The notes under the pieces are model-generated. The model had not been told where the DNA came from. It saw only the letters and a program-made list of their open reading frames with translations, and did not search any database. Shown in pieces: positions 1 to 64,000 of a stretch of DNA of 64,000 nucleotides. Numbering within the stretch: position 1 is the stretch's first letter; every line of letters starts with the position of its first letter. The stretch covers positions 196,001-260,000 of the forward strand of contig NZ_CP019334.1 of NCBI RefSeq assembly GCF_002163675.1, in the 5' to 3' direction. The DNA comes from Polaribacter sp. SA4-12 (lineage in GTDB: Bacteria > Bacteroidota > Bacteroidia > Flavobacteriales > Flavobacteriaceae). The position numbers and the translations under genes are program-made.

Positions 1-40
1 TATCTTGCATTTTGTTATGCGTGCATAATAAATAATTTAA

Positions 41-2071
<2,031 letters not shown>

Positions 2072-2160
2072 TACTTTTTTTAAATAAGTAAATATTTATC
2101 AATCAAAATATAGTGTTAAAATAAAAGAGTATTTTAGGCAAATACTAAATATTCCATTTT

Positions 2161-3153
2161 ATGAAATCATTCTCTATTGAAGAAATAACAACACTTGTAA
2201 ACGGTGAACAAATTGGTTTATGTGCCGATAAAATCTACGCACCAGAACAAATTGAAAATGCAGTAAAAGGGAATATTACTTTTATAGGGAATTCTAAATA
2301 TACTCGTTTGTGGGAAAAATCAAATGCAAGTGTAGCAATTGTTTATCAAGGGATAAAAATTTTACCAGAAGAAGGTAAAGCATTTGTAAAAGTAAAAAAC
2401 CCAGATTTAGCAATGGCAATTTTATTAGAAGCTTTTGAACCAGAATCGCCTTATTTTGAAACAGATATCCATCCAACAGCAGTTGTTGATAAAACTGTAA
2501 AATTAGGAAGTGGATGTAAAATTGGCGCGAATTCATATGTTGGTAAAAATGTGATTTTAGGAGATAATGTAACAATTTACCCTAATGTTTCAGTTTTTGA
2601 TGATACTACAATTGGAAATGAAACCATCATTTGGTCTGGAACAGTAATTAGAGAACGAACTAAAATTGGAAGTCATTGTATTTTTCACACAAATGTTAGT
2701 ATTGGAGCTGATGGATTTGGATATAGACCAAGTTCTGATGGTAGTCATTTAGTAAAAATAGTACATATTGGAAATGTTGTTATTGGAAATGCTGTAGAAA
2801 TTGGCGCTAATTCTTGTGTTGATCGTGGTAAATTTAGTTCTACTATTTTAGGAGACGGATGTAAAATTGATAATTTAGTACAAATAGGTCATAATTCAGT
2901 TTTAGGAAGATGCTGTATTATGGCAGGAAGTAGTGGGTTAGCAGGCTCAGTAACATTAGGCGATGGAGTAATTATTGGAGGAAGTGCCTCTATAAAAGAT
3001 CATGTAACTATACATTCTGGCGCAAAGGTTGGTGCTGGTTCTGGTGTAATTGCAGATGTTGAAGCTGGTAAAACAGTACTTGGTTATCCTGCATGTGATT
3101 CTAGAGAAAAAATGAAACAATGGGTCGCTTTACGTAAATTAGGAAGAAACTAA
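2161..3153 (+). CDS. lpxD: UDP-3-O-acylglucosamine N-acyltransferase, stand-alone copy
   Basis: LpxD adds the N-linked hydroxyacyl chain to UDP-3-O-acyl-glucosamine in lipid A synthesis. The 330 residues match family length: an N-terminal ~100-residue uridine-binding domain, then a left-handed beta-helix built from many I/L/V-G-x4 hexapeptides (from about residue 100 to 310). The LpxD signatures GADGFGYRP, GANSCVDRG and IDNLVQIGHN are visible; the histidine of QIGHN is the family's catalytic base. It is not next to lpxC/fabZ or lpxA here, whereas Bacteroidota normally carry an lpxD in that cluster, so this may be a second paralogue. It would use a cytoplasmic acyl-ACP donor. The family is sure; whether it is the main lipid A enzyme is open. 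Confidence 0.9.
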   Translation: MKSFSIEEITTLVNGEQIGLCADKIYAPEQIENAVKGNITFIGNSKYTRLWEKSNASVAIVYQGIKILPEEGKAFVKVKNPDLAMAILLEAFEPESPYFETDIHPTAVVDKTVKLGSGCKIGANSYVGKNVILGDNVTIYPNVSVFDDTTIGNETIIWSGTVIRERTKIGSHCIFHTNVSIGADGFGYRPSSDGSHLVKIVHIGNVVIGNAVEIGANSCVDRGKFSSTILGDGCKIDNLVQIGHNSVLGRCCIMAGSSGLAGSVTLGDGVIIGGSASIKDHVTIHSGAKVGAGSGVIADVEAGKTVLGYPACDSREKMKQWVALRKLGRN

Positions 3154-3206
3154 GTGTTAACCCTTTCTAAACTACTAATTTTAAAGACTTTTTTGCAAAT
3201 CTATAA

Positions 3207-3237
3207 TTTGACGTTAACAAATAAATAACGATATTTG
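3207..3237 (+). promoter_or_regulatory. Bacteroidota-type promoter for the small membrane protein/ettA unit
   Basis: TTTG at 3207-3210 is separated by 19 bases from GATATTTG at 3230-3237, which matches the Bacteroidota consensus TTTG-N19-TAnnTTTG with one mismatch. It would give a leader of roughly 25 bases before the ATG at 3268. Confidence 0.6.
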
Positions 3238-3267
3238 CGAATCAATCAAACGAACTAATTACGAATT

Positions 3268-3450
3268 ATGGGAATGAATAAAAATACAGTGCTTGCTTGG
3301 GCGACATTAATAATGATAATTGTTGGATTAGGATTAATCGCAATTGGAATTTTTAAATATAGAGAAGTTTCTGCCTGGGGTTTTGCAGCTGTTGGTATTG
3401 GGTTCTTTGCAATTGCATGGGTTTTTAATGCCCTAAAAGGAAGAGTGTAA
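3268..3450 (+). CDS. Small two-helix membrane protein (CAL67264-like)
   Basis: This 60-residue protein is almost entirely two hydrophobic helices (about residues 8-28 and 36-55) joined by a short polar loop (KYREVSA) and ends in a basic tail (KGRV). It resembles the small flavobacterial family named CAL67264 membrane protein, recalled from memory, which tends to lie just before ettA. No function is known. It has its own promoter-like element upstream and lies 60 bp before ettA in the same direction, so the two are probably co-transcribed. No enzymatic motif is present. Confidence 0.75.
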   Translation: MGMNKNTVLAWATLIMIIVGLGLIAIGIFKYREVSAWGFAAVGIGFFAIAWVFNALKGRV

Positions 3451-3510
3451 GTAGTCTACAGTTTTATTAGTAGCAAATTTCAAATAAAATAGTTAAAATA
3501 ATATAGTATA

Positions 3511-5202
3511 ATGAGCGACGATAAGAAAGTAATCTTTTCGATGAATAAGTTGTCTAAAACTTATCAATCAACAGGAAAACAAGTTTTAAAAGATATTTAT
3601 TTAAGTTTCTTCTATGGAGCAAAAATTGGTATTCTAGGTTTAAATGGATCTGGAAAATCAACTTTATTAAAAATTATAGCAGGCGTAGAAAAAAATTATC
3701 AAGGAGATGTAACTTTTTCTCCTGGTTATAAAGTTGGGTATTTAGAGCAAGAACCACAATTAGATCCAGAAAAAACAGTTTTAGAGATTGTAAAAGAAGG
3801 AGTTGCAGAAACAGTTGCAATTCTTGATGAATATAATAAAATAAACGACATGTTTGGTTTAGAAGAAGTATATTCTGACGCTGACAAAATGGAGAAATTG
3901 ATGGCGCAACAAGCAGAGCTTCAAGATAAAATTGATGCTGCTAACGCTTGGGAATTAGATACCAAATTAGAAATAGCAATGGATGCTTTAAGAACTCCAG
4001 ATTCTGACAAGAAAATTGGAGTACTTTCTGGTGGTGAAAAAAGACGTGTTGCTTTATGTAGATTATTATTACAAGAACCAGAAATTTTATTATTAGATGA
4101 GCCTACCAATCACTTAGATGCAGAATCTGTACATTGGTTAGAGCACCATTTAGCACAATATAAAGGAACTGTTATTGCTGTAACACATGATAGATATTTC
4201 TTAGACAATGTTGCTGGTTGGATTCTTGAATTAGATAGAGGAGAAGGAATTCCTTGGAAAGGGAACTATTCTTCTTGGTTAGATCAAAAATCTCAAAGAA
4301 TGGCACAAGAAAGCAAAACAGCTTCTAAACGTCAAAAAACATTAGAAAGAGAATTAGATTGGGTTCGTCAAGGAGCAAAAGGTCGTCAAACAAAGCAAAA
4401 AGCGCGTTTGAAAAACTATGACAAATTAATGAGTCAAGACCAGAAACAAGTTGATGAGAAATTAGAAATTTACATTCCTAATGGACCACGTTTAGGGACA
4501 AATGTAATTGAAGCAACTGGTGTTTCTAAAGCTTATGGAGATAAATTATTATATGATAATTTAGAATTTAATCTTCCACAAGCAGGAATTGTAGGAATTA
4601 TTGGTCCCAATGGTGCTGGTAAAACAACAATTTTTAAAATGATAATGGGAGAAGAAACTCCTGATGCAGGTAGTTTTAATGTAGGTGAAACTGCTAAAAT
4701 TGCATATGTAGATCAAGCACATTCAGATATTAACCCAGAAAAAACAATTTGGGAAAACTTTTCTGATGGACAAGATTTAGTAATGATGGGAGGAAAGCAA
4801 GTAAACTCTCGTGCATATTTAAGTCGTTTTAATTTTTCTGGAAGTGAGCAAAATAAGAAAGTAAATACACTTTCTGGTGGAGAGCGTAACAGGTTGCATT
4901 TAGCAATGACTTTAAAAGAAGAAGGGAATGTACTTTTATTAGATGAGCCTACCAATGATTTAGATGTAAATACATTAAGAGCTTTAGAAGAAGGTTTAGA
5001 AAACTTTGCAGGTTGTGCAGTTGTAATTAGTCACGATAGATGGTTTTTGGATAGAGTTTGTACTCATATTTTAGCTTTTGAAGGAAATAGTGAAGTTTAC
5101 TTTTTTGAAGGAGGTTTCTCTGAATATGAAGAAAATAAGAAAAAACGTTTAGGTGGAGATTTAATGCCAAAACGAATTAAATATAGAAAATTGATTCGAT
5201 AA
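3511..5202 (+). CDS. ettA: Energy-dependent translational throttle protein EttA (ABC-F)
   Basis: This is a 563-residue ABC-F ATPase with two ATP-binding cassettes and no membrane segments. Cassette 1 has Walker A GLNGSGKS (residues 43-50), signature LSGGEKRR and Walker B LLLLDEPTNH. Cassette 2 has GPNGAGKT, LSGGERNR and LLLLDEPTND. A charged linker rich in K, R and Q joins them. The length and the arrangement fit EttA, which binds the ribosomal E site and gates the first elongation step according to ATP/ADP. It starts with ATG 60 bp after the small membrane gene. The downstream flank carries a decayed IS element, and a strong hairpin beyond that element is probably the original terminator. 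Confidence 0.93.
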   Translation: MSDDKKVIFSMNKLSKTYQSTGKQVLKDIYLSFFYGAKIGILGLNGSGKSTLLKIIAGVEKNYQGDVTFSPGYKVGYLEQEPQLDPEKTVLEIVKEGVAETVAILDEYNKINDMFGLEEVYSDADKMEKLMAQQAELQDKIDAANAWELDTKLEIAMDALRTPDSDKKIGVLSGGEKRRVALCRLLLQEPEILLLDEPTNHLDAESVHWLEHHLAQYKGTVIAVTHDRYFLDNVAGWILELDRGEGIPWKGNYSSWLDQKSQRMAQESKTASKRQKTLERELDWVRQGAKGRQTKQKARLKNYDKLMSQDQKQVDEKLEIYIPNGPRLGTNVIEATGVSKAYGDKLLYDNLEFNLPQAGIVGIIGPNGAGKTTIFKMIMGEETPDAGSFNVGETAKIAYVDQAHSDINPEKTIWENFSDGQDLVMMGGKQVNSRAYLSRFNFSGSEQNKKVNTLSGGERNRLHLAMTLKEEGNVLLLDEPTNDLDVNTLRALEEGLENFAGCAVVISHDRWFLDRVCTHILAFEGNSEVYFFEGGFSEYEENKKKRLGGDLMPKRIKYRKLIR

Positions 5203-5221
5203 TATTTGATACTACCTGAGT

Positions 5222-6518
5222 CGTCCTAAAATAGGTTGACGGTTATTACTATATAAAATTAAGCCAGTGAAATTATTTTCACTGGTTTTTTGTTGTGTAC
5301 AAAGTTATGAGTTTTCATTTTAAGATTCAAATAAGGTCTTTTATTATTATAGACCTCTATTGATTCCTTTATTAATTGATTTAACGTTTCTAACGTTATT
5401 ACATTTATATATTAAAAATTCGTGTTTCAATATACCTTAATTCTTTCAGCCAGAGCGTTTTGACAACAGTTATGCTTATCTGTCATTGACGGTTTTATAT
5501 TATTTTCTTTCAATTCTGTTTGATCAATATTTTAGCAATATTGCAGCTCTCTATCTGGATGATGAATTAAACTATGGTATGTAAACCTATTTTTAATCGC
5601 CAAATTTACTGCTTTCACTACATTTTCTTCACTAATATCATCACTCAATTTGTAGCCTACTATTTTTCTGCTATATGCATCAGTAACTAAAGATAAATAA
5701 TGCGTTTTCTTTCTACTTTTATATAGGTAATATCACTTACAAATACTTGCTCTGGCTTTTTTGGTGTATACTCTTTTAAAAGATTTGGATATTTGTGAAG
5801 CCAATGTCTTTAATACGTTGTTTCGGTATTTTTTTTATTAATAAATGCTCTCTTTTTAAATAATCAAATAAGTCATTTTTTTCTATTTTTATTTCTTAAA
5901 AGTTATTTTTTTCTTCAAGTAAATAGTACAATTTACGAGTTCCAATCTTTGGTATTTTACTGCGAATTTTAAAGAACTAAAGATTTTACAAGCTTCAACT
6001 GTTTTCCTTCATAAATATTTCTTGCCCTTGATAGATATATTGATTGTCTACTAATACCAAACAATCGACAACTTCGTGATAGACATATACCTTGTTGTTG
6101 TCTGATGCTTTAGTTTTGATTGGTGGAAAATTTTTTTCTGATGGAAATTTCCATACTGCTTGACTGAAATATCAATCATTGTATTGAGAAGATCTTTTTT
6201 AAGCTTTTCGTTAGACAATTGTCTCTTTAAACTTTTATCTGTTCTACTAGTATTTCTTTGCTTTCTGACATTTGATGATTTTTTGGATGACACCAATCCA
6301 GTGTACCATATTTTCTTCACCAATCCAAAACAATCTTCTGCATTGAAAACCATAAAATTTTTGGATTTTTTTTTACGTGTAATTGCCTTTTTCAAACTCT
6401 GGAATTATAGACAACTTATAGCCTAAAATTCTAATCACGTTGAGTATTCTTCTTTCCTGGTTCTTCTGATGAACTCATAAATAAGTCGATTTTATGTCAA
6501 CTTATTTTAGTACGGGAC
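5222..6518 (-). mobile_element. Decayed IS3-family insertion sequence
   Basis: The element is bounded by imperfect terminal inverted repeats. The left end (about 5222-5240) reads CGTCCTAAAATAGGTTGAC. The complement of the right end (about 6496-6518) reads GTCCCGTACTAAAATAAGTTGAC, so the core CTAAAATAxGTTGAC is shared. Length (~1.3 kb) and orfA/orfB content fit the IS3 family. No clear target duplication was found. Both reading frames are broken, so it is not autonomous. It sits between ettA and the hairpin at 6519. Confidence 0.8.
5259..6478 (-). pseudogene. IS3-family transposase orfA/orfB remnant
   Basis: Reading the minus strand recovers typical IS3 pieces in shifting frames. An orfA start MSSSEEPGKKNTQRD lies at 6478 and is followed at once by a stop. 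Further on come EKLKKDLLNTMIDIS (orfA/orfB junction type), DNQYIYQGQEIFMKEN (orfB N-terminus) and, at the end, IEVYNNKRPYLNLKMK and NKKPVKIISLA, the usual orfB C-terminus, stopping at 5259. The intact products would be a helix-turn-helix OrfA and a DDE integrase OrfB. Several stops and frameshifts separate these blocks, so no active transposase is made. The longest surviving frame is 114 codons (6051-6395) and reads through the junction in the wrong frame in part. Confidence 0.8.
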
Positions 6519-6576
6519 ATTAGCTCAATAAAAGTTTGAGTATTCTCATGCTTTTATTGAGCTAATATATTTTTTT
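6519..6576 (+). terminator. Strong rho-independent terminator, probably the original one of ettA
   Basis: A perfect 16-bp inverted repeat (6519-6534 with 6551-6566, arm ATTAGCTCAATAAAAG) is followed by a T run at about 6570-6576 on the plus strand. The loop holds a further GAG/CTC pair. The only plus-strand gene upstream is ettA, from which it is now separated by the IS relic. The rest of the gap to 6783 is A+T-rich with an A12 run (6756-6767) and shows no gene. Confidence 0.75.
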
Positions 6577-6782
6577 AAAATAACTTTTGACTTTTGGAGT
6601 TTTTATCCTTAACTTTAATATTACACTATAAGTAAATTCATTTCCATCAAGACTGTGCTATAGAAATTGCACATAAAATAGGAACTAAATCAAGTTTAAT
6701 AATTTGGTTGAACCTTATTGTATATAAGAAATTTTATGAATAAAATGATTATTCTAAAAAAAAAAAATTATTTTAAGAAGAA

Positions 6783-9230
6783 TTACAACTTCATTGAAAC
6801 TTTAAAGTTTAAGACTCTACCAGTCATAAAATTCGGAATTCCGAATTGAGTTTTAGAATACACATCTCTTACCCAAGTATTGGTAATCGAGTTTTGAATA
6901 TCAAACATATTAAACAATTCTAAACCAGCACTTAATTCTTTAAAATTAGATAACCAACCCGTTTTGTATTGTCTGTTTGCATCTGTAAAAACATAAGAAA
7001 CTCCCAAGTCTGCACGTTTATAGTCTCTTAAACGACTTTGGTATTGATATACATCTGCATAAGAAGGAGAACCTCCAGGAACACCAGAATTATACACCAA
7101 GTTTAAGTATGCTTTTAAGTTTGGTAAATTAGGAACATAATCTTGAAAAAGTATTCCGAATTTTATACGTTGATCAGAAGGTCTAGCAATATTACCTCTG
7201 TTATTGATGTTTTCTTCGGTTTTTAGATAACCAAGACTTACCCAACTTTCACTTCCAGGAACAAATTCGCCATTTAATCTAATATCTAATCCATGAGCGT
7301 ACGCAGTTGCATCATTATCTGCTCTATACCTAATTCTTACATTATCTATAGTGTATGAATTTACATTGGTTAAATCTTTATAGTAAAATTCTGTAGTTAG
7401 TTTAAAAGGTCTTTCCCACATATCAAAACTATAATCCATACCTGCTACAAAATGAACTGAATTTTGTGCTTTTAAATCTACATTTATATTTCCATTAGAA
7501 TCTCTTAATTCTCTGTAAGAAGGAGGTTGAGAATACATACCTAAAGAAGTTCTAAATACCATGTCTTTACGCCAACTTGGTTTAATAGAAAACTGAGCTC
7601 TTGGACTAATAATAGTTTGACTTTTAGAAGTAATTCCATTTCCTTTAACGGTCCAATTATGAGCTCTAATACCAATGTTATATGAAACCTGATTATCTGC
7701 CCAATCTAAACGCTGATTAAATTGTACATAACCAGAAGCACGATTAATTTGTACTTCATTATCAACTCTTATATTTTGATATGGAGTAATTGGTCCTTCA
7801 AAAGGTTGATAAGGTTGGTTGTTACTAATTGAATTTGGAGGTCTAATAGAAAAACCTAAAGAATCTATAACTTCCCATTCTCTAATACGATCTTCAATGT
7901 CTTCTTTTTGAAGTTTTACACCAAAATCGAATTGCATTCTGTTTATTTTATATTTTCCCTTTATTTGAGCATTTGTAATTAATGCGTCTAAATCGTTACG
8001 AGCATGATTTAATTGAGAACCAATTCCTTCAGAAAAATCTACTTCACCAAAACTTTCAGACCCAATATTAGCGTCAACTTCTCCTAAATTATATTGTGCA
8101 GCAATATCAAAATGTTCTTCTTCTTGTGTGTTGTATCTAGAAACAGTACCTGTAAGTGATAAATTATCGTTTACTTGATATTCTATAGAAAATGCACCAA
8201 ACATCGTTAGGTAATTGTCTTGTTCTTCTCCAGAATAATAAACATTCAATTCTAAAGGATCAGCAACCGTTCCAAAACGAGTACTTCTAGAAATAGGTTT
8301 GTAATTATAATTGTTAGAAGAAAAATTTCCTAAAAAGTTGAATTTCAATTTATCTGAAGCTTCATAAGATAAGTAAGTTTGAAAATCAATAAAAGTAGGC
8401 CTAAAATTAGTTTCAACCTGTTTACTGTTTACAAAAAGACTGTTATCTCTATATCTAAAACTACTTATTGTAGTTAGTTTATCATCAATAAGAGGAGTTT
8501 CAAAAGTGACACTTGCACCTAAAAGACTTAAATCTACGCTAGTTGCAGTTTCTGTTGGTTTTCTGTAAGTAATATCTAAAACTGATGATAATTTATCGCC
8601 ATATTTTGCTTGAAATCCTCCCGCAGAAAAATTAATGTTTTGCACCATATTTGAGTTGATAAAACTCAAGCCTTCTTGTTGTCCGGATCTGATTAAAAAA
8701 GGCCTGTAAACTTCAATTCCGTTTACATAAACCAAGTTTTCATCAAAATTACCACCTCTAACATTGTATTGTGTACTCAATTCGTTGTTATTGCTAACTC
8801 CAGGTAATGTCATTAAAATATTTTCTACACCAGCATTAGGTCCAATAACATTTTTAACAATATTTATATCAATCTTTTGTAAACCTTGAACTGCATTTTT
8901 ATTTTCTTTAATAACGATTTCTGTTAACTCTTCGGTTTTTGATGAAAGAACAACAGACAAACGAACTCCATTTCTACTATTTGCAGTGTATTTTTTTGAA
9001 AATGTTTTGTAAGATAAGTGGCTGAAAACAAGTGTTATTTCCTCTTTATAAGGAATTCTAATTTGGTATTTACCATTTTCATCAGTTGTAGTACCAACGT
9101 TATTAAATTTTATAGAAACTTTTTCTATCGGCTGCTTATCCTTGTTTTTAACAGTTCCTTTTAGGATTGTCGTCTTTTGAGCAAAAGCAATAATAGGAAG
9201 GAAGAATATAAGTAGAAAGGCTTTTTTCAC
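6783..9230 (-). CDS. TonB-dependent outer-membrane receptor with carboxypeptidase-regulatory-like domain
   Basis: This 815-residue protein has a signal peptide (KKAFLLIFFLPIIAFAQ), an Ig-like carboxypeptidase-regulatory domain at about residues 22-105 (GTVKNKDKQPIEKVSIKF), a plug domain at about 115-225 (GPNAGVENILMTLPGVS, YNVRGGNFDEN) and a C-terminal beta barrel rich in alternating aromatic strands. Such receptors import substrates across the outer membrane using TonB energy. No SusD partner lies beside it, so it is not a classic SusCD glycan system. Siderophore, vitamin or peptide uptake are all possible. The start codon is GTG. It lies 5 bp downstream of the M23 peptidase gene and is likely co-transcribed with it. 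Confidence 0.9.
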   Translation of the reverse strand: MKKAFLLIFFLPIIAFAQKTTILKGTVKNKDKQPIEKVSIKFNNVGTTTDENGKYQIRIPYKEEITLVFSHLSYKTFSKKYTANSRNGVRLSVVLSSKTEELTEIVIKENKNAVQGLQKIDINIVKNVIGPNAGVENILMTLPGVSNNNELSTQYNVRGGNFDENLVYVNGIEVYRPFLIRSGQQEGLSFINSNMVQNINFSAGGFQAKYGDKLSSVLDITYRKPTETATSVDLSLLGASVTFETPLIDDKLTTISSFRYRDNSLFVNSKQVETNFRPTFIDFQTYLSYEASDKLKFNFLGNFSSNNYNYKPISRSTRFGTVADPLELNVYYSGEEQDNYLTMFGAFSIEYQVNDNLSLTGTVSRYNTQEEEHFDIAAQYNLGEVDANIGSESFGEVDFSEGIGSQLNHARNDLDALITNAQIKGKYKINRMQFDFGVKLQKEDIEDRIREWEVIDSLGFSIRPPNSISNNQPYQPFEGPITPYQNIRVDNEVQINRASGYVQFNQRLDWADNQVSYNIGIRAHNWTVKGNGITSKSQTIISPRAQFSIKPSWRKDMVFRTSLGMYSQPPSYRELRDSNGNINVDLKAQNSVHFVAGMDYSFDMWERPFKLTTEFYYKDLTNVNSYTIDNVRIRYRADNDATAYAHGLDIRLNGEFVPGSESWVSLGYLKTEENINNRGNIARPSDQRIKFGILFQDYVPNLPNLKAYLNLVYNSGVPGGSPSYADVYQYQSRLRDYKRADLGVSYVFTDANRQYKTGWLSNFKELSAGLELFNMFDIQNSITNTWVRDVYSKTQFGIPNFMTGRVLNFKVSMKL

Positions 9231-9235
9231 GTAAA

Positions 9236-10939
9236 TTAGTTTACTTGTTTCTTAAAGAACGTTGTAGAAAGTGTATTTGTATTTCCAACATTGTCCGAGA
9301 CTACAATTTTAAAGATATGTTTGCTACCAACCAATTTTTTATCACTAAAATTATAAGTTAATATTCTTTTTTTATGATTATACTCCATTAAAACCCATTT
9401 TCCATCAATAGTTGCTCTATAGTTTTTAATACCTGAGCCAATATCAGAAATTTTTACTTTTATAGTATTTCGTTTAGAGATCCATTGTTTGTCTTTAAAG
9501 TACAGCAAACTTATTTTAGGTTTATGGTTGTCTGTAACTAAAGAATATTTACCTAAGGTTTTTGTTGTGGTATAAAAAGTACTGTCTTTTTTTCTAGTAT
9601 ATTGAAATCGTGGATATTTAGAGTTTTCTACATTTGCAATATATAATTGCTGTTTTTCTGCTTCAGAATATTTAGAAACATCAAAAGTTAATGTGAAACT
9701 TTTATCTAACGGAATTATAGGGGTATGAATTTTGGCAACACCTTTTTCAACTTTAAAATCTAAATAGAGATCTTTATAAAACGTGTTTTTCGGAAAAGCT
9801 ACAGTAACATTCTCCTTTTTAAATTTCTGAAAATTCTTTGCAACTATTTTAAAGGCAGTGGTGTCTTTTTGTTCTGTAAAAAGAGAATTACTTTCTTTAC
9901 CTATAACCGGAATTTTTATAGAACTGGTATTTCCTTTATAATCTTTGGCGATAATTTCTACGGTATAACTCAGTCCGTTTTTAATATTTAATTTTCCGTT
10001 GTTTATCAAATTCTCATAAGTAGACAATTTGTTAGCCGTTTCTTTATACGTCTTTTGATATTTTCTTTTGTACTTTTTATAATGTGGGTAATCTATATGT
10101 AGGTTGATGAATTTGCTTTCTGCAAACGAAAATGTTTCTACATCATGATGATAAAAACGTTTTCCATTTACCAACATTTCTAAACTATAAATTCCGTTTT
10201 TGTTAGGAGCTTTATCTAATTGATCAAAAACACTTGCGCCAAAACCAATACTACCAGAGGCCGAAATTCTATCAACACTATATTTTCCTTTAGCGATATT
10301 TTTTAAAGGAAGAATAAAATTTTTATTTTGATTATTAATCCGTGAAGTATTATTTAAAGGATATACTTTTAACGATTGAAAAATTGGTGGTTTAGTGTCT
10401 TCTGGTTTTAATCCGAAAAATAACGGATTTAAAATATGCTCCGTTTTTGTATTTCTTATTTCATAATGTAAATGTGGTCCACCAGAGCTACCCGTGTCTC
10501 CAGAAAAAGCAATAACTTCTCCTTTTTTAACTAGGAATTTATCTTTTTTGAAAAACAAGTTTCCGGTTTGGTAATCTTCTTTCTTATATTGGATAGCTTT
10601 TACATATTCCTGAATGGTATCAGAATATTTACTTAAATGTGCATAAACGGTTGTAAAACCATTTGGATGCGTAATATAAATCGCTTTTCCAAAACCATAT
10701 TGAGCAACTTTTATTCTTGAAACATAACCTTCAGCAGCAGCATAAATTTTTAAACCTTCTTTACCTTGAGTTTTAATATCGATACCAGAATGAAAATGAT
10801 TACTCCTTAATTCACCAAAAGTACCCGCCAAAACTGTTGGTATACCTAAAGGATTTCTAAAATAGTCTTCTGGATATTTTTCTTGAGAAAAACTTAAAAA
10901 GGTAATAAAGATTATGAATAATAAAAATGTTTGTTTCAA
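9236..10939 (-). CDS. M23-family metallopeptidase, secreted
   Basis: This is a 567-residue exported protein with signal peptide KQTFLLFIIFITFLSFSQ. The LytM/M23 domain is near the N-terminus. Zinc ligands fit H50 and D54 (HSGID) and H158 in GGPHLHYE (residues 153-160), with a further His around residue 101 (YAHLSKY). This catalytic set is complete, so the domain may cut peptidoglycan cross-links or act on other glycine-containing peptides. About 400 further residues form beta-rich domains without a motif I recognise. The start is TTG; no in-frame ATG lies before the signal peptide. It precedes the TonB receptor by 5 bp. Envelope remodelling is the likely role. Confidence 0.87.
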   Translation of the reverse strand: MKQTFLLFIIFITFLSFSQEKYPEDYFRNPLGIPTVLAGTFGELRSNHFHSGIDIKTQGKEGLKIYAAAEGYVSRIKVAQYGFGKAIYITHPNGFTTVYAHLSKYSDTIQEYVKAIQYKKEDYQTGNLFFKKDKFLVKKGEVIAFSGDTGSSGGPHLHYEIRNTKTEHILNPLFFGLKPEDTKPPIFQSLKVYPLNNTSRINNQNKNFILPLKNIAKGKYSVDRISASGSIGFGASVFDQLDKAPNKNGIYSLEMLVNGKRFYHHDVETFSFAESKFINLHIDYPHYKKYKRKYQKTYKETANKLSTYENLINNGKLNIKNGLSYTVEIIAKDYKGNTSSIKIPVIGKESNSLFTEQKDTTAFKIVAKNFQKFKKENVTVAFPKNTFYKDLYLDFKVEKGVAKIHTPIIPLDKSFTLTFDVSKYSEAEKQQLYIANVENSKYPRFQYTRKKDSTFYTTTKTLGKYSLVTDNHKPKISLLYFKDKQWISKRNTIKVKISDIGSGIKNYRATIDGKWVLMEYNHKKRILTYNFSDKKLVGSKHIFKIVVSDNVGNTNTLSTTFFKKQVN

Positions 10940-11028
10940 AGTGCAATTATTTTTGTGTAAAAATAGTGAAAAACATCTTTTTAGTAAACTATTAGTTTTT
11001 AGAAGATTAGTAATAAAGTAACAAAATG

Positions 11029-11059
11029 TTGTAAAATATAAAACAGAATGTTAACTTTG
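11029..11059 (+). promoter_or_regulatory. Promoter of the coiled-coil/zapA unit
   Basis: TTG at 11029-11031 and TAACTTTG at 11052-11059 are 20 bases apart, a near-perfect Bacteroidota promoter. Transcription would begin about 20 bases before the ATG at 11087. Confidence 0.65.
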
Positions 11060-11086
11060 TACATATAGATTATTCTAAATAGTTAG

Positions 11087-11377
11087 ATGAGTAATACAAT
11101 AGAAGCAATTCATTTACTGGAAGATAAGTTAGAAAGTTTAATTTCTAATTATGAATTTTTAAAGAATGAAAATGAAATATTGCTTCATAGTACAACAAAA
11201 TTACAACATCAACTCTTAGAAAGAGAGCAATTATTAGTAGAACAAAAAAGGCAATATGATTTGCTTAAAATTGCAAAAACTATAGATGGCAGTAGTACAA
11301 ATACAAGAGATACGAAACTCAAAATAAATACTTTAATTCGAGAAATCGATAAATGTATTATTCAGTTACATGAATAA
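11087..11377 (+). CDS. Small coiled-coil protein upstream of zapA
   Basis: The 96 residues form a helical, heptad-rich chain (LLEDKLESLISNYEFLK, KLQHQLLEREQLLVEQK) and a second short helix at the C-terminus (KINTLIREIDKCIIQL). There is no signal peptide or membrane segment. I do not recognise a named family. It is separated from zapA by 13 bp and shares its promoter, so a role at the division site is plausible, for example as a ZapB-like coiled-coil partner of ZapA. That function is inferred from position and shape only. Confidence 0.8.
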   Translation: MSNTIEAIHLLEDKLESLISNYEFLKNENEILLHSTTKLQHQLLEREQLLVEQKRQYDLLKIAKTIDGSSTNTRDTKLKINTLIREIDKCIIQLHE

Positions 11378-11390
11378 AGTTCTTTAAATT

Positions 11391-11681
11391 GTGGAAAAAC
11401 TTAAAATTAATGTTGTTATAGCAGGTAGAACCTATCCTTTAAGTGTTAATAATACTAAAGAGGAAGAAGGTATGAGAAAAGCCGCAAATGCTATTAATAA
11501 ATTAATTTCTAATTATGAAGAAAACTATGCAGTTAGTGACAAACAAGATGTTTTAGCTATGTGTGCATTGCAATTTGCTTCAAAAGCAGAAATTTCATCA
11601 ATAGAAAAAGATTCTACAAGTAAAGAAGTCGTAAATAAAATAAAAGAGTTAACTAATTTGGTTGATTCTCATTTAAAATAA
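11391..11681 (+). CDS. zapA: Cell division protein ZapA
   Basis: ZapA binds FtsZ and bundles protofilaments at the division ring. The 96-residue product has the family layout: an N-terminal domain (KINVVIAGRTYPLSV, then EEEGMRKAANAINKLI) followed by a long C-terminal helix. The start is GTG, since the frame has no upstream ATG and the family N-terminus begins here. It follows the coiled-coil gene by 13 bp and is followed by 6S RNA and rny, an order I recall from other Flavobacteriia. Confidence 0.88.
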   Translation: MEKLKINVVIAGRTYPLSVNNTKEEEGMRKAANAINKLISNYEENYAVSDKQDVLAMCALQFASKAEISSIEKDSTSKEVVNKIKELTNLVDSHLK

Positions 11682-11707
11682 GTTCTTTAAAATATACATT
11701 AACAACA

Positions 11708-11896
11708 CACTGCCTACGTTAGTAAATTGTTTATTAAACTCAACACGATTCAATTATGAAGGATGAGTCTTAACTGCAAAAGTAAGCCATAGTTACTAAA
11801 TTTATTTTAGTAACAAGTGGATCCTTGAATAGTTAGTTAGTCCTATAAGTACCATATTTGGAGTTTAAAAAACCAAACTAATGTAGGCTTTTTTTA
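11708..11896 (+). ncRNA. ssrS: 6S RNA (6S-Flavo type)
   Basis: The gap between zapA and rny holds a structured region of about 185 bases. A closing helix pairs GCCTACGTTAGT (11712-11723) with ACTAATGTAGGC (11877-11888), 12 pairs with one G-U, followed by a T run. Inside, AAGGAT (about 11758-11763) can pair with ATCCTT (about 11821-11826), and a terminal hairpin GTTACTAAA/TTTAGTAAC sits at 11792-11814. A long rod with an open centre and this location next to zapA match 6S RNA, which sequesters housekeeping RNA polymerase. The exact ends are estimated. Confidence 0.8.
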
Positions 11897-11913
11897 TATA
11901 CTAAATTTAAATT

Positions 11914-13479
11914 ATGGATGGAATGATACTGCCAATATTGGCAGCAATTATAGGTATTGCAGTTGGATTTCTAATAGCTAAAGCTATGGAAAAAGCAAAA
12001 GGAAAGAAATTACTTAACAGTACTAAAAGTGAAGCAGCTACGATTTTAAAAGTAGCTAAAATAGATGCTGAAGCTGTTAAAAAAGATAAAATACTACAAG
12101 CTAAAGAAAAGTTTATTGAACTTAAGTCTGAGCATGAAAAAGTGATTCTTAGTAGAGAAAAAAAGATTTCTGATGTTGAAAAACGTATTAGAGATAGAGA
12201 ATCTCAAGTAGCTTCTGAAGTTGATAAAAACAAACGACTTAACAAGTCTTTAGAGCAAAAGGAAAACGATTTTAATAAAAAGTTAGACTTTGTTGAAAAT
12301 AAAGAAAGTGAATTAGAAGTAATGCACAAGCGTAATGTAGACATGCTAGAGCAAATTTCTGGTTTATCTGCAGATGAAGCTAAAGTAGAATTGGTAACAT
12401 CTCTAAAAGATGAAGCTAAATCTGAAGCTATGGCTTTTGTACAAACTTCTGTAGAAGAAGCGAAGTTAACAGCAGAACAAGAAGCTAGAAAAATAGTTTT
12501 AGGAACGATACAAAGAGTAGGTGTAGAGCAAGCAGTAGAAAACTGTGTTTCTGTATTTAACTTAGAATCTGATGATGTTAAAGGAAGAATTATTGGTAGA
12601 GAAGGTAGAAATATTAGAGCAATTGAAGCTGCTACTGGTGTAGAAATTATTGTAGATGATACTCCAGATGCAATTATACTTTCTTGTTTCGATCCTATTA
12701 GAAGAGAAGTTGCACGTTTATCTTTACATAAATTAGTTACTGATGGAAGAATTCACCCAGCAAGAATTGAAGAAGTTGTAAGTAAAACAGAAAAACAAAT
12801 TACACAAGAAATTATTGAAGTTGGTAAAAGAACTGTTATAGATTTAGGAATTCACGGTTTACACCCAGAATTAATTAAAGCTGTTGGTAGAATGAAATAT
12901 CGTTCTTCTTACGGACAGAATTTATTACAACACTCGCGTGAAGTTGCAAATCTTTGTGGTATTATGGCTGCAGAAATGGGCTTAAACTCTAAGGTTGCAA
13001 AACGTGCAGGTTTATTACACGATATTGGTAAAGTGCCAGATACAGAAAGTGAACTTCCTCACGCATTGTTAGGTATGCAATGGGCTGAGAAATATGGTGA
13101 AAAACCAGATGTTTGTAATGCAATTGGAGCTCACCATGATGAAATTGAAATGAAAAGTTTAATTTCTCCAATAGTTCAAGTTTGTGATGCTATTTCGGGA
13201 GCAAGACCAGGAGCAAGACGTCAAGTTTTAGATTCTTATATTCAACGTTTAAAAGACTTAGAAGATATCGCATTCGGTTTTCCAGGTGTTCAAAAAGCAT
13301 ACGCTATTCAAGCAGGACGTGAATTACGTGTAATGGTAGAAAGTGGTAAGGTAAATGACACAAAAGCTGCTGAATTATCTTTTAGTATTTCTCAAAAAAT
13401 ACAGAATGATATGACATATCCAGGTCAAGTAAAAGTGACGGTAATTAGAGAAACTAGAGCTGTTAACGTAGCTAAATAA
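11914..13479 (+). CDS. rny: Ribonuclease Y
   Basis: RNase Y is a membrane-anchored endoribonuclease that starts mRNA turnover. The 521 residues show an N-terminal membrane helix (residues 5-24, [17 protein letters not shown]), a long charged coiled coil to about 195, a KH RNA-binding domain ([19 protein letters not shown]) and an HD phosphohydrolase domain with [12 protein letters not shown] and GAHHDEIE carrying the metal-binding H and D residues. Length and order equal the family standard. The ATG at 11914 begins right after the 6S RNA T run. Confidence 0.95.
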
Positions 13480-13521
13480 GAAGTTCTCTTAATCTTCCAA
13501 AAGGAAGAAACATATTAAATT

Positions 13522-13556
13522 AAAATCCTTACTTTTATAAGTAGGGATTTTTTTTA
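13522..13556 (+). terminator. Rho-independent terminator of rny
   Basis: The hairpin AAATCCTTAC / GTAGGGATTT has one G-U pair and is followed by a T run at about 13548-13555, roughly 45 bases after the rny stop. The remainder up to 13670 shows no gene. Confidence 0.75.
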
Positions 13557-13670
13557 TGAAGCTATTTCCTGCTTTCCGCTATATCTTTTTTATGAAAAAT
13601 AAAAAAGGATGCCGCTGTAATCAGGGCTAAACTTATTTATTAGCCAATTGCTTTAAAATTAGATTAGGAA

Positions 13671-14567
13671 TTATTTTCTAGGATGAAAGGTTTCTACAAT
13701 CTCCTTTAAATAGCTTTTATCTAGATGAACATAAACTTCTGTAGTTGTTATACTCTCATGTCCTAGCATTTGTTGAATTGCTCTTAAATCAGCACCATTT
13801 TTTAATAAGTGTGTTGCAAAAGAGTGTCTTAATGTATGTGGACTTATTTTTTTAGTCAGCTCTATTTTAATTGCTAAATCTTTAAGGATTATAAAAATCA
13901 TTTGTCTCGTTAATCCTTTTCCGCGTCTATTTAAAAAAACAGTGTCTTCAAAACCTTTTTGTGGAGTTAAGTGAACTCTAATGTCTTTTATGTAGCTTGA
14001 AATATATTTCTGTGCATTGTAATGAATTGGTACAAAACGTTGTTTATTTCCTTTTCCAATAACACGTATAAAACCTTCATCAAAAAATAAATCAGAAATT
14101 TTTAAGGTAATGAGTTCACTAACACGCAAACCACAACTATACATAGTTTCTAAAATTGTTCTGTTTCTTTCTCCTTGTGGATGACTTAAATCTATAGATG
14201 AGATAAGCTCGTTAATTTCATCTTCAGACAATGTATCTGGTAATTTTCTTCCAATTTTTGGAGCTTCAATTAAGTCAGTTGGATTAGTTGTTCTATAATC
14301 TTCAAAAATTAAGTAATCAAAAAAACTTCTTAAACCAGAAATTATTCTAGCCTGACTTCTAGGATTGACTTTTTTAGCAACATCATAAATAAATTGTTGC
14401 ACAGTATCTTCATCAATTGTAGTAGGGGAATAGATGACTTTATGATCCTCAAGATAAAGTATAAGTTTTTCTAAGTCTCTAGTATAACTATCAATTGTGT
14501 TCTGAGATAAACCTCTTTCTATTTTTAAAAATAATTGAAAATCTCTAATTGCATTTTGCCATTTCAT
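13671..14567 (-). CDS. xerD: Tyrosine recombinase XerD
   Basis: This 298-residue site-specific recombinase resolves chromosome dimers at dif with XerC. It has the N-terminal SAM-like DNA-binding domain (about 1-90) and a C-terminal catalytic domain with the full set R148 (CGLRVSE), K172 (GKGNKQR), H244 and R247 (HTLRHSF), H270 (LGHES) and the nucleophile Y279 (EVYVHLD). The length fits XerC/XerD rather than phage integrases, and no phage gene is near. Its ATG faces away from the ompW-like and aroQ genes. Confidence 0.92.
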   Translation of the reverse strand: MKWQNAIRDFQLFLKIERGLSQNTIDSYTRDLEKLILYLEDHKVIYSPTTIDEDTVQQFIYDVAKKVNPRSQARIISGLRSFFDYLIFEDYRTTNPTDLIEAPKIGRKLPDTLSEDEINELISSIDLSHPQGERNRTILETMYSCGLRVSELITLKISDLFFDEGFIRVIGKGNKQRFVPIHYNAQKYISSYIKDIRVHLTPQKGFEDTVFLNRRGKGLTRQMIFIILKDLAIKIELTKKISPHTLRHSFATHLLKNGADLRAIQQMLGHESITTTEVYVHLDKSYLKEIVETFHPRK

Positions 14568-14682
14568 GGTGTAAATATATTAAAACAGAATAAACTATTT
14601 TTTTTATACGATCTGTTTATAAAGAATTAAAATAAACTGCATAAAATATTGTTTGAATGTAAATCTATGGGGGCGTTTTCCT

Positions 14683-14690
14683 TATATTTG
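14683..14690 (+). promoter_or_regulatory. -7 promoter element of the outer-membrane barrel gene
   Basis: TATATTTG fits the Bacteroidota -7 consensus TAnnTTTG and lies 26 bases before the ATG at 14717. A TTG at the right -33 spacing is not evident, so the match is partial. Confidence 0.5.
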
Positions 14691-14716
14691 ATTATATAAA
14701 TTATTAAAAAAAAGTT

Positions 14717-15241
14717 ATGAAAAAAGTATTATTTATTGCTGTAGTGGCATTATTAGGATTAGGAAATTTGAATGCACAAGATGCTAAGTTTGGAGCTGTT
14801 GCAGGTTATCACAATTTAAGCCAAAAATTAAGTGCGGAAGGAAATTCAATATCTGTTGATATCAATGGTTTTTATGTTGGTGTTTCAGGAGAGTTTACAC
14901 TTTCTGAAACTTTAAACTTGCAAACTGAATTACAATATGCAAGTGCATCTCAAGATGGTGTATCTATTGATTTAATAGTTTTACCAATATTGGCAAAGTA
15001 TTATGTCTCGGATGAATTTAGTTTACAAGCAGGACCTCAATTAGATTTTATAGTATCGGATTCTGAAGACGCTAATGTTTTTGGTTTAGGTTTAGCGATT
15101 GGAGCAGGATATGATATTAGTGAGAATTTTTATATTAGTTCAAGGTATGCATTTGGTTTAACAAATAGATTAGAAGATGCTCCTTCTGGAGTTTCAATAA
15201 AAATGAACACTTTTCAAGCAGGATTAGGATATAGATTCTAA
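14717..15241 (+). CDS. Small outer-membrane beta-barrel protein (porin-family, OmpA/OmpW-like)
   Basis: This 174-residue exported protein starts with signal peptide KKVLFIAVVALLGLGNLNAQ. The mature part is made of alternating hydrophobic strands of the eight-stranded barrel type found in Bacteroidota as outer membrane beta-barrel domain proteins, with the last strand ending in GLGYRF, a terminal Phe typical of outer-membrane insertion. It has its own -7 element and a strong terminator, so it forms a single-gene unit between xerD and aroQ. No ligand can be inferred. Confidence 0.85.
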   Translation: MKKVLFIAVVALLGLGNLNAQDAKFGAVAGYHNLSQKLSAEGNSISVDINGFYVGVSGEFTLSETLNLQTELQYASASQDGVSIDLIVLPILAKYYVSDEFSLQAGPQLDFIVSDSEDANVFGLGLAIGAGYDISENFYISSRYAFGLTNRLEDAPSGVSIKMNTFQAGLGYRF

Positions 15242-15263
15242 TTTAGAAAATTTAAAGAATATA

Positions 15264-15297
15264 AAAACGGAAGCATTTTTGCTTCCGTTTTTTTTTT
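15264..15297 (+). terminator. Rho-independent terminator
   Basis: A perfect hairpin AACGGAAGC-ATTTTT-GCTTCCGTT is followed by about nine T bases, 25 bases after the barrel gene stop. Confidence 0.88.
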
Positions 15298-15313
15298 GTC
15301 CTATTTTAGCTAA

Positions 15314-15727
15314 ATGAAACTAATTATTATAAACGGGCCCAATTTAAATTTATTAGGAAAAAGAGAACCAGAAATTTACGGTTCTAAAACCTTTGAAGAG
15401 TTTTTTAGTGAACTTCAGCTTAAATTTAAGGATGTAGAATTATCTTATTTTCAATCTAACATAGAAGGTGAAATTATAGATAAATTACATGAAGTTGGTT
15501 TTGATTATGATGGAATTATTTTAAATGCAGCAGCTTATACTCATACTTCTGTAGGTATTGGAGATGCTGTAAAAGGAATAACTACTCCAGTAGTAGAATT
15601 ACATATTTCAAATGTACATGCTCGTGAAGAGTTTAGGCATCACAGTTTTATTGCTCCAGCAGCAAAAGGTGTTTTATTTGGTTTTGGATTAAAAGGATAT
15701 GAATTGGCAATTCAAAGTTTTCTTTAA
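15314..15727 (+). CDS. aroQ: 3-dehydroquinate dehydratase, type II
   Basis: AroQ performs the third step of the shikimate pathway, 3-dehydroquinate to 3-dehydroshikimate. The 137 residues carry the family hallmarks: NGPNLNLLGKREPEIYG with the catalytic tyrosine, FQSNIEGE, LNAAAYTHTS, and VELHISNVHAREEFRH with the catalytic histidine. Length is standard for the dodecameric type II enzyme. It starts at an ATG 17 bases after the previous terminator. Confidence 0.95.
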   Translation: MKLIIINGPNLNLLGKREPEIYGSKTFEEFFSELQLKFKDVELSYFQSNIEGEIIDKLHEVGFDYDGIILNAAAYTHTSVGIGDAVKGITTPVVELHISNVHAREEFRHHSFIAPAAKGVLFGFGLKGYELAIQSFL

Positions 15728-15761
15728 TTCTGAAGTTGTTTGATGTTTTTTAATTTAAGTA

Positions 15762-15786
15762 TGTCTGGTTGAGCGCAGTCGAAACC
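15762..15786. repeat. Interspersed repeat fragment of Bacteroidota type
   Basis: The 3' flank of aroQ holds TGTCTGGTTGAGCGCAGTCG followed by AAACC, a G+C-rich island in A+T-rich DNA. I recall GGTTGAGCGCAGTCGAAACC as a recurrent intergenic motif in Flavobacteriia, but copy number in this genome cannot be checked here. Confidence 0.5.
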
Positions 15787-15789
15787 TAT

Positions 15790-16257
15790 TTATAACTCTA
15801 ACAACATTTTAATATCTGATCGCTCATAACGTGAGTTTTCCTCTAAAACAACTTCTTTAAATCCTATTTTTTTATATAAGTTAATAGCAGGGACTAGTTT
15901 TCTGTGAGAATATAATGTGATGCTTTTCCATTCTTGATTTCTTGCAAACTCGAGACAGTAATACATTAATTTCTGACCAATTTTTAACCCTTGATATTTA
16001 GGCGAAACTGCCATTTTACTCAATTCAAAAAATGTTTTTTGGTTGATGAGTGATACAACTCCAACAATTTCATTGTTATATTTTGCGAAAAAGATAAAAC
16101 CACCGGGATCAATAACATATTTCTGTGGATTACTTAAAACCTTTTTATCATAAGTTTCTACATAAAAATATTTTTCTAACCATTCAACATTTAGGTTGTA
16201 AAAGTCAGCTGCAAATTCTGGTTGATATGCTATAATTTCTAAATTTTCTTTATCCAT
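15790..16257 (-). CDS. GNAT-family N-acetyltransferase
   Basis: This 155-residue protein has the GNAT fold: strand region FIFFAKYNNEIVGVVSL, then the acetyl-CoA loop within KMAVSPKYQGLKIGQKLM (motif A, Q-x2-G-x-G/I type), and the C-terminal motif KLVPAINLYKKIGFKEV. The substrate (amino group of a small molecule, protein or peptide) cannot be read from sequence. It is transcribed alone, convergent with aroQ. Confidence 0.85.
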   Translation of the reverse strand: MDKENLEIIAYQPEFAADFYNLNVEWLEKYFYVETYDKKVLSNPQKYVIDPGGFIFFAKYNNEIVGVVSLINQKTFFELSKMAVSPKYQGLKIGQKLMYYCLEFARNQEWKSITLYSHRKLVPAINLYKKIGFKEVVLEENSRYERSDIKMLLEL

Positions 16258-16338
16258 AGTAGATAGGTTGCATTAAGGATTGAATCCATTCGAATAACTG
16301 ATGATATTCTTAACCTTTTTATAGTCTTTTTAAACAAG

Positions 16339-16419
16339 CGTCATTGCTATGAACGAAGCAATCTGTTTATTAATTATGAGATTGCCACAGTTAACAAAAA
16401 AGTAAACTTCGCAATGACA
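16339..16419. repeat. Palindromic interspersed element (nested inverted repeats)
   Basis: Outer arms GTCATTGC (16340-16347) and GCAATGAC (16411-16418) enclose inner arms GCAATCT (16358-16364) and AGATTGC (16379-16385). A CGTCATTGCGAGG...GAAGCAATCT type repeat is, from memory, common between genes in this phylum. This copy looks partly decayed. It lies in the 249-bp gap between the GNAT gene and ftcD. Confidence 0.6.
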
Positions 16420-16450
16420 CAACTATAAAAAGATATAGTGGAAAGCCTGA

Positions 16451-16491
16451 CTTTATTCCCCTAAAACTTTTTCTGTATTAGGGGAATAAAG
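16451..16491 (-). terminator. Hairpin downstream of ftcD, likely terminator
   Basis: Perfect 14-bp arms CTTTATTCCCCTAA (16451-16464) and TTAGGGGAATAAAG (16478-16491) enclose a 13-base loop, 15 bases after the ftcD stop on the minus strand. No long T run follows, so termination strength is uncertain. Confidence 0.55.
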
Positions 16492-16506
16492 AAATGCCAA
16501 AATAAA

Positions 16507-18189
16507 TTAAATTTTAGAATTAATAATTTCCATCATTTCATTTTCTAAAACGATTGTTTTTTGATAAATATCTTCTGACTTTGCTAAAATGTCTTTCGCA
16601 AATTCTTTGTCTTTAATATCTTTTGCGTTGATACGTACATTAAAATATGCACCAGTTACCGCAGTTTTTGCACATAAAACACCAACTCCACCATCTGAAA
16701 GCGAATTTTGCAATCCGTTTTTCATCATTTCTAACATTACTTCAATAGAATTATAAGCAGTTTCCATCACTTTAAAAGGAATTTCTGTTGCGTATTTGGT
16801 AGCGTTTTCAATTGCTAATTTTCTAGCTTCAATTTCTTCGTTATTAGATTTTGGCATTCTAAAACCATCAATAATTTTATTAAAAGCATTGGTATCTTCA
16901 TCAACTAAAAACAATAAGTCATTTTTATATTTTTGACCTTTTTCTGCCCAGTTAGAAAAATATTCCCATTTAGAGTCCCAACCCGCTTTATGTGCAGAAA
17001 GATTTGCAACCATTGTACCTAGAGAAACGCCCAAAGCACCAACGTAAGCAGCAATACTTCCACCTCCAGGAGCCATAGATTCTGATGCAGTTTCTTCTGC
17101 AAAATCTTTAACAGTAAAGTCGATTAGCTTTTTTTCTGAATCGGAATTCATCACATATTCTATGATTCTTTCTTGCGGATTAAATGGCTTTAAATCATCT
17201 AAACCAAGCGATTTAATTGCGATTTTTATCTTCTCGTTATCACTAATTCCTAAAGAACGTTGTTGCTTTATTAGATAAAAATCTGCTGCATCTAACATTG
17301 CTTGTAACGGAACTAAACCAACTAATTCTGAACCTGTAACTCTTAAACCACGTTTTGTAGCTGCCAAATCAGTTTCATAAAAAGCTTCGTGCATAGAAGT
17401 TATGGTAATGTTTGTTAGGTTGTATGAAATTTGTGCAATTCCATATTCGTCTATAAACCACCCAATTCCTTTTACCGCTTTTAATTTTCCAGGAATTCTT
17501 TCTGGTTCTCCATTTTTATCGAGTACTTTTTTTCCATCAACTAATTTTGCTCTTCCGTTTTCACGAATATCAAAAGCAACTGCATTTGCGCGTCGTGTAG
17601 AAGTTGAATTTAAATTTACGTTATATGCAATTAAGAAATCACGAGCAGAAATTGCAGTAACACCAGAAGAAACTATTTGTTGGTTAAATTCTGTTGGACC
17701 AAAGTCTGGTTTAAAATTTGGGTTTGATAGCTTTTCTTTCAATCCCTCATATTCTCCAGAACGAACTGTTGCTAGGTTTTTTCTATCATCAGAAGTTGCT
17801 GCGTTTTCATAGAAATAACCAGAAATGCCTAATTCTTCTCCAACTCTTTTTCCTAATTGATGTGCGTATTTTGCAGTTTCTTCCATAGAAATATTTGCAA
17901 TTGGCACAAGAGGACAAACATCTGTTGCTCCAAAACGAGGATGTTCACCGGTTTGTTTACTCATATCAATTAATTCTGAAGCTTTTTTTATCAATAAAAA
18001 AGCGGCTTTAATTACATTTTCTGGCTCACCAACAAATGTAATTACAGTTCTGTTAGTCGCTTTACCGGGGTCGATATCTAATAATTTTACACCTTCAACA
18101 GTCTTTACAATATTTGCAATTGCATTTATTTTCTGTAAATCTCTTCCTTCACTAATGTTTGGAACACATTCTATAAGTTGCTTGTTCAT
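16507..18189 (-). CDS. ftcD: Bifunctional glutamate formimidoyltransferase / formimidoyl-THF cyclodeaminase
   Basis: FtcD transfers the formimino group of formiminoglutamate (from histidine breakdown) to tetrahydrofolate and then releases ammonia. The ~560-residue protein has the transferase half first (IECVPNISEGRD, then HPRFGATDVCPLVP and FDIRENGRAK) and the cyclodeaminase half from about residue 360 (MAPGGGSIAAYVGALG), as in two-domain FTCD of animals. I place the start at ATG 18189; an upstream TTG (18207) would add six residues but is less likely. It is transcribed away from the polysaccharide locus. Confidence 0.92.
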   Translation of the reverse strand: MNKQLIECVPNISEGRDLQKINAIANIVKTVEGVKLLDIDPGKATNRTVITFVGEPENVIKAAFLLIKKASELIDMSKQTGEHPRFGATDVCPLVPIANISMEETAKYAHQLGKRVGEELGISGYFYENAATSDDRKNLATVRSGEYEGLKEKLSNPNFKPDFGPTEFNQQIVSSGVTAISARDFLIAYNVNLNSTSTRRANAVAFDIRENGRAKLVDGKKVLDKNGEPERIPGKLKAVKGIGWFIDEYGIAQISYNLTNITITSMHEAFYETDLAATKRGLRVTGSELVGLVPLQAMLDAADFYLIKQQRSLGISDNEKIKIAIKSLGLDDLKPFNPQERIIEYVMNSDSEKKLIDFTVKDFAEETASESMAPGGGSIAAYVGALGVSLGTMVANLSAHKAGWDSKWEYFSNWAEKGQKYKNDLLFLVDEDTNAFNKIIDGFRMPKSNNEEIEARKLAIENATKYATEIPFKVMETAYNSIEVMLEMMKNGLQNSLSDGGVGVLCAKTAVTGAYFNVRINAKDIKDKEFAKDILAKSEDIYQKTIVLENEMMEIINSKI

Positions 18190-18260
18190 AATATTGATTT
18201 TATTCAACGTAAAAATAGCGTGATTCGACGAAAAATGATATGAATTCTATTAAAATAATT

Positions 18261-18268
18261 TATATTTG
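18261..18268 (+). promoter_or_regulatory. -7 element before the polysaccharide operon
   Basis: TATATTTG matches TAnnTTTG and lies 22 bases upstream of the wzm ATG (18291). No clear TTG stands 19-21 bases upstream. It is the only good promoter-like element I found between ftcD and wzm, so it may drive the whole 32-kb unit. Confidence 0.5.
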
Positions 18269-18290
18269 TTTAACTTAGTAATATTTATAA

Positions 18291-19148
18291 ATGAACAAAG
18301 AAAAGTGGCTTTTTGAAATAACGCCTAAAAATAATTTATTTGACTTAAATTTAAAAGAGGTTTGGCAATATAGAGATTTGTTGATGCTTTTTGTGAAACG
18401 AGATGTAGTAACTGTATATAAACAAACTATTCTTGGACCACTTTGGTATTTAATTCAGCCTTTATTTACCTCAGTAATTTTCACATTAATTTTTAATAAT
18501 GTAGCTAATATTTCTACAGGAAGCGTGCCTCCGTTTTTATTCAATTTAGCTGGTATAACGATTTGGAATTATTTTAAATCTTGTTTTTCAGCAACTTCAA
18601 ATACATTTAATGCAAATGCGGGTATTTTTGGTAAAGTGTATTTTCCGAGAATAATAGTTCCAATTTCAATTGTGATTTCTAATCTAGTTCGTTTTGGAAT
18701 TCAGTTATTTATTTTTAGTGTTTTTTATTGTTATTATTATTATTATAAGGATGCTGATATTAGCTTAAATAGATATACAATTTTGTTTCCTGTAATGGTC
18801 TTAATAATGGGAATGTTAGGTTTAGGGTTAGGTATGATAATATCTTCAATGGTAACTAAATATAGAGATTTAAAAATATTAGTAGAATTTGGATTACAAT
18901 TACTAATGTATATTTCAGCTGTAATGTATCCTGTGACATATTTTGCTGAAAAATTACCAGAGTATGTTTGGATCATTAAATATAATCCTTTAGCAGTTGT
19001 AATTGAAACTGTAAGGAATCTTTTATTAAATACAGGTGCATTCAATAGTACTATGTTTTTTTACACATTGGTAATAACAGTAATAACCATGTTTTTTGGA
19101 ATTGTTATTTTTAATAAAGCAGAAAAAAGTTTTATAGATACAGTATAA
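18291..19148 (+). CDS. wzm: Polysaccharide ABC exporter permease (Wzm-like)
   Basis: This 285-residue membrane protein is the ABC-2 type permease of an O-antigen or capsule exporter. About six membrane helices are visible, with the family opening LLMLFVKRDVVTVYKQTILG and GPLWYLIQPLF, and the central stretch IVPISIVISNLVRF. It overlaps the ATPase gene by one base (TAATG), so the two are translated as a pair. In Wzm/Wzt systems a finished or nearly finished lipid-linked glycan made in the cytoplasm is exported across the inner membrane. It opens the surface glycan locus. The family is clear; whether the cargo is O-antigen, capsule or a teichoic-like chain is not. Confidence 0.9.
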   Translation: MNKEKWLFEITPKNNLFDLNLKEVWQYRDLLMLFVKRDVVTVYKQTILGPLWYLIQPLFTSVIFTLIFNNVANISTGSVPPFLFNLAGITIWNYFKSCFSATSNTFNANAGIFGKVYFPRIIVPISIVISNLVRFGIQLFIFSVFYCYYYYYKDADISLNRYTILFPVMVLIMGMLGLGLGMIISSMVTKYRDLKILVEFGLQLLMYISAVMYPVTYFAEKLPEYVWIIKYNPLAVVIETVRNLLLNTGAFNSTMFFYTLVITVITMFFGIVIFNKAEKSFIDTV

Positions 19149-20431
19149 TGAGCGAAGTCATATTAAAAGTAGAAAATGTAAGTAAACAATACCGATTAGG
19201 GTTAGTTGGAACTGGGACTATTAAAGACGATTTAAAACGTTGGTGGTATCAATTAAAAGGAAAAGAAGATCCTTTTTTAAAGATAGGAGATGCAAATGAC
19301 AGAAGTACAAAAGGTGAATCAGATTATGTTTGGGCTTTAAAAAACATTGATTTTGAAGTAAATAAAGGAGAAGTTTTAGGTGTAATTGGTAAAAATGGTG
19401 CAGGAAAATCTACTTTATTAAAAATTTTATCAAAAATAACCTCTCCAACAACTGGGAGTATAAAATTTAATGGAAGAATAGCATCTTTATTAGAAGTAGG
19501 AACAGGTTTTCATCCAGAACTTACAGGAAAAGAAAATGTTTATTTAAATGGAGCTATTCTAGGAATGACGAAGGCTGAGATTAGCGATAAATATGATGAA
19601 ATTATTGAGTTTTCTGGTTGTGAGCGATATATTGATACACCTGTAAAAAGATATTCGAGTGGTATGACAGTTCGTTTAGCGTTTGCTGTGGCAGCTTTTT
19701 TAGAACCAGATATTTTAATAATCGATGAAGTATTAGCAGTTGGTGACGCTGAATTCCAAAAGAAAGCAATTGGTAAAATGCAAGATATATCTAAAGGCGA
19801 AGGAAGAACAGTTTTGTTTGTGAGCCATAATATGACAGCTGTAAAGAACCTTTGTACTAGATGCATTAATTTAGAAAATGGAATTGTAACTTTTGATGGA
19901 GATGTGAAAGAAGCTGTAGACAAGTATTTAACCGTTGAAAAGAAAATATTTGAAATAGATTTAAAAAATAGGGTTGATAGAAAAGGGACAGGAAAAGTAA
20001 AATTTAAAAGCGTGGAGTTTTTAAATAAGAAAAATGAAAAACTGGACCATATTTCATCAGGTATACCTTTAAATATAAAATGTGTTTTTGACAATTATTT
20101 ATCAGAGGATAAAGTTTATAAAGCAAGATTTGATGTAAATATTTATAATGAAAACGAAGTTTTTTTAACTCAATTAACTACTTTTTCAGATAAAAAGGAA
20201 TGTATTATAAATTCAAAAAATGAATTCTTTACAATTTTAATACCTAAGCTTAATTTATTACAGGGTAAATATATTTTGTCAATTTATTGTAAAATAAATG
20301 AAGATGAAGCTGATTGGATTGAAAATGCAGTTTGTTTTGATGTGCAATCAGGAGATTATTTTAATTCAGGAAGAGTAATGCCTAAAGGATTTGGAATATT
20401 TGCAACTGATCATAAAGTAAACATTACATAA
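19148..20431 (+). CDS. wzt: Polysaccharide ABC exporter ATPase with C-terminal glycan-binding-type domain (Wzt-like)
   Basis: This 427-residue ATPase has Walker A GKNGAGKST (81-89), signature YSSGMTVRLAFA and Walker B ILIIDEVLAVGD in the first ~250 residues. The remaining ~175 residues form a beta-rich extension (from about IDLKNRVDRKGTGKVKF) like the Wzt C-terminal domain that, in well-studied systems, recognises the chemically capped end of the chain before export. This suggests the chain carries a specific terminal modification; a methyltransferase encoded downstream (23954-24859) could supply it. The last base of wzm overlaps its ATG. Confidence 0.9.
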   Translation: MSEVILKVENVSKQYRLGLVGTGTIKDDLKRWWYQLKGKEDPFLKIGDANDRSTKGESDYVWALKNIDFEVNKGEVLGVIGKNGAGKSTLLKILSKITSPTTGSIKFNGRIASLLEVGTGFHPELTGKENVYLNGAILGMTKAEISDKYDEIIEFSGCERYIDTPVKRYSSGMTVRLAFAVAAFLEPDILIIDEVLAVGDAEFQKKAIGKMQDISKGEGRTVLFVSHNMTAVKNLCTRCINLENGIVTFDGDVKEAVDKYLTVEKKIFEIDLKNRVDRKGTGKVKFKSVEFLNKKNEKLDHISSGIPLNIKCVFDNYLSEDKVYKARFDVNIYNENEVFLTQLTTFSDKKECIINSKNEFFTILIPKLNLLQGKYILSIYCKINEDEADWIENAVCFDVQSGDYFNSGRVMPKGFGIFATDHKVNIT

Positions 20432-20434
20432 AGA

Positions 20435-21259
20435 ATGATAAAAGTTGATCTCTGGGGTAGAATGGGAAATCAAATGTTTCAATATGCATTCGCTGTAAAC
20501 ACCTCAAAAAAGTTTAAAACGTTTTTTTTAATAATGCCCAAAGAAAAGTTTGAATTAATTAAATTTTTTAAATTAGATTTTTTAACTAGATTATGTTATA
20601 ATAAATTCATTTTTAGGTTTTATCGTTTTATTGTTGCTAAAGTATTTCTATTTCAATATATCCTTCAAAATAATGAAGGAAGTATAGAGTTGAATAATAA
20701 TAAATGTTATAAAGGTTTTTTTCAATCTGAAGGTTACTTTGTGAACTCGAAAAAAGTAATTCAAAATAAATTCAAAATAAAAAAAGAATGGAAAAAAAAA
20801 TATAGAGAAAAATATTATTCAATTTTTAATGAATCAGATAAAATTATTGTAATGCATATTAGAAGAACCGATTATGTTAATTTTGGAGGTGATCATGTTG
20901 GTGGGAAAAACTTAACACTTCCAATGTCTTATTATGATAATTGTTTAAGTTTAATAAATAATTTAGAAGAATACAAAGTAGTTTGTATTAGTGACGATAT
21001 TAATTTTGTTAAAGATTATTTTAAAGAAAGAGTAAACTATTTTTTTTTAAAAAATGAAGCAATAATTGATTTTCAAATAATTTTGAATGCAGAAATAGCT
21101 ATAATTGCAAACAGTTCGTTTTCTTGGTGGGCTGCTTATTTAAATAATAAAAAAAATAAAATAATTTATGCTCCAAAATATTGGTTCGGGTTTAAAGTAA
21201 ATACTGAGATACCAGAAAATATAATACCCGAAAATTTTTTAACAGTAGAAACCAACTAA
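20435..21259 (+). CDS. GT11 alpha-1,2-fucosyltransferase-like glycosyltransferase
   Basis: The 274 residues show the GT11 hallmarks: N-terminal GRMGNQMFQYAFA (8-20), the GDP-fucose-binding motif HIRRTDYVNF (141-150) and the C-terminal NSSFSWWAAYLN. GT11 enzymes transfer fucose from GDP-fucose in alpha-1,2 linkage to galactose, building H-type (blood-group O-like) ends. It follows wzt by 3 bp. No gmd/fcl genes for GDP-fucose are in the window, so the donor must come from elsewhere. Family is clear; the linkage is inferred from family knowledge. Confidence 0.88.
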   Translation: MIKVDLWGRMGNQMFQYAFAVNTSKKFKTFFLIMPKEKFELIKFFKLDFLTRLCYNKFIFRFYRFIVAKVFLFQYILQNNEGSIELNNNKCYKGFFQSEGYFVNSKKVIQNKFKIKKEWKKKYREKYYSIFNESDKIIVMHIRRTDYVNFGGDHVGGKNLTLPMSYYDNCLSLINNLEEYKVVCISDDINFVKDYFKERVNYFFLKNEAIIDFQIILNAEIAIIANSSFSWWAAYLNNKKNKIIYAPKYWFGFKVNTEIPENIIPENFLTVETN

Positions 21260-21284
21260 TTCATACTATAAAACTAAATATATA

Positions 21285-23042
21285 ATGTGTGGAATTAATG
21301 CCTTTTTTTCATATCAAAAAATAAACAATTCTATAATTAGTAGATTAAAATCTTGTAATGCAGATATGATTTATCGAGGGCCAAATGAACAAGATGTTTG
21401 GTACAATAATAAAATGGCCTTGGGTCAAGTAAGACTATCTATTATTGGCGTTGATAATGGACATCAGCCATTATTTAATGAAGATAAAAGTTTAGTCCTT
21501 GTATGTAATGGTGAAATATATAATTACAAAGAATTAAAGTCTGATTTAATTGGAAAAGGACACCACTTTTCATCTGAAACAGATTCTGAGGTTATTTTAC
21601 ATTTATATGAAGAGTATCCAGAGAATTTTAATGATAAACTTGAAGGAATGTTTGCTTATTGTTTATATGATATAAATAAAGAGAAACTAATTGTAGGTAG
21701 AGATATTGCTGGAAAAAAACCGCTTTATTATGCAAAAACAGATGAGGGTATTATTTTTTCATCGGAAGTTAAAGTTATAAAAAAATATTTCTTAAAAAAT
21801 CCGTCATTAAATTTAGAAGTTTTAAGACAAACCCAAAAATTTTCTTATTCTATATCTCCAAATACAACTTATGTTAATGATATTTTAAAATTACCTTATG
21901 CGAGTTATGCTACAATTTCAGTTGACAAAGGTTATAATATTGATGTAAAAAGGTATTTTAAACGAAATATCAATCCAACTTTTGGGGGTAGTTATGAAGA
22001 GGCTTGTTTAGAAATAAAAAGATTATTATATAAAGCTGTTGAAAAAAGGTTGCAAAGTGAAGTTCCTGTGGGAATTTTATTAAGTGCAGGGATTGATTCT
22101 TCAGCAATTGCAGCTATTACTAAAGAATTTAAAGAAGATGTTAGTGTACTTTCGGCAGGATATAAAGGGAATCATGAGGTAGATGAAAGAAGAGAAGCAA
22201 AAAAATTTAGTAATTTAAAAGGTTTTAAATGGAATGAAATTGAATTAGACGAAAATAATTTTAATGGTAAATTCACTAAAATTATGTCTATACTAGATGA
22301 GCCAAATGGTGATGTTGCAATGTTTGCTCAATGGGAAATATATAAAAAAGCAAAAGAGTTAGGATTTACAGTTTTACTAAGTGGTAATGGAGGAGATGAA
22401 TTGTTTTACGGATATAAATCACACAATGATTTTGCTTTAGGTTTGGATTGGACTAACACTCAAAAAAACAAAATGCCTTTGCGGAGTAAAAAGGTAATAT
22501 CAAAACATTATATATACCAAATATTTAAGTTGTTGGTTTCAAAAATTGACAACCCGTTAAATAAAATTAATATTAGAAATGATTACCCATTATTTGATGA
22601 ATTAGAAAAAAGCGCTTTTGAACAAAGTTTACCTTTAGATAGAAATGATTGGCATAGGGTAGATTATAAGGATTATATTGATAAAGTTTATTATTATTTA
22701 AATTACGCTTGGTTAACAAATAACTGTTATTTTTTAGCAGATAAATTAGCTATGGCAAATTCAATTGAAGTTAGAAGTCCCTTTGCTGATATTGAATTAA
22801 TTAAATTTGTAGATACATTGCCTTTAGAATATAAGTTTAGAAATCAACAACCAAAGCAAATTTTAAAAGATAGTTTAAAAGGTGTTTTACCTGTTTATGT
22901 ACTTAATAGAGAAAAATCGGGATTTACACCTCCAACATCATTTATTAATAATATTGTATCTAATTATAAAAGCAGTTATTTTAATGAACACCCTAGAACT
23001 TATGCTCAATTAGTAACTGATTATTTTGCAAAAACTATTTAA
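21285..23042 (+). CDS. Asparagine synthase-like glutamine amidotransferase, first copy
   Basis: This 585-residue AsnB-family protein has an N-terminal glutaminase domain with the required nucleophile Cys2 (MCGINAF), followed by GEIYNYKEL and the synthetase domain with pyrophosphate loop LSAGIDSSA, in which the second residue of the usual SGGxDSS is Ala. In sugar clusters, AsnB-like enzymes amidate uronic or other acidic sugars rather than aspartate. It is followed by a glycosyltransferase 3 bp downstream. A housekeeping asparagine synthetase role cannot be excluded, but its place and a second copy argue for sugar amidation. Confidence 0.85.
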   Translation: MCGINAFFSYQKINNSIISRLKSCNADMIYRGPNEQDVWYNNKMALGQVRLSIIGVDNGHQPLFNEDKSLVLVCNGEIYNYKELKSDLIGKGHHFSSETDSEVILHLYEEYPENFNDKLEGMFAYCLYDINKEKLIVGRDIAGKKPLYYAKTDEGIIFSSEVKVIKKYFLKNPSLNLEVLRQTQKFSYSISPNTTYVNDILKLPYASYATISVDKGYNIDVKRYFKRNINPTFGGSYEEACLEIKRLLYKAVEKRLQSEVPVGILLSAGIDSSAIAAITKEFKEDVSVLSAGYKGNHEVDERREAKKFSNLKGFKWNEIELDENNFNGKFTKIMSILDEPNGDVAMFAQWEIYKKAKELGFTVLLSGNGGDELFYGYKSHNDFALGLDWTNTQKNKMPLRSKKVISKHYIYQIFKLLVSKIDNPLNKINIRNDYPLFDELEKSAFEQSLPLDRNDWHRVDYKDYIDKVYYYLNYAWLTNNCYFLADKLAMANSIEVRSPFADIELIKFVDTLPLEYKFRNQQPKQILKDSLKGVLPVYVLNREKSGFTPPTSFINNIVSNYKSSYFNEHPRTYAQLVTDYFAKTI

Positions 23043-23045
23043 ATT

Positions 23046-23957
23046 ATGTTAGCACCCATTGTATTATTTGTTTATAACAGACCTTGGCATACTGAGCAAA
23101 CTTTAGAAGCTTTAATGCAGAATAAATTAGCAGATAATAGTATTCTCTATATATATTGTGATGGGCCAAAACCAAATGCTTTAAAGGAAGAATTAAATAA
23201 AATAATAGAAGTTAAAGAAGTTGTCAGAAAAAATAAGTGGTGTAAGGAAGTTTATATAATTGAACAAGAAAATAATTTAGGGCTTGCAGATAGTATAGTT
23301 AAAGGTGTTACTGAAGTCGTTAATAACTATGGTAAAATAATTGTTTTAGAGGATGATATTGTAACATCAATGGGCTTTTTGAGTTATATGAATGATGCTC
23401 TTAATATATATGAAAGAGAAGAAAATGTAATGCATATTTCAGGTTATTTTTCAAAAGTAAAAGGAAGATTACCTAATTTCTTTTTTTATAACCAGGCTTC
23501 TTGTTGGGGTTGGGCTACTTGGAAAAGTGCTTGGGTTAATTATAATGGGGACAGTGTTGGTTTATATAATCAAATACTTGATTCTAACAGGGTTTTAGAG
23601 TTTAATATGAATAACTCCTATCCTTTTTTATCTCATTTAGAGGCCAATATAAGAGGGGAAATGAAAACTTGGGCAATAAAATGGCATGCATCTGTATTTT
23701 TAAAAAAAGGTTTATGTCTACATCCCGCTAAATCATTTGTTAATAATATAGGTTTTGATAATTCAGGAGTTCATTGTGAGGTTTCTGACAGATATACAAA
23801 TGAATACTTAAATAACATAGACTTTAAAAAACCAAAAAAAAAAATAGAAAATATAAAAGCAAAAAGGTTAGTTGAAGAGTTTAATAAAAATGGAAATAAA
23901 AAAAATATTTTTTTAAGATTGAAAAAAATAATAAAAGTAATATATAATAAACTATGA
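23046..23957 (+). CDS. Glycosyltransferase, GT-A fold (GNT-I/GT2-like)
   Basis: This is a 303-residue GT-A-type glycosyltransferase. It opens with APIVLFVYNRPWHTEQTLEA, carries IYCDGPKP, the acidic donor-metal motif LEDDIV and the aromatic stretch CWGWATWKSAW, typical of bacterial proteins related to the GNT-I group. Donor and acceptor are unknown. The last four bases overlap the methyltransferase start (ATGA). Near the C-terminus an A11 run (23834-23844) encodes a lysine stretch. Confidence 0.75.
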   Translation: MLAPIVLFVYNRPWHTEQTLEALMQNKLADNSILYIYCDGPKPNALKEELNKIIEVKEVVRKNKWCKEVYIIEQENNLGLADSIVKGVTEVVNNYGKIIVLEDDIVTSMGFLSYMNDALNIYEREENVMHISGYFSKVKGRLPNFFFYNQASCWGWATWKSAWVNYNGDSVGLYNQILDSNRVLEFNMNNSYPFLSHLEANIRGEMKTWAIKWHASVFLKKGLCLHPAKSFVNNIGFDNSGVHCEVSDRYTNEYLNNIDFKKPKKKIENIKAKRLVEEFNKNGNKKNIFLRLKKIIKVIYNKL

Positions 23958-24859
23958 AAGTTTTATCACCATTAACAAGTAAAGAGTCTTTATTAATAGA
24001 AACTATCAATGTTGATAAATTAAAAATTGATTACTTTGAAAGTTTAGAAATTGATGTTTCTGATTTTTTTGAAGAAATTGAAAAACTGTATGTTTTTAAA
24101 TGTCAACAGACGGGATATATGTTTTATTATCCTTTTAATATATCAGGTGATAGTAATTTTTACAAGAAATTACAAAAATTTGATTGGTACTATATGCCTT
24201 GGAAATGGGAAAATGAAATGACGTTAAAGAATTTAGATGGAAATGAAAAAATTCTTGAAGTTGGTAGTGGTGGCCTAGGTTTTATTGAGAAATTGAAAAA
24301 TAAAGGTTTTGATATTACAGGTCTTGAATTGAATGAAGAAAGTGTAAGAAAAGGTCAGGAAATAGGATTGGAAGTTTTGAATCAAACAGTTCAAGATCAT
24401 GCTAATGCTAATAAAGGTAAATATGATCTAGTGTGTTCTTATCAAGTTTTAGAGCATATTTCAGATGTTTACACCTTTATAAAAGCTCAAGTAGATTGTT
24501 TAAAGACTGGAGGGAAACTAATTATTTGTGTACCAAACAATGATTCTTTTATAAAATTGACTAATGGGGGTTTATTAAATTGTCCTCCTCATCATATGGG
24601 GTTATGGAATAAAAAATCATTGTCAAAAATATCTTCTATTTTTGGGTTAAAAGTTGATGAAGTTTTATATGAACCTTTGCAGGATTATCATTTAAATTGG
24701 TATATAGATTCTACAAAAAGAGAAAGAATCTTTAAAAATAAATATTCTCGATATTTATTTAAGAAATTAAAAATGGATAATCTTTATTTAAAATTAATTA
24801 CAAAATTTAAAAATAAAATTAAGGGTCACTCAATAATGGTTGTATATTCTAAATTATAA
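23954..24859 (+). CDS. Class I SAM-dependent methyltransferase
   Basis: This 301-residue protein has the SAM-binding core: ILEVGSGGLGFIEKL (motif I), GLELNEESV, then YDLVCSYQVLEHIS and GGKLIICVPNN. An N-terminal extension of ~90 residues precedes it and a basic C-terminal tail follows. In a Wzt-type locus it may methylate a sugar of the glycan and cap chain ends. Its ATG overlaps the preceding stop, and its stop overlaps the next start by one base. The methyl acceptor is unknown; the chain-capping role is inference. Confidence 0.82.
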   Translation: MKVLSPLTSKESLLIETINVDKLKIDYFESLEIDVSDFFEEIEKLYVFKCQQTGYMFYYPFNISGDSNFYKKLQKFDWYYMPWKWENEMTLKNLDGNEKILEVGSGGLGFIEKLKNKGFDITGLELNEESVRKGQEIGLEVLNQTVQDHANANKGKYDLVCSYQVLEHISDVYTFIKAQVDCLKTGGKLIICVPNNDSFIKLTNGGLLNCPPHHMGLWNKKSLSKISSIFGLKVDEVLYEPLQDYHLNWYIDSTKRERIFKNKYSRYLFKKLKMDNLYLKLITKFKNKIKGHSIMVVYSKL

Positions 24860-26145
24860 TGAAAGTTTTAATAGTTAATTCTTACGATGTTGGTGGGGCT
24901 GCAAAAGCATGTATAAGGTTACATGAAGGTCTTATAGAAAAAGAGATTGACTCTACTATATTATTTAAAGTAAAACAAAAGAACATATCTAATTCAGTAC
25001 AATTTAAAAAATTACCTGCAAAAAATACAAAAATTCAAAGGATAAAATTAAAAATTTATAGAATTTTAAAAGAATTAAAGATCATAAAACCAAAACCTGT
25101 AAAGAAACAATCCGCAATAGTTGATAGACATTCGAATTTAGAAATGTTTAGTTTTCCAAATTCAAGTTTTGATATAACGGAATCTGAGTTATATAAAGAA
25201 GCAGACATAATTAATTTACATTGGATAGCTGAATTTTTAGATTATGAAACTTTTTTTAAAAAGAATACCAAGCCAGTAATTTGGACTTTACACGATATGA
25301 ATCCATTTTCAGGTGGAGAACATTTTACGGAAGAATTTTTAGGAATAAACAAGAAAGGTAAACCTATAAAAAGAGTAATTTCTGAAAGTGAAAAAAAAAT
25401 ATTTTCAAAAAATATAATTTTCAAAAAAAATGCTTTAAAAAATGTGTCAAACTTGCATATTGTTGTTTTATGTAATTGGATGAAAAATGAAGTAAAGAAA
25501 AATATACTATTTAAAGATTATCCAATACATTTAATTCCAAATGGCATAAACACTGATGTTTTTAAGCAGAGAGAAAAAGTGTTTTCTAGAGAAATTTTGA
25601 ATATACCTCAAAATAAAAAAGTTATTTTATTTGTTTCGGATTCTTTAAGCAATAATAGAAAAGGTTTTGCATTTTTAGAAAAAGCTTTTGAAGAACTAAA
25701 AACAGATGATGTTTTTTTATGTGCCATTGGTAAAAAGAATAATTTAAAACATAATTATGATAATATTTTGGAGTTAGGTTTTATATATGATGAACGATTA
25801 ATGAGTATTGCTTATTCTGCTGCAGATGTTTTTGTAATACCTTCTTTAATGGATAATTTACCAAATACGGTGTTAGAATCTATTATGTGTGGAACGCCAG
25901 TAGTTGGTTTTCCTGTTGGTGGAATAAAAGATATGATTGAAGATGGTGTTAATGGTTTATTAACAAAAGATATAAGTGTTTTGTCTTTAGTAGAAACTTT
26001 AACATTGTTTTTATGTACATGTGGTAGCTATAATTCGGGAAAAATTAGAGAAAATGCTTTAAAAAAATATAGTCAAAAAATACAATCAGAGCAATATTTA
26101 AAACTATTTCAAAGTATTTATAACAAATCAAAAATAGATATTTAA
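24859..26145 (+). CDS. Glycosyltransferase family 4
   Basis: This 428-residue GT-B enzyme opens with VLIVNSYDVGGAAKACIRL (acceptor side). The C-terminal donor domain has LFVSDSLSNNRKGF and NTVLESIMCGTPVVGF with the E-x7-E-like catalytic acidic pair. An internal insertion rich in lysine (about residues 50-90) is longer than usual. It is a retaining transferase by family rules; sugar specificity is unknown. It starts in overlap with the methyltransferase gene and is 2 bp from the next gene. Confidence 0.85.
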   Translation: MKVLIVNSYDVGGAAKACIRLHEGLIEKEIDSTILFKVKQKNISNSVQFKKLPAKNTKIQRIKLKIYRILKELKIIKPKPVKKQSAIVDRHSNLEMFSFPNSSFDITESELYKEADIINLHWIAEFLDYETFFKKNTKPVIWTLHDMNPFSGGEHFTEEFLGINKKGKPIKRVISESEKKIFSKNIIFKKNALKNVSNLHIVVLCNWMKNEVKKNILFKDYPIHLIPNGINTDVFKQREKVFSREILNIPQNKKVILFVSDSLSNNRKGFAFLEKAFEELKTDDVFLCAIGKKNNLKHNYDNILELGFIYDERLMSIAYSAADVFVIPSLMDNLPNTVLESIMCGTPVVGFPVGGIKDMIEDGVNGLLTKDISVLSLVETLTLFLCTCGSYNSGKIRENALKKYSQKIQSEQYLKLFQSIYNKSKIDI

Positions 26146-26147
26146 AT

Positions 26148-26921
26148 ATGAAGAAAAAAATATCTATAATTACTATAAATTACAATAATCTTGAAGGTTT
26201 AAAAAGAACAATTACTAGTGTAGCTAATCAAACTTATAAAGATTTTGAATATGTTATAATTGATGGAGGATCTATTGATGGTAGTGCAGATTATATTGAA
26301 TCTAAAAATAATAATATTGATTATTGGGTCAGTGAAAAAGATTCTGGGATTTATAATGCTATGAATAAAGGTATTGAAGTTGCAAATGGTGAATATTTAT
26401 TGTTTTTAAATAGTGGAGATGAGTTGTATTCTAATAATGTCTTACAAGAAAATTATAATGATATCCATACTGAAGATTTAATTTACTTTAATATATGTCA
26501 AGTTTTTGAAACATCAACAAATATATATAGTTACCCGGATTATTTAAGTTATAAAACATTTTTAGCTGGCACTATAGGCCATCCTACTACATTAATTAAA
26601 AGATCTCTTTTTCATAAATTTGGTGTATATGATGAAAGTTTAAAAATTGTTTCTGATTGGAAATTTTTTTTTATTCTAGTAGTTAAATTTAATGTTTCTA
26701 GAAGGAAAATAAATAAAACATTATCAAATTTTTATACAAATGGTATCAGTTCTATGGATGTTTCTTTAGTTAATTTTGAAAGAAATAAGGTTATAGAATC
26801 AGAATTTAAAGATTATTTAAGATTAGATTCTTTAGAAAAATTATTATTTAACCTTAAAAGATCAAGAATTATAAAACTTCTAAATAGATTTGGTCTTTTG
26901 TTAAATATTAAAGAAATTTAA
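26148..26921 (+). CDS. Glycosyltransferase family 2 (WcaA-like)
   Basis: The 257 residues form a compact GT-A inverting glycosyltransferase: ISIITINYNNLEGLKRTI, IDGGSIDGS, then VSEKDSGIYNAMNKGIEVA and the metal motif LNSGDEL, a pattern seen in colanic-acid-type GT2 enzymes. A T9 run (26664-26672) lies in the coding part. Donor and acceptor are unknown. It is followed by another GT2 20 bp away. Confidence 0.85.
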   Translation: MKKKISIITINYNNLEGLKRTITSVANQTYKDFEYVIIDGGSIDGSADYIESKNNNIDYWVSEKDSGIYNAMNKGIEVANGEYLLFLNSGDELYSNNVLQENYNDIHTEDLIYFNICQVFETSTNIYSYPDYLSYKTFLAGTIGHPTTLIKRSLFHKFGVYDESLKIVSDWKFFFILVVKFNVSRRKINKTLSNFYTNGISSMDVSLVNFERNKVIESEFKDYLRLDSLEKLLFNLKRSRIIKLLNRFGLLLNIKEI

Positions 26922-26941
26922 CTTAATAAAGTTTAAAAATT

Positions 26942-27922
26942 ATGGTTTCAATAATTATTCCAGTTTTTAATAGAGCTCATATTATCGAGGAAACACTTAA
27001 ATCTATAATTTCTCAGACAAGTAAAGACTGGGAATGTATTTTAGTTGATGATGGCTCAAACGATTCTATAGAAACGATACTTGATAAGTACATTAATATT
27101 GATGTTAGATTTAAGTTTTATAAAAGACCACCGAATAGATTAAAAGGTCCATCATCGTGTAGAAATATTGGAATTGAAAAATCAAAAGGAGAATATATTA
27201 TGTTCTTAGATTCAGATGATATATTAGCCAATTTCTGTATACAAGATAGATTGAATACTTTTAATAAATATTTAAATTTAGACTTTATAGTCTTTAAAAT
27301 GAATACATTTTTTAATGAAATACCAATTTTAGAAAGTGAAATTTTACAAGAAAGGGTTAATGAAGATTATTTTTTTAATTTTATTGAGCTAAGAAGCTCT
27401 TGGCAAGTAACATCACCTATTTATAAAAAAAATATTATTAAAAAAATTGGAGGTTTTGAAGAAGGGTTAAGTATTTTTGAAGACTTATTATTAGCATCAA
27501 AAATTTTATTTAATTCTAATAATTATTTAGTTTTTAATAATGTAGATTGTTTTTATAGAAATAATAATGATTATTTTAAAAAACACAAAGACATTTCTTA
27601 TTCTGTCAAAGTTGTTGATAGTTTTTTTAAGTTACTCGAATATGAAAGTAACTTATTAAATAAAGAATCTAACTTGTATAGAAAAAGAAAGTTAAAGAAA
27701 TCTATTTTTAAAGCATATGTTTCTATATTTAATACTTATGTTATCCCAAATTTTCTCATATTTAAGGAAAAGAATAATGAAATAATTGATTACTTATTCA
27801 CAAAAAAAATTATACAAAAGAACAAAAAAATAAAGTTAAAATTAGTGAATAATTTATTGAAATATGTTCATAAGATTAAAGGCTTAGGGGTGTTTAGGTT
27901 AGTGAATTTATTTATTAAATAA
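26942..27922 (+). CDS. Glycosyltransferase family 2
   Basis: This is a 326-residue GT2 enzyme with N-terminal VSIIIPVFNRAHIIEETL, nucleotide motif VDDGSND, and donor/metal motif MFLDSDDIL. The C-terminal ~110 residues are lysine-rich with amphipathic helices, perhaps for membrane contact. It has no membrane segment. Specificity is unknown. Confidence 0.85.
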   Translation: MVSIIIPVFNRAHIIEETLKSIISQTSKDWECILVDDGSNDSIETILDKYINIDVRFKFYKRPPNRLKGPSSCRNIGIEKSKGEYIMFLDSDDILANFCIQDRLNTFNKYLNLDFIVFKMNTFFNEIPILESEILQERVNEDYFFNFIELRSSWQVTSPIYKKNIIKKIGGFEEGLSIFEDLLLASKILFNSNNYLVFNNVDCFYRNNNDYFKKHKDISYSVKVVDSFFKLLEYESNLLNKESNLYRKRKLKKSIFKAYVSIFNTYVIPNFLIFKEKNNEIIDYLFTKKIIQKNKKIKLKLVNNLLKYVHKIKGLGVFRLVNLFIK

Positions 27923-27930
27923 TAAAAAAA

Positions 27931-29121
27931 ATGAAAGTATTATCTGTAAAATGGTTTAAAATATTACCAATAAAAATTAAATCGATAATCGCGATAATTC
28001 CTTTTTTTTATGAGCTAAAAAAAATTAAAGCAGCAGAAATTATTTTTTTTTTTCCATCTTATCATACAGGAGGTGCAGAAAGAGTACATTTAGATATTGT
28101 TAATAGTTTTAAAACAAGTAACACATATATATTTTTTGAGGCAAAATCTAATTCAGATAATAATAAAAATGAATTTATTAGGAATAGTAATTACTACGAT
28201 GTTTATGAGTTATTAAAGAGGAGCAGAATTACAAAGAGTATATTTAGGTTTTTACTAATTAAAACTATCAATAATAGTAAAAATACACATACTTTATTTG
28301 CTAGTTACAGTTCTTTTTTTTATACAATAACTCCAAAAATTAAAAAAGGTTTAAAAAAAATTGATTTAACACACTCTTTCTCTTTGTCGGGTAAAGGTAT
28401 TGAAACTAGTAGTTTACCTTATGCTTCGTTTCTTACTAATAGAATTGTTATTAATGAAAGAACACTTAATGATTTTAAATCTCTCTATGAAGATAATAAT
28501 TTAGAAAGATATTTTAATAGAATAAAAATAATTCAAAATGGTGTTTCTTTTAAGCAAAATGATTTTTCAATTAAAAAAAATAATACAATAAAAATTTGTT
28601 TCGTAGGTAGATGGTCAAATGAAAAAAGACCTGAGTTGTTTCTAAGAATTGCTAAAAGAACAGCATTGAAAACATCAAAGTTTAAATTTTATTTTATTGG
28701 TACAAATGTTAATAGTCATAGAAAAACGATTAAAGAGCATAGTACAGAAAGTTTAGGTGAAATAACAAATAAAGAAGAGCTAATAAAACTATATAAAGAG
28801 TTTCACTATATCTTTATCACTTCAAATAGAGAAGGTTTTCCAATGGTTTTAATGGAAGCAATGAGTTTTGGGGTAGTACCTGTTTGTACAAATGTAGGTG
28901 GTATTAGTGAGCATATTATAAGTGAGGAAAATGGCTATTTAATTGATGACAATGTTGACCAAGAAATAATAATAAAAGACTTTTTAAGAATTATTTATTC
29001 ATTGGAATCTCATCAAAATTATAATGATTTATCATTGAATACATATAATTATGCAAAAGAAAACTTTGGAATTGATGTATTTAAAAATAGTTATAGGGAA
29101 TTGTTTTTAAAAAAGAGCTAA
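27931..29121 (+). CDS. Glycosyltransferase family 4, with internal T11 tract
   Basis: This 396-residue GT-B enzyme has the N-terminal TGGAERVH of GT4 proteins and the donor-domain pieces ICFVGRWSNEKRPELF and NREGFPMVLMEAMSFG. A T11 homopolymer (28043-28053) falls within codons 38-41 (IIFFF), early in the gene, where slippage would frameshift nearly the whole enzyme. The reading frame is intact in this sequence. Specificity is unknown. It lies 8 bp after the previous GT gene. Confidence 0.85.
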   Translation: MKVLSVKWFKILPIKIKSIIAIIPFFYELKKIKAAEIIFFFPSYHTGGAERVHLDIVNSFKTSNTYIFFEAKSNSDNNKNEFIRNSNYYDVYELLKRSRITKSIFRFLLIKTINNSKNTHTLFASYSSFFYTITPKIKKGLKKIDLTHSFSLSGKGIETSSLPYASFLTNRIVINERTLNDFKSLYEDNNLERYFNRIKIIQNGVSFKQNDFSIKKNNTIKICFVGRWSNEKRPELFLRIAKRTALKTSKFKFYFIGTNVNSHRKTIKEHSTESLGEITNKEELIKLYKEFHYIFITSNREGFPMVLMEAMSFGVVPVCTNVGGISEHIISEENGYLIDDNVDQEIIIKDFLRIIYSLESHQNYNDLSLNTYNYAKENFGIDVFKNSYRELFLKKS

Positions 29122-29146
29122 CTATATATCAAGTAAATTTAATTTA

Positions 29147-30085
29147 ATGAAGAAAATAGCAATAAATTTTACTGATTTTTGGGATGGTTTTAATAAAAAA
29201 GAAAATTACTTTTATCGGTTACTCAAAACTAAATATGATGTAGTAATAAGTGATTCACCTGAATTGATTATTTATTCTTGCTTTGGTAATGAATACCTTA
29301 AATATAATTGTAAAAGGGTTTATTATACAGGAGAGAATATTAGACCTGATTTAACCGGCTGTGATTTTGCTTTTTCTTTTGATTTTTCAAATAACAAAAG
29401 ACATTTTAGGTTACCTCTTTATTCTCTTTATATTGAGCAGGACAGAATGTATGATAAATTAAAATTTTTAAAAAAAAAAGATGAGTTAAGGAGAATTTGG
29501 GAGAAAAAGAACAAATTTGTTTGTATGGTTGTTTCCAACCCCAATGCTAAATTTAGATTAGATTTTTTTAAAGAATTGTCTAAATATAGGACTGTAGATT
29601 CAGGGGGTAAAGTGTTTAATAATGTTGGAGGTAGGGTTGCGTGTAAAACAGAATTTATTAATTCCTATAAATTTGTTTTAGCTTTTGAAAATTCATCTTT
29701 TGATGGCTATACTACAGAAAAAATTTTAGAACCAATTTTTACTGATTCTATTCCAATTTATTGGGGAAATAAATTAATAGATAAAGATTTTAATCCTAAA
29801 AGGTTTATTAATTATAATGATTATGGCAGTGTTGAGAAACTTTATGCAAGATTGGTAGAAATTGAGAACAACCCCGATATCGCTATTGGTATTCTGAGTC
29901 AACCCATTTTCGATATGGATAGTAATGGTTTTGAAAATGAAAGAAAAAAAGTGCTTAATATATTTTCTATATTAATCGAAAGTAAAAAAAGACCTATTGC
30001 GAAATCATATAAGTCTTATATACATTTTTTAAAAGTATTTATACGTAAGTTTAAAAAAAAAGTATTAAAATTGAAAAATAATTAA
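29147..30085 (+). CDS. GT10 alpha-1,3/4-fucosyltransferase
   Basis: The 312-residue protein has the GT10 signatures: YTGENIRPDL (about 61-70), CDFAFSFD, and the donor-binding stretch FENSSFDGYTTEKI (180-193), followed by IPIYWGN. The bacterial relatives from Helicobacter transfer fucose to GlcNAc in alpha-1,3 or alpha-1,4 linkage, making Lewis-type structures. The basic C-terminal tail (RKFKKKVLKLKNN) fits peripheral membrane binding. An A10 run (29470-29479) encodes part of KKK. Together with the GT11 gene it implies a doubly fucosylated glycan. The linkage is family-based inference. Confidence 0.9.
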   Translation: MKKIAINFTDFWDGFNKKENYFYRLLKTKYDVVISDSPELIIYSCFGNEYLKYNCKRVYYTGENIRPDLTGCDFAFSFDFSNNKRHFRLPLYSLYIEQDRMYDKLKFLKKKDELRRIWEKKNKFVCMVVSNPNAKFRLDFFKELSKYRTVDSGGKVFNNVGGRVACKTEFINSYKFVLAFENSSFDGYTTEKILEPIFTDSIPIYWGNKLIDKDFNPKRFINYNDYGSVEKLYARLVEIENNPDIAIGILSQPIFDMDSNGFENERKKVLNIFSILIESKKRPIAKSYKSYIHFLKVFIRKFKKKVLKLKNN

Positions 30086-30137
30086 TAATTAAAAACATTT
30101 TTTATACTTTTAAAATGAATACCTTAAAATATTAAGA

Positions 30138-31019
30138 TTGATTAAGAAGCCGAACCTTGTAAGCGTTATTATTACTACTTATAACAGAAAAGAATATTTA
30201 GAAGAAGCAATTTTAAGTGTTCTTCATCAAACCTATAAAAATTATGAAATATTAGTTATTGATGATGGTTCATTAAATAATTACGCAGAAGCAATTTGTA
30301 ATAAGTATAATAATTGCACCTATTTTTATAAAAATAATGGAGGATTGTCTTCTGCTAGAAATTTCGGAATTCATAACTCTAAAGGGGATTTTATAGCTTT
30401 TCTTGACGATGATGATTATTGGAGAGAAGATAAATTACATAAACAAATTGAGTTATTAAAAAAGTTTAAAAATATTGACTGTATTCACTCAAGTGCTTCA
30501 GTTGTAAATGCGCAAGGAATTGAAAAAGGTTTGTTTATTGGTGCAGCTAGTAATAAAGTTCACAAAAGATCTGGTTATGTTTTTTGGAATGCATTATCTG
30601 TTTGGGTTGTAAAATCGCCAACACCTCTTATTAGAAAGAAGGTGTTTAAGAAAGATTTACATTTTGACGAAACAATTAAAGTAGGAGAAGATATAGACTT
30701 TTATCAAAGAATGTTTTTTCGTCATAAAGTTTTATATATAGATGAACCTCTAGCCTTTTATAGAGAATATGATGGTTTTGGAAGACTTTCTCTTCAAAAA
30801 AAAATGTATATTGGAATAGAAAAAAAAATGTATTTCAATTTTAAGAAAATGGGAATTAAAAATCCTTTTTTGTTACAAAAAATTGCATCTAGATTGTTGG
30901 TTTCTGCAGTAAATAGATATAATTTATTTTTTCCAGATAGTGCAATAAAACTTTCTTTCTTTGACATATACTTTTTCTCAATTAGCAAGTTAAAAAAGAT
31001 TATTTTTGATTTAAATTAA
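30138..31019 (+). CDS. Glycosyltransferase family 2
   Basis: This is a 293-residue GT2 enzyme with SVIITTYNRKEYLEEAI, VIDDGSLN and the metal motif AFLDDDDYW, plus a VGEDIDFYQRMF segment typical of the acceptor region. The start is TTG; the nearest ATG (30115) opens only a six-codon frame in another phase. It follows a 52-bp gap that holds no clear promoter. Specificity is unknown. Confidence 0.83.
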   Translation: MIKKPNLVSVIITTYNRKEYLEEAILSVLHQTYKNYEILVIDDGSLNNYAEAICNKYNNCTYFYKNNGGLSSARNFGIHNSKGDFIAFLDDDDYWREDKLHKQIELLKKFKNIDCIHSSASVVNAQGIEKGLFIGAASNKVHKRSGYVFWNALSVWVVKSPTPLIRKKVFKKDLHFDETIKVGEDIDFYQRMFFRHKVLYIDEPLAFYREYDGFGRLSLQKKMYIGIEKKMYFNFKKMGIKNPFLLQKIASRLLVSAVNRYNLFFPDSAIKLSFFDIYFFSISKLKKIIFDLN

Positions 31020-31027
31020 AAGTTACA

Positions 31028-31957
31028 ATGGCAAATATTTTAGTAACAGGTGGAGCAGGAAATGTTGGTAGCTCTTTAGTGAATAAGTTAGCAAAAGATG
31101 CTTCAAATACTATTATTGTCTTTGATAACCTTTTAACAGGTAGAAGACATAAAATACCACAATTGAGTAACGTTATCTTTATAAAAGGAAATGTTAATGA
31201 ATATAACGATATATCAGCTGTATTTCATAGATATAATTTTAATTATGTTTTTCATTTTGCAGCTGTGGTTGGTGTAAAAAGAACTTTGGAAAATCCTCTA
31301 TTAGTTTTAGAGGACATAAAAGGTTTTGAAAACATCTTAAATTTATGTAAAAATACAAATGTTACTAAAGTATATTTCTCTTCTTCTTCTGAAGTGTATG
31401 GAGAACCTTTTGAGATTCCTCAAAACGAACATACAACACCATTAAATTCTAAATTACCATATGCTATTGTTAAAAATCTTGGTGAATCTTATTTAAAAAC
31501 TTATCAGCAAGAATTTGGTTTAGATTATTCAATTTTTAGGTTTTTTAATACTTATGGACCAAATCAAAGTGAAGATTTTGTTATACCTAAATTTTTAAAT
31601 TTAGCACTTAATAATGAAGATATTTCAATATTTGGAGATGGTTTACAAACAAGAACTTTTTGTTATATAGATGATAATATTGATACTATCCTTAAAATTC
31701 ATAATAATTCATTACTTGATAATGAAGTTATTAATATAGGTAATGATATAGAAATTACAGTTTTAGAATTAGCAAAAAGCATAATAGAAATTACAAAAAG
31801 TAAATCAAAAATTATTCATTTACCAGCTTTGAAAGAAGGAGATATGTTGAGAAGATGTCCTGATATTAAAATAATGAAATCTATTCTTCAAAGAGACTTA
31901 ATGTCTTTAAACGAGGGGGTTTTAAAATTAATTAATCATTATGAGAATAGGAAGTAA
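31028..31957 (+). CDS. NAD-dependent epimerase/dehydratase (extended SDR)
   Basis: This 309-residue nucleotide-sugar enzyme has an N-terminal Rossmann motif VTGGAGNVGSSLV, the mid motif FHFAAVVGVK, catalytic serines in SSSSEVYG and the Y-x3-K pair in YAIVKNLGESY. It resembles UDP-glucose 4-epimerases and related dehydratases; the substrate is not fixed. It probably makes or converts a nucleotide sugar for the chain. Its last 17 bases overlap the next gene. Confidence 0.85.
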   Translation: MANILVTGGAGNVGSSLVNKLAKDASNTIIVFDNLLTGRRHKIPQLSNVIFIKGNVNEYNDISAVFHRYNFNYVFHFAAVVGVKRTLENPLLVLEDIKGFENILNLCKNTNVTKVYFSSSSEVYGEPFEIPQNEHTTPLNSKLPYAIVKNLGESYLKTYQQEFGLDYSIFRFFNTYGPNQSEDFVIPKFLNLALNNEDISIFGDGLQTRTFCYIDDNIDTILKIHNNSLLDNEVINIGNDIEITVLELAKSIIEITKSKSKIIHLPALKEGDMLRRCPDIKIMKSILQRDLMSLNEGVLKLINHYENRK

Positions 31958-32966
31958 TCCAGAGAAAATAAATAAAGATATTGATATTAATGCATATCAT
32001 CGAGTTATAATTCCCGTATATATTCCTAATTTTGAGGGTTATTTTTCTGAATTATTAGAAGTTTTTAAATTATGTTTAGACTCTTTGTTAAAAACAGTTC
32101 ATAATGAAACTAGAATTACAATTTTCAATAATAACTCTCATCCATTAGTCAAAGAATATATAGATTCGAAATATTTAGAATCGAATATCTTAGATCAAGT
32201 TTTTCATTCAAAAGAAAATCTTGGTAAGGTGAATGCAATTTTGGCTTCATCACAAGGAAATTTAGAGCCTCTAATTACTATTACTGATGCAGATGTGTTA
32301 TTTAAGAGTGGTTGGCAGAAAGCTGTAGAAGATGTTTATTCTGGTTTTCCAGAAGCAGGTATGGTAAGTCCAGTTCCTTCACCGCTCGCCTATAATAATT
32401 TAACAGCTAATAATTGGGCTTATGCTTTATCAAAAGGCAAATTGTTTTTTGAGCCCGTATCTGATAAATTAGCCTTAGAAAGGTTTGATGCGAGTCTTGG
32501 TAATGATACAAAAATGTACGAGCCAATACATTTAAATAATTTTTTAATTTTAAAAAATAAAAAAAGAGATACGGAAGCAGTAATGGGTTGTGGTCATTTT
32601 GTTGCCACTTTAAGAAGAGAAATTTTTGATAAAGGTACAAGCGAACCAGCATTTATTAAAGTTAGTAATGGTGTAGAAACTAAATTTATAGATGTGCCAA
32701 ATGAATCTTTAGGGTTTTTAAGACTAGCAACTAAAGATAATTACGCATTTCATATGGGGAATAACACAGAAGAATGGATGTTTGATGAGTTTAAAGTTTT
32801 AAAAGAAACCGATACTAATTTGCCAAAAGGTATCAGTAAAATAAACTTACCTAAACCAAATAGCTCTTTTCAACTTTTTATTGGTAAAATAATTTCTCGC
32901 TTAATAAGTAAAAATCTATTCAGAAAAATGTACTTTAAAAAATTAGGGATGAATTCAGATTATTAA
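31941..32966 (+). CDS. Divergent GT-A-like glycosyltransferase
   Basis: This 341-residue protein has a GT2-like core: RVIIPVYIPN, then ITIFNNNSHP, LGKVNAILASS and the metal motif ITDADVLF, in which D-A-D replaces the usual D-D-D. MGCGHFVATLRREIF fits an acceptor-side segment. It is shorter on recognisable features than its neighbours and starts within the last 17 bases of the epimerase gene, so the two are coupled. Function is inferred from fold-like motifs only. Confidence 0.7.
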   Translation: MRIGSNPEKINKDIDINAYHRVIIPVYIPNFEGYFSELLEVFKLCLDSLLKTVHNETRITIFNNNSHPLVKEYIDSKYLESNILDQVFHSKENLGKVNAILASSQGNLEPLITITDADVLFKSGWQKAVEDVYSGFPEAGMVSPVPSPLAYNNLTANNWAYALSKGKLFFEPVSDKLALERFDASLGNDTKMYEPIHLNNFLILKNKKRDTEAVMGCGHFVATLRREIFDKGTSEPAFIKVSNGVETKFIDVPNESLGFLRLATKDNYAFHMGNNTEEWMFDEFKVLKETDTNLPKGISKINLPKPNSSFQLFIGKIISRLISKNLFRKMYFKKLGMNSDY

Positions 32967-33048
32967 ATAAATTCAAAAGAAGTTTAAATATATTTTAGAA
33001 TTCAATAAACAATTATTATTCACTTTTTTATTCTTTTAAACTATAAAA

Positions 33049-34164
33049 ATGAAAATTGCAAACGTAATTATATCAGAACAAAGTTTACCAAATTTTAAAA
33101 ATGGTTCTTGGACACAACGTTTAGAATATTTTTTAAAAAGTTCAAAAAATAATATAAATTATGTTGTGTGTAGTGAGCCAAAAAATAATGATATAAAATC
33201 CTCGTCAAAATTTTATTATTCTAAGAATAGAAACTCAAGAATAGTAAATAAATTCTTTCCTAATAAAAGATATTCAGACTTTATTTTAAAGATTGAAAAA
33301 ATATTAAAAGAATACAATCAGATAATAATTTGTGTTGTTGATAATGTTAAATTATTAAATGCAATAAGTAACTTTATTGATGATAAATTATTGAAAAATC
33401 GAGTAACATTATTATTTTATAATTGTGGTTATTCTTATTTTTTAGGACAAAAAGAACATGAAGAGTTTTGTAAAAATATAGATGAAGTTGTTTTTTTGAC
33501 AAAATCAGCATATTTATATAATAAGAAAATTTATAAAGAATTTACACCAGAAATTTCAGTTATAAATAACCCAATAAATAAAGATGTTTTTTATCCAGTT
33601 AAAAAAGATATTTATGAAGATGAGGTTTTAGAAAAATACAATCTAAAAGGTAAAACAGTTTTCTTATGGCTTTCACATGATAGAAAAAAGAAAGGATTGT
33701 CTTTAGTGTTAAATGCATGGAAATCATGGGCGAATAAAGGTGATAATAATGTTTTATTAATAGTTGGAGCAAAAAGAGAATTGGTTATAGATAATGTTAT
33801 TTTTGTAGGTCAAATAGAAAGTAGTTTAGTAGATAAATACTATAAATGTGCGCATGTTTATTTGTTTCCAACATTATGGAAAGAAGGTTTTGGGTTAAGT
33901 TTATCACAAGCAATTTGTTCAGGATGCTTTTCAATTGCGGCGAATAATGGAGGTGTAGAAGATTTTTTTAAGAATAAAGATGGTATATTAATTGATGAAC
34001 CAAATATTGTAGAAAATTGGGTGAATGCAATGAAAATTGCTGCTCAGAATGTTGAAAATAGTTGGCAAAATGAAAATTCAGGTAATCAAATACTTAATTT
34101 TAATGAATGGGCTGAAAAATTTTCGCAAGTTTTTAATAAATGGCAAATGAGATTAAAAGAGTAA
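33049..34164 (+). CDS. Glycosyltransferase family 4
   Basis: This is a 371-residue GT-B enzyme. The donor domain shows TVFLWLSHDRKKKGLSLVL, then FVGQIESSLVDKYYK and LWKEGFGLSLSQAICSG, the last holding the family acidic motif in a changed form (SQA instead of PxE). The N-terminal half is poorly conserved, as is usual in this family. It follows an 82-bp gap and lies 4 bp before the second AsnB-like gene. Confidence 0.82.
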   Translation: MKIANVIISEQSLPNFKNGSWTQRLEYFLKSSKNNINYVVCSEPKNNDIKSSSKFYYSKNRNSRIVNKFFPNKRYSDFILKIEKILKEYNQIIICVVDNVKLLNAISNFIDDKLLKNRVTLLFYNCGYSYFLGQKEHEEFCKNIDEVVFLTKSAYLYNKKIYKEFTPEISVINNPINKDVFYPVKKDIYEDEVLEKYNLKGKTVFLWLSHDRKKKGLSLVLNAWKSWANKGDNNVLLIVGAKRELVIDNVIFVGQIESSLVDKYYKCAHVYLFPTLWKEGFGLSLSQAICSGCFSIAANNGGVEDFFKNKDGILIDEPNIVENWVNAMKIAAQNVENSWQNENSGNQILNFNEWAEKFSQVFNKWQMRLKE

Positions 34165-34168
34165 TTGT

Positions 34169-36055
34169 ATGTGTGCGATAAATGGTATTATAAACTGGGA
34201 AGGTATTCATCAATCTGATATTGATTGTGTAAAAAAATCTTTAAAAGAAATGGATTATAGAGGTCCAGACTTTTCACAAACTTCTATTGATGATTTTTCA
34301 ATTTTAGGACATAATCGATTAGCTATTTTAGATTTGAATCCAAGAGCAAACCAGCCCCTGTTTTCGGAAGATAAAAGGTATTCAATCGTTTTTAATGGTG
34401 AAATTTATAATTATAAGATTTTAAGGAATGAATTAATTTCTCTTGGAGTCAATTTTAAAAGTACATCAGATACGGAAGTTCTATTAAACGGTTTTATTTT
34501 ATATGGTATTGAAGTTTTAAAAAAACTAAGAGGTATGTTTGCCTTTGTTATTTGGGATAAAAAGGAAAAAAAAATATTTGCAGCTAGAGATCGTTTTGGT
34601 GAAAAACCATTTTATTTTATTAATAAAGCTCAAAACTTTTTTTGTTTTGCTTCTAATTTAAATGGTATTGTTCAACTATCAAAAGAAAAACTAGAAATAG
34701 ATAAAGTTGCAGTTTATCAATTACTAAATCAGCAATATATTGATGTTGATACATGTATTTATAAAGGGATTAAAAAAATTCACCCAGGAAGTTATTTATT
34801 AATTACGAAGGATAAGACTGTTATAAAAAAATATTGGCAATTAGATTATAAAGAAAAAATTAATTTTGATTTTAAAACAACAAAAAATAAAGTACAAAAA
34901 ATATTAAAAAGTGCTGTTAGTGAGCAATTAGAAGCAGATGTATCAGTAGGTGTTTTTTTAAGTGGAGGAGTAGATTCCTCTATTATTGCATCAATAGCTA
35001 GCAAACAAAAAAATGATATAACAGCTTTAACAATATCTACCCCAGATGATGTTAAAAACGATGAATCCAAATCGGCAGCTTATGTAGCAAATACACTAAA
35101 AATAAATCATAAAATCATAAAATTAAACAGAGATTGTGTTAATGAATTACCTTATATTTTAAAAAATATTGAACCACTTAGTGATGCTTCTTTAATACCA
35201 AGTACAGCAATTACAAAAGAAGCTAAAAAAGAGTTTAAAGTAATGCTTAGTGGAGACGGAGGTGATGAAGTTTTTGGAGGGTACAAAGTTCCTTTACAAT
35301 ATAAAGAAAATACATTTAAAGGTAATTCTATTACCTCTTCTATAGTAAACAACCTTATTAAGAAAGCGGACAATCCAATACAAAACCATTTCTATTCTAA
35401 ATTAAATACTAAAAGAATATTTAAATGGGGAGGATTGGAATCATATTATAATAATACATCACTTTCTAAAACTTTAGAAAAAGAAATATTAAATCAAGAT
35501 TTTAACCTAATATCATCTTCAAAAAAATATTATAAAGAATCTTTAAATTATATTACTAATAAAGAAGATTCTCTTTTTTATGTTGGTATAAAGTCTAAAC
35601 TAGTTGATGATTTTTTGTTTAAAATAGATAGTTCTAGTATGCATAATTCTATTGAGTCGAGAGCTCCTTTTTTAGATCATAGATTAATAGAATTTACATC
35701 AAAGTTATCACTAAATCAGTTATGTCCAAATAATATTGATAAAGAAATTCTAAAATCTATTGGAACTGATTATTTGTCGAAAGAGTTTTTTAACTTGCCA
35801 AAGAAAGGCTTTTCTATACCTTATTATAATTATTTAGAAAATAGCTGGGGAGATATTTTACTTTCTCTTATAAAAGAAGGTGTTTCTTCAGACTTGGGGC
35901 TTTTAAAACCAAATTCAGTTGAAAAATTATTAAATTATTATAAAATAAACCCTAATTTTAGAATTGGTAAGATTTTATATAGTATTTTAATATTAGAAAT
36001 TTGGTTAAGGGTTTTTCATTTAAAAATGAACCCTAATGATATTAAATTAATTTAA
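34169..36055 (+). CDS. Asparagine synthase-like glutamine amidotransferase, second copy
   Basis: This 628-residue AsnB-family protein has nucleophile Cys2 (MCAINGI), glutaminase motifs MDYRGPDFS and FNGEIYNYK, and the intact pyrophosphate loop LSGGVDSSI, then LSGDGGDEVFGGY. It is clearly different in sequence from the first copy (21285-23042) and not a recent duplicate. Sugar amidation is the likely job in this locus. It is 15 bp upstream of neuB, so it may act on the same glycan as sialic acid. Confidence 0.88.
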   Translation: MCAINGIINWEGIHQSDIDCVKKSLKEMDYRGPDFSQTSIDDFSILGHNRLAILDLNPRANQPLFSEDKRYSIVFNGEIYNYKILRNELISLGVNFKSTSDTEVLLNGFILYGIEVLKKLRGMFAFVIWDKKEKKIFAARDRFGEKPFYFINKAQNFFCFASNLNGIVQLSKEKLEIDKVAVYQLLNQQYIDVDTCIYKGIKKIHPGSYLLITKDKTVIKKYWQLDYKEKINFDFKTTKNKVQKILKSAVSEQLEADVSVGVFLSGGVDSSIIASIASKQKNDITALTISTPDDVKNDESKSAAYVANTLKINHKIIKLNRDCVNELPYILKNIEPLSDASLIPSTAITKEAKKEFKVMLSGDGGDEVFGGYKVPLQYKENTFKGNSITSSIVNNLIKKADNPIQNHFYSKLNTKRIFKWGGLESYYNNTSLSKTLEKEILNQDFNLISSSKKYYKESLNYITNKEDSLFYVGIKSKLVDDFLFKIDSSSMHNSIESRAPFLDHRLIEFTSKLSLNQLCPNNIDKEILKSIGTDYLSKEFFNLPKKGFSIPYYNYLENSWGDILLSLIKEGVSSDLGLLKPNSVEKLLNYYKINPNFRIGKILYSILILEIWLRVFHLKMNPNDIKLI

Positions 36056-36070
36056 TAAAAAAGATAAACA

Positions 36071-37111
36071 TTGAGCAATTTTATTGAAATAGAAGGAAGA
36101 AAAGTAGGAATTGATTATCCTCCGTTTGTAATTGCAGAAATAGGAATTAATCACGAAGGCTCTCTAAAAGTAGCCAAAGAAATGGTTGATGCAGCTTATA
36201 GAGCAGGTGCAGAATGTGTAAAACATCAAACACATATTGTAGATGATGAGATGAGTGGAGCCGCAAAAAAAGTGATTCCTGGTAATGCAGATATTTCAAT
36301 ATATGAAATAATGAAACGTTGTGCTTTAAATGAAGACGATGAAATTGAATTAAAAGAATATGTAGAAAGCAAAGGAATGATTTTTATTTCTACACCATTT
36401 TCAAGAGCAGCATCAGAAAGATTAGAAAAAATGAATGTTGCTGCATATAAAATTGGTTCAGGAGAGTGTAATAATTATCCTTTATTAGAACATATTGCTT
36501 CTTTTGGTAAACCAGTTATTATGAGTACTGGTATGAATACAATTAAAAGTGTAGCTAAAGCTGTTGAAATATTTGAAAAAGCAAATGTTCCTTTAGCATT
36601 ATTACATACAACAAATCTATACCCAACACCAGTTCACTTAGTACGTTTTGGAGCAATGCAAGAATTATCTGAAGCATTTCCCAAAAATGTTTTTGGTTTA
36701 TCTGATCACACATTAACTAATCATGCTTGTCTTGGTGCTGTTGCTTTAGGAGCATCAATTTTAGAACGTCATTTTACAGATTATAAAGAAAGGACAGGGC
36801 CAGATATTGTTTGTTCTATGGATGAAAATGATTGTAAAGAATTAATTACTGGAAGTAATTTAATTTGGAAAATGAGGGGTGGAACGAAAGAACCTGCTAA
36901 AGAAGAACAGGTTACTATAGATTTTGCATTTGCAACTGTTGTAACTATTAATTCAATTAAAAAGGGTGAAACTTTCACTAAAGAAAATATTTGGGTTAAA
37001 AGACCAGGAACGGGTGATATTTTAGCTGAAAGTTATAATGATGTTTTAGGGAAAAAAGCAGTAGACAATATTGAAAAAGACACCCATTTAAATTGGTCAA
37101 ATATTGAGTAA
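36071..37111 (+). CDS. neuB: N-acetylneuraminate synthase
   Basis: NeuB condenses N-acetylmannosamine with phosphoenolpyruvate to make Neu5Ac. The 346-residue protein has the synthase barrel ([38 protein letters not shown]-type site [12 protein letters not shown]) and the C-terminal antifreeze-like domain ([18 protein letters not shown]). It strongly resembles, from memory, the Campylobacter NeuB1 enzyme that makes true Neu5Ac. The start is TTG because a stop precedes it in frame and no ATG fits. The last eight bases overlap neuC. Confidence 0.92.
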
Positions 37112-38234
37112 TCAAAAAAAAATAGTATTCCTTACTGGAACTCGTGCTGATTTTGGGAAATTAAAGTCCTTAATAAAAATTACACAAGAGAATTCAAATT
37201 TTGATGTTCAAATATTTGCAACAGGAATGCATTTAGATGAAAAATATGGTTCTACTGTAAATGAGATTTATAAAAGTGGATTTAAAAATATTCATACTTT
37301 TAAAAATCATGCAGGTGCTGAGTTTATGGATAGAACTTTAGCAAAAACAATAACTGGATTTTCAGAATATATTGCAATTCAAAAACCAGATTTAATTGTA
37401 ATTCATGGAGATAGAGTAGAAGCATTAGCAGGTGCAATTGTTGGAAGTTTAAATAATATATTGGTTTCCCACATTGAAGGAGGCGAGGTTTCTGGTACAA
37501 TTGACGAATTAATACGCCATTCTGTAAGTAAATTATCTCACTTACATTTAGTTTCTAATAACGAAGCTAAAAAGAGATTAATACAAATGGGGGAATTAGA
37601 AAGTTCTATTTATGTTATAGGTTCGCCTGATTTAGATTTAATGAACCCTTCTAATTTACCTAGCCTAGAAAAGGTGAAAGAATATTACGAAATTTCTTTT
37701 GAAGAATATGCAATTGTAATGTTTCACCCTGTAACAACTGATTATAAAAATATAAAAGAAAATTCGAAGGAATTTGTAGATGCGTTATTAAAATCAAATG
37801 AAAATTATGTCGTAATATTTCCGAATAATGATTTAGGAACAGAAGAAATTCTTGATGAATATAAAAGGTTAGAAAATAATTCTAAATTTAAAATATATCC
37901 ATCTTTAAGATTCGAATATTTTTTAAGACTTTTAAAAGAAACCAAGTTTATAATAGGTAACTCTAGTGCAGGAGTTAGAGAAGCACCTTATTATAAAGTA
38001 CCAACAATAGATATCGGAACAAGACAAAACAATAGAGGGCAAGCAAGTTCTATTATAAATATAAATTATAATTTTGATAAAATTTTGTTAGCTATTAATA
38101 ATATAAAAGTAGTAGAACAAGATATTAACATAACAGAATTTGGAGAGGGGAATAGTAATGAACTTTTCTTACATTTGTTAAAATCAGAATTGATTTGGAA
38201 AGTTAATTGCCAAAAACAGTTTCAAGACTTATAA
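37104..38234 (+). CDS. neuC: UDP-N-acetylglucosamine 2-epimerase (hydrolysing)
   Basis: NeuC converts UDP-GlcNAc to ManNAc and UDP, feeding NeuB. The 376 residues have the GT-B-like epimerase fold: [51 protein letters not shown] and the C-terminal [13 protein letters not shown]. It starts with TTG inside the neuB stop overlap (TTGAGTAA), which suggests coupled translation. Following genes lie 1 bp away. No enzyme for bacillosamine-type sugars is seen, so ManNAc is the simple product. Confidence 0.9.
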
Positions 38235-38235
38235 T

Positions 38236-38889
38236 ATGAATGTTCTAGCAATTATACCTGCAAGAGGAGGCTCTAAAGGGATTAAGAAAAAAAATATAAT
38301 AGATTATAAAGGTAAACCATTAATGCAATGGTCTATAGATGCTGCTTTAAAATCTAAATATATAACAGAAGTTGTGGTTTCTTCAGATAATGATGAAATA
38401 TTAGATTTAGCAAGTAAAAATAAAGATATAATCACTTTAAAAAGGCCAAAAGAGTTAGCAGAAGATAGTTCTAGAACAGAACCTGTTTTAAAACACATTA
38501 TAGAAAGTCTAGATGCTTCAAAATATAGTCATATTATTCTTTTACAACCAACTTCTCCGCTAAGAACAGTAGAACATATAGATAATGCTTTTAAATTATT
38601 ATTTAATTCAGAAGCAAATTCATTAATTAGTGTTTGTAATCTAGAACATCATCCTTTTAAATCTTTTAAAATTGATAAAAATGGATTTTTAGAAGGGATA
38701 ATAAATAATGATTACCCTTTTTATCCTAGGCAGTCATTACCTAAAACGTATAAAGCAAATGGAGCTATTTATATTATAGAAGTAGATGAGTTTAAAAAGA
38801 ATTTCTCTTTGTTAACAGCGAAAACAATTCATTTTGAAATGAATAAAGAGAGTAGTATAGATATAGATACATTAGAAGATTTAAAATAA
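38236..38889 (+). CDS. neuA: CMP-sialic acid synthetase (acylneuraminate cytidylyltransferase)
   Basis: NeuA activates sialic acid with CTP to CMP-sialic acid, the transferase donor. The 217 residues carry the signatures AIIPARGGSKGIKKKN, LQPTSPLRTVEHID and YPRQSLPKTYKANGAIYI. Only the cytidylyltransferase domain is present, without a sialate O-acetylesterase extension. It follows neuC by 1 bp and completes the neuB-neuC-neuA set. Confidence 0.92.
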   Translation: MNVLAIIPARGGSKGIKKKNIIDYKGKPLMQWSIDAALKSKYITEVVVSSDNDEILDLASKNKDIITLKRPKELAEDSSRTEPVLKHIIESLDASKYSHIILLQPTSPLRTVEHIDNAFKLLFNSEANSLISVCNLEHHPFKSFKIDKNGFLEGIINNDYPFYPRQSLPKTYKANGAIYIIEVDEFKKNFSLLTAKTIHFEMNKESSIDIDTLEDLK

Positions 38890-38895
38890 TTTAAG

Positions 38896-40293
38896 ATGAA
38901 AATTGTAATAATTGTTCCAGATGGTGTTGGTGTTAGGAACTACTTGTATTCTAATTTTATAGATTATTTGATAGAAAATAACCATGAGATTATCATTTAT
39001 AATAAATTATCTAAATCAGCTATAGAAGAGATAAAAAGGATAAAACCACAACTTAAAAACTTTGAGGTTTTATCTAATTTTGTTGAAAATGGAAAAGCAA
39101 GATTATTAAGAGAAAGTTTAGCATATGGAAGACTTTTACGAAATAGAAAAACTTTAAAAAATTATTCGATTTTAAAATTTTGGAATCCAAGTAAAAAAGG
39201 CATTAAAAAGAGTACTCTTTATTCTTTAGCAGAAATATTAGGCTTTGTGTTTTCTAAGTCTTCTTTTTTAATTAATAAAGCAGATTTCTTTTATGAAAAA
39301 GAAATTTCAAAAAGTGAAGCAACAAAAATTAATTTAAATAAATTAAAAACACTTTCTCCAGATTTTGTTTTAAATCTTCATCAAAGAGCTACAATAGCAT
39401 CACAAGTAATTTCTGCTGCTAAGAAATTAAAGATCAAAACAGGTACTGTTATTTTTTCTTGGGATAATGTACCTAAAGCAAGATTAATTTCTCGTTACGA
39501 TTATTATTATGTTTGGTCTCATTTAATGAAGGAAGAATTATCATTGTTATACCCAGAAATTGCATCTAAACAAATAAAAATAACTGGTACTCCTCAATTT
39601 GAGTTTTACTTTAACAAAGAGTTATATTTAGAAAAAGAATTATTCTTTAAAACATATGGCTTAGATATTAATAGAAAAACTATTTGTTACTCTGGTAATG
39701 ATTCATCATCACCATACGAAGCAAATTATTTAGAGGATATTTGTGAAGAAGTAAGTAAAATTGATGATGAAAAACGACCACAGATTCTCTTTAGAAGATG
39801 CCCAGTAGATAAATCTAGTAGGTTTGATAATGTTTTAAAGAAATATAAAGGCTTAATCTATTCTATTGATCCAGATTGGAAAACTGATAAAGAAAATGAT
39901 GACTCTTTTACTACTATTTTCCCCAAATATAATGATATTATTTTACTTGTCAATACCGTGAAATATTCTGATTTAGTTATTAATTTAGGCAGCACAATGG
40001 CACATGATTTTGCCGTTTTAGATAAACCATGTTTATATTTGAATTATAACCCTGTAAACAACTCATTATTTAAAGTTGAAGATGTTTTTAATTTTCAGCA
40101 TTTTAAAAGCCTGAAAAATTTAGATGCTGTTGGTTGGATAAATAATAAAGATGAAATTATAAAGAAAATAGTAGAGACTTTAGATAAACCTGAAGAAATG
40201 GGGAAAGAACGAAAACTGTGGTTAAAAAGGATTGTTTCTCATCCTTTACAAAATAATACAGAAGAACTTTGTAAAGCAATTTTAAGAAAGTAA
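38896..40293 (+). CDS. Uncharacterised GT-B-like protein, candidate sialyl- or surface-sugar transferase
   Basis: I do not recognise a named family for this 465-residue protein. The shape is GT-B-like: an N-terminal half with KIVIIVPDGVGVRNYL and FVLNLHQRATIASQVISAA, TGTVIFSWDNVPKA, and a C-terminal half with ICYSGNDSSSPYE, RPQILFRRCPVD and LVINLGSTMAHDFAVLDKP, a pattern reminiscent of epimerase/CDP-glycerol-transferase-like donor domains. It begins 6 bp after neuA and is the first transferase-like gene behind the sialic acid set. None of the sialyltransferase families I know (GT38, 42, 52, 80) is evident in the window, so it is a good candidate for a new one, but this is inference. Confidence 0.7.
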   Translation: MKIVIIVPDGVGVRNYLYSNFIDYLIENNHEIIIYNKLSKSAIEEIKRIKPQLKNFEVLSNFVENGKARLLRESLAYGRLLRNRKTLKNYSILKFWNPSKKGIKKSTLYSLAEILGFVFSKSSFLINKADFFYEKEISKSEATKINLNKLKTLSPDFVLNLHQRATIASQVISAAKKLKIKTGTVIFSWDNVPKARLISRYDYYYVWSHLMKEELSLLYPEIASKQIKITGTPQFEFYFNKELYLEKELFFKTYGLDINRKTICYSGNDSSSPYEANYLEDICEEVSKIDDEKRPQILFRRCPVDKSSRFDNVLKKYKGLIYSIDPDWKTDKENDDSFTTIFPKYNDIILLVNTVKYSDLVINLGSTMAHDFAVLDKPCLYLNYNPVNNSLFKVEDVFNFQHFKSLKNLDAVGWINNKDEIIKKIVETLDKPEEMGKERKLWLKRIVSHPLQNNTEELCKAILRK

Positions 40294-40298
40294 TAATT

Positions 40299-41432
40299 AT
40301 GCACATTTGTTTTATTTCTAATGAATTTCCCTTACCAAATATTTCTTTTGGAGGAGCTGGTACGTTTTTATTGACCTACTCAGAACTGTTAATTAAAAAC
40401 GGTCACAAGGTTTCTATTGTTGGTGTAAAGGAGGGAGATGAAATAATTACAAAGATCAATAAGGTATCTATTTATTATGCAAAAAGATCAAATATTAAAG
40501 GGTTTTCTTGGTATGTTAACTCAAAGTCAATTAGTAAATTAGTTAACAAAATAAATATAACAAATAAAATAGATATTTTAGAAGCACAAGAAGCTGGTTT
40601 TGCTTTTGTTGATACTCCAAAAGGAATAAAGAAAATTGTTAGAATGCATGGTGGGCATTATTTTTTTCACATTTTTGAAAATAAAAAATTGAATTGGAAA
40701 AAAGCTTTATTAGAAAGAATAACTTTTAAAAAAGCAGATGCTGTAATTGCAACTTCAGATTTTGTTAAAATTCAAACTTCTAAATTTATTGATTTTTCTA
40801 AAAAGAAAAATATTACTATAAATAACCCTATATTAATAGACCAGTTTTACCCTGCAGATAAAAATAAGATTATAAAAGGAAGTATTGTTTTTGCAGGTAC
40901 AATTTGTGAAAAAAAAGGAATTAGACAATTATGTTTAGCAATTCCAGAAATAGCTAAAGTATTTCCAGAAATTCATCTATATATTTATGGAAGAGATTGG
41001 TTCTTTTCCGATGGTAAGTTATATAAAGATTGGTTATTAGATCAACTGTCTGATGAAATTAAAAGTAAAATTACATTTAGAAAACCAGTTCCTTATAGTG
41101 AATTACCTAAAGTTTATGAATTTGGTGAAATTTGCGTTTTTCCTTCTCATATGGAAGTTCAAGGATTAGTTGCTCCTGAAGCAATGTCTATGGAAAAATT
41201 AGTGATATTTACAAAATATGGCCCAGGACCAGAAACTATAGATGATGGTGTTAATGGGTTTCTTTGTGAACCATTAATAGTTAAAAGTATTTCAGATGTT
41301 GTTGTTAAGGTTTTGAATAACAGACAGAATAATAGGGGAATAGAAATAAGAGCAAGGGAAAAAGTTATTAGTAAGTTTTTACCAGAAATTATCTTTAAAA
41401 AAAATATAGACTTTTACACTTCAATTTTTTAA
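40299..41432 (+). CDS. Glycosyltransferase family 4
   Basis: This is a 377-residue GT-B enzyme with an N-terminal FGGAGTFLLTYSELL, donor-domain start VFAGTICEKKGIRQL and the acidic motif MEVQGLVAPEAMSMEK. Glycine-rich loops and spacing match the GT4 family. It is 5 bp after the orphan GT-B gene. Specificity is unknown. An 84-bp gap without a clear promoter follows. Confidence 0.85.
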   Translation: MHICFISNEFPLPNISFGGAGTFLLTYSELLIKNGHKVSIVGVKEGDEIITKINKVSIYYAKRSNIKGFSWYVNSKSISKLVNKINITNKIDILEAQEAGFAFVDTPKGIKKIVRMHGGHYFFHIFENKKLNWKKALLERITFKKADAVIATSDFVKIQTSKFIDFSKKKNITINNPILIDQFYPADKNKIIKGSIVFAGTICEKKGIRQLCLAIPEIAKVFPEIHLYIYGRDWFFSDGKLYKDWLLDQLSDEIKSKITFRKPVPYSELPKVYEFGEICVFPSHMEVQGLVAPEAMSMEKLVIFTKYGPGPETIDDGVNGFLCEPLIVKSISDVVVKVLNNRQNNRGIEIRAREKVISKFLPEIIFKKNIDFYTSIF

Positions 41433-41516
41433 ATATCAGAAATTGTATCAATTCTTAATCAGATATATAAAGCTTAAATTTGTTAGATAAAAAGGTTCTC
41501 AATTAAAATAAATAAT

Positions 41517-42059
41517 TTGTTTAAAACTGATATTTTAAAATATAAAAAGTATAGTGGTAAATCTTCTTTAGTTTTATTACTAACTACTCAAGGTCTTTGG
41601 GCTCTTTTTGTTTATAGATCTTCAAATTATATATATAAAAGTAAATTGCCAAGTATTATAAAAAAACCACTTTTATTAGTATCTATTATTTTTCAAAAAT
41701 GGATTGAAATTGTTTCTGGAATTTCAATACCATATTCTTGTTCTATTGGACATTCATTTTATATTGGCCATTTTGGAGGAATAATAATAAACTCAAACGC
41801 TATAATTGGTAACAATTGTAATATTTCACAAGGTGTTACAATCGGTGTGAGTGGAAGAGGAAATAAAAGAGGGGTTCCTGTTCTTGATGATAATATCTAT
41901 ATTGGTGCAAATTCGGTTTTAGCAGGAAATATTAAAATTGGAAGTAATTGTGTTATAGCTGCAAATTCTTTAATTATAGATAATATAGAGAAAAATTCTA
42001 CAGTTATTGGTGTCCCCGCGAAAATTATTAATAATTTAGGATCTAAAGGATATATTTAA
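41517..42059 (+). CDS. Serine acetyltransferase-like hexapeptide O-acetyltransferase
   Basis: This 180-residue protein has a helical N-terminus and a left-handed beta-helix of hexapeptide repeats with the SAT-type segment FYIGHFGGIIINSNAIIG, SQGVTIGVSGRGNKRG and VIGVPAKIINN. In a sugar locus such an enzyme most likely O-acetylates a glycan residue rather than serine. It starts with TTG, since no ATG fits in frame. The stop overlaps the next ATG by one base. Acceptor is unknown. Confidence 0.82.
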   Translation: MFKTDILKYKKYSGKSSLVLLLTTQGLWALFVYRSSNYIYKSKLPSIIKKPLLLVSIIFQKWIEIVSGISIPYSCSIGHSFYIGHFGGIIINSNAIIGNNCNISQGVTIGVSGRGNKRGVPVLDDNIYIGANSVLAGNIKIGSNCVIAANSLIIDNIEKNSTVIGVPAKIINNLGSKGYI

Positions 42060-43177
42060 TGAGGTTTTTAATTATTTCAGATGCTCCAATTTTAAAAAAA
42101 GAGAATAAGTTGTTTTCTTATGCACCATATGTAAATGAGATAAAACTATGGATGAAATATTTTGATGATGTTGTGATTGTATCACCTACTAAATATAAAA
42201 AAGAACTATTAATTGAATCATTTAATAGAGATATAAAAGTTTCTTCAATACCTTCAATATCCTTGATTTCTTTTTTTGATACTATTAAGAGTATTTTAGT
42301 ATTGCCTTTTATAATTTTCAAGCTTTTTATTAATATGTTTAAAGCAGATCATATTCATCTAAGAAATCCTGGTAGCATAGGTTTATTAGGCTGTTTTGTC
42401 CAAATTTTTTTTCCTTTTACACCTAAAACTTCAAAATATGCAGGGAATTGGGATCCTAAAAGCAAACAACCAATAAGTTATCGAATTCAAAAATGGATTT
42501 TATCCAATACCATTTTAACTAGAAATTGTAAAGTTTTGGTTTATGGAAAATGGGAAAATCAAACTAAAAATATTATTCCTTTTTTTACCGCATCCTATAA
42601 AAAAGAGGAGATTATAGAAGTACCAAAAAAGTGTTTTTCTAGTGTAATTAAATTTATATTTGTAGGAACTTTTTCTGAAGGAAAACAACCTTTGTTGAGT
42701 GTAAAAACAATTCAGAGTTTACTTTCTAAAAACATAGACGTTCAATTAGATATGTATGGTGAAGGAGACAAATTTAATGAAGTTAAGAGGTATATTAGTG
42801 AGCACAGATTAGAGAATAATATATTTTTGCATGGAAATAAACCCAAAGAAATTGTAAAAAAAGCATTTATAGAAGCTCATTTTCTTATTTTTATTTCTAA
42901 ATCAGAAGGTTGGCCAAAGGTTGTCGCTGAGGCGATGTTTTGGAAATGTTTACCAATTTCGACAGATGTTTCTTGTGTAGCATATATGTTAGATTATGGT
43001 AAGAGAGGCACAATTGTAGCACCAAATGTTTTGATAGAAGATTTGGTTGAAATTGTTTTAAATTATATGAATAATGAAGTTGTGTATCAACAGCAATCTT
43101 TAGAGGCTCAAAAATGGTCTCAAAATTTTACGTTAGATAAATTTGAGTTTGAAATAGGAAAACTAATGAAGCTTTGA
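42059..43177 (+). CDS. Glycosyltransferase family 4-like
   Basis: This 372-residue GT-B enzyme shows HLRNPGSIGLLG in the acceptor half, then KFIFVGTFSEGKQPLL and ISKSEGWPKVVAEAMFWK in the donor half, with the E-x7-E region. Its last four bases overlap the next gene (TTGA). Specificity is unknown. Confidence 0.83.
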   Translation: MRFLIISDAPILKKENKLFSYAPYVNEIKLWMKYFDDVVIVSPTKYKKELLIESFNRDIKVSSIPSISLISFFDTIKSILVLPFIIFKLFINMFKADHIHLRNPGSIGLLGCFVQIFFPFTPKTSKYAGNWDPKSKQPISYRIQKWILSNTILTRNCKVLVYGKWENQTKNIIPFFTASYKKEEIIEVPKKCFSSVIKFIFVGTFSEGKQPLLSVKTIQSLLSKNIDVQLDMYGEGDKFNEVKRYISEHRLENNIFLHGNKPKEIVKKAFIEAHFLIFISKSEGWPKVVAEAMFWKCLPISTDVSCVAYMLDYGKRGTIVAPNVLIEDLVEIVLNYMNNEVVYQQQSLEAQKWSQNFTLDKFEFEIGKLMKL

Positions 43178-44244
43178 AAGAATTAAAAGTCTTACAAATT
43201 ACCGACTCGTTAAATGTTGGAGGAACAGAGGTATTAGCTGTTAATATGGCTAATGTCTTTTTAGATTACAATATCTCATCTCATTTTTGTACTACAAGAC
43301 AAGAAGGTTTTTTAAAGGATAAGTTAAAAAAAGAAGTACGTTATATTCATTTAAAGAGAAAGTCTACTTTAGATTTTAAAGCCTTAATTAAACTTAAAAA
43401 ATATATAAAAAAGAATCAAATTCATATTGTTCACGCACATTCTACTTCTTTATTTTTTGCTTGTGTGTTAAAAATGATGTATCCAAACTTCAAACTATTT
43501 TGGCATAATCATACAGGAGTAAATGTTAACTTAAGTGGTTTGAAATTCTATATAATTAAATTTCTTACGAAGTTTACAAGTGGAATCGTGAACGTAAACG
43601 AAGAATTAGCAGTGTGGTCAAAAAATAGATTAGGGAACAAGAATGTTATTCAAGTAAATAATTTTCCATTATTTACAGATACGGATCGTTTTACGAATTT
43701 ATATGGAGTAATTAATAAAAGAATTGTTTGTTTAGCAGCTTTAAGACCAGAAAAAGATCATTTAAACTTATTAGAAGCATTTAATATTGTGCAAAATAAG
43801 TTTCCAGATTGGACTTTACATTTAATAGGTAAAGATTATAATAATGAATACTCAAATAAAATAAAAAGATATATTAGCAATCACAAGTTAAAAGAAAATG
43901 TTTTTATGTATGATATGTGTTCAGATATCAAAAATATTTTAGAACAAGCATCTATTGGAGTTTTGTCTTCAGAAAATGAAGGATTACCAATTTCTTTATT
44001 AGAGTATGGTTTAGCAAATTTACCCGTTTTAACAACTGATGTTGGGGAATGTAAAAAGGTAATCAATCACCATAAAGCAATTGTTGTTCCTAAAAGAAGT
44101 GATATTTTTGCAAAAGCTTTATTAGAAATTATTGAGGGGAATTTATTAAGGAAAGAGATTTCAGATTCACTAAATAAGAATGTTATCTCTTTTTTCTCTA
44201 AAGAAAATTTTATTTCAAAAATTAAAAAATTTTATGATAAATAA
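43174..44244 (+). CDS. Glycosyltransferase family 4
   Basis: This is a 356-residue GT-B enzyme: LNVGGTEVLAVNMANVF at the N-terminus, IVHAHSTSLFFAC, then CLAALRPEKDHLNLLEA and SENEGLPISLLEYGLAN. It starts with TTG inside the stop codon of the previous gene. It ends 11 bases into the Wzy/WaaL-like gene. Specificity is unknown. Confidence 0.85.
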   Translation: MKELKVLQITDSLNVGGTEVLAVNMANVFLDYNISSHFCTTRQEGFLKDKLKKEVRYIHLKRKSTLDFKALIKLKKYIKKNQIHIVHAHSTSLFFACVLKMMYPNFKLFWHNHTGVNVNLSGLKFYIIKFLTKFTSGIVNVNEELAVWSKNRLGNKNVIQVNNFPLFTDTDRFTNLYGVINKRIVCLAALRPEKDHLNLLEAFNIVQNKFPDWTLHLIGKDYNNEYSNKIKRYISNHKLKENVFMYDMCSDIKNILEQASIGVLSSENEGLPISLLEYGLANLPVLTTDVGECKKVINHHKAIVVPKRSDIFAKALLEIIEGNLLRKEISDSLNKNVISFFSKENFISKIKKFYDK

Positions 44245-45562
44245 AATATTAGGTAATAAGTTTTTATTTATTTGTGTTCACATAGTTTTGGGCTTTCTAG
44301 TTACTTTCTTACCCATTGCTAAAATTTATACTTTACTTATTTTTGTTATTGGTGCCTTTATTATTTATACAACTAGAAATAGAAAAGAAGAAGCTTTGTT
44401 TTTAATAAGTTATTTAGTGGGGGCTGAGGTTTTTATAAGAATGTCAGGAGGTACCTTATTGTATGAAACAGGTAAATATGGAATGATTTTATTTATTCTT
44501 CTAGGGCTGTTTTTAGGTCCAGTAAAACAAAAACAAACAGTATCATTTATATTATATATATTACTTTTATTAATAGGTATTATATTTACTGACACTCCAT
44601 CAGGTGAATCAATTAGAAATGCTATATCATTTAATTTAAGTGGGCCTATAACTTTAGGCTTATTTGCTCTTTATTGTTATAAAAGGACAATAACATTAAC
44701 AGAATTTAAAGAGTTGCTTTTTCTCTGTTTATTGCCTATATTTTCTATGGTTAGTTATGTTTATTTTAGAACACCAGATTTAGAAGAAATGGTTTTTGGT
44801 ACTTTATCAAATTTTGACACATCTGGAGGTTTTGGCCCCAATCAGGTGGCTACTATGATTGGTTTCGGAGCATTTATTTTAGGTGTTTTTTTATTTATCA
44901 GAATTAATTTATCTGTATATATTTTTTTAGATGGTTTCTTTTTAACATATTTCATATACAGAGGTTTATTAACATTTTCAAGAGGAGGTATGATTACAGC
45001 AGTGGTTGCGTTTTTGTTTTTTGCCTTTTTTATGTTTTTATTTCAGAAGGTAACTCTTGTTAAAGTTTCTAAATATGTTTTCGTTTCACTAATTTTATTT
45101 TTAGGAATTTGGTTGTATACATCAAATATTACCGGAGGAATGATTGCTAATAGATATGCAGGAGAAAATACTATGGGTGTTAAGAAAAAAGATGTAACTG
45201 CAGGAAGAGGGAAGATTATTAATATGCAGTTAGAAAGTTTTTATGAATCTCCAATTTTTGGTATTGGAGTTGGTAATGGTAAGTATAAAAGAATTGAAAC
45301 TGGAGAGCATGTAACTGCTGCTTCTCATAATGAGGTTAGTAGATTAATTGAAGAGCATGGTTCATTAGGCATAATTGCACTGTTGATACTTTTAATAGCA
45401 CCTTTACAGAATATGTATTTTAGTAATAATTACCAAAGAGCATTTTTAATTTCTTTTTATATTTTTTGGTTTTTAACGATTAACCATTCTGCAATGAGAA
45501 TCGCATTTCCTGCTTTTGTTTATGGATTAAGTTTGATTAGAATTGTACCAGATGAATCGTAA
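44234..45562 (+). CDS. O-antigen polymerase/ligase-type membrane protein (Wzy or WaaL)
   Basis: This ~442-residue protein has about ten membrane helices and the PF04932-type region near the C-terminus: TAGRGKIINMQLESFYESP, FGIGVGNGKYK and ASHNEVSRLIEEHGSLG. Members either polymerise repeat units (Wzy) or ligate glycan to lipid A core (WaaL). In a locus with an ABC exporter, ligation is at least as likely as polymerisation. I place the start at ATG 44234 (MINKILGNK); a more upstream ATG at 44180 would overlap the previous gene by 65 bases. The stop overlaps the next gene by 11 bases. Confidence 0.8.
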   Translation: MINKILGNKFLFICVHIVLGFLVTFLPIAKIYTLLIFVIGAFIIYTTRNRKEEALFLISYLVGAEVFIRMSGGTLLYETGKYGMILFILLGLFLGPVKQKQTVSFILYILLLLIGIIFTDTPSGESIRNAISFNLSGPITLGLFALYCYKRTITLTEFKELLFLCLLPIFSMVSYVYFRTPDLEEMVFGTLSNFDTSGGFGPNQVATMIGFGAFILGVFLFIRINLSVYIFLDGFFLTYFIYRGLLTFSRGGMITAVVAFLFFAFFMFLFQKVTLVKVSKYVFVSLILFLGIWLYTSNITGGMIANRYAGENTMGVKKKDVTAGRGKIINMQLESFYESPIFGIGVGNGKYKRIETGEHVTAASHNEVSRLIEEHGSLGIIALLILLIAPLQNMYFSNNYQRAFLISFYIFWFLTINHSAMRIAFPAFVYGLSLIRIVPDES

Positions 45563-46565
45563 AAAAATATTATATATAGGTAACAATTTAACAGGGAAAA
45601 CAAAGTATAATTCTACCATAAAAGTATTATCTACGTTGTTAAAAGAAGAAGGTTTTTCTGTAATAGTTTCATCAGATAAAATAAGTAAACTATTAAGGTT
45701 ATTAGATATGTGTATTTCTCTCGTAAAAAATAGAAATAAAGTAGATTATGTTCTAATTGATACTTTTAGTACCATAAATTTCTATTATGCATTTATCATA
45801 TCTCAATTAGCAAGAGTTTTTAAATTAAAGTACATTCCTATTTTACATGGAGGTAATTTACCTGAAAGATTAGAACGAAATACGTTTTTAAGTGATTTGA
45901 TTTTTAAGAACTCATATAAAAATGTAGCTCCTTCAAATTACCTAAAATCCTCTTTTGAGAAAAAAGGATATGATACCATGTTTATTCCTAATATTTTAGA
46001 GATAGAAAACTATAATTTTAAGAATAGAAAACAACTTGAGCCTAAATTATTTTGGGTTAGAGCTTTTAAAGAAATTTACAATCCTACGTTAGCAATCAAA
46101 GTTTTAGATTTACTTAAAAAAGAATATCCTAAAGCAAAACTATGTATGGTTGGACCTTTTGTTGATGATAGTTATGATGATTGCTTAAAGTTGATTTCTG
46201 AATTAAAATTAGAAAGTTCTGTAGAATTTACAGATGTTCTTCTAAAAGAAGATTGGCATAAAAAATCTGAAGATTATGACATCTTTATTAATACAACAAA
46301 TTTTGACAATACACCTGTTAGTGTAATGGAAGCGATGGCTTTGGGGTTACCAATTGTTAGTACAAATGTTGGTGGAATGCCTTTTTTAATAGATGATACA
46401 ACTGATGGATTATTAGTCACTAAATCTAATACAGAAGAAATGACGAGTGCAATTGTTTCTTTACTAAATAATAATCACCCTAACTTAGCAATAAATGCTA
46501 GAAAGAAAGTGGGAAATTTTAGTTGGAATAATAACAAAGGAAAGTGGTTTAAAATTCTAAAATGA
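45552..46565 (+). CDS. Glycosyltransferase family 4
   Basis: This is a ~337-residue GT-B enzyme. N-terminal KKILYIGNNLTGKTKYN, then LFWVRAFKEIYNPTLAIKVL and FDNTPVSVMEAMALGLP in the donor half. I start it at ATG 45552; a TTG three codons upstream is less likely. Its stop overlaps the next gene start (ATGA). Specificity is unknown. Confidence 0.84.
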   Translation: MNRKKILYIGNNLTGKTKYNSTIKVLSTLLKEEGFSVIVSSDKISKLLRLLDMCISLVKNRNKVDYVLIDTFSTINFYYAFIISQLARVFKLKYIPILHGGNLPERLERNTFLSDLIFKNSYKNVAPSNYLKSSFEKKGYDTMFIPNILEIENYNFKNRKQLEPKLFWVRAFKEIYNPTLAIKVLDLLKKEYPKAKLCMVGPFVDDSYDDCLKLISELKLESSVEFTDVLLKEDWHKKSEDYDIFINTTNFDNTPVSVMEAMALGLPIVSTNVGGMPFLIDDTTDGLLVTKSNTEEMTSAIVSLLNNNHPNLAINARKKVGNFSWNNNKGKWFKILK

Positions 46566-47854
46566 TGATCAGAAAAATTATCTACACTTTAGGACAACAA
46601 TTGAGAAATCCCTCTTTTAAAATTAAATACCATTTTTTAAAGGAATCTGAAAAATGGTCTTTAGATGAGTTAGAGCAATATCAGCTAAAAAAGTTTAAAG
46701 AAATTTTACAAGTAGCTTACAATAATTCTGAGTTTTATAAAAGGAAGTTCGATGAACTAAATGTAGATATTCAAAAAGTAAGTTCATTAGATGATATTAA
46801 ACTATTTCCTATAATAACAAAAAAGGATTTAATAAAATTTGCACCTCAAATACATACGAATCTGACTTTTAAAAAGAAGTTTTTAGCAACAACCTCAGGT
46901 ACATCAGGAGAGTCTTTAAAGTTTTTTAGAGAGGAAGAAGTAGATTCGTTTAATAGAGCAGCAATACAAAGAGGATATTCTTGGTACGACATAAATCCTT
47001 GGGATAGAAATGGATATTTTTGGGGCTTTAGCTTTTCTTTTATCAGTAAACAAAAAAATAAGATTTTAGATTTTCTACAAAATAGATTTAGAATTTTTAG
47101 CTATAACGAAAAGTCACTAAAAAGTTTTATTAGAAAAGCTCAAAAAGCGAACTATATTCATGGGTATTCATCAATGATATACCAAACAGCAATTTTAATT
47201 AATAAATTAAAATTACCGAAACCGTTACAGATTAAAATGATTAAAGGTACTTCAGAGAAAATTTTTGAAAGTTATCAATCTCCAATTAAAGAAGCTTTTG
47301 GGGTTAAAATTATTAGTGAATATGGGGCAACTGAATCTGGTATTATAGCTTTTGAATGTGAACAAGGAAGTATGCATTTAAATATGGAGGGGGTTTTGGT
47401 TGAAGAAATAGATAATGAAATATTAGTAACAAATTTACAATTACATTCTTTTCCAATAATTCGTTATAAATTAGGTGATTATATCTCTTTAGCTCCAAGA
47501 GAGAAGAAATGTTCATGTGGCAAAAATCATTTAATTTTAGATGAAGTTACAGGTAGAATAGGAGAGAATATTTATGGGGTTGAGAATACATATCCGAGTC
47601 TGTATTTTTATTACATATTTAAGAATTTATCAAAAAAAGAGAAAATAGTTTTAAACTATCAAGTTGTTCAAAATCAAAAAGGGAAATTGATTTTTTTGTT
47701 AGATATTAAAGTAAATGTAGATGTTGAAAGAAAATTAGTTGCTGAGATTGAAAAATATTTTAAAAAAGATATTATTTTTGAGATAAAACAACAAGCAGAG
47801 TTCATCTACACTAAAGGAAAACTGAAAAATTTTATTTCTGAAATAAATGAATAA
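46562..47854 (+). CDS. CapK-like adenylate-forming enzyme (phenylacetate-CoA ligase family)
   Basis: This 430-residue protein is related to phenylacetate-CoA ligases and capsule-locus CapK proteins: an ATP loop LATTSGTSGESLKFF, ISEYGATESGIIAFE and RYKLGDYISL, plus a CSCGK segment near 320. Such enzymes activate a carboxylic acid as acyl-adenylate; in glycan loci they may supply an acyl decoration. No acyl carrier protein gene lies nearby. Substrate is unknown. It overlaps both neighbours by a few bases, so it is part of the operon. Confidence 0.8.
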   Translation: MMIRKIIYTLGQQLRNPSFKIKYHFLKESEKWSLDELEQYQLKKFKEILQVAYNNSEFYKRKFDELNVDIQKVSSLDDIKLFPIITKKDLIKFAPQIHTNLTFKKKFLATTSGTSGESLKFFREEEVDSFNRAAIQRGYSWYDINPWDRNGYFWGFSFSFISKQKNKILDFLQNRFRIFSYNEKSLKSFIRKAQKANYIHGYSSMIYQTAILINKLKLPKPLQIKMIKGTSEKIFESYQSPIKEAFGVKIISEYGATESGIIAFECEQGSMHLNMEGVLVEEIDNEILVTNLQLHSFPIIRYKLGDYISLAPREKKCSCGKNHLILDEVTGRIGENIYGVENTYPSLYFYYIFKNLSKKEKIVLNYQVVQNQKGKLIFLLDIKVNVDVERKLVAEIEKYFKKDIIFEIKQQAEFIYTKGKLKNFISEINE

Positions 47855-48590
47855 CCTAGTTTCTATTATTACACCAAATTATAATTCTGAGAAATTTATT
47901 TCAGAAACAATTAATAGTGTTTTAAATCAGACCTATAAAAATTGGGAAATGATTATTGTAGATGATGTTTCTACGGATAAAAGTATAGATATTATTACTT
48001 TTTTTTGTAAACAAGATTCTAGAATTCAATTGCATCAATTATCGGATAATTCTGGAGCTGCTATCGCAAGAAATAAAGCAATATCTTTAGCAAAGGGTAC
48101 TTTTATAGCTTTCTTAGATAGTGATGATTTATGGTTGCCTAAAAAATTAGAATTCCAGTTAGATTTTATGCTGAAAAATAATTACTCTTTGAGTTATACA
48201 TCTTATGAAATTATAAATGAAGAAGGGAATAGTACTAACAAAACTATAAAGTGTAAAGATAAATTAGATTATAACAGAATGTTGTATTCTAATGAAATAG
48301 GATGTTTAACAGCAATGTATAATAAAGATGTTTTGGGTAAAATATTTATGCCTAAAATTAGAAAAAGACAAGATTATGGTTTGTGGTTAAAAGTTTTAAA
48401 ATCAGAAAAGTATGCTTTTGGTTTAGCTACAGTTTTGGCTCAGTATAGAGATCGAAGTCAATCGATATCAAATAATAAAGTAGAAATGCTTAAATGGAAT
48501 TGGAATTTGTATAAAAATGTTGAAAATTTATCTTATTTTCGAGCTACATATTATACACTATGTAATGTAATAAATAAACTGCTTAAATGA
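47847..48590 (+). CDS. Glycosyltransferase family 2
   Basis: This compact 247-residue GT2 enzyme has VSIITPNYNSEKFISETI, VDDVSTDKSI, ARNKAISLAKGTFIAFLDSDD and a RKRQDYGLWLKVL acceptor-side segment. It is the last cytoplasmic transferase before the initiating transferase and overlaps it by ATGA. It could add the second sugar to the lipid-linked first sugar, which is a positional guess. Confidence 0.86.
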   Translation: MNNLVSIITPNYNSEKFISETINSVLNQTYKNWEMIIVDDVSTDKSIDIITFFCKQDSRIQLHQLSDNSGAAIARNKAISLAKGTFIAFLDSDDLWLPKKLEFQLDFMLKNNYSLSYTSYEIINEEGNSTNKTIKCKDKLDYNRMLYSNEIGCLTAMYNKDVLGKIFMPKIRKRQDYGLWLKVLKSEKYAFGLATVLAQYRDRSQSISNNKVEMLKWNWNLYKNVENLSYFRATYYTLCNVINKLLK

Positions 48591-49966
48591 TTTCGAAATC
48601 TTATTATAATATATCTGAAAGGAAAATTCTATTAAGAATTGTAGATATTGCAATAATTATTTTAAGTCTTTTTTTATCATCAATTTATCTAAATTTTAAT
48701 TATTTCTTTTTTTCAAATGACTATATTTTAAATTGGTCATTATTACTTATTTTTTATTATTTGATATTTGGTGAAATCTTTTTGCTGTACAATTTAAATA
48801 TTTCAAATAATAGATATACAGTCGTTAGAAGTGTAATATTAACAGCTTTTTTTACTACAATATTTTATATTTTCACACCTTATATTTCACCCGTTTTACC
48901 ATCTAATAGATTGCAAATAGTATATTTCTTTCTAATACTATCTTTACCCGTTATTATTTGGCGGTTTTTATATATGTGGTTGATTTTTTCACCAAAATAT
49001 TTCAAAAACATTGTTTTTATTGGGGAGTCAGATAGAATAAAAAGTATACTTAAAAAAATTCAAAAAGACAATATTCATAATTTACATGCTTATTTATCTG
49101 ATAAGGAAGTAACTGGTATTCATAATTTTCAGGATATTTCTACTGCTAAGATTTCTTCTTTAATTGATAAGAATAGTGTTACTGAAGTGATTGTTTCTCT
49201 AAAAGGATTATTACCAGAAGTTGTTGAAAAATTGAACAAAGAGCTTGTTTTATTATTTGAACAAGGAGTAAATATAGTTAGTTATGAAACGTTTTATGAA
49301 GAAGTAACATTAAGAGTTCCTAAAGAATATTTAAAAAATAATTTTTACAAACATTTAAATTTCAGTAAGAATAATAGCAACCGTTTTTATCTTTTTGGTT
49401 TAAGATTTGTAGATATTATTCTTTCAATTTTTGGTCTTATTGTACTTTTCTTTTTAATACCTATCTTATTTTTAGGTAATCTTATGGGTAATAGAGGATC
49501 TCTATTTTATTCGCAAGATAGAGTTGGTCAAAATGGAAGGAAATTCAATATTTTTAAGCTAAGATCTATGGTTGAAAATGCTGAATCTAATGGAGCAGTT
49601 TGGGCAGTAAAAAATGATAAAAGAATTACTGCTTTTGGCAAATTTTTAAGAAATACGAGGTTGGATGAATTTCCTCAGTTTTACAATATATTGAAAGGCG
49701 ATATGAGTATTATTGGACCAAGACCAGAAAGACCTGAATTTGTGAAAGACTTAGAAAATAAAATTCCTTTTTACGCAATTAGGAATGTTGTTAGACCAGG
49801 TTTAACAGGTTGGGCACAAGTTAACTATCCTTATGCAAATACAATTGAAGAGCAAGAGACTAAATTGCGTTATGACTTGTATTATATAAAAGAAAGAAGT
49901 GCTTTTATGGACTTTAAAATATTGATAAAAACGGTTACTACTGTTTTATTTTATAAAGGTCAATAA
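48587..49966 (+). CDS. Polyprenyl-phosphate sugar-phosphate transferase (WbaP/WcaJ-type)
   Basis: This 459-residue enzyme starts glycan synthesis by moving a sugar phosphate from UDP-sugar to undecaprenyl phosphate. It has four N-terminal membrane helices (to about residue 130), a Rossmann-like middle domain, a further membrane hairpin (IILSIFGLIVLFFLIPILF) and the catalytic domain with FKLRSMVENAES, RNTRLDEFPQFYNILKGD and IIGPRPERPEF. The full-length WbaP/WcaJ layout points to hexose-1-phosphate as first sugar, though not certain. Its 3' end overlaps the convergent DUF4105 gene by 21 bp. Confidence 0.9.
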   Translation: MISKSYYNISERKILLRIVDIAIIILSLFLSSIYLNFNYFFFSNDYILNWSLLLIFYYLIFGEIFLLYNLNISNNRYTVVRSVILTAFFTTIFYIFTPYISPVLPSNRLQIVYFFLILSLPVIIWRFLYMWLIFSPKYFKNIVFIGESDRIKSILKKIQKDNIHNLHAYLSDKEVTGIHNFQDISTAKISSLIDKNSVTEVIVSLKGLLPEVVEKLNKELVLLFEQGVNIVSYETFYEEVTLRVPKEYLKNNFYKHLNFSKNNSNRFYLFGLRFVDIILSIFGLIVLFFLIPILFLGNLMGNRGSLFYSQDRVGQNGRKFNIFKLRSMVENAESNGAVWAVKNDKRITAFGKFLRNTRLDEFPQFYNILKGDMSIIGPRPERPEFVKDLENKIPFYAIRNVVRPGLTGWAQVNYPYANTIEEQETKLRYDLYYIKERSAFMDFKILIKTVTTVLFYKGQ

Positions 49967-51130
49967 TCTTTTTGATAAAAAGTAATACCTAATAATAAGT
50001 AATATTAATAGTGGAGTTACTACTATTGGAAAAACCTGAATTTTGAGTATCCAAAGTACAGGAATGAGAAGCAATAAAACGATCAATACAAACAAATATT
50101 TCTGTAACCATCTTTTTTGTTGTTTCGTGTTTAATAATAGAAAAGCGATAATTAAATTCGGAGCAAAAGCCCACAACAAATTAAAATTATTTGGTGCTGT
50201 TGAATGTGTTGAGAAAAACCATAGGAAAAATAATACACAACCAATGAATCCTGTTGTAAAGAACAAAACAAAATCTAACCATTTTGTTCTTCTATTCTTT
50301 ATATAATCTTTATAAGTAATATATATACCCAAAAGAGCAATAATACTAAATATTAAAAACGGGTTAAAAAGAGCAGTTTTAGGTTGTTTTTCTTTAACTC
50401 TGACAAGAATATCCTCTCTTTTTACTAATTCTTTTGGTTGATTCTTTATATATACTGTTGCATTTTTAAAAGAGCTATACACATAATCTGGTAAATACAT
50501 GTATTCTTCATAAGTCGATTTTTGGTCTAATTTTGTACCTGCAATTAAATTTAAACCAAATGTTCCCCAAGCATTCCAAGGAATTTCATGGTTGGTTAAT
50601 TCCCTGAAAGTTAGTTCTTTTTCTAAATAGGTGTCGTTAAAAACAAGTTTACTTCCTAAAATAGATTTTGTGATATCTCTTAGTTTTGTAGCACAATTAT
50701 CAAAATAAGGATCATAGAGATAGTTTCTGTTTTCAGGTGAAGCATTTGTTTCTAAAAATATAAAATAGGCTTGTTTCTCTTGTTGTGATAAGTTTAAAAC
50801 TTGTTGTTTAACCCATCGTTTGTCTCTTCTGTAGCTTGCTAAAAAGTATTTAAAATCATAGCGCGCTAAACTATAGATCATATTTCCTTTTGCAAAATTT
50901 AATAAGAAGTTAGGTTGATTAAAATCAAACATTCCATAGTTATAAATTAAATCTAAATTTAAAACTGGGTCTTTAATTCTTATTGCAGAATGTCCAAAAG
51001 CTTCATATAACTCTCCTCCTGGTCCTGCAGTTACAATACTTACTTCAGCGTATGCAGAAAGTTGTACTTGAGCTTTTAAAGGTGAATAAATAGAAAGAAT
51101 AAATAATATAAGGAAGTACTTTTTTTTCAT
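49946..51130 (-). CDS. DUF4105 (Lnb N-terminal periplasmic) domain membrane protein
   Basis: This 394-residue protein has a signal peptide (to about residue 20), a periplasmic DUF4105 domain with FGHSAIRIKDP, YNYGMFDF and FDNCATKLRD (possible Cys/His active-site residues), and four to five membrane helices at the C-terminus. The domain is shared with Lnb, a lipoprotein N-acyltransferase, but that activity is not shown for this architecture. It lies 5 bp after the PorV-like gene and its 3' end overlaps the glycan initiating transferase gene by 21 bp. Confidence 0.85.
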   Translation of the reverse strand: MKKKYFLILFILSIYSPLKAQVQLSAYAEVSIVTAGPGGELYEAFGHSAIRIKDPVLNLDLIYNYGMFDFNQPNFLLNFAKGNMIYSLARYDFKYFLASYRRDKRWVKQQVLNLSQQEKQAYFIFLETNASPENRNYLYDPYFDNCATKLRDITKSILGSKLVFNDTYLEKELTFRELTNHEIPWNAWGTFGLNLIAGTKLDQKSTYEEYMYLPDYVYSSFKNATVYIKNQPKELVKREDILVRVKEKQPKTALFNPFLIFSIIALLGIYITYKDYIKNRRTKWLDFVLFFTTGFIGCVLFFLWFFSTHSTAPNNFNLLWAFAPNLIIAFLLLNTKQQKRWLQKYLFVLIVLLLLIPVLWILKIQVFPIVVTPLLILLIIRYYFLSKRLLTFIK

Positions 51131-51135
51131 AAAAA

Positions 51136-52206
51136 CTAATGTCTAAAAAAACTATAATCTACTGTAATTGAAAAAATATTAGAATATAAAGCGTTACCAA
51201 CACTACCAATATTGGTTAAAGCATAATCAACTTTAATTCCGTTGTATTTAAAACCAAGACCAAAATTAGGTTGTAAAGAAAGTGATTTTGTGTTGTCAAA
51301 CTCTGTTATGTATTGAAAATTACCAACTCCAGCTCTTAAATAAACCAATTCATCAAAATCTAATTGAAATCCCATTGCTGGATCTATACTTAAAGCATCC
51401 GAAGAAAAAATATCGTTGGTTTTAGTAAAACGCATATTTGCATTCACTTCTGTAAGTAAATTAAAACGACGTCCTACTCTCCATATTTTTGCAACACCTA
51501 ATTGCAGTTTGGGCTTTGTAATTTCAGTCGTTTCTGGTAATTCTTGATTTTGTCCTGGAATTGCATCTTTAATTTTATTGAATTCATCTTCATTAATAGC
51601 CCAACTATTAAATGTAGTTGTAATATCTCTTGCCATTAATCCAAATTTCCAAGAATTACGTTCAAATTGAATTCCTGCATCAAAACCAAATCCCCAAGAA
51701 GAAGCAAAATCACCAATAATTCTTCTCACAATTTTTGCATTTACCCCAAACTTTACATCTTTAAAAAGCAGGTTTCTAGCATAGGCAATGTTAAAAGCAT
51801 AATCTGCAGAAGAAAAAAGACTTATTCTGTTAAAATCAATATTTCCATTACTATCAATTAATTCGGTAGTATTTAGAATGTCATCAACCCCAAAACGAAT
51901 AATAGAAACTCCAAAAGCACTTTGACTATCTATTGGCATTGCAAACGCTGCATGATTATAATTTGCAATTCCTGCAAAATAAGATGCATGCATTAATGAA
52001 CCTTGATAATCTTCTATACCAACTAAACCAGCTGGATTCCAGTAAATTGAATTTACATCATTTGTTGTAGCAACAATACTTTTACTCATTCCTAACCCTG
52101 CAGCATCAACACCAATAGTTAAAAATTCATTAGAATAACTTCTAAATGCTTGTGCAGATAAAAAAAGTGGAGTAAGTAGTAAAAAAAATAATATTTTGTG
52201 TTTCAA
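51136..52206 (-). CDS. PorV-family outer-membrane beta-barrel (PorV2-like)
   Basis: This ~356-residue protein has signal peptide KHKILFFLLLTPLFLSAQA and the PorV/PorQ-type FadL-like barrel: FLTIGVDAAGLGMSKS, NDVNSIYWNPAGL, ending in TVDYSFFRH. PorV shuttles type IX secretion cargo to the cell-surface attachment complex in Bacteroidota; the PorV2-like paralogues have a less certain role. The start is a TTG at 52206 directly before the signal peptide (an in-frame TTG at 52230 would add eight residues). It forms a pair with the DUF4105 gene. Confidence 0.8.
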   Translation of the reverse strand: MKHKILFFLLLTPLFLSAQAFRSYSNEFLTIGVDAAGLGMSKSIVATTNDVNSIYWNPAGLVGIEDYQGSLMHASYFAGIANYNHAAFAMPIDSQSAFGVSIIRFGVDDILNTTELIDSNGNIDFNRISLFSSADYAFNIAYARNLLFKDVKFGVNAKIVRRIIGDFASSWGFGFDAGIQFERNSWKFGLMARDITTTFNSWAINEDEFNKIKDAIPGQNQELPETTEITKPKLQLGVAKIWRVGRRFNLLTEVNANMRFTKTNDIFSSDALSIDPAMGFQLDFDELVYLRAGVGNFQYITEFDNTKSLSLQPNFGLGFKYNGIKVDYALTNIGSVGNALYSNIFSITVDYSFFRH

Positions 52207-52277
52207 AAGGCGAAAAATTATCAATAACAAATATCTAAAAACATACTAAAATAACAGTAGTTTTTTAAAGATATTGT

Positions 52278-53261
52278 TTACAATAGGTTAATCTGAATAT
52301 TTTCTCGGATAAATCTTTCAATTCGATGCTCTAACCAAGTGTTTTCTGTTGGCTTAAAGGAGTTCATAAAACCAACATGACCACCATAATTTGGTCCTTC
52401 AAAATAGAAATAATCAGAATCATGAGCTTCTTCAAAAGGATAACATTCTTTAGATAAAAATGTATCGTCTTTAGCATTTATTAGTAAAGTTGGCTTAGTA
52501 ATTTTAGATAAATAAGGTTTAGAACTTGCTTTTACCCAATAATCTTCAGGACTATCAAAACCAAAAACAGGCACAGTATATAAATGTTCTAAATGTTTAA
52601 ACTTTGTTGCTTTAAATAATTGGTCTTTGTCTAAATTGTATGCTGGAAACTTATGTGCTTTTTCTAAAATTTTGTTTTTCATTGTTTTAAAAAACATTTC
52701 TATATATAATTTGTTTTTTAATCGATCCATTTCTATTTCAGCAGAAGCAATGTCAATAGGAACAGAAACAGCAATTCCTCCTTTTATTTTAGGTGAAATA
52801 TTTTCTGCTTGTTCACCAATATATTTTAAGGTTAAATTACCACCTAAACTAAAACCAGTTATAATTAAATTATCGTATTCATAATTTTGTAAAAGATGTT
52901 TTACTACAAAATCTACATCTTCTGTTTTTCCACTATGATAAGTTCCTAGTAGTAAATTATCATCACCAGAACAACCTCTTAGATTAAAACAAACAGTGTC
53001 TAAACCTCTTGAATTTAGGTGTTTAGAAGTAGATGCTATATATTTAGATTCTGAACTTCCTTCTAAACCATGAATCAATAATACTAAGGTTTTAGAGCCG
53101 ACTAAAGAAAAATCTAAATCTATAAAATCGTTATCCCAAGTAGTCACTCTTTTTCGTAAATAACTACAAATATCTTTCATGAAAAGGGGTCTGTACATCG
53201 TATTAAAATGACCATTTTTAAAAGGTAAAGTAGGCGAGAAGTCTGAAGTAAATACTGGCAT
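52278..53261 (-). CDS. YheT-family alpha/beta hydrolase
   Basis: This 327-residue hydrolase has the oxyanion/HG segment LIHGLEGSSESKYIAS, nucleophile elbow GFSLGGN and the late catalytic histidine in GGHVGFM, with aspartate in AKDDTFL. It matches the YheT (EMBL8/ABHD1-3-like) family, whose substrates are thought to be esters or lipids. No membrane segment or signal peptide. Divergent from pssA by 96 bp. Physiological role unknown. Confidence 0.87.
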   Translation of the reverse strand: MPVFTSDFSPTLPFKNGHFNTMYRPLFMKDICSYLRKRVTTWDNDFIDLDFSLVGSKTLVLLIHGLEGSSESKYIASTSKHLNSRGLDTVCFNLRGCSGDDNLLLGTYHSGKTEDVDFVVKHLLQNYEYDNLIITGFSLGGNLTLKYIGEQAENISPKIKGGIAVSVPIDIASAEIEMDRLKNKLYIEMFFKTMKNKILEKAHKFPAYNLDKDQLFKATKFKHLEHLYTVPVFGFDSPEDYWVKASSKPYLSKITKPTLLINAKDDTFLSKECYPFEEAHDSDYFYFEGPNYGGHVGFMNSFKPTENTWLEHRIERFIRENIQINLL

Positions 53262-53357
53262 AGAATTTCTTTTCTTACAAATATGATAAAAAATTAAAGA
53301 ATAATGAAAACCACCATCATTTGATTTCTTACTTTAGCTATTTAATCAAACAATAAA

Positions 53358-54128
53358 ATGAAGATCAAAAAACACATTCCGAATTTAATAACTCTTGGTA
53401 ATCTTTTTTGTGGAACAATTGCAACTATTTTTGCAGTAGAAGGTGATTTTGTTTCTGCAGGTTTATTTGTTGTTTTAGGAATTCTATTCGATTTTTTTGA
53501 TGGTTTTGCTGCTCGTTTATTTAATGTTTCTGGAGAATTAGGAAAACAATTAGATTCTTTAGCAGATATGGTAACAAGTGGAGTTGTACCTGGAATTATA
53601 ATGTATAATTTGTTATATATATCGAGTTTTGAAAATATTGATGGTCAATATATAAAACAAGGACTTTTATTTCCAATATCACATAATGATTATTCTTTGT
53701 CTTGGATTAAATACATCGGTTTATTTTTAACCTTAGGAGCTTGTTATAGGCTCGCAAAATTTAATATTGATACAAGACAATCAGATTCGTTTATAGGCTT
53801 GCCAACGCCAGCAATGAGTTTATTTGTTATTTCGTTGCCTTTAATTCAACAATATTCTAATATTGAATTTGCACAAAATTTAATGACAAACAATTATTTC
53901 TTAATTGCAATAACAATTCTGTTAACGTATTTAATGAATGCTGAAATCCCTTTATTTTCTTTAAAGTTTAAAGAGTATTCAATAAAGAATAATTTAATGA
54001 AGTATTTGTTTTTAATAGTATCTTTACTGATGATAATTTTATTACAGTATATTTCAATTCCACTTATAATAATACTTTACGTAGTTTTATCGGTGGTTAG
54101 TAATTCTAAGAAAAAAATTGAAGCTTAA
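53358..54128 (+). CDS. pssA: CDP-diacylglycerol-serine O-phosphatidyltransferase
   Basis: PssA makes phosphatidylserine, the precursor of phosphatidylethanolamine. The 256-residue membrane protein shows the CDP-alcohol phosphatidyltransferase motif D-G-x2-A-R-x8-G-x3-D-x3-D in FDGFAARLFNVSGELGKQLD plus SLAD, and about seven membrane helices. PITLGNLFCG-type start (IPNLITLGNLFCG) is characteristic of PssA. It stands alone, convergent with lptB. Confidence 0.92.
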   Translation: MKIKKHIPNLITLGNLFCGTIATIFAVEGDFVSAGLFVVLGILFDFFDGFAARLFNVSGELGKQLDSLADMVTSGVVPGIIMYNLLYISSFENIDGQYIKQGLLFPISHNDYSLSWIKYIGLFLTLGACYRLAKFNIDTRQSDSFIGLPTPAMSLFVISLPLIQQYSNIEFAQNLMTNNYFLIAITILLTYLMNAEIPLFSLKFKEYSIKNNLMKYLFLIVSLLMIILLQYISIPLIIILYVVLSVVSNSKKKIEA

Positions 54129-54179
54129 AAAAATTGGATGTTATTATTGAAAACGAAAAGTTATAGGAAATAATAATTT

Positions 54180-54920
54180 CTATTTAAAAAATTTCTTCTT
54201 TTTCAATTCGAAATCTTTACCTAAATATACTTTACGAACCATTTCATCTGCAGCTAATTCTTCTGGAGTTCCGCTTTTAAGAATACTTCCTTGATACATT
54301 AAGTAGGTTTTATCTGTAATAGCTAAAGTTGCTTGTACATCATGATCTGTAATTAGAATTCCGATGTTTCTGTCTTTTAAATGTGCTACAATACTTTGTA
54401 TATCTTCAACAGCAATAGGATCTACACCTGCAAAAGGTTCATCTAATAAAATAAAATTAGGATCAGAAGCTAAGCAACGTGCAATTTCTGTTCTACGTCT
54501 TTCTCCACCAGATAATAAATCACCTCTATTTTTACGAACATGACCAATATTAAACTCTTCAATTAAAGATTCAAGTTTAATTTTCTGTTCTTTTTTTGAT
54601 AAATCTGTAAATTGTAAAACAGACATAATATTATCTTCCACAGATAATTTTCTAAAAACAGAAGCTTCTTGTGCTAAATAACCAATCCCTTTTTGTGCAC
54701 GTTTGTACATTGGGTCTTCAGTTATTTCTTCATCATTTAAGAAGATTTTACCAGAATTTGGTTTAATCATCCCAACAATCATATAGAAAGAAGTTGTTTT
54801 TCCTGCTCCATTCGGACCTAAAAGTCCAATAATTTCACCTTGTTTAACTTCCAAAGAAATACCAGTTACAACCTTTCTACTTCCGTAAATTTTTTCAATA
54901 TTTTCTGCTCTTAAAATCAT
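54180..54920 (-). CDS. lptB: LPS export ABC transporter ATPase LptB
   Basis: LptB powers the Lpt bridge that moves lipopolysaccharide from inner to outer membrane. The 246-residue cassette has Walker A GPNGAGKTT, signature LLSGGERRRTEIAR, and Walker B FILLDEPFAGVDPIAVED, the last being typical of LptB. It is the last gene of a minus-strand run with kdsD, tatC and a CMD protein, after a 145-bp gap. Confidence 0.93.
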   Translation of the reverse strand: MILRAENIEKIYGSRKVVTGISLEVKQGEIIGLLGPNGAGKTTSFYMIVGMIKPNSGKIFLNDEEITEDPMYKRAQKGIGYLAQEASVFRKLSVEDNIMSVLQFTDLSKKEQKIKLESLIEEFNIGHVRKNRGDLLSGGERRRTEIARCLASDPNFILLDEPFAGVDPIAVEDIQSIVAHLKDRNIGILITDHDVQATLAITDKTYLMYQGSILKSGTPEELAADEMVRKVYLGKDFELKKKKFFK

Positions 54921-55031
54921 TTATTAAGTGTAATTGTTAAAATGGGTAATTGTTTAATTGTAATCATCTAAATAAAGTAAAAGTAAAAATTTAAAATATG
55001 TTACATCTTAATTTGTTCACAAACTTGCTCC

Positions 55032-55064
55032 CAATTACACGATTAAACAATTACACGATTAAAC
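55032..55064. repeat. Tandem 16-bp duplication upstream of lptB
   Basis: CAATTACACGATTAAA occurs twice in direct repeat (55032-55047 and 55048-55063), just after the CMD stop on the minus strand. Around 54941-54965 a related sequence (GGTAATTGTTTAATTGTAATC) stands in inverted orientation, so a loose hairpin is possible in the 145-bp CMD-lptB gap. Confidence 0.6.
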
Positions 55065-55065
55065 T

Positions 55066-55407
55066 TTATTCATCAATAGCTTCCCAATATTCAACAGCTC
55101 TTCTTAAATGAGGAATCATAATAGTTCCTCCAATTAAAGTAGCAATAGACATTGTTTCCATCATTTCTTCTTTGGTAACACCTAGTTTATGTGCAGATTC
55201 TAAATGATATTGTACACAATCATCACATCGTAAAACTGCTGATGCTACTAGTCCTAGAAGCTCTTTTGTCTTTACTGGTAAATGACCTTCTTTAAAAGCA
55301 TTGGTGTCTAAATTGAAGATTCTTTTAATTACTTTATTGTCTGAATCTAAAATTTTATCGTTCATTTTTTGACGATAATCATTAAATTCTTTAACCTTTT
55401 CGTGCAT
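55066..55407 (-). CDS. Carboxymuconolactone decarboxylase-family (AhpD-like) protein
   Basis: This 113-residue all-helical protein belongs to the CMD/AhpD family, with the redox-type motif LRCDDCVQYHLESAHKLG (C-x2-C plus His). Many members are peroxidase partners or have no known substrate. Its ATG lies 17 bases inside the end of tatC. The link to envelope transport genes is conserved in relatives as I recall, without a known reason. Confidence 0.87.
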   Translation of the reverse strand: MHEKVKEFNDYRQKMNDKILDSDNKVIKRIFNLDTNAFKEGHLPVKTKELLGLVASAVLRCDDCVQYHLESAHKLGVTKEEMMETMSIATLIGGTIMIPHLRRAVEYWEAIDE

Positions 55408-56212
55408 CTTTCTGTTGTTTTTTTATGACTCTTCTTGAAACTTTAATACTTATTTCATATAAAATAAGAATTGGTATTGCTACTATAACTTGACTTGCAA
55501 TATCTGGTGGTGTAATAATTGCTGCTAAAATTAACACAACAACTAACGCATGTTTTCTGTATTTCTTTAAAAAATCTGGGGTTACTAAACCTATTTTTGT
55601 TAAAAAGTAGATTAAAACCGGTAATTCAAATAAAATAGAAACTCCTAATAACATGTTTGTTACTAAACCTATGTGTGATTCTAATGTAAAACTATTTTGA
55701 ATAGCGTCTGTAATTTGATAATTATACAAAAAGTGTATAGAAATAGGTGCAATTACATAAAAACTAAATAAAACTCCGATAAAAAATAAAAGTGAGGCTA
55801 TAAAGATAAAACCTCTAGATCTTTTTATTTCGTGTTTTGTTAAACCTGGTGAAACAAATCTCCAAATTTCCCATAAAAGATAAGGAAATGATAAAATAAC
55901 TCCCAATATTAATGAAGACCAAATAGAGTTCATTAATTGTGATGTAACTTTTATACTTTGTAGCTTACTATCTTCAAAACTAACATTACAGAAAGCACTA
56001 TCTAAACCAAATAAATTAAAAAAATCACAAAACACTTTGTAGGTGATAAAATCTGGTTTTATATGTGCTAATAAAAAATGATCGTATACTTGTTCTGCAA
56101 ATACAAAGAAAACAATTGCCAAAATAAATATTGCAGACGCACCTCTGACTAAATGCCATCTTAATTCTTCTAAATGACCTAAAAAGGACATTTCTTTTTG
56201 TTTTTCTGCCAT
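55391..56212 (-). CDS. tatC: Sec-independent protein translocase subunit TatC
   Basis: TatC binds twin-arginine signal peptides and forms the core of the Tat exporter. The 273-residue protein has six membrane helices, the N-terminal MSFLGHLEELRWHLVRG with the family's E and R residues, and FPYLLWEIWRFVSPGLTKHE. A periplasmic insertion after helix 1 (about 45-80) contains two cysteines. One base overlaps kdsD. TatA is not in the window. Confidence 0.93.
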   Translation of the reverse strand: MAEKQKEMSFLGHLEELRWHLVRGASAIFILAIVFFVFAEQVYDHFLLAHIKPDFITYKVFCDFFNLFGLDSAFCNVSFEDSKLQSIKVTSQLMNSIWSSLILGVILSFPYLLWEIWRFVSPGLTKHEIKRSRGFIFIASLLFFIGVLFSFYVIAPISIHFLYNYQITDAIQNSFTLESHIGLVTNMLLGVSILFELPVLIYFLTKIGLVTPDFLKKYRKHALVVVLILAAIITPPDIASQVIVAIPILILYEISIKVSRRVIKKQQKDARKG

Positions 56213-57180
56213 TAGAAAATTCCTTCTTTAATTAAGTCATGTAAATGTACAACACCCACATAATTGTTGTTATTATCAACCACTAACATTTGTGTTATAC
56301 TGTTGTTTTCCATTGTGTTTAAGGCATCAATTGCCATAGCATCATCAGAAATTGTTTTAGGGTTTTTACCCATAATATCTATTGCTGTAAAATCGGCTAT
56401 TTCAGTTGTTTTAGAAAGCATTCTTCTAATATCACCATCCGTAATAATTCCAACTAATCTATCAGCATTCATTACTGCAGTAACTCCTAATCTTTTTTCA
56501 GAAATTTCAACAATAACCTTCGCAATACTATCTGTTTCATGTACTTTCGGAACTTCATTATTTTCAACTAAATCAGAAACTCTTAAGTATAAACGTTTAC
56601 CTAAAGCTCCTCCGGGATGATATTTTGCAAAATCTTTACTCGTGAATCCTCTTAAATCTAATAAACAAACAGCCAAAGCATCACCAATAACTAATTGTGC
56701 GGTTGTACTTGTTGTTGGCGCTAAATTATTAGGACAAGCTTCTTTTTCTACAAAAGCATTTAATGTAAAATCTGCATGTTCCCCTAAATAAGAATCAACA
56801 TTTCCTGTAATTGCAACTATTTTATTTCCATAATTTTTAATTAGTGGAACTAACACTTTTATTTCTGGCGTATTTCCACTTTTAGAAATACAAATAACTA
56901 CATCATCTTTTTGAACATTACCCAAATCTCCATGTATAGCATCTGCTGCATGCATGAAAATTGCCGGAGTACCTGTAGAATTAAAGGTTGCTACAATCTT
57001 AGTAGCAATGTTTGCACTCTTACCAATACCGGTAACAATTACCCTTCCGTTAGAATTTAAAATAAATTTAACGGCTTCTTCAAAGTCAGCATCAATTAAT
57101 TTAGCTAAATTAGCAATAGCGTTACTTTCTATTAATATAGTTTCTTGGGCGGTTTTTATAATTGAGTTTGTCTTTTTCAA
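56212..57180 (-). CDS. kdsD: Arabinose-5-phosphate isomerase (KpsF/GutQ/KdsD family)
   Basis: This enzyme makes D-arabinose 5-phosphate for Kdo in lipopolysaccharide. The 322 residues consist of a SIS domain (about 35-170; GIGKSANIATKIVATF, ICISKSGNTPEI) and two CBS domains (about 205-320). The lptB operon context supports the Kdo role. The start appears to be TTG at 57180; no ATG suits the family N-terminus. It is divergent from recQ. Confidence 0.9.
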   Translation of the reverse strand: MKKTNSIIKTAQETILIESNAIANLAKLIDADFEEAVKFILNSNGRVIVTGIGKSANIATKIVATFNSTGTPAIFMHAADAIHGDLGNVQKDDVVICISKSGNTPEIKVLVPLIKNYGNKIVAITGNVDSYLGEHADFTLNAFVEKEACPNNLAPTTSTTAQLVIGDALAVCLLDLRGFTSKDFAKYHPGGALGKRLYLRVSDLVENNEVPKVHETDSIAKVIVEISEKRLGVTAVMNADRLVGIITDGDIRRMLSKTTEIADFTAIDIMGKNPKTISDDAMAIDALNTMENNSITQMLVVDNNNNYVGVVHLHDLIKEGIF

Positions 57181-57275
57181 TAGTTTGGTATTTTATCAGA
57201 ATAAAAAAAAGTTATATCTTTAGATTAAGAAACGAGCAAATTTACTATAAATAATAGTTAGAGCAAATATTATAG

Positions 57276-57283
57276 TATGTTTG
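57276..57283 (+). promoter_or_regulatory. -7 element before recQ
   Basis: TATGTTTG matches TAnnTTTG 36 bases before the recQ ATG. No TTG stands at the ideal -33 distance, so support is partial. Confidence 0.4.
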
Positions 57284-57319
57284 TGAGTTGTTTTTAAAGT
57301 TAAACGAATATTTAGATAA

Positions 57320-59503
57320 ATGGATTTATACAGTCCTCTTAAAAAATTCTTTGGATTTAATAAATTTAAAGGATTACAAGAGCAAGTAATTAAAAGTATT
57401 GTTGCCAATAATAACACTTTTGTTATAATGCCAACAGGTGGAGGGAAATCACTCTGTTATCAATTACCAGCCTTAATGGCAGAAGGAACAGCTATTGTTG
57501 TTTCTCCTTTAATTGCTTTGATGAAAAATCAAGTAGATGCAATTAGAGGAATCTCTGAACATAATGGTGTGGCGCATGTTTTAAACTCTTCCTTAAATAA
57601 GACAGAGGTAGCGCAAGTTAAAGAAGATATTGCTAGTGGAATTACAAAACTTTTGTATGTAGCACCAGAATCTTTAATAAAAGAAGAATATGTTGCTTTC
57701 TTAAAAACGCAGAAAATTTCATTTGTTGCTATTGATGAAGCACATTGTATTTCTGAATGGGGTCATGATTTTAGACCAGAATATAGAAATTTAAAGCATA
57801 TTATTAAAGCTATAGATAACGTACCAATAATATGTTTAACTGCTACTGCAACAGAAAAAGTGCAGGAAGATATTTTAAAAACGTTAGGAATTACGGATGC
57901 AAATAGGTTTAAAGCTTCTTTTAATAGGGCAAATCTTTTTTATGAAGTAAGACCGAAAACGATTGATGTACAAAAAGATATAATTCGTTTTGTAAAGCAA
58001 AGAATGGGCAAATCTGGAATTATTTACTGCTTAAGCCGTAAAAAAGTAGACGAAGTTGCTCAGGTTTTACAAGTAAACGGAATTAAGGCGGTTCCTTATC
58101 ACGCAGGTTTGGATGCAAAAACTCGTGTAAAACATCAAGATATGTTTTTGATGGAAGATTGCGATGTTGTTGTTGCTACCATTGCTTTTGGTATGGGAAT
58201 TGACAAACCAGATGTTCGTTTTGTAATTCATCATGATATTCCTAAAAGTTTAGAAAGTTATTATCAAGAAACAGGTAGAGCTGGTCGAGATGATGGTGAA
58301 GGATATTGTTTGGCTTTTTATGCATATAAAGACATTGAAAAGTTAGAGAAATTTATGGCTAGTAAGCCAGTTGCTGAACAAGAAATTGGACATGCATTAT
58401 TACAAGAAGTTGTTGGTTATGCAGAAACTTCGATGAATAGAAGAAAATATTTGTTGCATTATTTTGGTGAAGAGTTTGATGCTGAAAATGGAGATGGAGC
58501 AGATATGGATGACAATTCTAGAAATCCTAAGAAAAAACATGAAGCTAAAGAGGATGTAAAACTCTTATTAAATGTTATAAAAAATACTTTACAGAAATAC
58601 AAATCGAAAGAAGTTGTAAATACCATTATTGGAAAAGAAAACGCATTGTTAACTTCTCATAAAACACATTTACAACCATTTTTTGGGAGTGGTAAAGATA
58701 AATCGGCACTTTATTGGATGGCCTTAATCAGACAGATTTTAGTCGTTAATTTAATAAAGAAAGAGATAGAACAATATGGTGTTGTTAAGTTAACAGAAAA
58801 AGGACAGGAGTTTATAAATAAACCTTATTCTTTTATGATGACAGAAGATCATTCTTACAATGAAGAAAATGATAGTTCTATAATAACAAATTCTAAATCT
58901 TCTGGTGGAGTTGCTGATGAAAAGTTAGTAAAAATATTGAAAGATTTACGTAAAAGTGTTGCAATAAAACAAGGTGTTCCTCCATTTGCTGTTTTTCAAG
59001 ATCCATCTTTAGATGATATGGCTTTAAAATATCCAATAACTTTACCAGAACTATCTACAGTTCATGGAGTAGGAGAAGGAAAAGCAAGAAAATTTGGAAA
59101 GGATTTTATAAAATTAATTTCTACTTATGTAGAAGAAAATGATATTCTAAGACCTGATGATTTAATTGTAAAAAGTACAGGTACTAATTCTGGATTAAAG
59201 TTATTTATCATTCAAAATACTGATAAAAAATTACCTTTAGAAGATATTGCTAAGTCCAAAGGACTTAAAATGAGTGAGCTGATAAAGGAAATGGAAATGA
59301 TTATATTTTCAGGAACAAAGTTAAATATTGACTATTGTTTAGATGATCTATTAGATGAAGATCAGCAGGAAGAAATCCATGATTATTTTATGGATGCAGA
59401 ATCTGATAAAATTCAAGATGCTTTAGACGAATTTGATGGTGATTATGATGAAGAAGAATTACGTTTAATGCGTATTAAATTTATTAATGAAGTCGCAAAT
59501 TAA
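57320..59503 (+). CDS. recQ: ATP-dependent DNA helicase RecQ, without zinc-binding cysteines
   Basis: RecQ unwinds DNA in repair and recombination. The 727 residues have Walker A PTGGGKS (38-44), DEAH at 139-142 (IDEAHCISEWGHDFRP), helicase motif VI in YYQETGRAGRDD (314-325), an RQC winged-helix region and an HRDC-like domain (about 535-610), then a C-terminal ~110-residue acidic tail. The zinc-binding part, normally four cysteines after the LLxYFGE motif, reads NGDGADMDDNSRNPK with no cysteine between residue 330 and the far C-terminal region. The enzyme otherwise looks intact. Confidence 0.92.
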   Translation: MDLYSPLKKFFGFNKFKGLQEQVIKSIVANNNTFVIMPTGGGKSLCYQLPALMAEGTAIVVSPLIALMKNQVDAIRGISEHNGVAHVLNSSLNKTEVAQVKEDIASGITKLLYVAPESLIKEEYVAFLKTQKISFVAIDEAHCISEWGHDFRPEYRNLKHIIKAIDNVPIICLTATATEKVQEDILKTLGITDANRFKASFNRANLFYEVRPKTIDVQKDIIRFVKQRMGKSGIIYCLSRKKVDEVAQVLQVNGIKAVPYHAGLDAKTRVKHQDMFLMEDCDVVVATIAFGMGIDKPDVRFVIHHDIPKSLESYYQETGRAGRDDGEGYCLAFYAYKDIEKLEKFMASKPVAEQEIGHALLQEVVGYAETSMNRRKYLLHYFGEEFDAENGDGADMDDNSRNPKKKHEAKEDVKLLLNVIKNTLQKYKSKEVVNTIIGKENALLTSHKTHLQPFFGSGKDKSALYWMALIRQILVVNLIKKEIEQYGVVKLTEKGQEFINKPYSFMMTEDHSYNEENDSSIITNSKSSGGVADEKLVKILKDLRKSVAIKQGVPPFAVFQDPSLDDMALKYPITLPELSTVHGVGEGKARKFGKDFIKLISTYVEENDILRPDDLIVKSTGTNSGLKLFIIQNTDKKLPLEDIAKSKGLKMSELIKEMEMIIFSGTKLNIDYCLDDLLDEDQQEEIHDYFMDAESDKIQDALDEFDGDYDEEELRLMRIKFINEVAN

Positions 59504-59526
59504 AACAAAACATAATTAGTTTAAAT

Positions 59527-59567
59527 AAAAAAAGAGGTTGAATTTAATTCAACCTCTTTTTTTTTAT
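59527..59567. terminator. Bidirectional terminator between recQ and the response regulator
   Basis: A 13-bp hairpin AAAAGAGGTTGAA / TTCAACCTCTTTT is flanked by an A run upstream and a T run downstream, so it can stop transcription from both convergent genes. Confidence 0.88.
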
Positions 59568-59570
59568 ATA

Positions 59571-60212
59571 TTAAAATTTATATTTCTTATCAATAGCGTA
59601 TTTAACCAATTCATTACCAGAAGATAAATCAAGCTTACGAATCATGTTTTTTCTATGCGTATCTACTGTCGTTTTTGCAATAAATAAACTCTCTGCTATT
59701 TCTTTTGATGTTTTTCCATTAGAAATTAAATTTAAAATTTCTTTTTCCCTGTTAGATAAAATTACTTTATCTGATTTGCCAATAGTTACATTATCATCTA
59801 TATAACTATTCATAAAATTGAACGCCACATTTGGGTCAAAGAAAGTTTCTCCATTTGCAACAGTAACAATTGCTTTCGATAACATTTTAATTCCTGAATT
59901 TTTTAATATATAACCAGTTGCACCAGCATCTAACATTTGTTTAATTGCATCTGGTTGATCAAACATTGTCATTGCTAAAACATGAATATGAGGAAGTTTT
60001 TTCTTTATAATTCTGGTAGCTTGAATTCCATCCATTTTTGGCATTCTGATATCTGTAATAACTAATTTGGGCTGTTTTAAGGAAACTAATTTCACTAATT
60101 CTTCTCCGTCATTTACAGAGCCAATAATATTTATTTCATCATCATATTCAAAGAAAGATTTTACTCCATCGATTAACATTTGATGATCTTCTGCCATTAT
60201 AATTGTAATCAT
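59571..60212 (-). CDS. LuxR/NarL-family response regulator
   Basis: This 213-residue regulator has a receiver domain with the phospho-acceptor D54 (LVITDIRMPKMDG) and acidic pocket near residues 8-9, and a C-terminal LuxR-type helix-turn-helix (LSNREKEILNLISNGKTSKE, TVDTHRKNMIRKL). It is the last gene of the operon and would be phosphorylated by the histidine kinase encoded 60 bp upstream. A NarL-like 7-2-7 palindrome before the operon is a candidate target. Confidence 0.92.
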   Translation of the reverse strand: MITIIMAEDHQMLIDGVKSFFEYDDEINIIGSVNDGEELVKLVSLKQPKLVITDIRMPKMDGIQATRIIKKKLPHIHVLAMTMFDQPDAIKQMLDAGATGYILKNSGIKMLSKAIVTVANGETFFDPNVAFNFMNSYIDDNVTIGKSDKVILSNREKEILNLISNGKTSKEIAESLFIAKTTVDTHRKNMIRKLDLSSGNELVKYAIDKKYKF

Positions 60213-60272
60213 AGTTTCTTTTTTATAAAAATAGCACTTTTATGAAATTGAAATATCCCTATAAGTAAGTAA

Positions 60273-61964
60273 TTAAGAAATTGGAATATCAATAATTATT
60301 GAGCTTCCTTTTCCTTTGGTAGAATCTACATTAAAAGTACCTCCTAAATGGCTAACTCGTGTTTTTATAGAACTGATTCCCATTCCGTTTTTAAGATTAA
60401 CCTTCTTTATATCAAATCCTAACCCATCATCTTCTATTATAATGTTTAGATTTTTATCATATAAAGAAATGTTGATGGTTGCGTTTTTAGCATTTGCATG
60501 TTTTATAATATTGGTAATCAACTCTTGTGTAATTCGAAAAACACTAATTTCTAAACTATTTTCTAGTCTTTTATCTAAACCAAAGTCGATAACTTCAATT
60601 TGAATTTTATCTGCCGAAGATATTTTTTCAGCCATCATTTGTATGGCGACTAATAAACCTTGATTTGCTAAAACGCCAGCATTTTTAGCATGTGCAATAC
60701 TTCTAACCTTTAAGTAAGCTTCATCTATTAACCCTTCTGTTTTATCAAACAACATTTCTTGATTTATCTTTTTCTTCTCACGATTCATTTTAAGATTCTC
60801 AAAATGTAGTTTAAGAGTAGCTAAAACAGAACCTAAATTATCATGTAAATCTTCTGCAATACGCTTGCGTTCTTTTTCTTGACCATCTACCATTGCATTA
60901 ATAGTAGTCAGTTCTTGTTCTTTTAAAAGTGTAAGGTTTTTTTGAGTTTCTAGTTCTTTATCTTGTTCTGCTAGTTTTCTTTTTCGTTTAGAGTTTTTTA
61001 GTGATAAAACAGCAATAGTTCCAGCTAATAAAATGAATAGGAGAGAGCCAATTAAAAGATTTCTATTCTTTAGTCTTTTAGCTTCTGTTTCAAGTATTTT
61101 TTTATCTTTTTCTGCAGTTTGATATTTTACATCTAAATCTGAAATAGCAATATTTTGAGCAGTATTATTTAAACTGTCTCTATATATATTGTATTTTTCA
61201 TAAGCTTCATATGCTTTTTTATAATATCCAATTTCTTGGTAACAATTTGCAAATTTGCCATATAATATTTTGTTATATTTTAATTTATAAGCTGTAGGTT
61301 CAATTTTTGCTGCATTATTCAACTGTATAATTGCTTCTTCAAATTTATTTTGTTTTTGGAAAAAAACAGCATAATTGATGTAAGTTGCAAATAGTTGATT
61401 TTTGTCTTCTTTGGTATATAAACTTAATGTTTTTTTAAAGTAGTAACTAGCTGAGTCTGTTTTTGTTTTTGTAAAAAGGTAAGCTAAATTAGCATAAACA
61501 GTAACCCTATACTTTCTTAACTTTATATTTTCAGTAAGTCTTAGAGAGTTTTTATAGTATTTTATTGATAATTCAATGGTATCTGAATCCCAGAAATAAC
61601 TAGCATAACTATTACTTGCTACTAATAACTTTAAAGAATCATTCTTTTTTAAGGCATATTCGTAATAATCATCTAGGTAAGGTTTAGAATTGTCTTCTAA
61701 ATTATTTTGAGAAGCTATTAACTCAAAAAGTTCAAGGTTGCATTCTGCTACACTATCAATTTCATTTAAATAAACGTAAATATTTTTAGCTTTAATGTAA
61801 TTTTTATAGGCACCAAAATGTTTATTATTATTACTAAATTCGATTGCTTTTTTAAAGTAAAAATAAGCTGAATCCTTTTGTGAATTTTGTGCATAAGATA
61901 AACTACAAATCATAAAAAAAATGATTTGTAGTTTATTAAGCTTCAAAAATAAAACTTTTAACAT
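60273..61964 (-). CDS. TPR-containing sensor histidine kinase (HisKA_3 type)
   Basis: This 563-residue kinase has an export signal (about 10-25), a periplasmic TPR-like helical region (about 30-270), one membrane helix (303-322), a coiled linker, HisKA_3 with H374 (RIAEDLHDNLGSV) and an HATPase domain (ELITNIIKHANAKNA, IIEDDGLGFD, GMGISSIKTRVSHLGG). Kinases of this form pair with NarL-type regulators. The TPR array suggests sensing through protein contacts at the periplasmic face. It starts one base after the preceding gene's stop. Confidence 0.9.
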   Translation of the reverse strand: MLKVLFLKLNKLQIIFFMICSLSYAQNSQKDSAYFYFKKAIEFSNNNKHFGAYKNYIKAKNIYVYLNEIDSVAECNLELFELIASQNNLEDNSKPYLDDYYEYALKKNDSLKLLVASNSYASYFWDSDTIELSIKYYKNSLRLTENIKLRKYRVTVYANLAYLFTKTKTDSASYYFKKTLSLYTKEDKNQLFATYINYAVFFQKQNKFEEAIIQLNNAAKIEPTAYKLKYNKILYGKFANCYQEIGYYKKAYEAYEKYNIYRDSLNNTAQNIAISDLDVKYQTAEKDKKILETEAKRLKNRNLLIGSLLFILLAGTIAVLSLKNSKRKRKLAEQDKELETQKNLTLLKEQELTTINAMVDGQEKERKRIAEDLHDNLGSVLATLKLHFENLKMNREKKKINQEMLFDKTEGLIDEAYLKVRSIAHAKNAGVLANQGLLVAIQMMAEKISSADKIQIEVIDFGLDKRLENSLEISVFRITQELITNIIKHANAKNATINISLYDKNLNIIIEDDGLGFDIKKVNLKNGMGISSIKTRVSHLGGTFNVDSTKGKGSSIIIDIPIS

Positions 61965-61965
61965 T

Positions 61966-62445
61966 TTATGGCCCTTGGATTATAATTCCTCCACCATTTC
62001 CTTCTTTGGGACGAGCAATACCTTCATTTACTTTTTGAGAAAAACAAGTGAGTTTTGGAAAATCATCATCATCATCATTATAAACAAAAATTGTTAATTT
62101 TTCTAAATTAACAAAATCTAACTTTCCTGAAACTTCATCAATATCGTCTAACTTTATATTAAATGAAACCATTCTATTTTTTCCTTTTATTCTTTCATTT
62201 TTATCATCTATGCTAATATGAATTACTAAAATTTTTCCAATTAATAAATCATAAAAATAGTTTCCTTTTATAGTTGTACTGTCAGTTTTATTAACTGGAA
62301 AATTGACATGAATGAGTTTATTTGAATTATCGATATAGCTATCATGAATTAAAATATCTAGATTACTATCATAATGCATTTTCTCTTTTTTCTTTAATTT
62401 TCTATCTTTTGGTTTATAAGTTTTAAAGTTGCTGTTTTTTTCCAT
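61966..62445 (-). CDS. Uncharacterised 159-aa protein of the two-component operon
   Basis: I do not recognise a family. The protein has a lysine-rich N-terminus without a signal peptide, a central beta-rich stretch (FNIKLDDIDEVSGKLDFVNL), an acidic DDDDD patch and a glycine-rich C-terminal tail (GNGGGIIIQGP). It is one base from the histidine kinase start, so it is surely co-transcribed and may modulate the kinase or regulator. That role is inferred from position only. Confidence 0.75.
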   Translation of the reverse strand: MEKNSNFKTYKPKDRKLKKKEKMHYDSNLDILIHDSYIDNSNKLIHVNFPVNKTDSTTIKGNYFYDLLIGKILVIHISIDDKNERIKGKNRMVSFNIKLDDIDEVSGKLDFVNLEKLTIFVYNDDDDDFPKLTCFSQKVNEGIARPKEGNGGGIIIQGP

Positions 62446-62472
62446 GGTTAGTTTTTAGTTGGTTAATATATT

Positions 62473-62491
62473 CCAAATATCTAATATTTGG
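62473..62491. promoter_or_regulatory. Short palindrome near the two-component operon promoter
   Basis: CCAAATAT-CTA-ATATTTGG has perfect 8-bp arms. On the minus strand its 3' half (GATATTTG) resembles a -7 element 28 bases before the ATG at 62445, so it may overlap the promoter itself. Confidence 0.5.
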
Positions 62492-62501
62492 TAAGTACAC
62501 A

Positions 62502-62521
62502 TATACCTACAAGTAGGTATA
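62502..62521. promoter_or_regulatory. NarL-like 7-2-7 palindrome, candidate operator
   Basis: TATACCTAC-AA-GTAGGTATA has perfect 9-bp arms. Its core TACCTAC-N2-GTAGGTA has the spacing of paired NarL heptamers (TACYYMT) and matches six of seven bases in each half. It lies about 15 bases upstream of the putative -7 element of the operon whose last gene encodes a NarL-family regulator, which fits autoregulation. Confidence 0.5.
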
Positions 62522-62548
62522 ATCATGTCCTTAAATATAAGTAAAAAA

Positions 62549-63226
62549 CTATAAAGTAAAAATAGTAAGTAATACTCCTAAAAGAATTGCAATAAACTTT
62601 TGTAAGTTAAATTTATGGTTTTCAGTGCTTTCAAAAAGTATAATTGTAGAAATATGTAAGAAAACCCCAACAATTAAAGCTGTAATTTCAGTTGCATAGG
62701 TTGTGAAAAAAGGGATTTTATCTCCCAATAACATTCCTAAAGGACTCATTAAAGCAAAAGCAACCAAAAAAATATAAGTTATTTTTTTCGAGTATTTAGT
62801 CTGAATTAGAAAAGTAGTTAAAACAACCGCAATTGGTATTTTGTGCACCACAATTGCCCATAATAAATTATCACCAGCATTATGAATTGGTAATCCTTCA
62901 GAAAAAGCATGTATACATAGACTTACAAATAAAAGCGTTGGAAACTCTTTTCCATCCGTATGAATATGAATATGTCCATGTTCTGCTCCTTTAGAAAAAG
63001 ATTCTAAAACAGACTGAATAATAATTCCGACTAAAATAAAAATTCCGACTTTTTTATATTCGGTGGTTTCAGTATATACTTCTGGTAATAAATGTAAAAT
63101 AGTAACAGATAATAGATAAGCACCACTAAAAGCTAATAATAAACGGACTATTTTATTGTTTGGTTTTATAATAAAAACCAAGATAGAACCAAAAAGAACA
63201 GATGCTATTAAAAGAATATAACTCAT
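62549..63226 (-). CDS. ZIP-family metal transporter
   Basis: This 225-residue membrane protein has about seven to eight helices, a histidine-rich loop (EHGHIHIHTDGKE) typical of ZIP loop 3, and the metal-path motifs HAFSEGLPIH and VHKIPIA. ZIP proteins bring zinc or other divalent metals into the cytoplasm. It overlaps the methyltransferase gene (ATGA) and lies 103 bp before the two-component operon in the same direction. Confidence 0.9.
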   Translation of the reverse strand: MSYILLIASVLFGSILVFIIKPNNKIVRLLLAFSGAYLLSVTILHLLPEVYTETTEYKKVGIFILVGIIIQSVLESFSKGAEHGHIHIHTDGKEFPTLLFVSLCIHAFSEGLPIHNAGDNLLWAIVVHKIPIAVVLTTFLIQTKYSKKITYIFLVAFALMSPLGMLLGDKIPFFTTYATEITALIVGVFLHISTIILFESTENHKFNLQKFIAILLGVLLTIFTL

Positions 63227-63948
63227 TTTGCAATAATAATTAATCGATCAGAAGTTTTAGCTTCGTATGTATTTAAATCATAATTTCCAAAAACATTTGT
63301 AATGGTAAAACCAACATCTTCAAAGAAAGCTGTCATTTTATCAAGATTTAAATATTTTACTTGTTCTGTATAAGAATGATTTTCTCCATCAGCAAAAAAT
63401 GAAATATGTTTAAAGATAAAGCCATCTTTAATTTCTCTTTTAATGTTGAATGTAATGTTATCTACCGTTTTAGTTTCTGTAGCAACTAAATTTAATTTTA
63501 CTTTTTCAGCATTTAAAAAATCAAACACAAAAAAACCATCTTTATTTAAACCTTGTTTAATGTTGTTTAAAATTAAAATGTCTTCTTTATCATCTTCAAA
63601 ATAACCAAAGCTAGTAAACAGATTAAAAATAGCATCATACTTATTATTAAAATGCGCACGCATATCGTGTACTTTAAAATTTAAAGTCTCGTTCTCAAAT
63701 TCTTTAGCCAATTTAATACTATTAGCAGCCAAATCTCCACCTGTAACTTTATATCCTAAAGAATTTAAAAATACAGAATGACGCCCTTTTCCACAAGGTA
63801 AATCTAAAATATGAGTCGTTTTTGGCAAATTTAAAAAAGAAGTAATATTCTTCATAAACAATTGCGCTTCACCATCATTTCTCTCTTTATAAAGCGTATG
63901 ATAATAAGAAGTGTTAAACCAATCTGTAAACCAATCTTTTGTTTTCAT
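63223..63948 (-). CDS. Class I SAM-dependent methyltransferase
   Basis: This 241-residue enzyme has the SAM-binding motif ILDLPCGKGRHSVFL, acidic strand end VTGGDLAANSI, FNLFTSFGYFEDDKED and GFFVFDFLN. It resembles small-molecule or UbiE-type methyltransferases; the substrate is unknown. It is translationally coupled to the ZIP gene, which says little about its function. The upstream region to the window end holds no further gene. Confidence 0.87.
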   Translation of the reverse strand: MKTKDWFTDWFNTSYYHTLYKERNDGEAQLFMKNITSFLNLPKTTHILDLPCGKGRHSVFLNSLGYKVTGGDLAANSIKLAKEFENETLNFKVHDMRAHFNNKYDAIFNLFTSFGYFEDDKEDILILNNIKQGLNKDGFFVFDFLNAEKVKLNLVATETKTVDNITFNIKREIKDGFIFKHISFFADGENHSYTEQVKYLNLDKMTAFFEDVGFTITNVFGNYDLNTYEAKTSDRLIIIAK

Positions 63949-64000
63949 CTTTATAAAATTGCTGTAACCTTATTTTTAATTTTATAATTAATTTGATAAC

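What the first reader, a model, noticed from the sequence alone, without database searches (positions are those of the whole stretch)
18291..49966. A 32-kb locus for a vertebrate-like sialylated and fucosylated surface glycan in a flavobacterium
Seen: neuB-neuC-neuA, a GT11 and a GT10 fucosyltransferase, 16 glycosyltransferases in all, and an ABC exporter in one run of tightly packed plus-strand genes. Known: GT11 makes H-type and GT10 Lewis-type fucosylation; NeuBCA gives CMP-Neu5Ac. Inferred: the product may combine sialic acid with Lewis/H-like fucose, an unusual mix for a free-living marine-type bacterium. It could serve host mimicry, phage defence or algal/animal association.
Basis: partly seen in the sequence, partly recalled or inferred. 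Interest (0 to 1): 0.8.

Follow-up and report, generated by a model that had tools for sequence, protein, structure and literature searches.

The report
Sialic-acid surface-sugar locus, unclassified transferase
This probably marine bacterium carries, at a fixed place in its chromosome, genes for a surface sugar chain that very likely contains sialic acid and fucose; the part worth testing is an unnamed enzyme family usually found with sialic-acid-type genes, which may be what attaches those sugars.

Summary
In detail: neuB-neuC-neuA, a GT11, a GT10, 16 glycosyltransferase-like genes and a Wzm/Wzt exporter lie in one plus-strand run; gmd and an fcl-like gene for GDP-fucose lie elsewhere in the genome. 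The 'vertebrate-like' reading is only partly supported: nothing shows H or Lewis linkages, and nonulosonates are described as widespread in non-pathogens. The locus is a fixed surface-glycan site: 6 of 6 complete GTX-bearing genus relatives have it between the same flanking genes, with an exchangeable nonulosonate cassette. The gene after neuA (38896-40293, 'GTX', 465 aa) has no Pfam, NCBIfam or PDB-sequence match and a confident GT-B model. Its family sits with nonulosonate genes of at least three kinds: 66 of 80 loci within about 10 kb, 6 more on the same contig, 8 cut off by contig ends. Among 59 relatives, 13 of 29 genomes with a NeuB match have GTX, 0 of 30 without. I propose that GTX is a CMP-nonulosonate transferase of an unclassified family. 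Against this: its tree follows the sugar type no better than its neighbours' trees do, the sialyltransferase HP histidine is missing, and 16 NeuB-bearing genomes lack GTX.

The parts
18291..19148 (+). Wzm-like ABC exporter membrane subunit
   Evidence: PF01061 63.3 bits; same place in 6 of 6 complete GTX-bearing relatives
19148..20431 (+). Wzt-like ABC exporter ATPase with C-terminal Wzt_C domain
   Evidence: PF00005 and PF14524; 6 of 6 relatives
20435..21259 (+). GT11 fucosyltransferase-like
   Evidence: PF01531 60.9 bits; HIRRTDY visible in the translation, motif recalled; weak homologues at this locus in G001 (69 bits) and G033 (61 bits), 2 of 6 relatives
21285..23042 (+). AsnB-like glutamine-dependent amidotransferase
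   Evidence: PF00733, PF13537
23046..23957 (+). GT-A-like putative glycosyltransferase (my reading)
   Evidence: only a marginal PF00483 match, 21.5 vs 21.2 bits
23954..24859 (+). methyltransferase
   Evidence: PF13489
24859..26145 (+). GT4-like
   Evidence: PF13692/PF00534
26148..27922 (+). two GT2 genes (26148-26921, 26942-27922)
   Evidence: PF00535
27931..29121 (+). GT4-like
   Evidence: PF00534
29147..30085 (+). GT10 alpha-1,3-fucosyltransferase-like
   Evidence: PF18025 + PF00852; best solved relative is the alpha-1,3-fucosyltransferase entry 2nzw, 122 bits
30138..31019 (+). GT2
   Evidence: PF00535
31028..31957 (+). SDR sugar epimerase/dehydratase, below all NCBIfam cut-offs
   Evidence: PF01370
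31941..32966 (+). GT2-like (below cut-off)
   Evidence: PF00535 20.5 vs 23.3 bits; relatives in 39 of 80 GTX loci
33049..34164 (+). GT4-like
   Evidence: PF00534
34169..36055 (+). second AsnB-like amidotransferase
   Evidence: PF00733
36071..37111 (+). neuB, N-acetylneuraminate synthase type
   Evidence: TIGR03569 401.2 bits > 399.65; PDB SiaC 479 bits against 137 for pseudaminic synthase 8h2c
37104..38234 (+). neuC, hydrolysing UDP-GlcNAc 2-epimerase
   Evidence: TIGR03568 420 bits; the only Epimerase_2 match in the genome
38236..38889 (+). neuA, CMP-nonulosonate synthetase
   Evidence: PF02348; best PDB match 6ifd CMP-N-acetylneuraminate synthetase 164 bits; TIGR03584 166 bits is below its cut-off of 205.7
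38896..40293 (+). GTX: unclassified GT-B protein, proposed CMP-nonulosonate transferase
   Evidence: no Pfam/NCBIfam match at E 0.001 and no PDB-sequence match at E 1; AF2 pLDDT 92.3; GT-B matches; neighbourhoods
40299..41432 (+). GT4d, frequent partner right after GTX
   Evidence: GT4 relatives (E 1e-20) in 76 of 80 GTX loci, within about 200 bases of GTX in 57
41517..42059 (+). hexapeptide acyltransferase
   Evidence: PF00132; 21 of 80
42059..44244 (+). GT4e and GT4f
   Evidence: PF00534; relatives in 68 and 65 of 80 GTX loci
44180..45562 (+). Wzy_C membrane protein (ligase or polymerase)
   Evidence: PF04932 45.3 bits; 60 of 80 GTX loci
45543..46565 (+). GT4g
   Evidence: PF00534; 55 of 80
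46562..47854 (+). PaaK/F390-synthetase-like adenylating enzyme
   Evidence: below all NCBIfam cut-offs; no Pfam match at E 0.001
47847..48590 (+). GT2
   Evidence: PF00535
48587..49966 (+). initiating polyprenyl-phosphate sugar transferase
   Evidence: PF02397, TIGR03025 325.7 > 295.55; 51 of 80

Best explanation
This is the strain's version of a fixed-site surface-glycan locus of its (Polaribacter-like) genus. Inferred mechanism: the sugar-phosphate transferase (48587) starts the chain on a polyprenyl carrier; the conserved GT4 genes (45543, 43174, 42059, 40299) build a core; NeuC-NeuB-NeuA turn UDP-GlcNAc into CMP-Neu5Ac or a close relative; GTX (38896) moves that nonulosonate from CMP onto the chain; the upstream variable genes, including GT11 and GT10 using GDP-fucose from gmd/fcl at 1.87 Mb, decorate it; Wzm/Wzt export it and the Wzy_C protein ligates or polymerises it. 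Shown by computation: gene content, fixed chromosomal site, the exchangeable nonulosonate cassette, and the tie between the GTX family and nonulosonate genes. Inferred: every enzymatic step, GTX's donor, and attachment to lipid A.
Confidence: 0.55

Rival explanations
1. GTX adds another sugar or group, and the nonulosonate is transferred by a different gene of the conserved module (for example GT4d, 40299). GTX is conserved only because the whole core co-evolves.
For: Co-conservation of GT4d, GT4e, GT4f, Wzy_C, GT4g and the initiating transferase with GTX; GT4e confined to GTX-positive relatives; equal tree correlation with nonulosonate type.
Against: GTX keeps nonulosonate genes without GT4d in G013 and G021 and without strong GT4d/GT4e/GT4f relatives in 5 class-level loci. 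GT4 and GT2 enzymes are not known to use CMP-nonulosonates (recalled, no call). NeuA or NeuC is the gene directly before GTX in 27 of 80 loci; in the rest other genes lie between or no such gene was found.
Confidence: 0.25
2. The glycan is put on proteins (Bacteroidota O-glycosylation or A-LPS-linked secretion cargo) rather than being an LPS O-antigen.
For: Tannerella forsythia attaches nonulosonate glycans to proteins from a cluster with a pse or leg cassette followed by the transferase gene gtfS (PMC6120980, PMC6388019, passages). A PorV-like gene lies just downstream of the locus (below cut-off).
Against: The window has a Wzm/Wzt_C ABC exporter and its 29 proteins gave no flippase hit, whereas the Bacteroides-type O-glycosylation loci start with metG and a wzx flippase (PMC12871550, passages). 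The same paper says that this layout is not conserved over the whole phylum, so the test is weak.
Confidence: 0.2
3. The nonulosonate is not Neu5Ac but another product of a Neu-type NeuB (a di-N-acetyl or otherwise modified relative).
For: NeuB passes its cut-off by only 1.5 bits and NeuA fits no equivalog; NeuC scores equally against a structure named diacetylbacillosamine 2-epimerase and against one named bifunctional UDP-GlcNAc 2-epimerase/ManNAc kinase. DegT aminotransferases and a PglF-like gene (my reading of the translation) exist at 1.85 Mb.
Against: No LegB over its cut-off (best 144 bits, cut-off 475) and no aminotransferase in the cassette; NeuB is far closer to meningococcal SiaC than to pseudaminic synthase in the PDB.
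Confidence: 0.25
4. One reading: a host-mimicking sialyl-Lewis or H-type glycan.
For: GT10 with FucT_N and C-terminal domains and a GT11 are present; GDP-fucose can be made.
Against: No acceptor evidence. Relatives keep the ends of the locus but differ in the middle. Host association is unknown.
Confidence: 0.07

Closest known systems
Tannerella forsythia nonulosonate transferases GtfS / TFUB4_00887 and their cluster
   Same: GT-B type (GtfS) of 445/442 aa; gtfS lies directly behind the CMP-Pse cassette; cassette exchangeable between strains (Pse or Leg) over a conserved glycosyltransferase set (PMC6388019, PMC6120980, passages)
   Different: The product is a protein O-glycan from a cluster with a Wzx-like flippase; the enzymes are described as having DXD and HP motifs and as stringent for their own sugar, whereas GTX lacks the HP histidine. 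Sequence homology could not be tested because GtfS is not held here.
ABC-transporter-dependent (Wzm/Wzt) O-antigen loci
   Same: Wzm, Wzt with Wzt_C, initiating transferase, Wzy_C-family membrane protein, many glycosyltransferases, fixed site with variable middle
   Different: LPS attachment not tested; one Wzy_C protein that could be ligase or polymerase
Bacterial sialyltransferases GT38, GT42, GT52, GT80
   Same: Expected donor CMP-nonulosonate; GT-B fold as in some of these families (recalled)
   Different: No Pfam match for GTX; no HP histidine
CDP-glycerol/ribitol transferases (PF04464, TagF/TarL)
   Different: The window protein itself has no PF04464 match; another relative (L070) instead just passes PF06925

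Membership tests
Neu5Ac synthase (NeuB) | NCBIfam TIGR03569 equivalog cut-off | tested here: met
   401.2 vs 399.65 bits
Hydrolysing UDP-GlcNAc 2-epimerase (NeuC) | TIGR03568 equivalog cut-off | tested here: met
   420 vs 235.9 bits
CMP-Neu5Ac synthetase (NeuA) | specific for Neu5Ac | tested here: inconclusive
   PF02348 over cut-off; TIGR03584 PseF 166.4 below 205.7; best PDB match 6ifd
Legionaminate pathway | LegB equivalog in the genome | tested here: not met
   best 144.4 vs cut-off 475 bits
GT11 | PF01531 cut-off | tested here: met
   60.9 vs 23.9 bits
GT10 | PF00852 and FucT_N cut-offs | tested here: met
   83.6 vs 23.9 and 103.1 vs 27.2 bits
H/Lewis-type glycan | Fuc linked to Gal/GlcNAc of a LacNAc-type acceptor | not testable with these tools
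   needs glycan structure
Known bacterial sialyltransferase families (GT38/42/52/80), for GTX | Pfam family match | tested here: not met
   GTX has no Pfam match at E 0.001
Known bacterial sialyltransferase families (GT38/42/52/80), for GTX | HP motif | tested here: not met
   window plus 80 loci: His at 302 in 0 of 81 (C 62, A 8, N 4, S 4, V 2, gap 1); 4 of 10 distant relatives have it
Known bacterial sialyltransferase families (GT38/42/52/80), for GTX | similar solved structure | tested here: inconclusive
   none among the 50 rows listed in each, which does not exclude it
T. forsythia GtfS-type nonulosonate transferase | sequence homology to GtfS | not testable with these tools
   GtfS sequence not held; two papers asked for were not held
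T. forsythia GtfS-type nonulosonate transferase | gene beside a CMP-nonulosonate cassette | tested here: met
   neuA ends 38889, GTX starts 38896; NeuA or NeuC directly before GTX in 27 of 80 loci
CDP-glycerol transferase PF04464 | Pfam cut-off for the window protein | tested here: not met
   no match
ABC-dependent O-antigen locus | Wzm + Wzt with Wzt_C | tested here: met
ABC-dependent O-antigen locus | product joined to lipid A | not testable with these tools
   needs LPS analysis
Bacteroides-type (LFG) O-glycosylation locus | metG and wzx flippase at the start | tested here: not met
   FTCD and Wzm/Wzt instead

The most novel reading that the evidence does not exclude
GTX founds an unclassified family of CMP-nonulosonate transferases in Bacteroidota that accepts Neu-type, divergent (perhaps Leg- or Pse-like) and KDN-type donors or switches between them readily, works without the HP histidine of known sialyltransferases, and serves as the fixed plug near an exchangeable nonulosonate cassette. 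Many 'hypothetical protein' genes would then gain a function.
Probability: 0.4. Interest if true: 0.65.

Novelty: new variant of a known kind. Interest (0 to 1): 0.45.

Why it matters
Nonulosonate transferases are few: a 2019 review says none had been shown experimentally before the T. forsythia enzymes (PMC6388019, passage; it speaks of Pse/Leg-type transferases, not of sialyltransferases). A family that tracks nonulosonate genes across the Flavobacteriia and some other Bacteroidota would help to predict surface sialylation from genomes of marine bacteria, and would supply new enzymes for making sialo- and related glycans. It also gives a cheap test: delete one gene and look for loss of one sugar.

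Tried and rejected
Vertebrate mimicry was tested only by gene content and left at low weight. Using GT4d (40299) as a negative control for GTX failed, because it is itself a conserved neighbour; GT4e as a second control also proved module-bound. The tree test for tracking of nonulosonate type did not favour GTX over its neighbours. In that test L103 was labelled T3 because its NeuB is cut by the contig end, although its NeuC is Neu-type, so one label is doubtful. GT11, Wzm and Wzt lie more than 17 kb from GTX, so their near absence from the 21-kb loci (0, 1 and 2 of 80) is a limit of the flank and is not used. The GT4 counts rest on E 1e-20 and may include other GT4 paralogues. A phmmer screen for dehydratase/aminotransferase genes near the cassettes was too patchy to type them, and in L070 the genes tried as legB/legC proved to be glycosyltransferases, so the product of the divergent NeuB type is unknown. 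The argument 'two cassettes, two GTX copies' (G041, G309) was dropped as proof, since several genomes have extra NeuB genes without GTX. PF07922 (GT52) in the own genome: no match, but nothing rang in the controls either, so it is no evidence. GT38/42/80 were not searched for genome-wide. Paper searches on nonulosonate transferases in Flavobacteria, new sialyltransferase families, marine Bacteroidetes neuB, Polaribacter Neu5Ac and Tenacibaculum O-antigen sialic acid listed no title on this gene family; only listings and abstract starts were seen there, and the library lacks most subscription journals.
Full report
What is there. The window lies in a 3.99-Mb single-contig genome, 99.87% complete. 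From 18291 to 49966, 29 plus-strand ORFs follow each other with overlaps or gaps of at most 84 bases. Pfam and NCBIfam confirm the exporter, GT11, GT10, NeuB, NeuC and a NeuA-type cytidylyltransferase. Sixteen glycosyltransferase-like genes can be counted if the weak GT2 at 31941, the GT-A-like gene at 23046 and GTX are included. G+C in the locus is 0.22-0.29 per 2-kb bin, against 0.27-0.32 upstream and 0.26-0.30 downstream.

Which sugars. NeuB passes the N-acetylneuraminate synthase cut-off narrowly and scores 479 bits against meningococcal SiaC but 137 against a pseudaminic synthase. NeuC passes its cut-off and is the only Epimerase_2 match in the genome, though its best solved relatives, with equal scores, are a diacetylbacillosamine 2-epimerase and a bifunctional UDP-GlcNAc 2-epimerase/ManNAc kinase. 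No LegB reaches its cut-off. Neu5Ac is therefore the most economical product, but a relative cannot be excluded. GDP-fucose can be made: gmd and an Fcl-like gene lie at 1.871-1.873 Mb in a second polysaccharide locus with Wza/Wzc-like, rml-like, PglF-like and DegT genes (the names of genes not covered by a family search are my reading of the translations).

A fixed, exchangeable locus. In the six other single-contig genus genomes in which one search found GTX (G001, G020, G035, G033, G013, G021), the locus is at the same site. On the left, the relatives of the window's integrase-like gene and of 15314 are present in 6 of 6, RNase Y in 5 of 6 and FTCD in 2 of 6; then come Wzm and Wzt (6 of 6), a variable stretch, NeuB/NeuC/NeuA (6 of 6) and GTX (6 of 6). 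Strong GT4e/GT4f follow in 4 of 6 and GT4d in 4 of 6 (missing in G013 and G021); Wzy_C, GT4g, the initiating transferase and the right flank Lnb, PorV-like, hydrolase, Pss and LptB are found in 6 of 6. In G001 and G020 NeuB resembles that of the window (606-694 bits); in the other four it is a divergent type (168-173 bits). So the nonulosonate cassette is swapped while the ends are kept. On 80 wider loci (E 1e-20, other GT4 paralogues possible): GT4d 76, GT4e 68, GT4f 65, Wzy_C 60, GT4g 55 and the initiating transferase 51 of 80.

Association with nonulosonate genes. Of 80 GTX loci from the genome collection (94 confirmed, the best 80 kept), 66 hold a NeuA, NeuB or NeuC relative within about 10 kb, mostly upstream on the same strand (the NeuB of L110 is on the other strand). 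Of the 14 others, 8 have GTX within 2.4 kb of the upstream contig end, and in 6 the nearest NeuB on the same contig is 11-22 kb away: upstream on the same strand in L037 and L039, while in the four Algoriphagus loci the nearest is downstream or on the other strand (L078 also has one 26 kb upstream). In 59 relatives GTX occurs in 13 of 29 genomes with a NeuB match and 0 of 30 without; 13 of 14 GTX genes are 2.2-10.0 kb from a NeuB. The converse does not hold: 16 NeuB-bearing genomes lack GTX, and G001, G005, G011, G021, G025, G026 and G041 have further NeuB matches away from it. In an even draw of 395 class genomes 24 have a GTX match. For 22 of these (all but G020, which is, and G404, a 27-bit match) I had the window itself or fetched the flanks (24 stretches, L205-L228). 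Of those stretches 13 have NeuA and/or NeuB near GTX (L205, 206, 207, 208, 211, 212, 213, 214, 217, 220, 221, 222, 225), two have only a NeuC-like gene that could be WecB (L215, L219), six have none (L209, 210, 216, 218, 223, 224) and three are contigs too short to tell (L226-228). The cassettes differ: L083 passes the Neu cut-off (401.4 bits), L070 is below both the Neu and Pse cut-offs (303 and 229 bits), and in L113 the genes before GTX are a cytidylyltransferase fused to a KdsC-family phosphatase (KDN-9-phosphatase model 127 bits, below its cut-off of 180) and a short NeuB, a KDN-like set.

Does this single out GTX? Partly. For: NeuA or NeuC is directly before GTX in 27 of 80 loci; in G013 and G021 GTX keeps the cassette without GT4d, and in L217, L220, L221, L222 and L225 it keeps nonulosonate genes while all GT4d/GT4e/GT4f matches are 161 bits or less. 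Against: in close relatives GT4e is just as restricted (11 of 11 in GTX-positive genomes), and on 55 common loci the nonulosonate type needs 13 changes on the GTX tree against 14, 13 and 13 on those of GT4d, GT4e and GT4f (means of 100 label shuffles 19.3-19.8). GTX would then have to accept several nonulosonates or adapt quickly. A review states that several sialyltransferases accept CMP-legionaminate, but also that the two T. forsythia enzymes could not replace each other (PMC6388019, passages).

Comparison. T. forsythia has genetically shown nonulosonate transferases, GtfS (Pse) and TFUB4_00887 (Leg), of similar length (GtfS of GT-B type), in a cluster with an exchangeable pse or leg cassette (PMC6388019 and PMC6120980, passages). 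This is the closest working parallel. Homology could not be tested. The exporter and the flanks of the window differ from the described Bacteroides-type O-glycosylation loci, which begin with metG and wzx, though that layout is said not to hold over the whole phylum (PMC12871550, passages). Nonulosonates in non-pathogens are described as widespread (PMC8053191, passages), so neuBCA in such a bacterium is not by itself surprising.

Verdict. Observation confirmed. The vertebrate-mimic reading is not established. The locus is an ordinary, if rich, variable surface-glycan locus; the notable result is the unclassified family GTX, a testable candidate for a CMP-nonulosonate transferase.

Noticed in passing
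G000:C1:1849500-1878300 (L129, L130): Second polysaccharide locus with Wza/Wzc-like, PglF-like, DegT aminotransferase, rml-like genes, gmd and fcl; likely source of GDP-fucose for the window locus.
   Followed up: partly
window 51136-52230 (-): PorV-like outer-membrane protein (PF19572 23.4 bits, below cut-off 27) just downstream of the locus, conserved there in 6 of 6 complete GTX-bearing relatives; might hint at type IX secretion and glycan attachment.
   Followed up: no
window 13671-14567 (-): Tyrosine recombinase (Phage_integrase, 156.9 bits) near the left border, present in 6 of 6 complete GTX-bearing relatives, so probably a housekeeping Xer-type gene rather than an island integrase.
   Followed up: no
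window 21285-23042 and 34169-36055: Two AsnB-like amidotransferases in the glycan locus, perhaps amidating uronic acids; an AsnB-like gene sits directly upstream of GTX in 6 of 80 loci.
   Followed up: no
L217 (G309:C1:155500-175400) and G041:C18:226600-254082: Regions with two GTX copies and two sets of nonulosonate genes (two NeuA in L217, two NeuB in G041:C18; G041 has a third NeuB elsewhere); good places to see whether each GTX is matched to its own sugar.
   Followed up: partly
L113, L114, L095, L110, L207: GTX near a KDN-like cassette with a long cytidylyltransferase, in L113 fused to a KdsC/KDN-9-phosphatase-like domain (family scan done on L113 only).
   Followed up: partly
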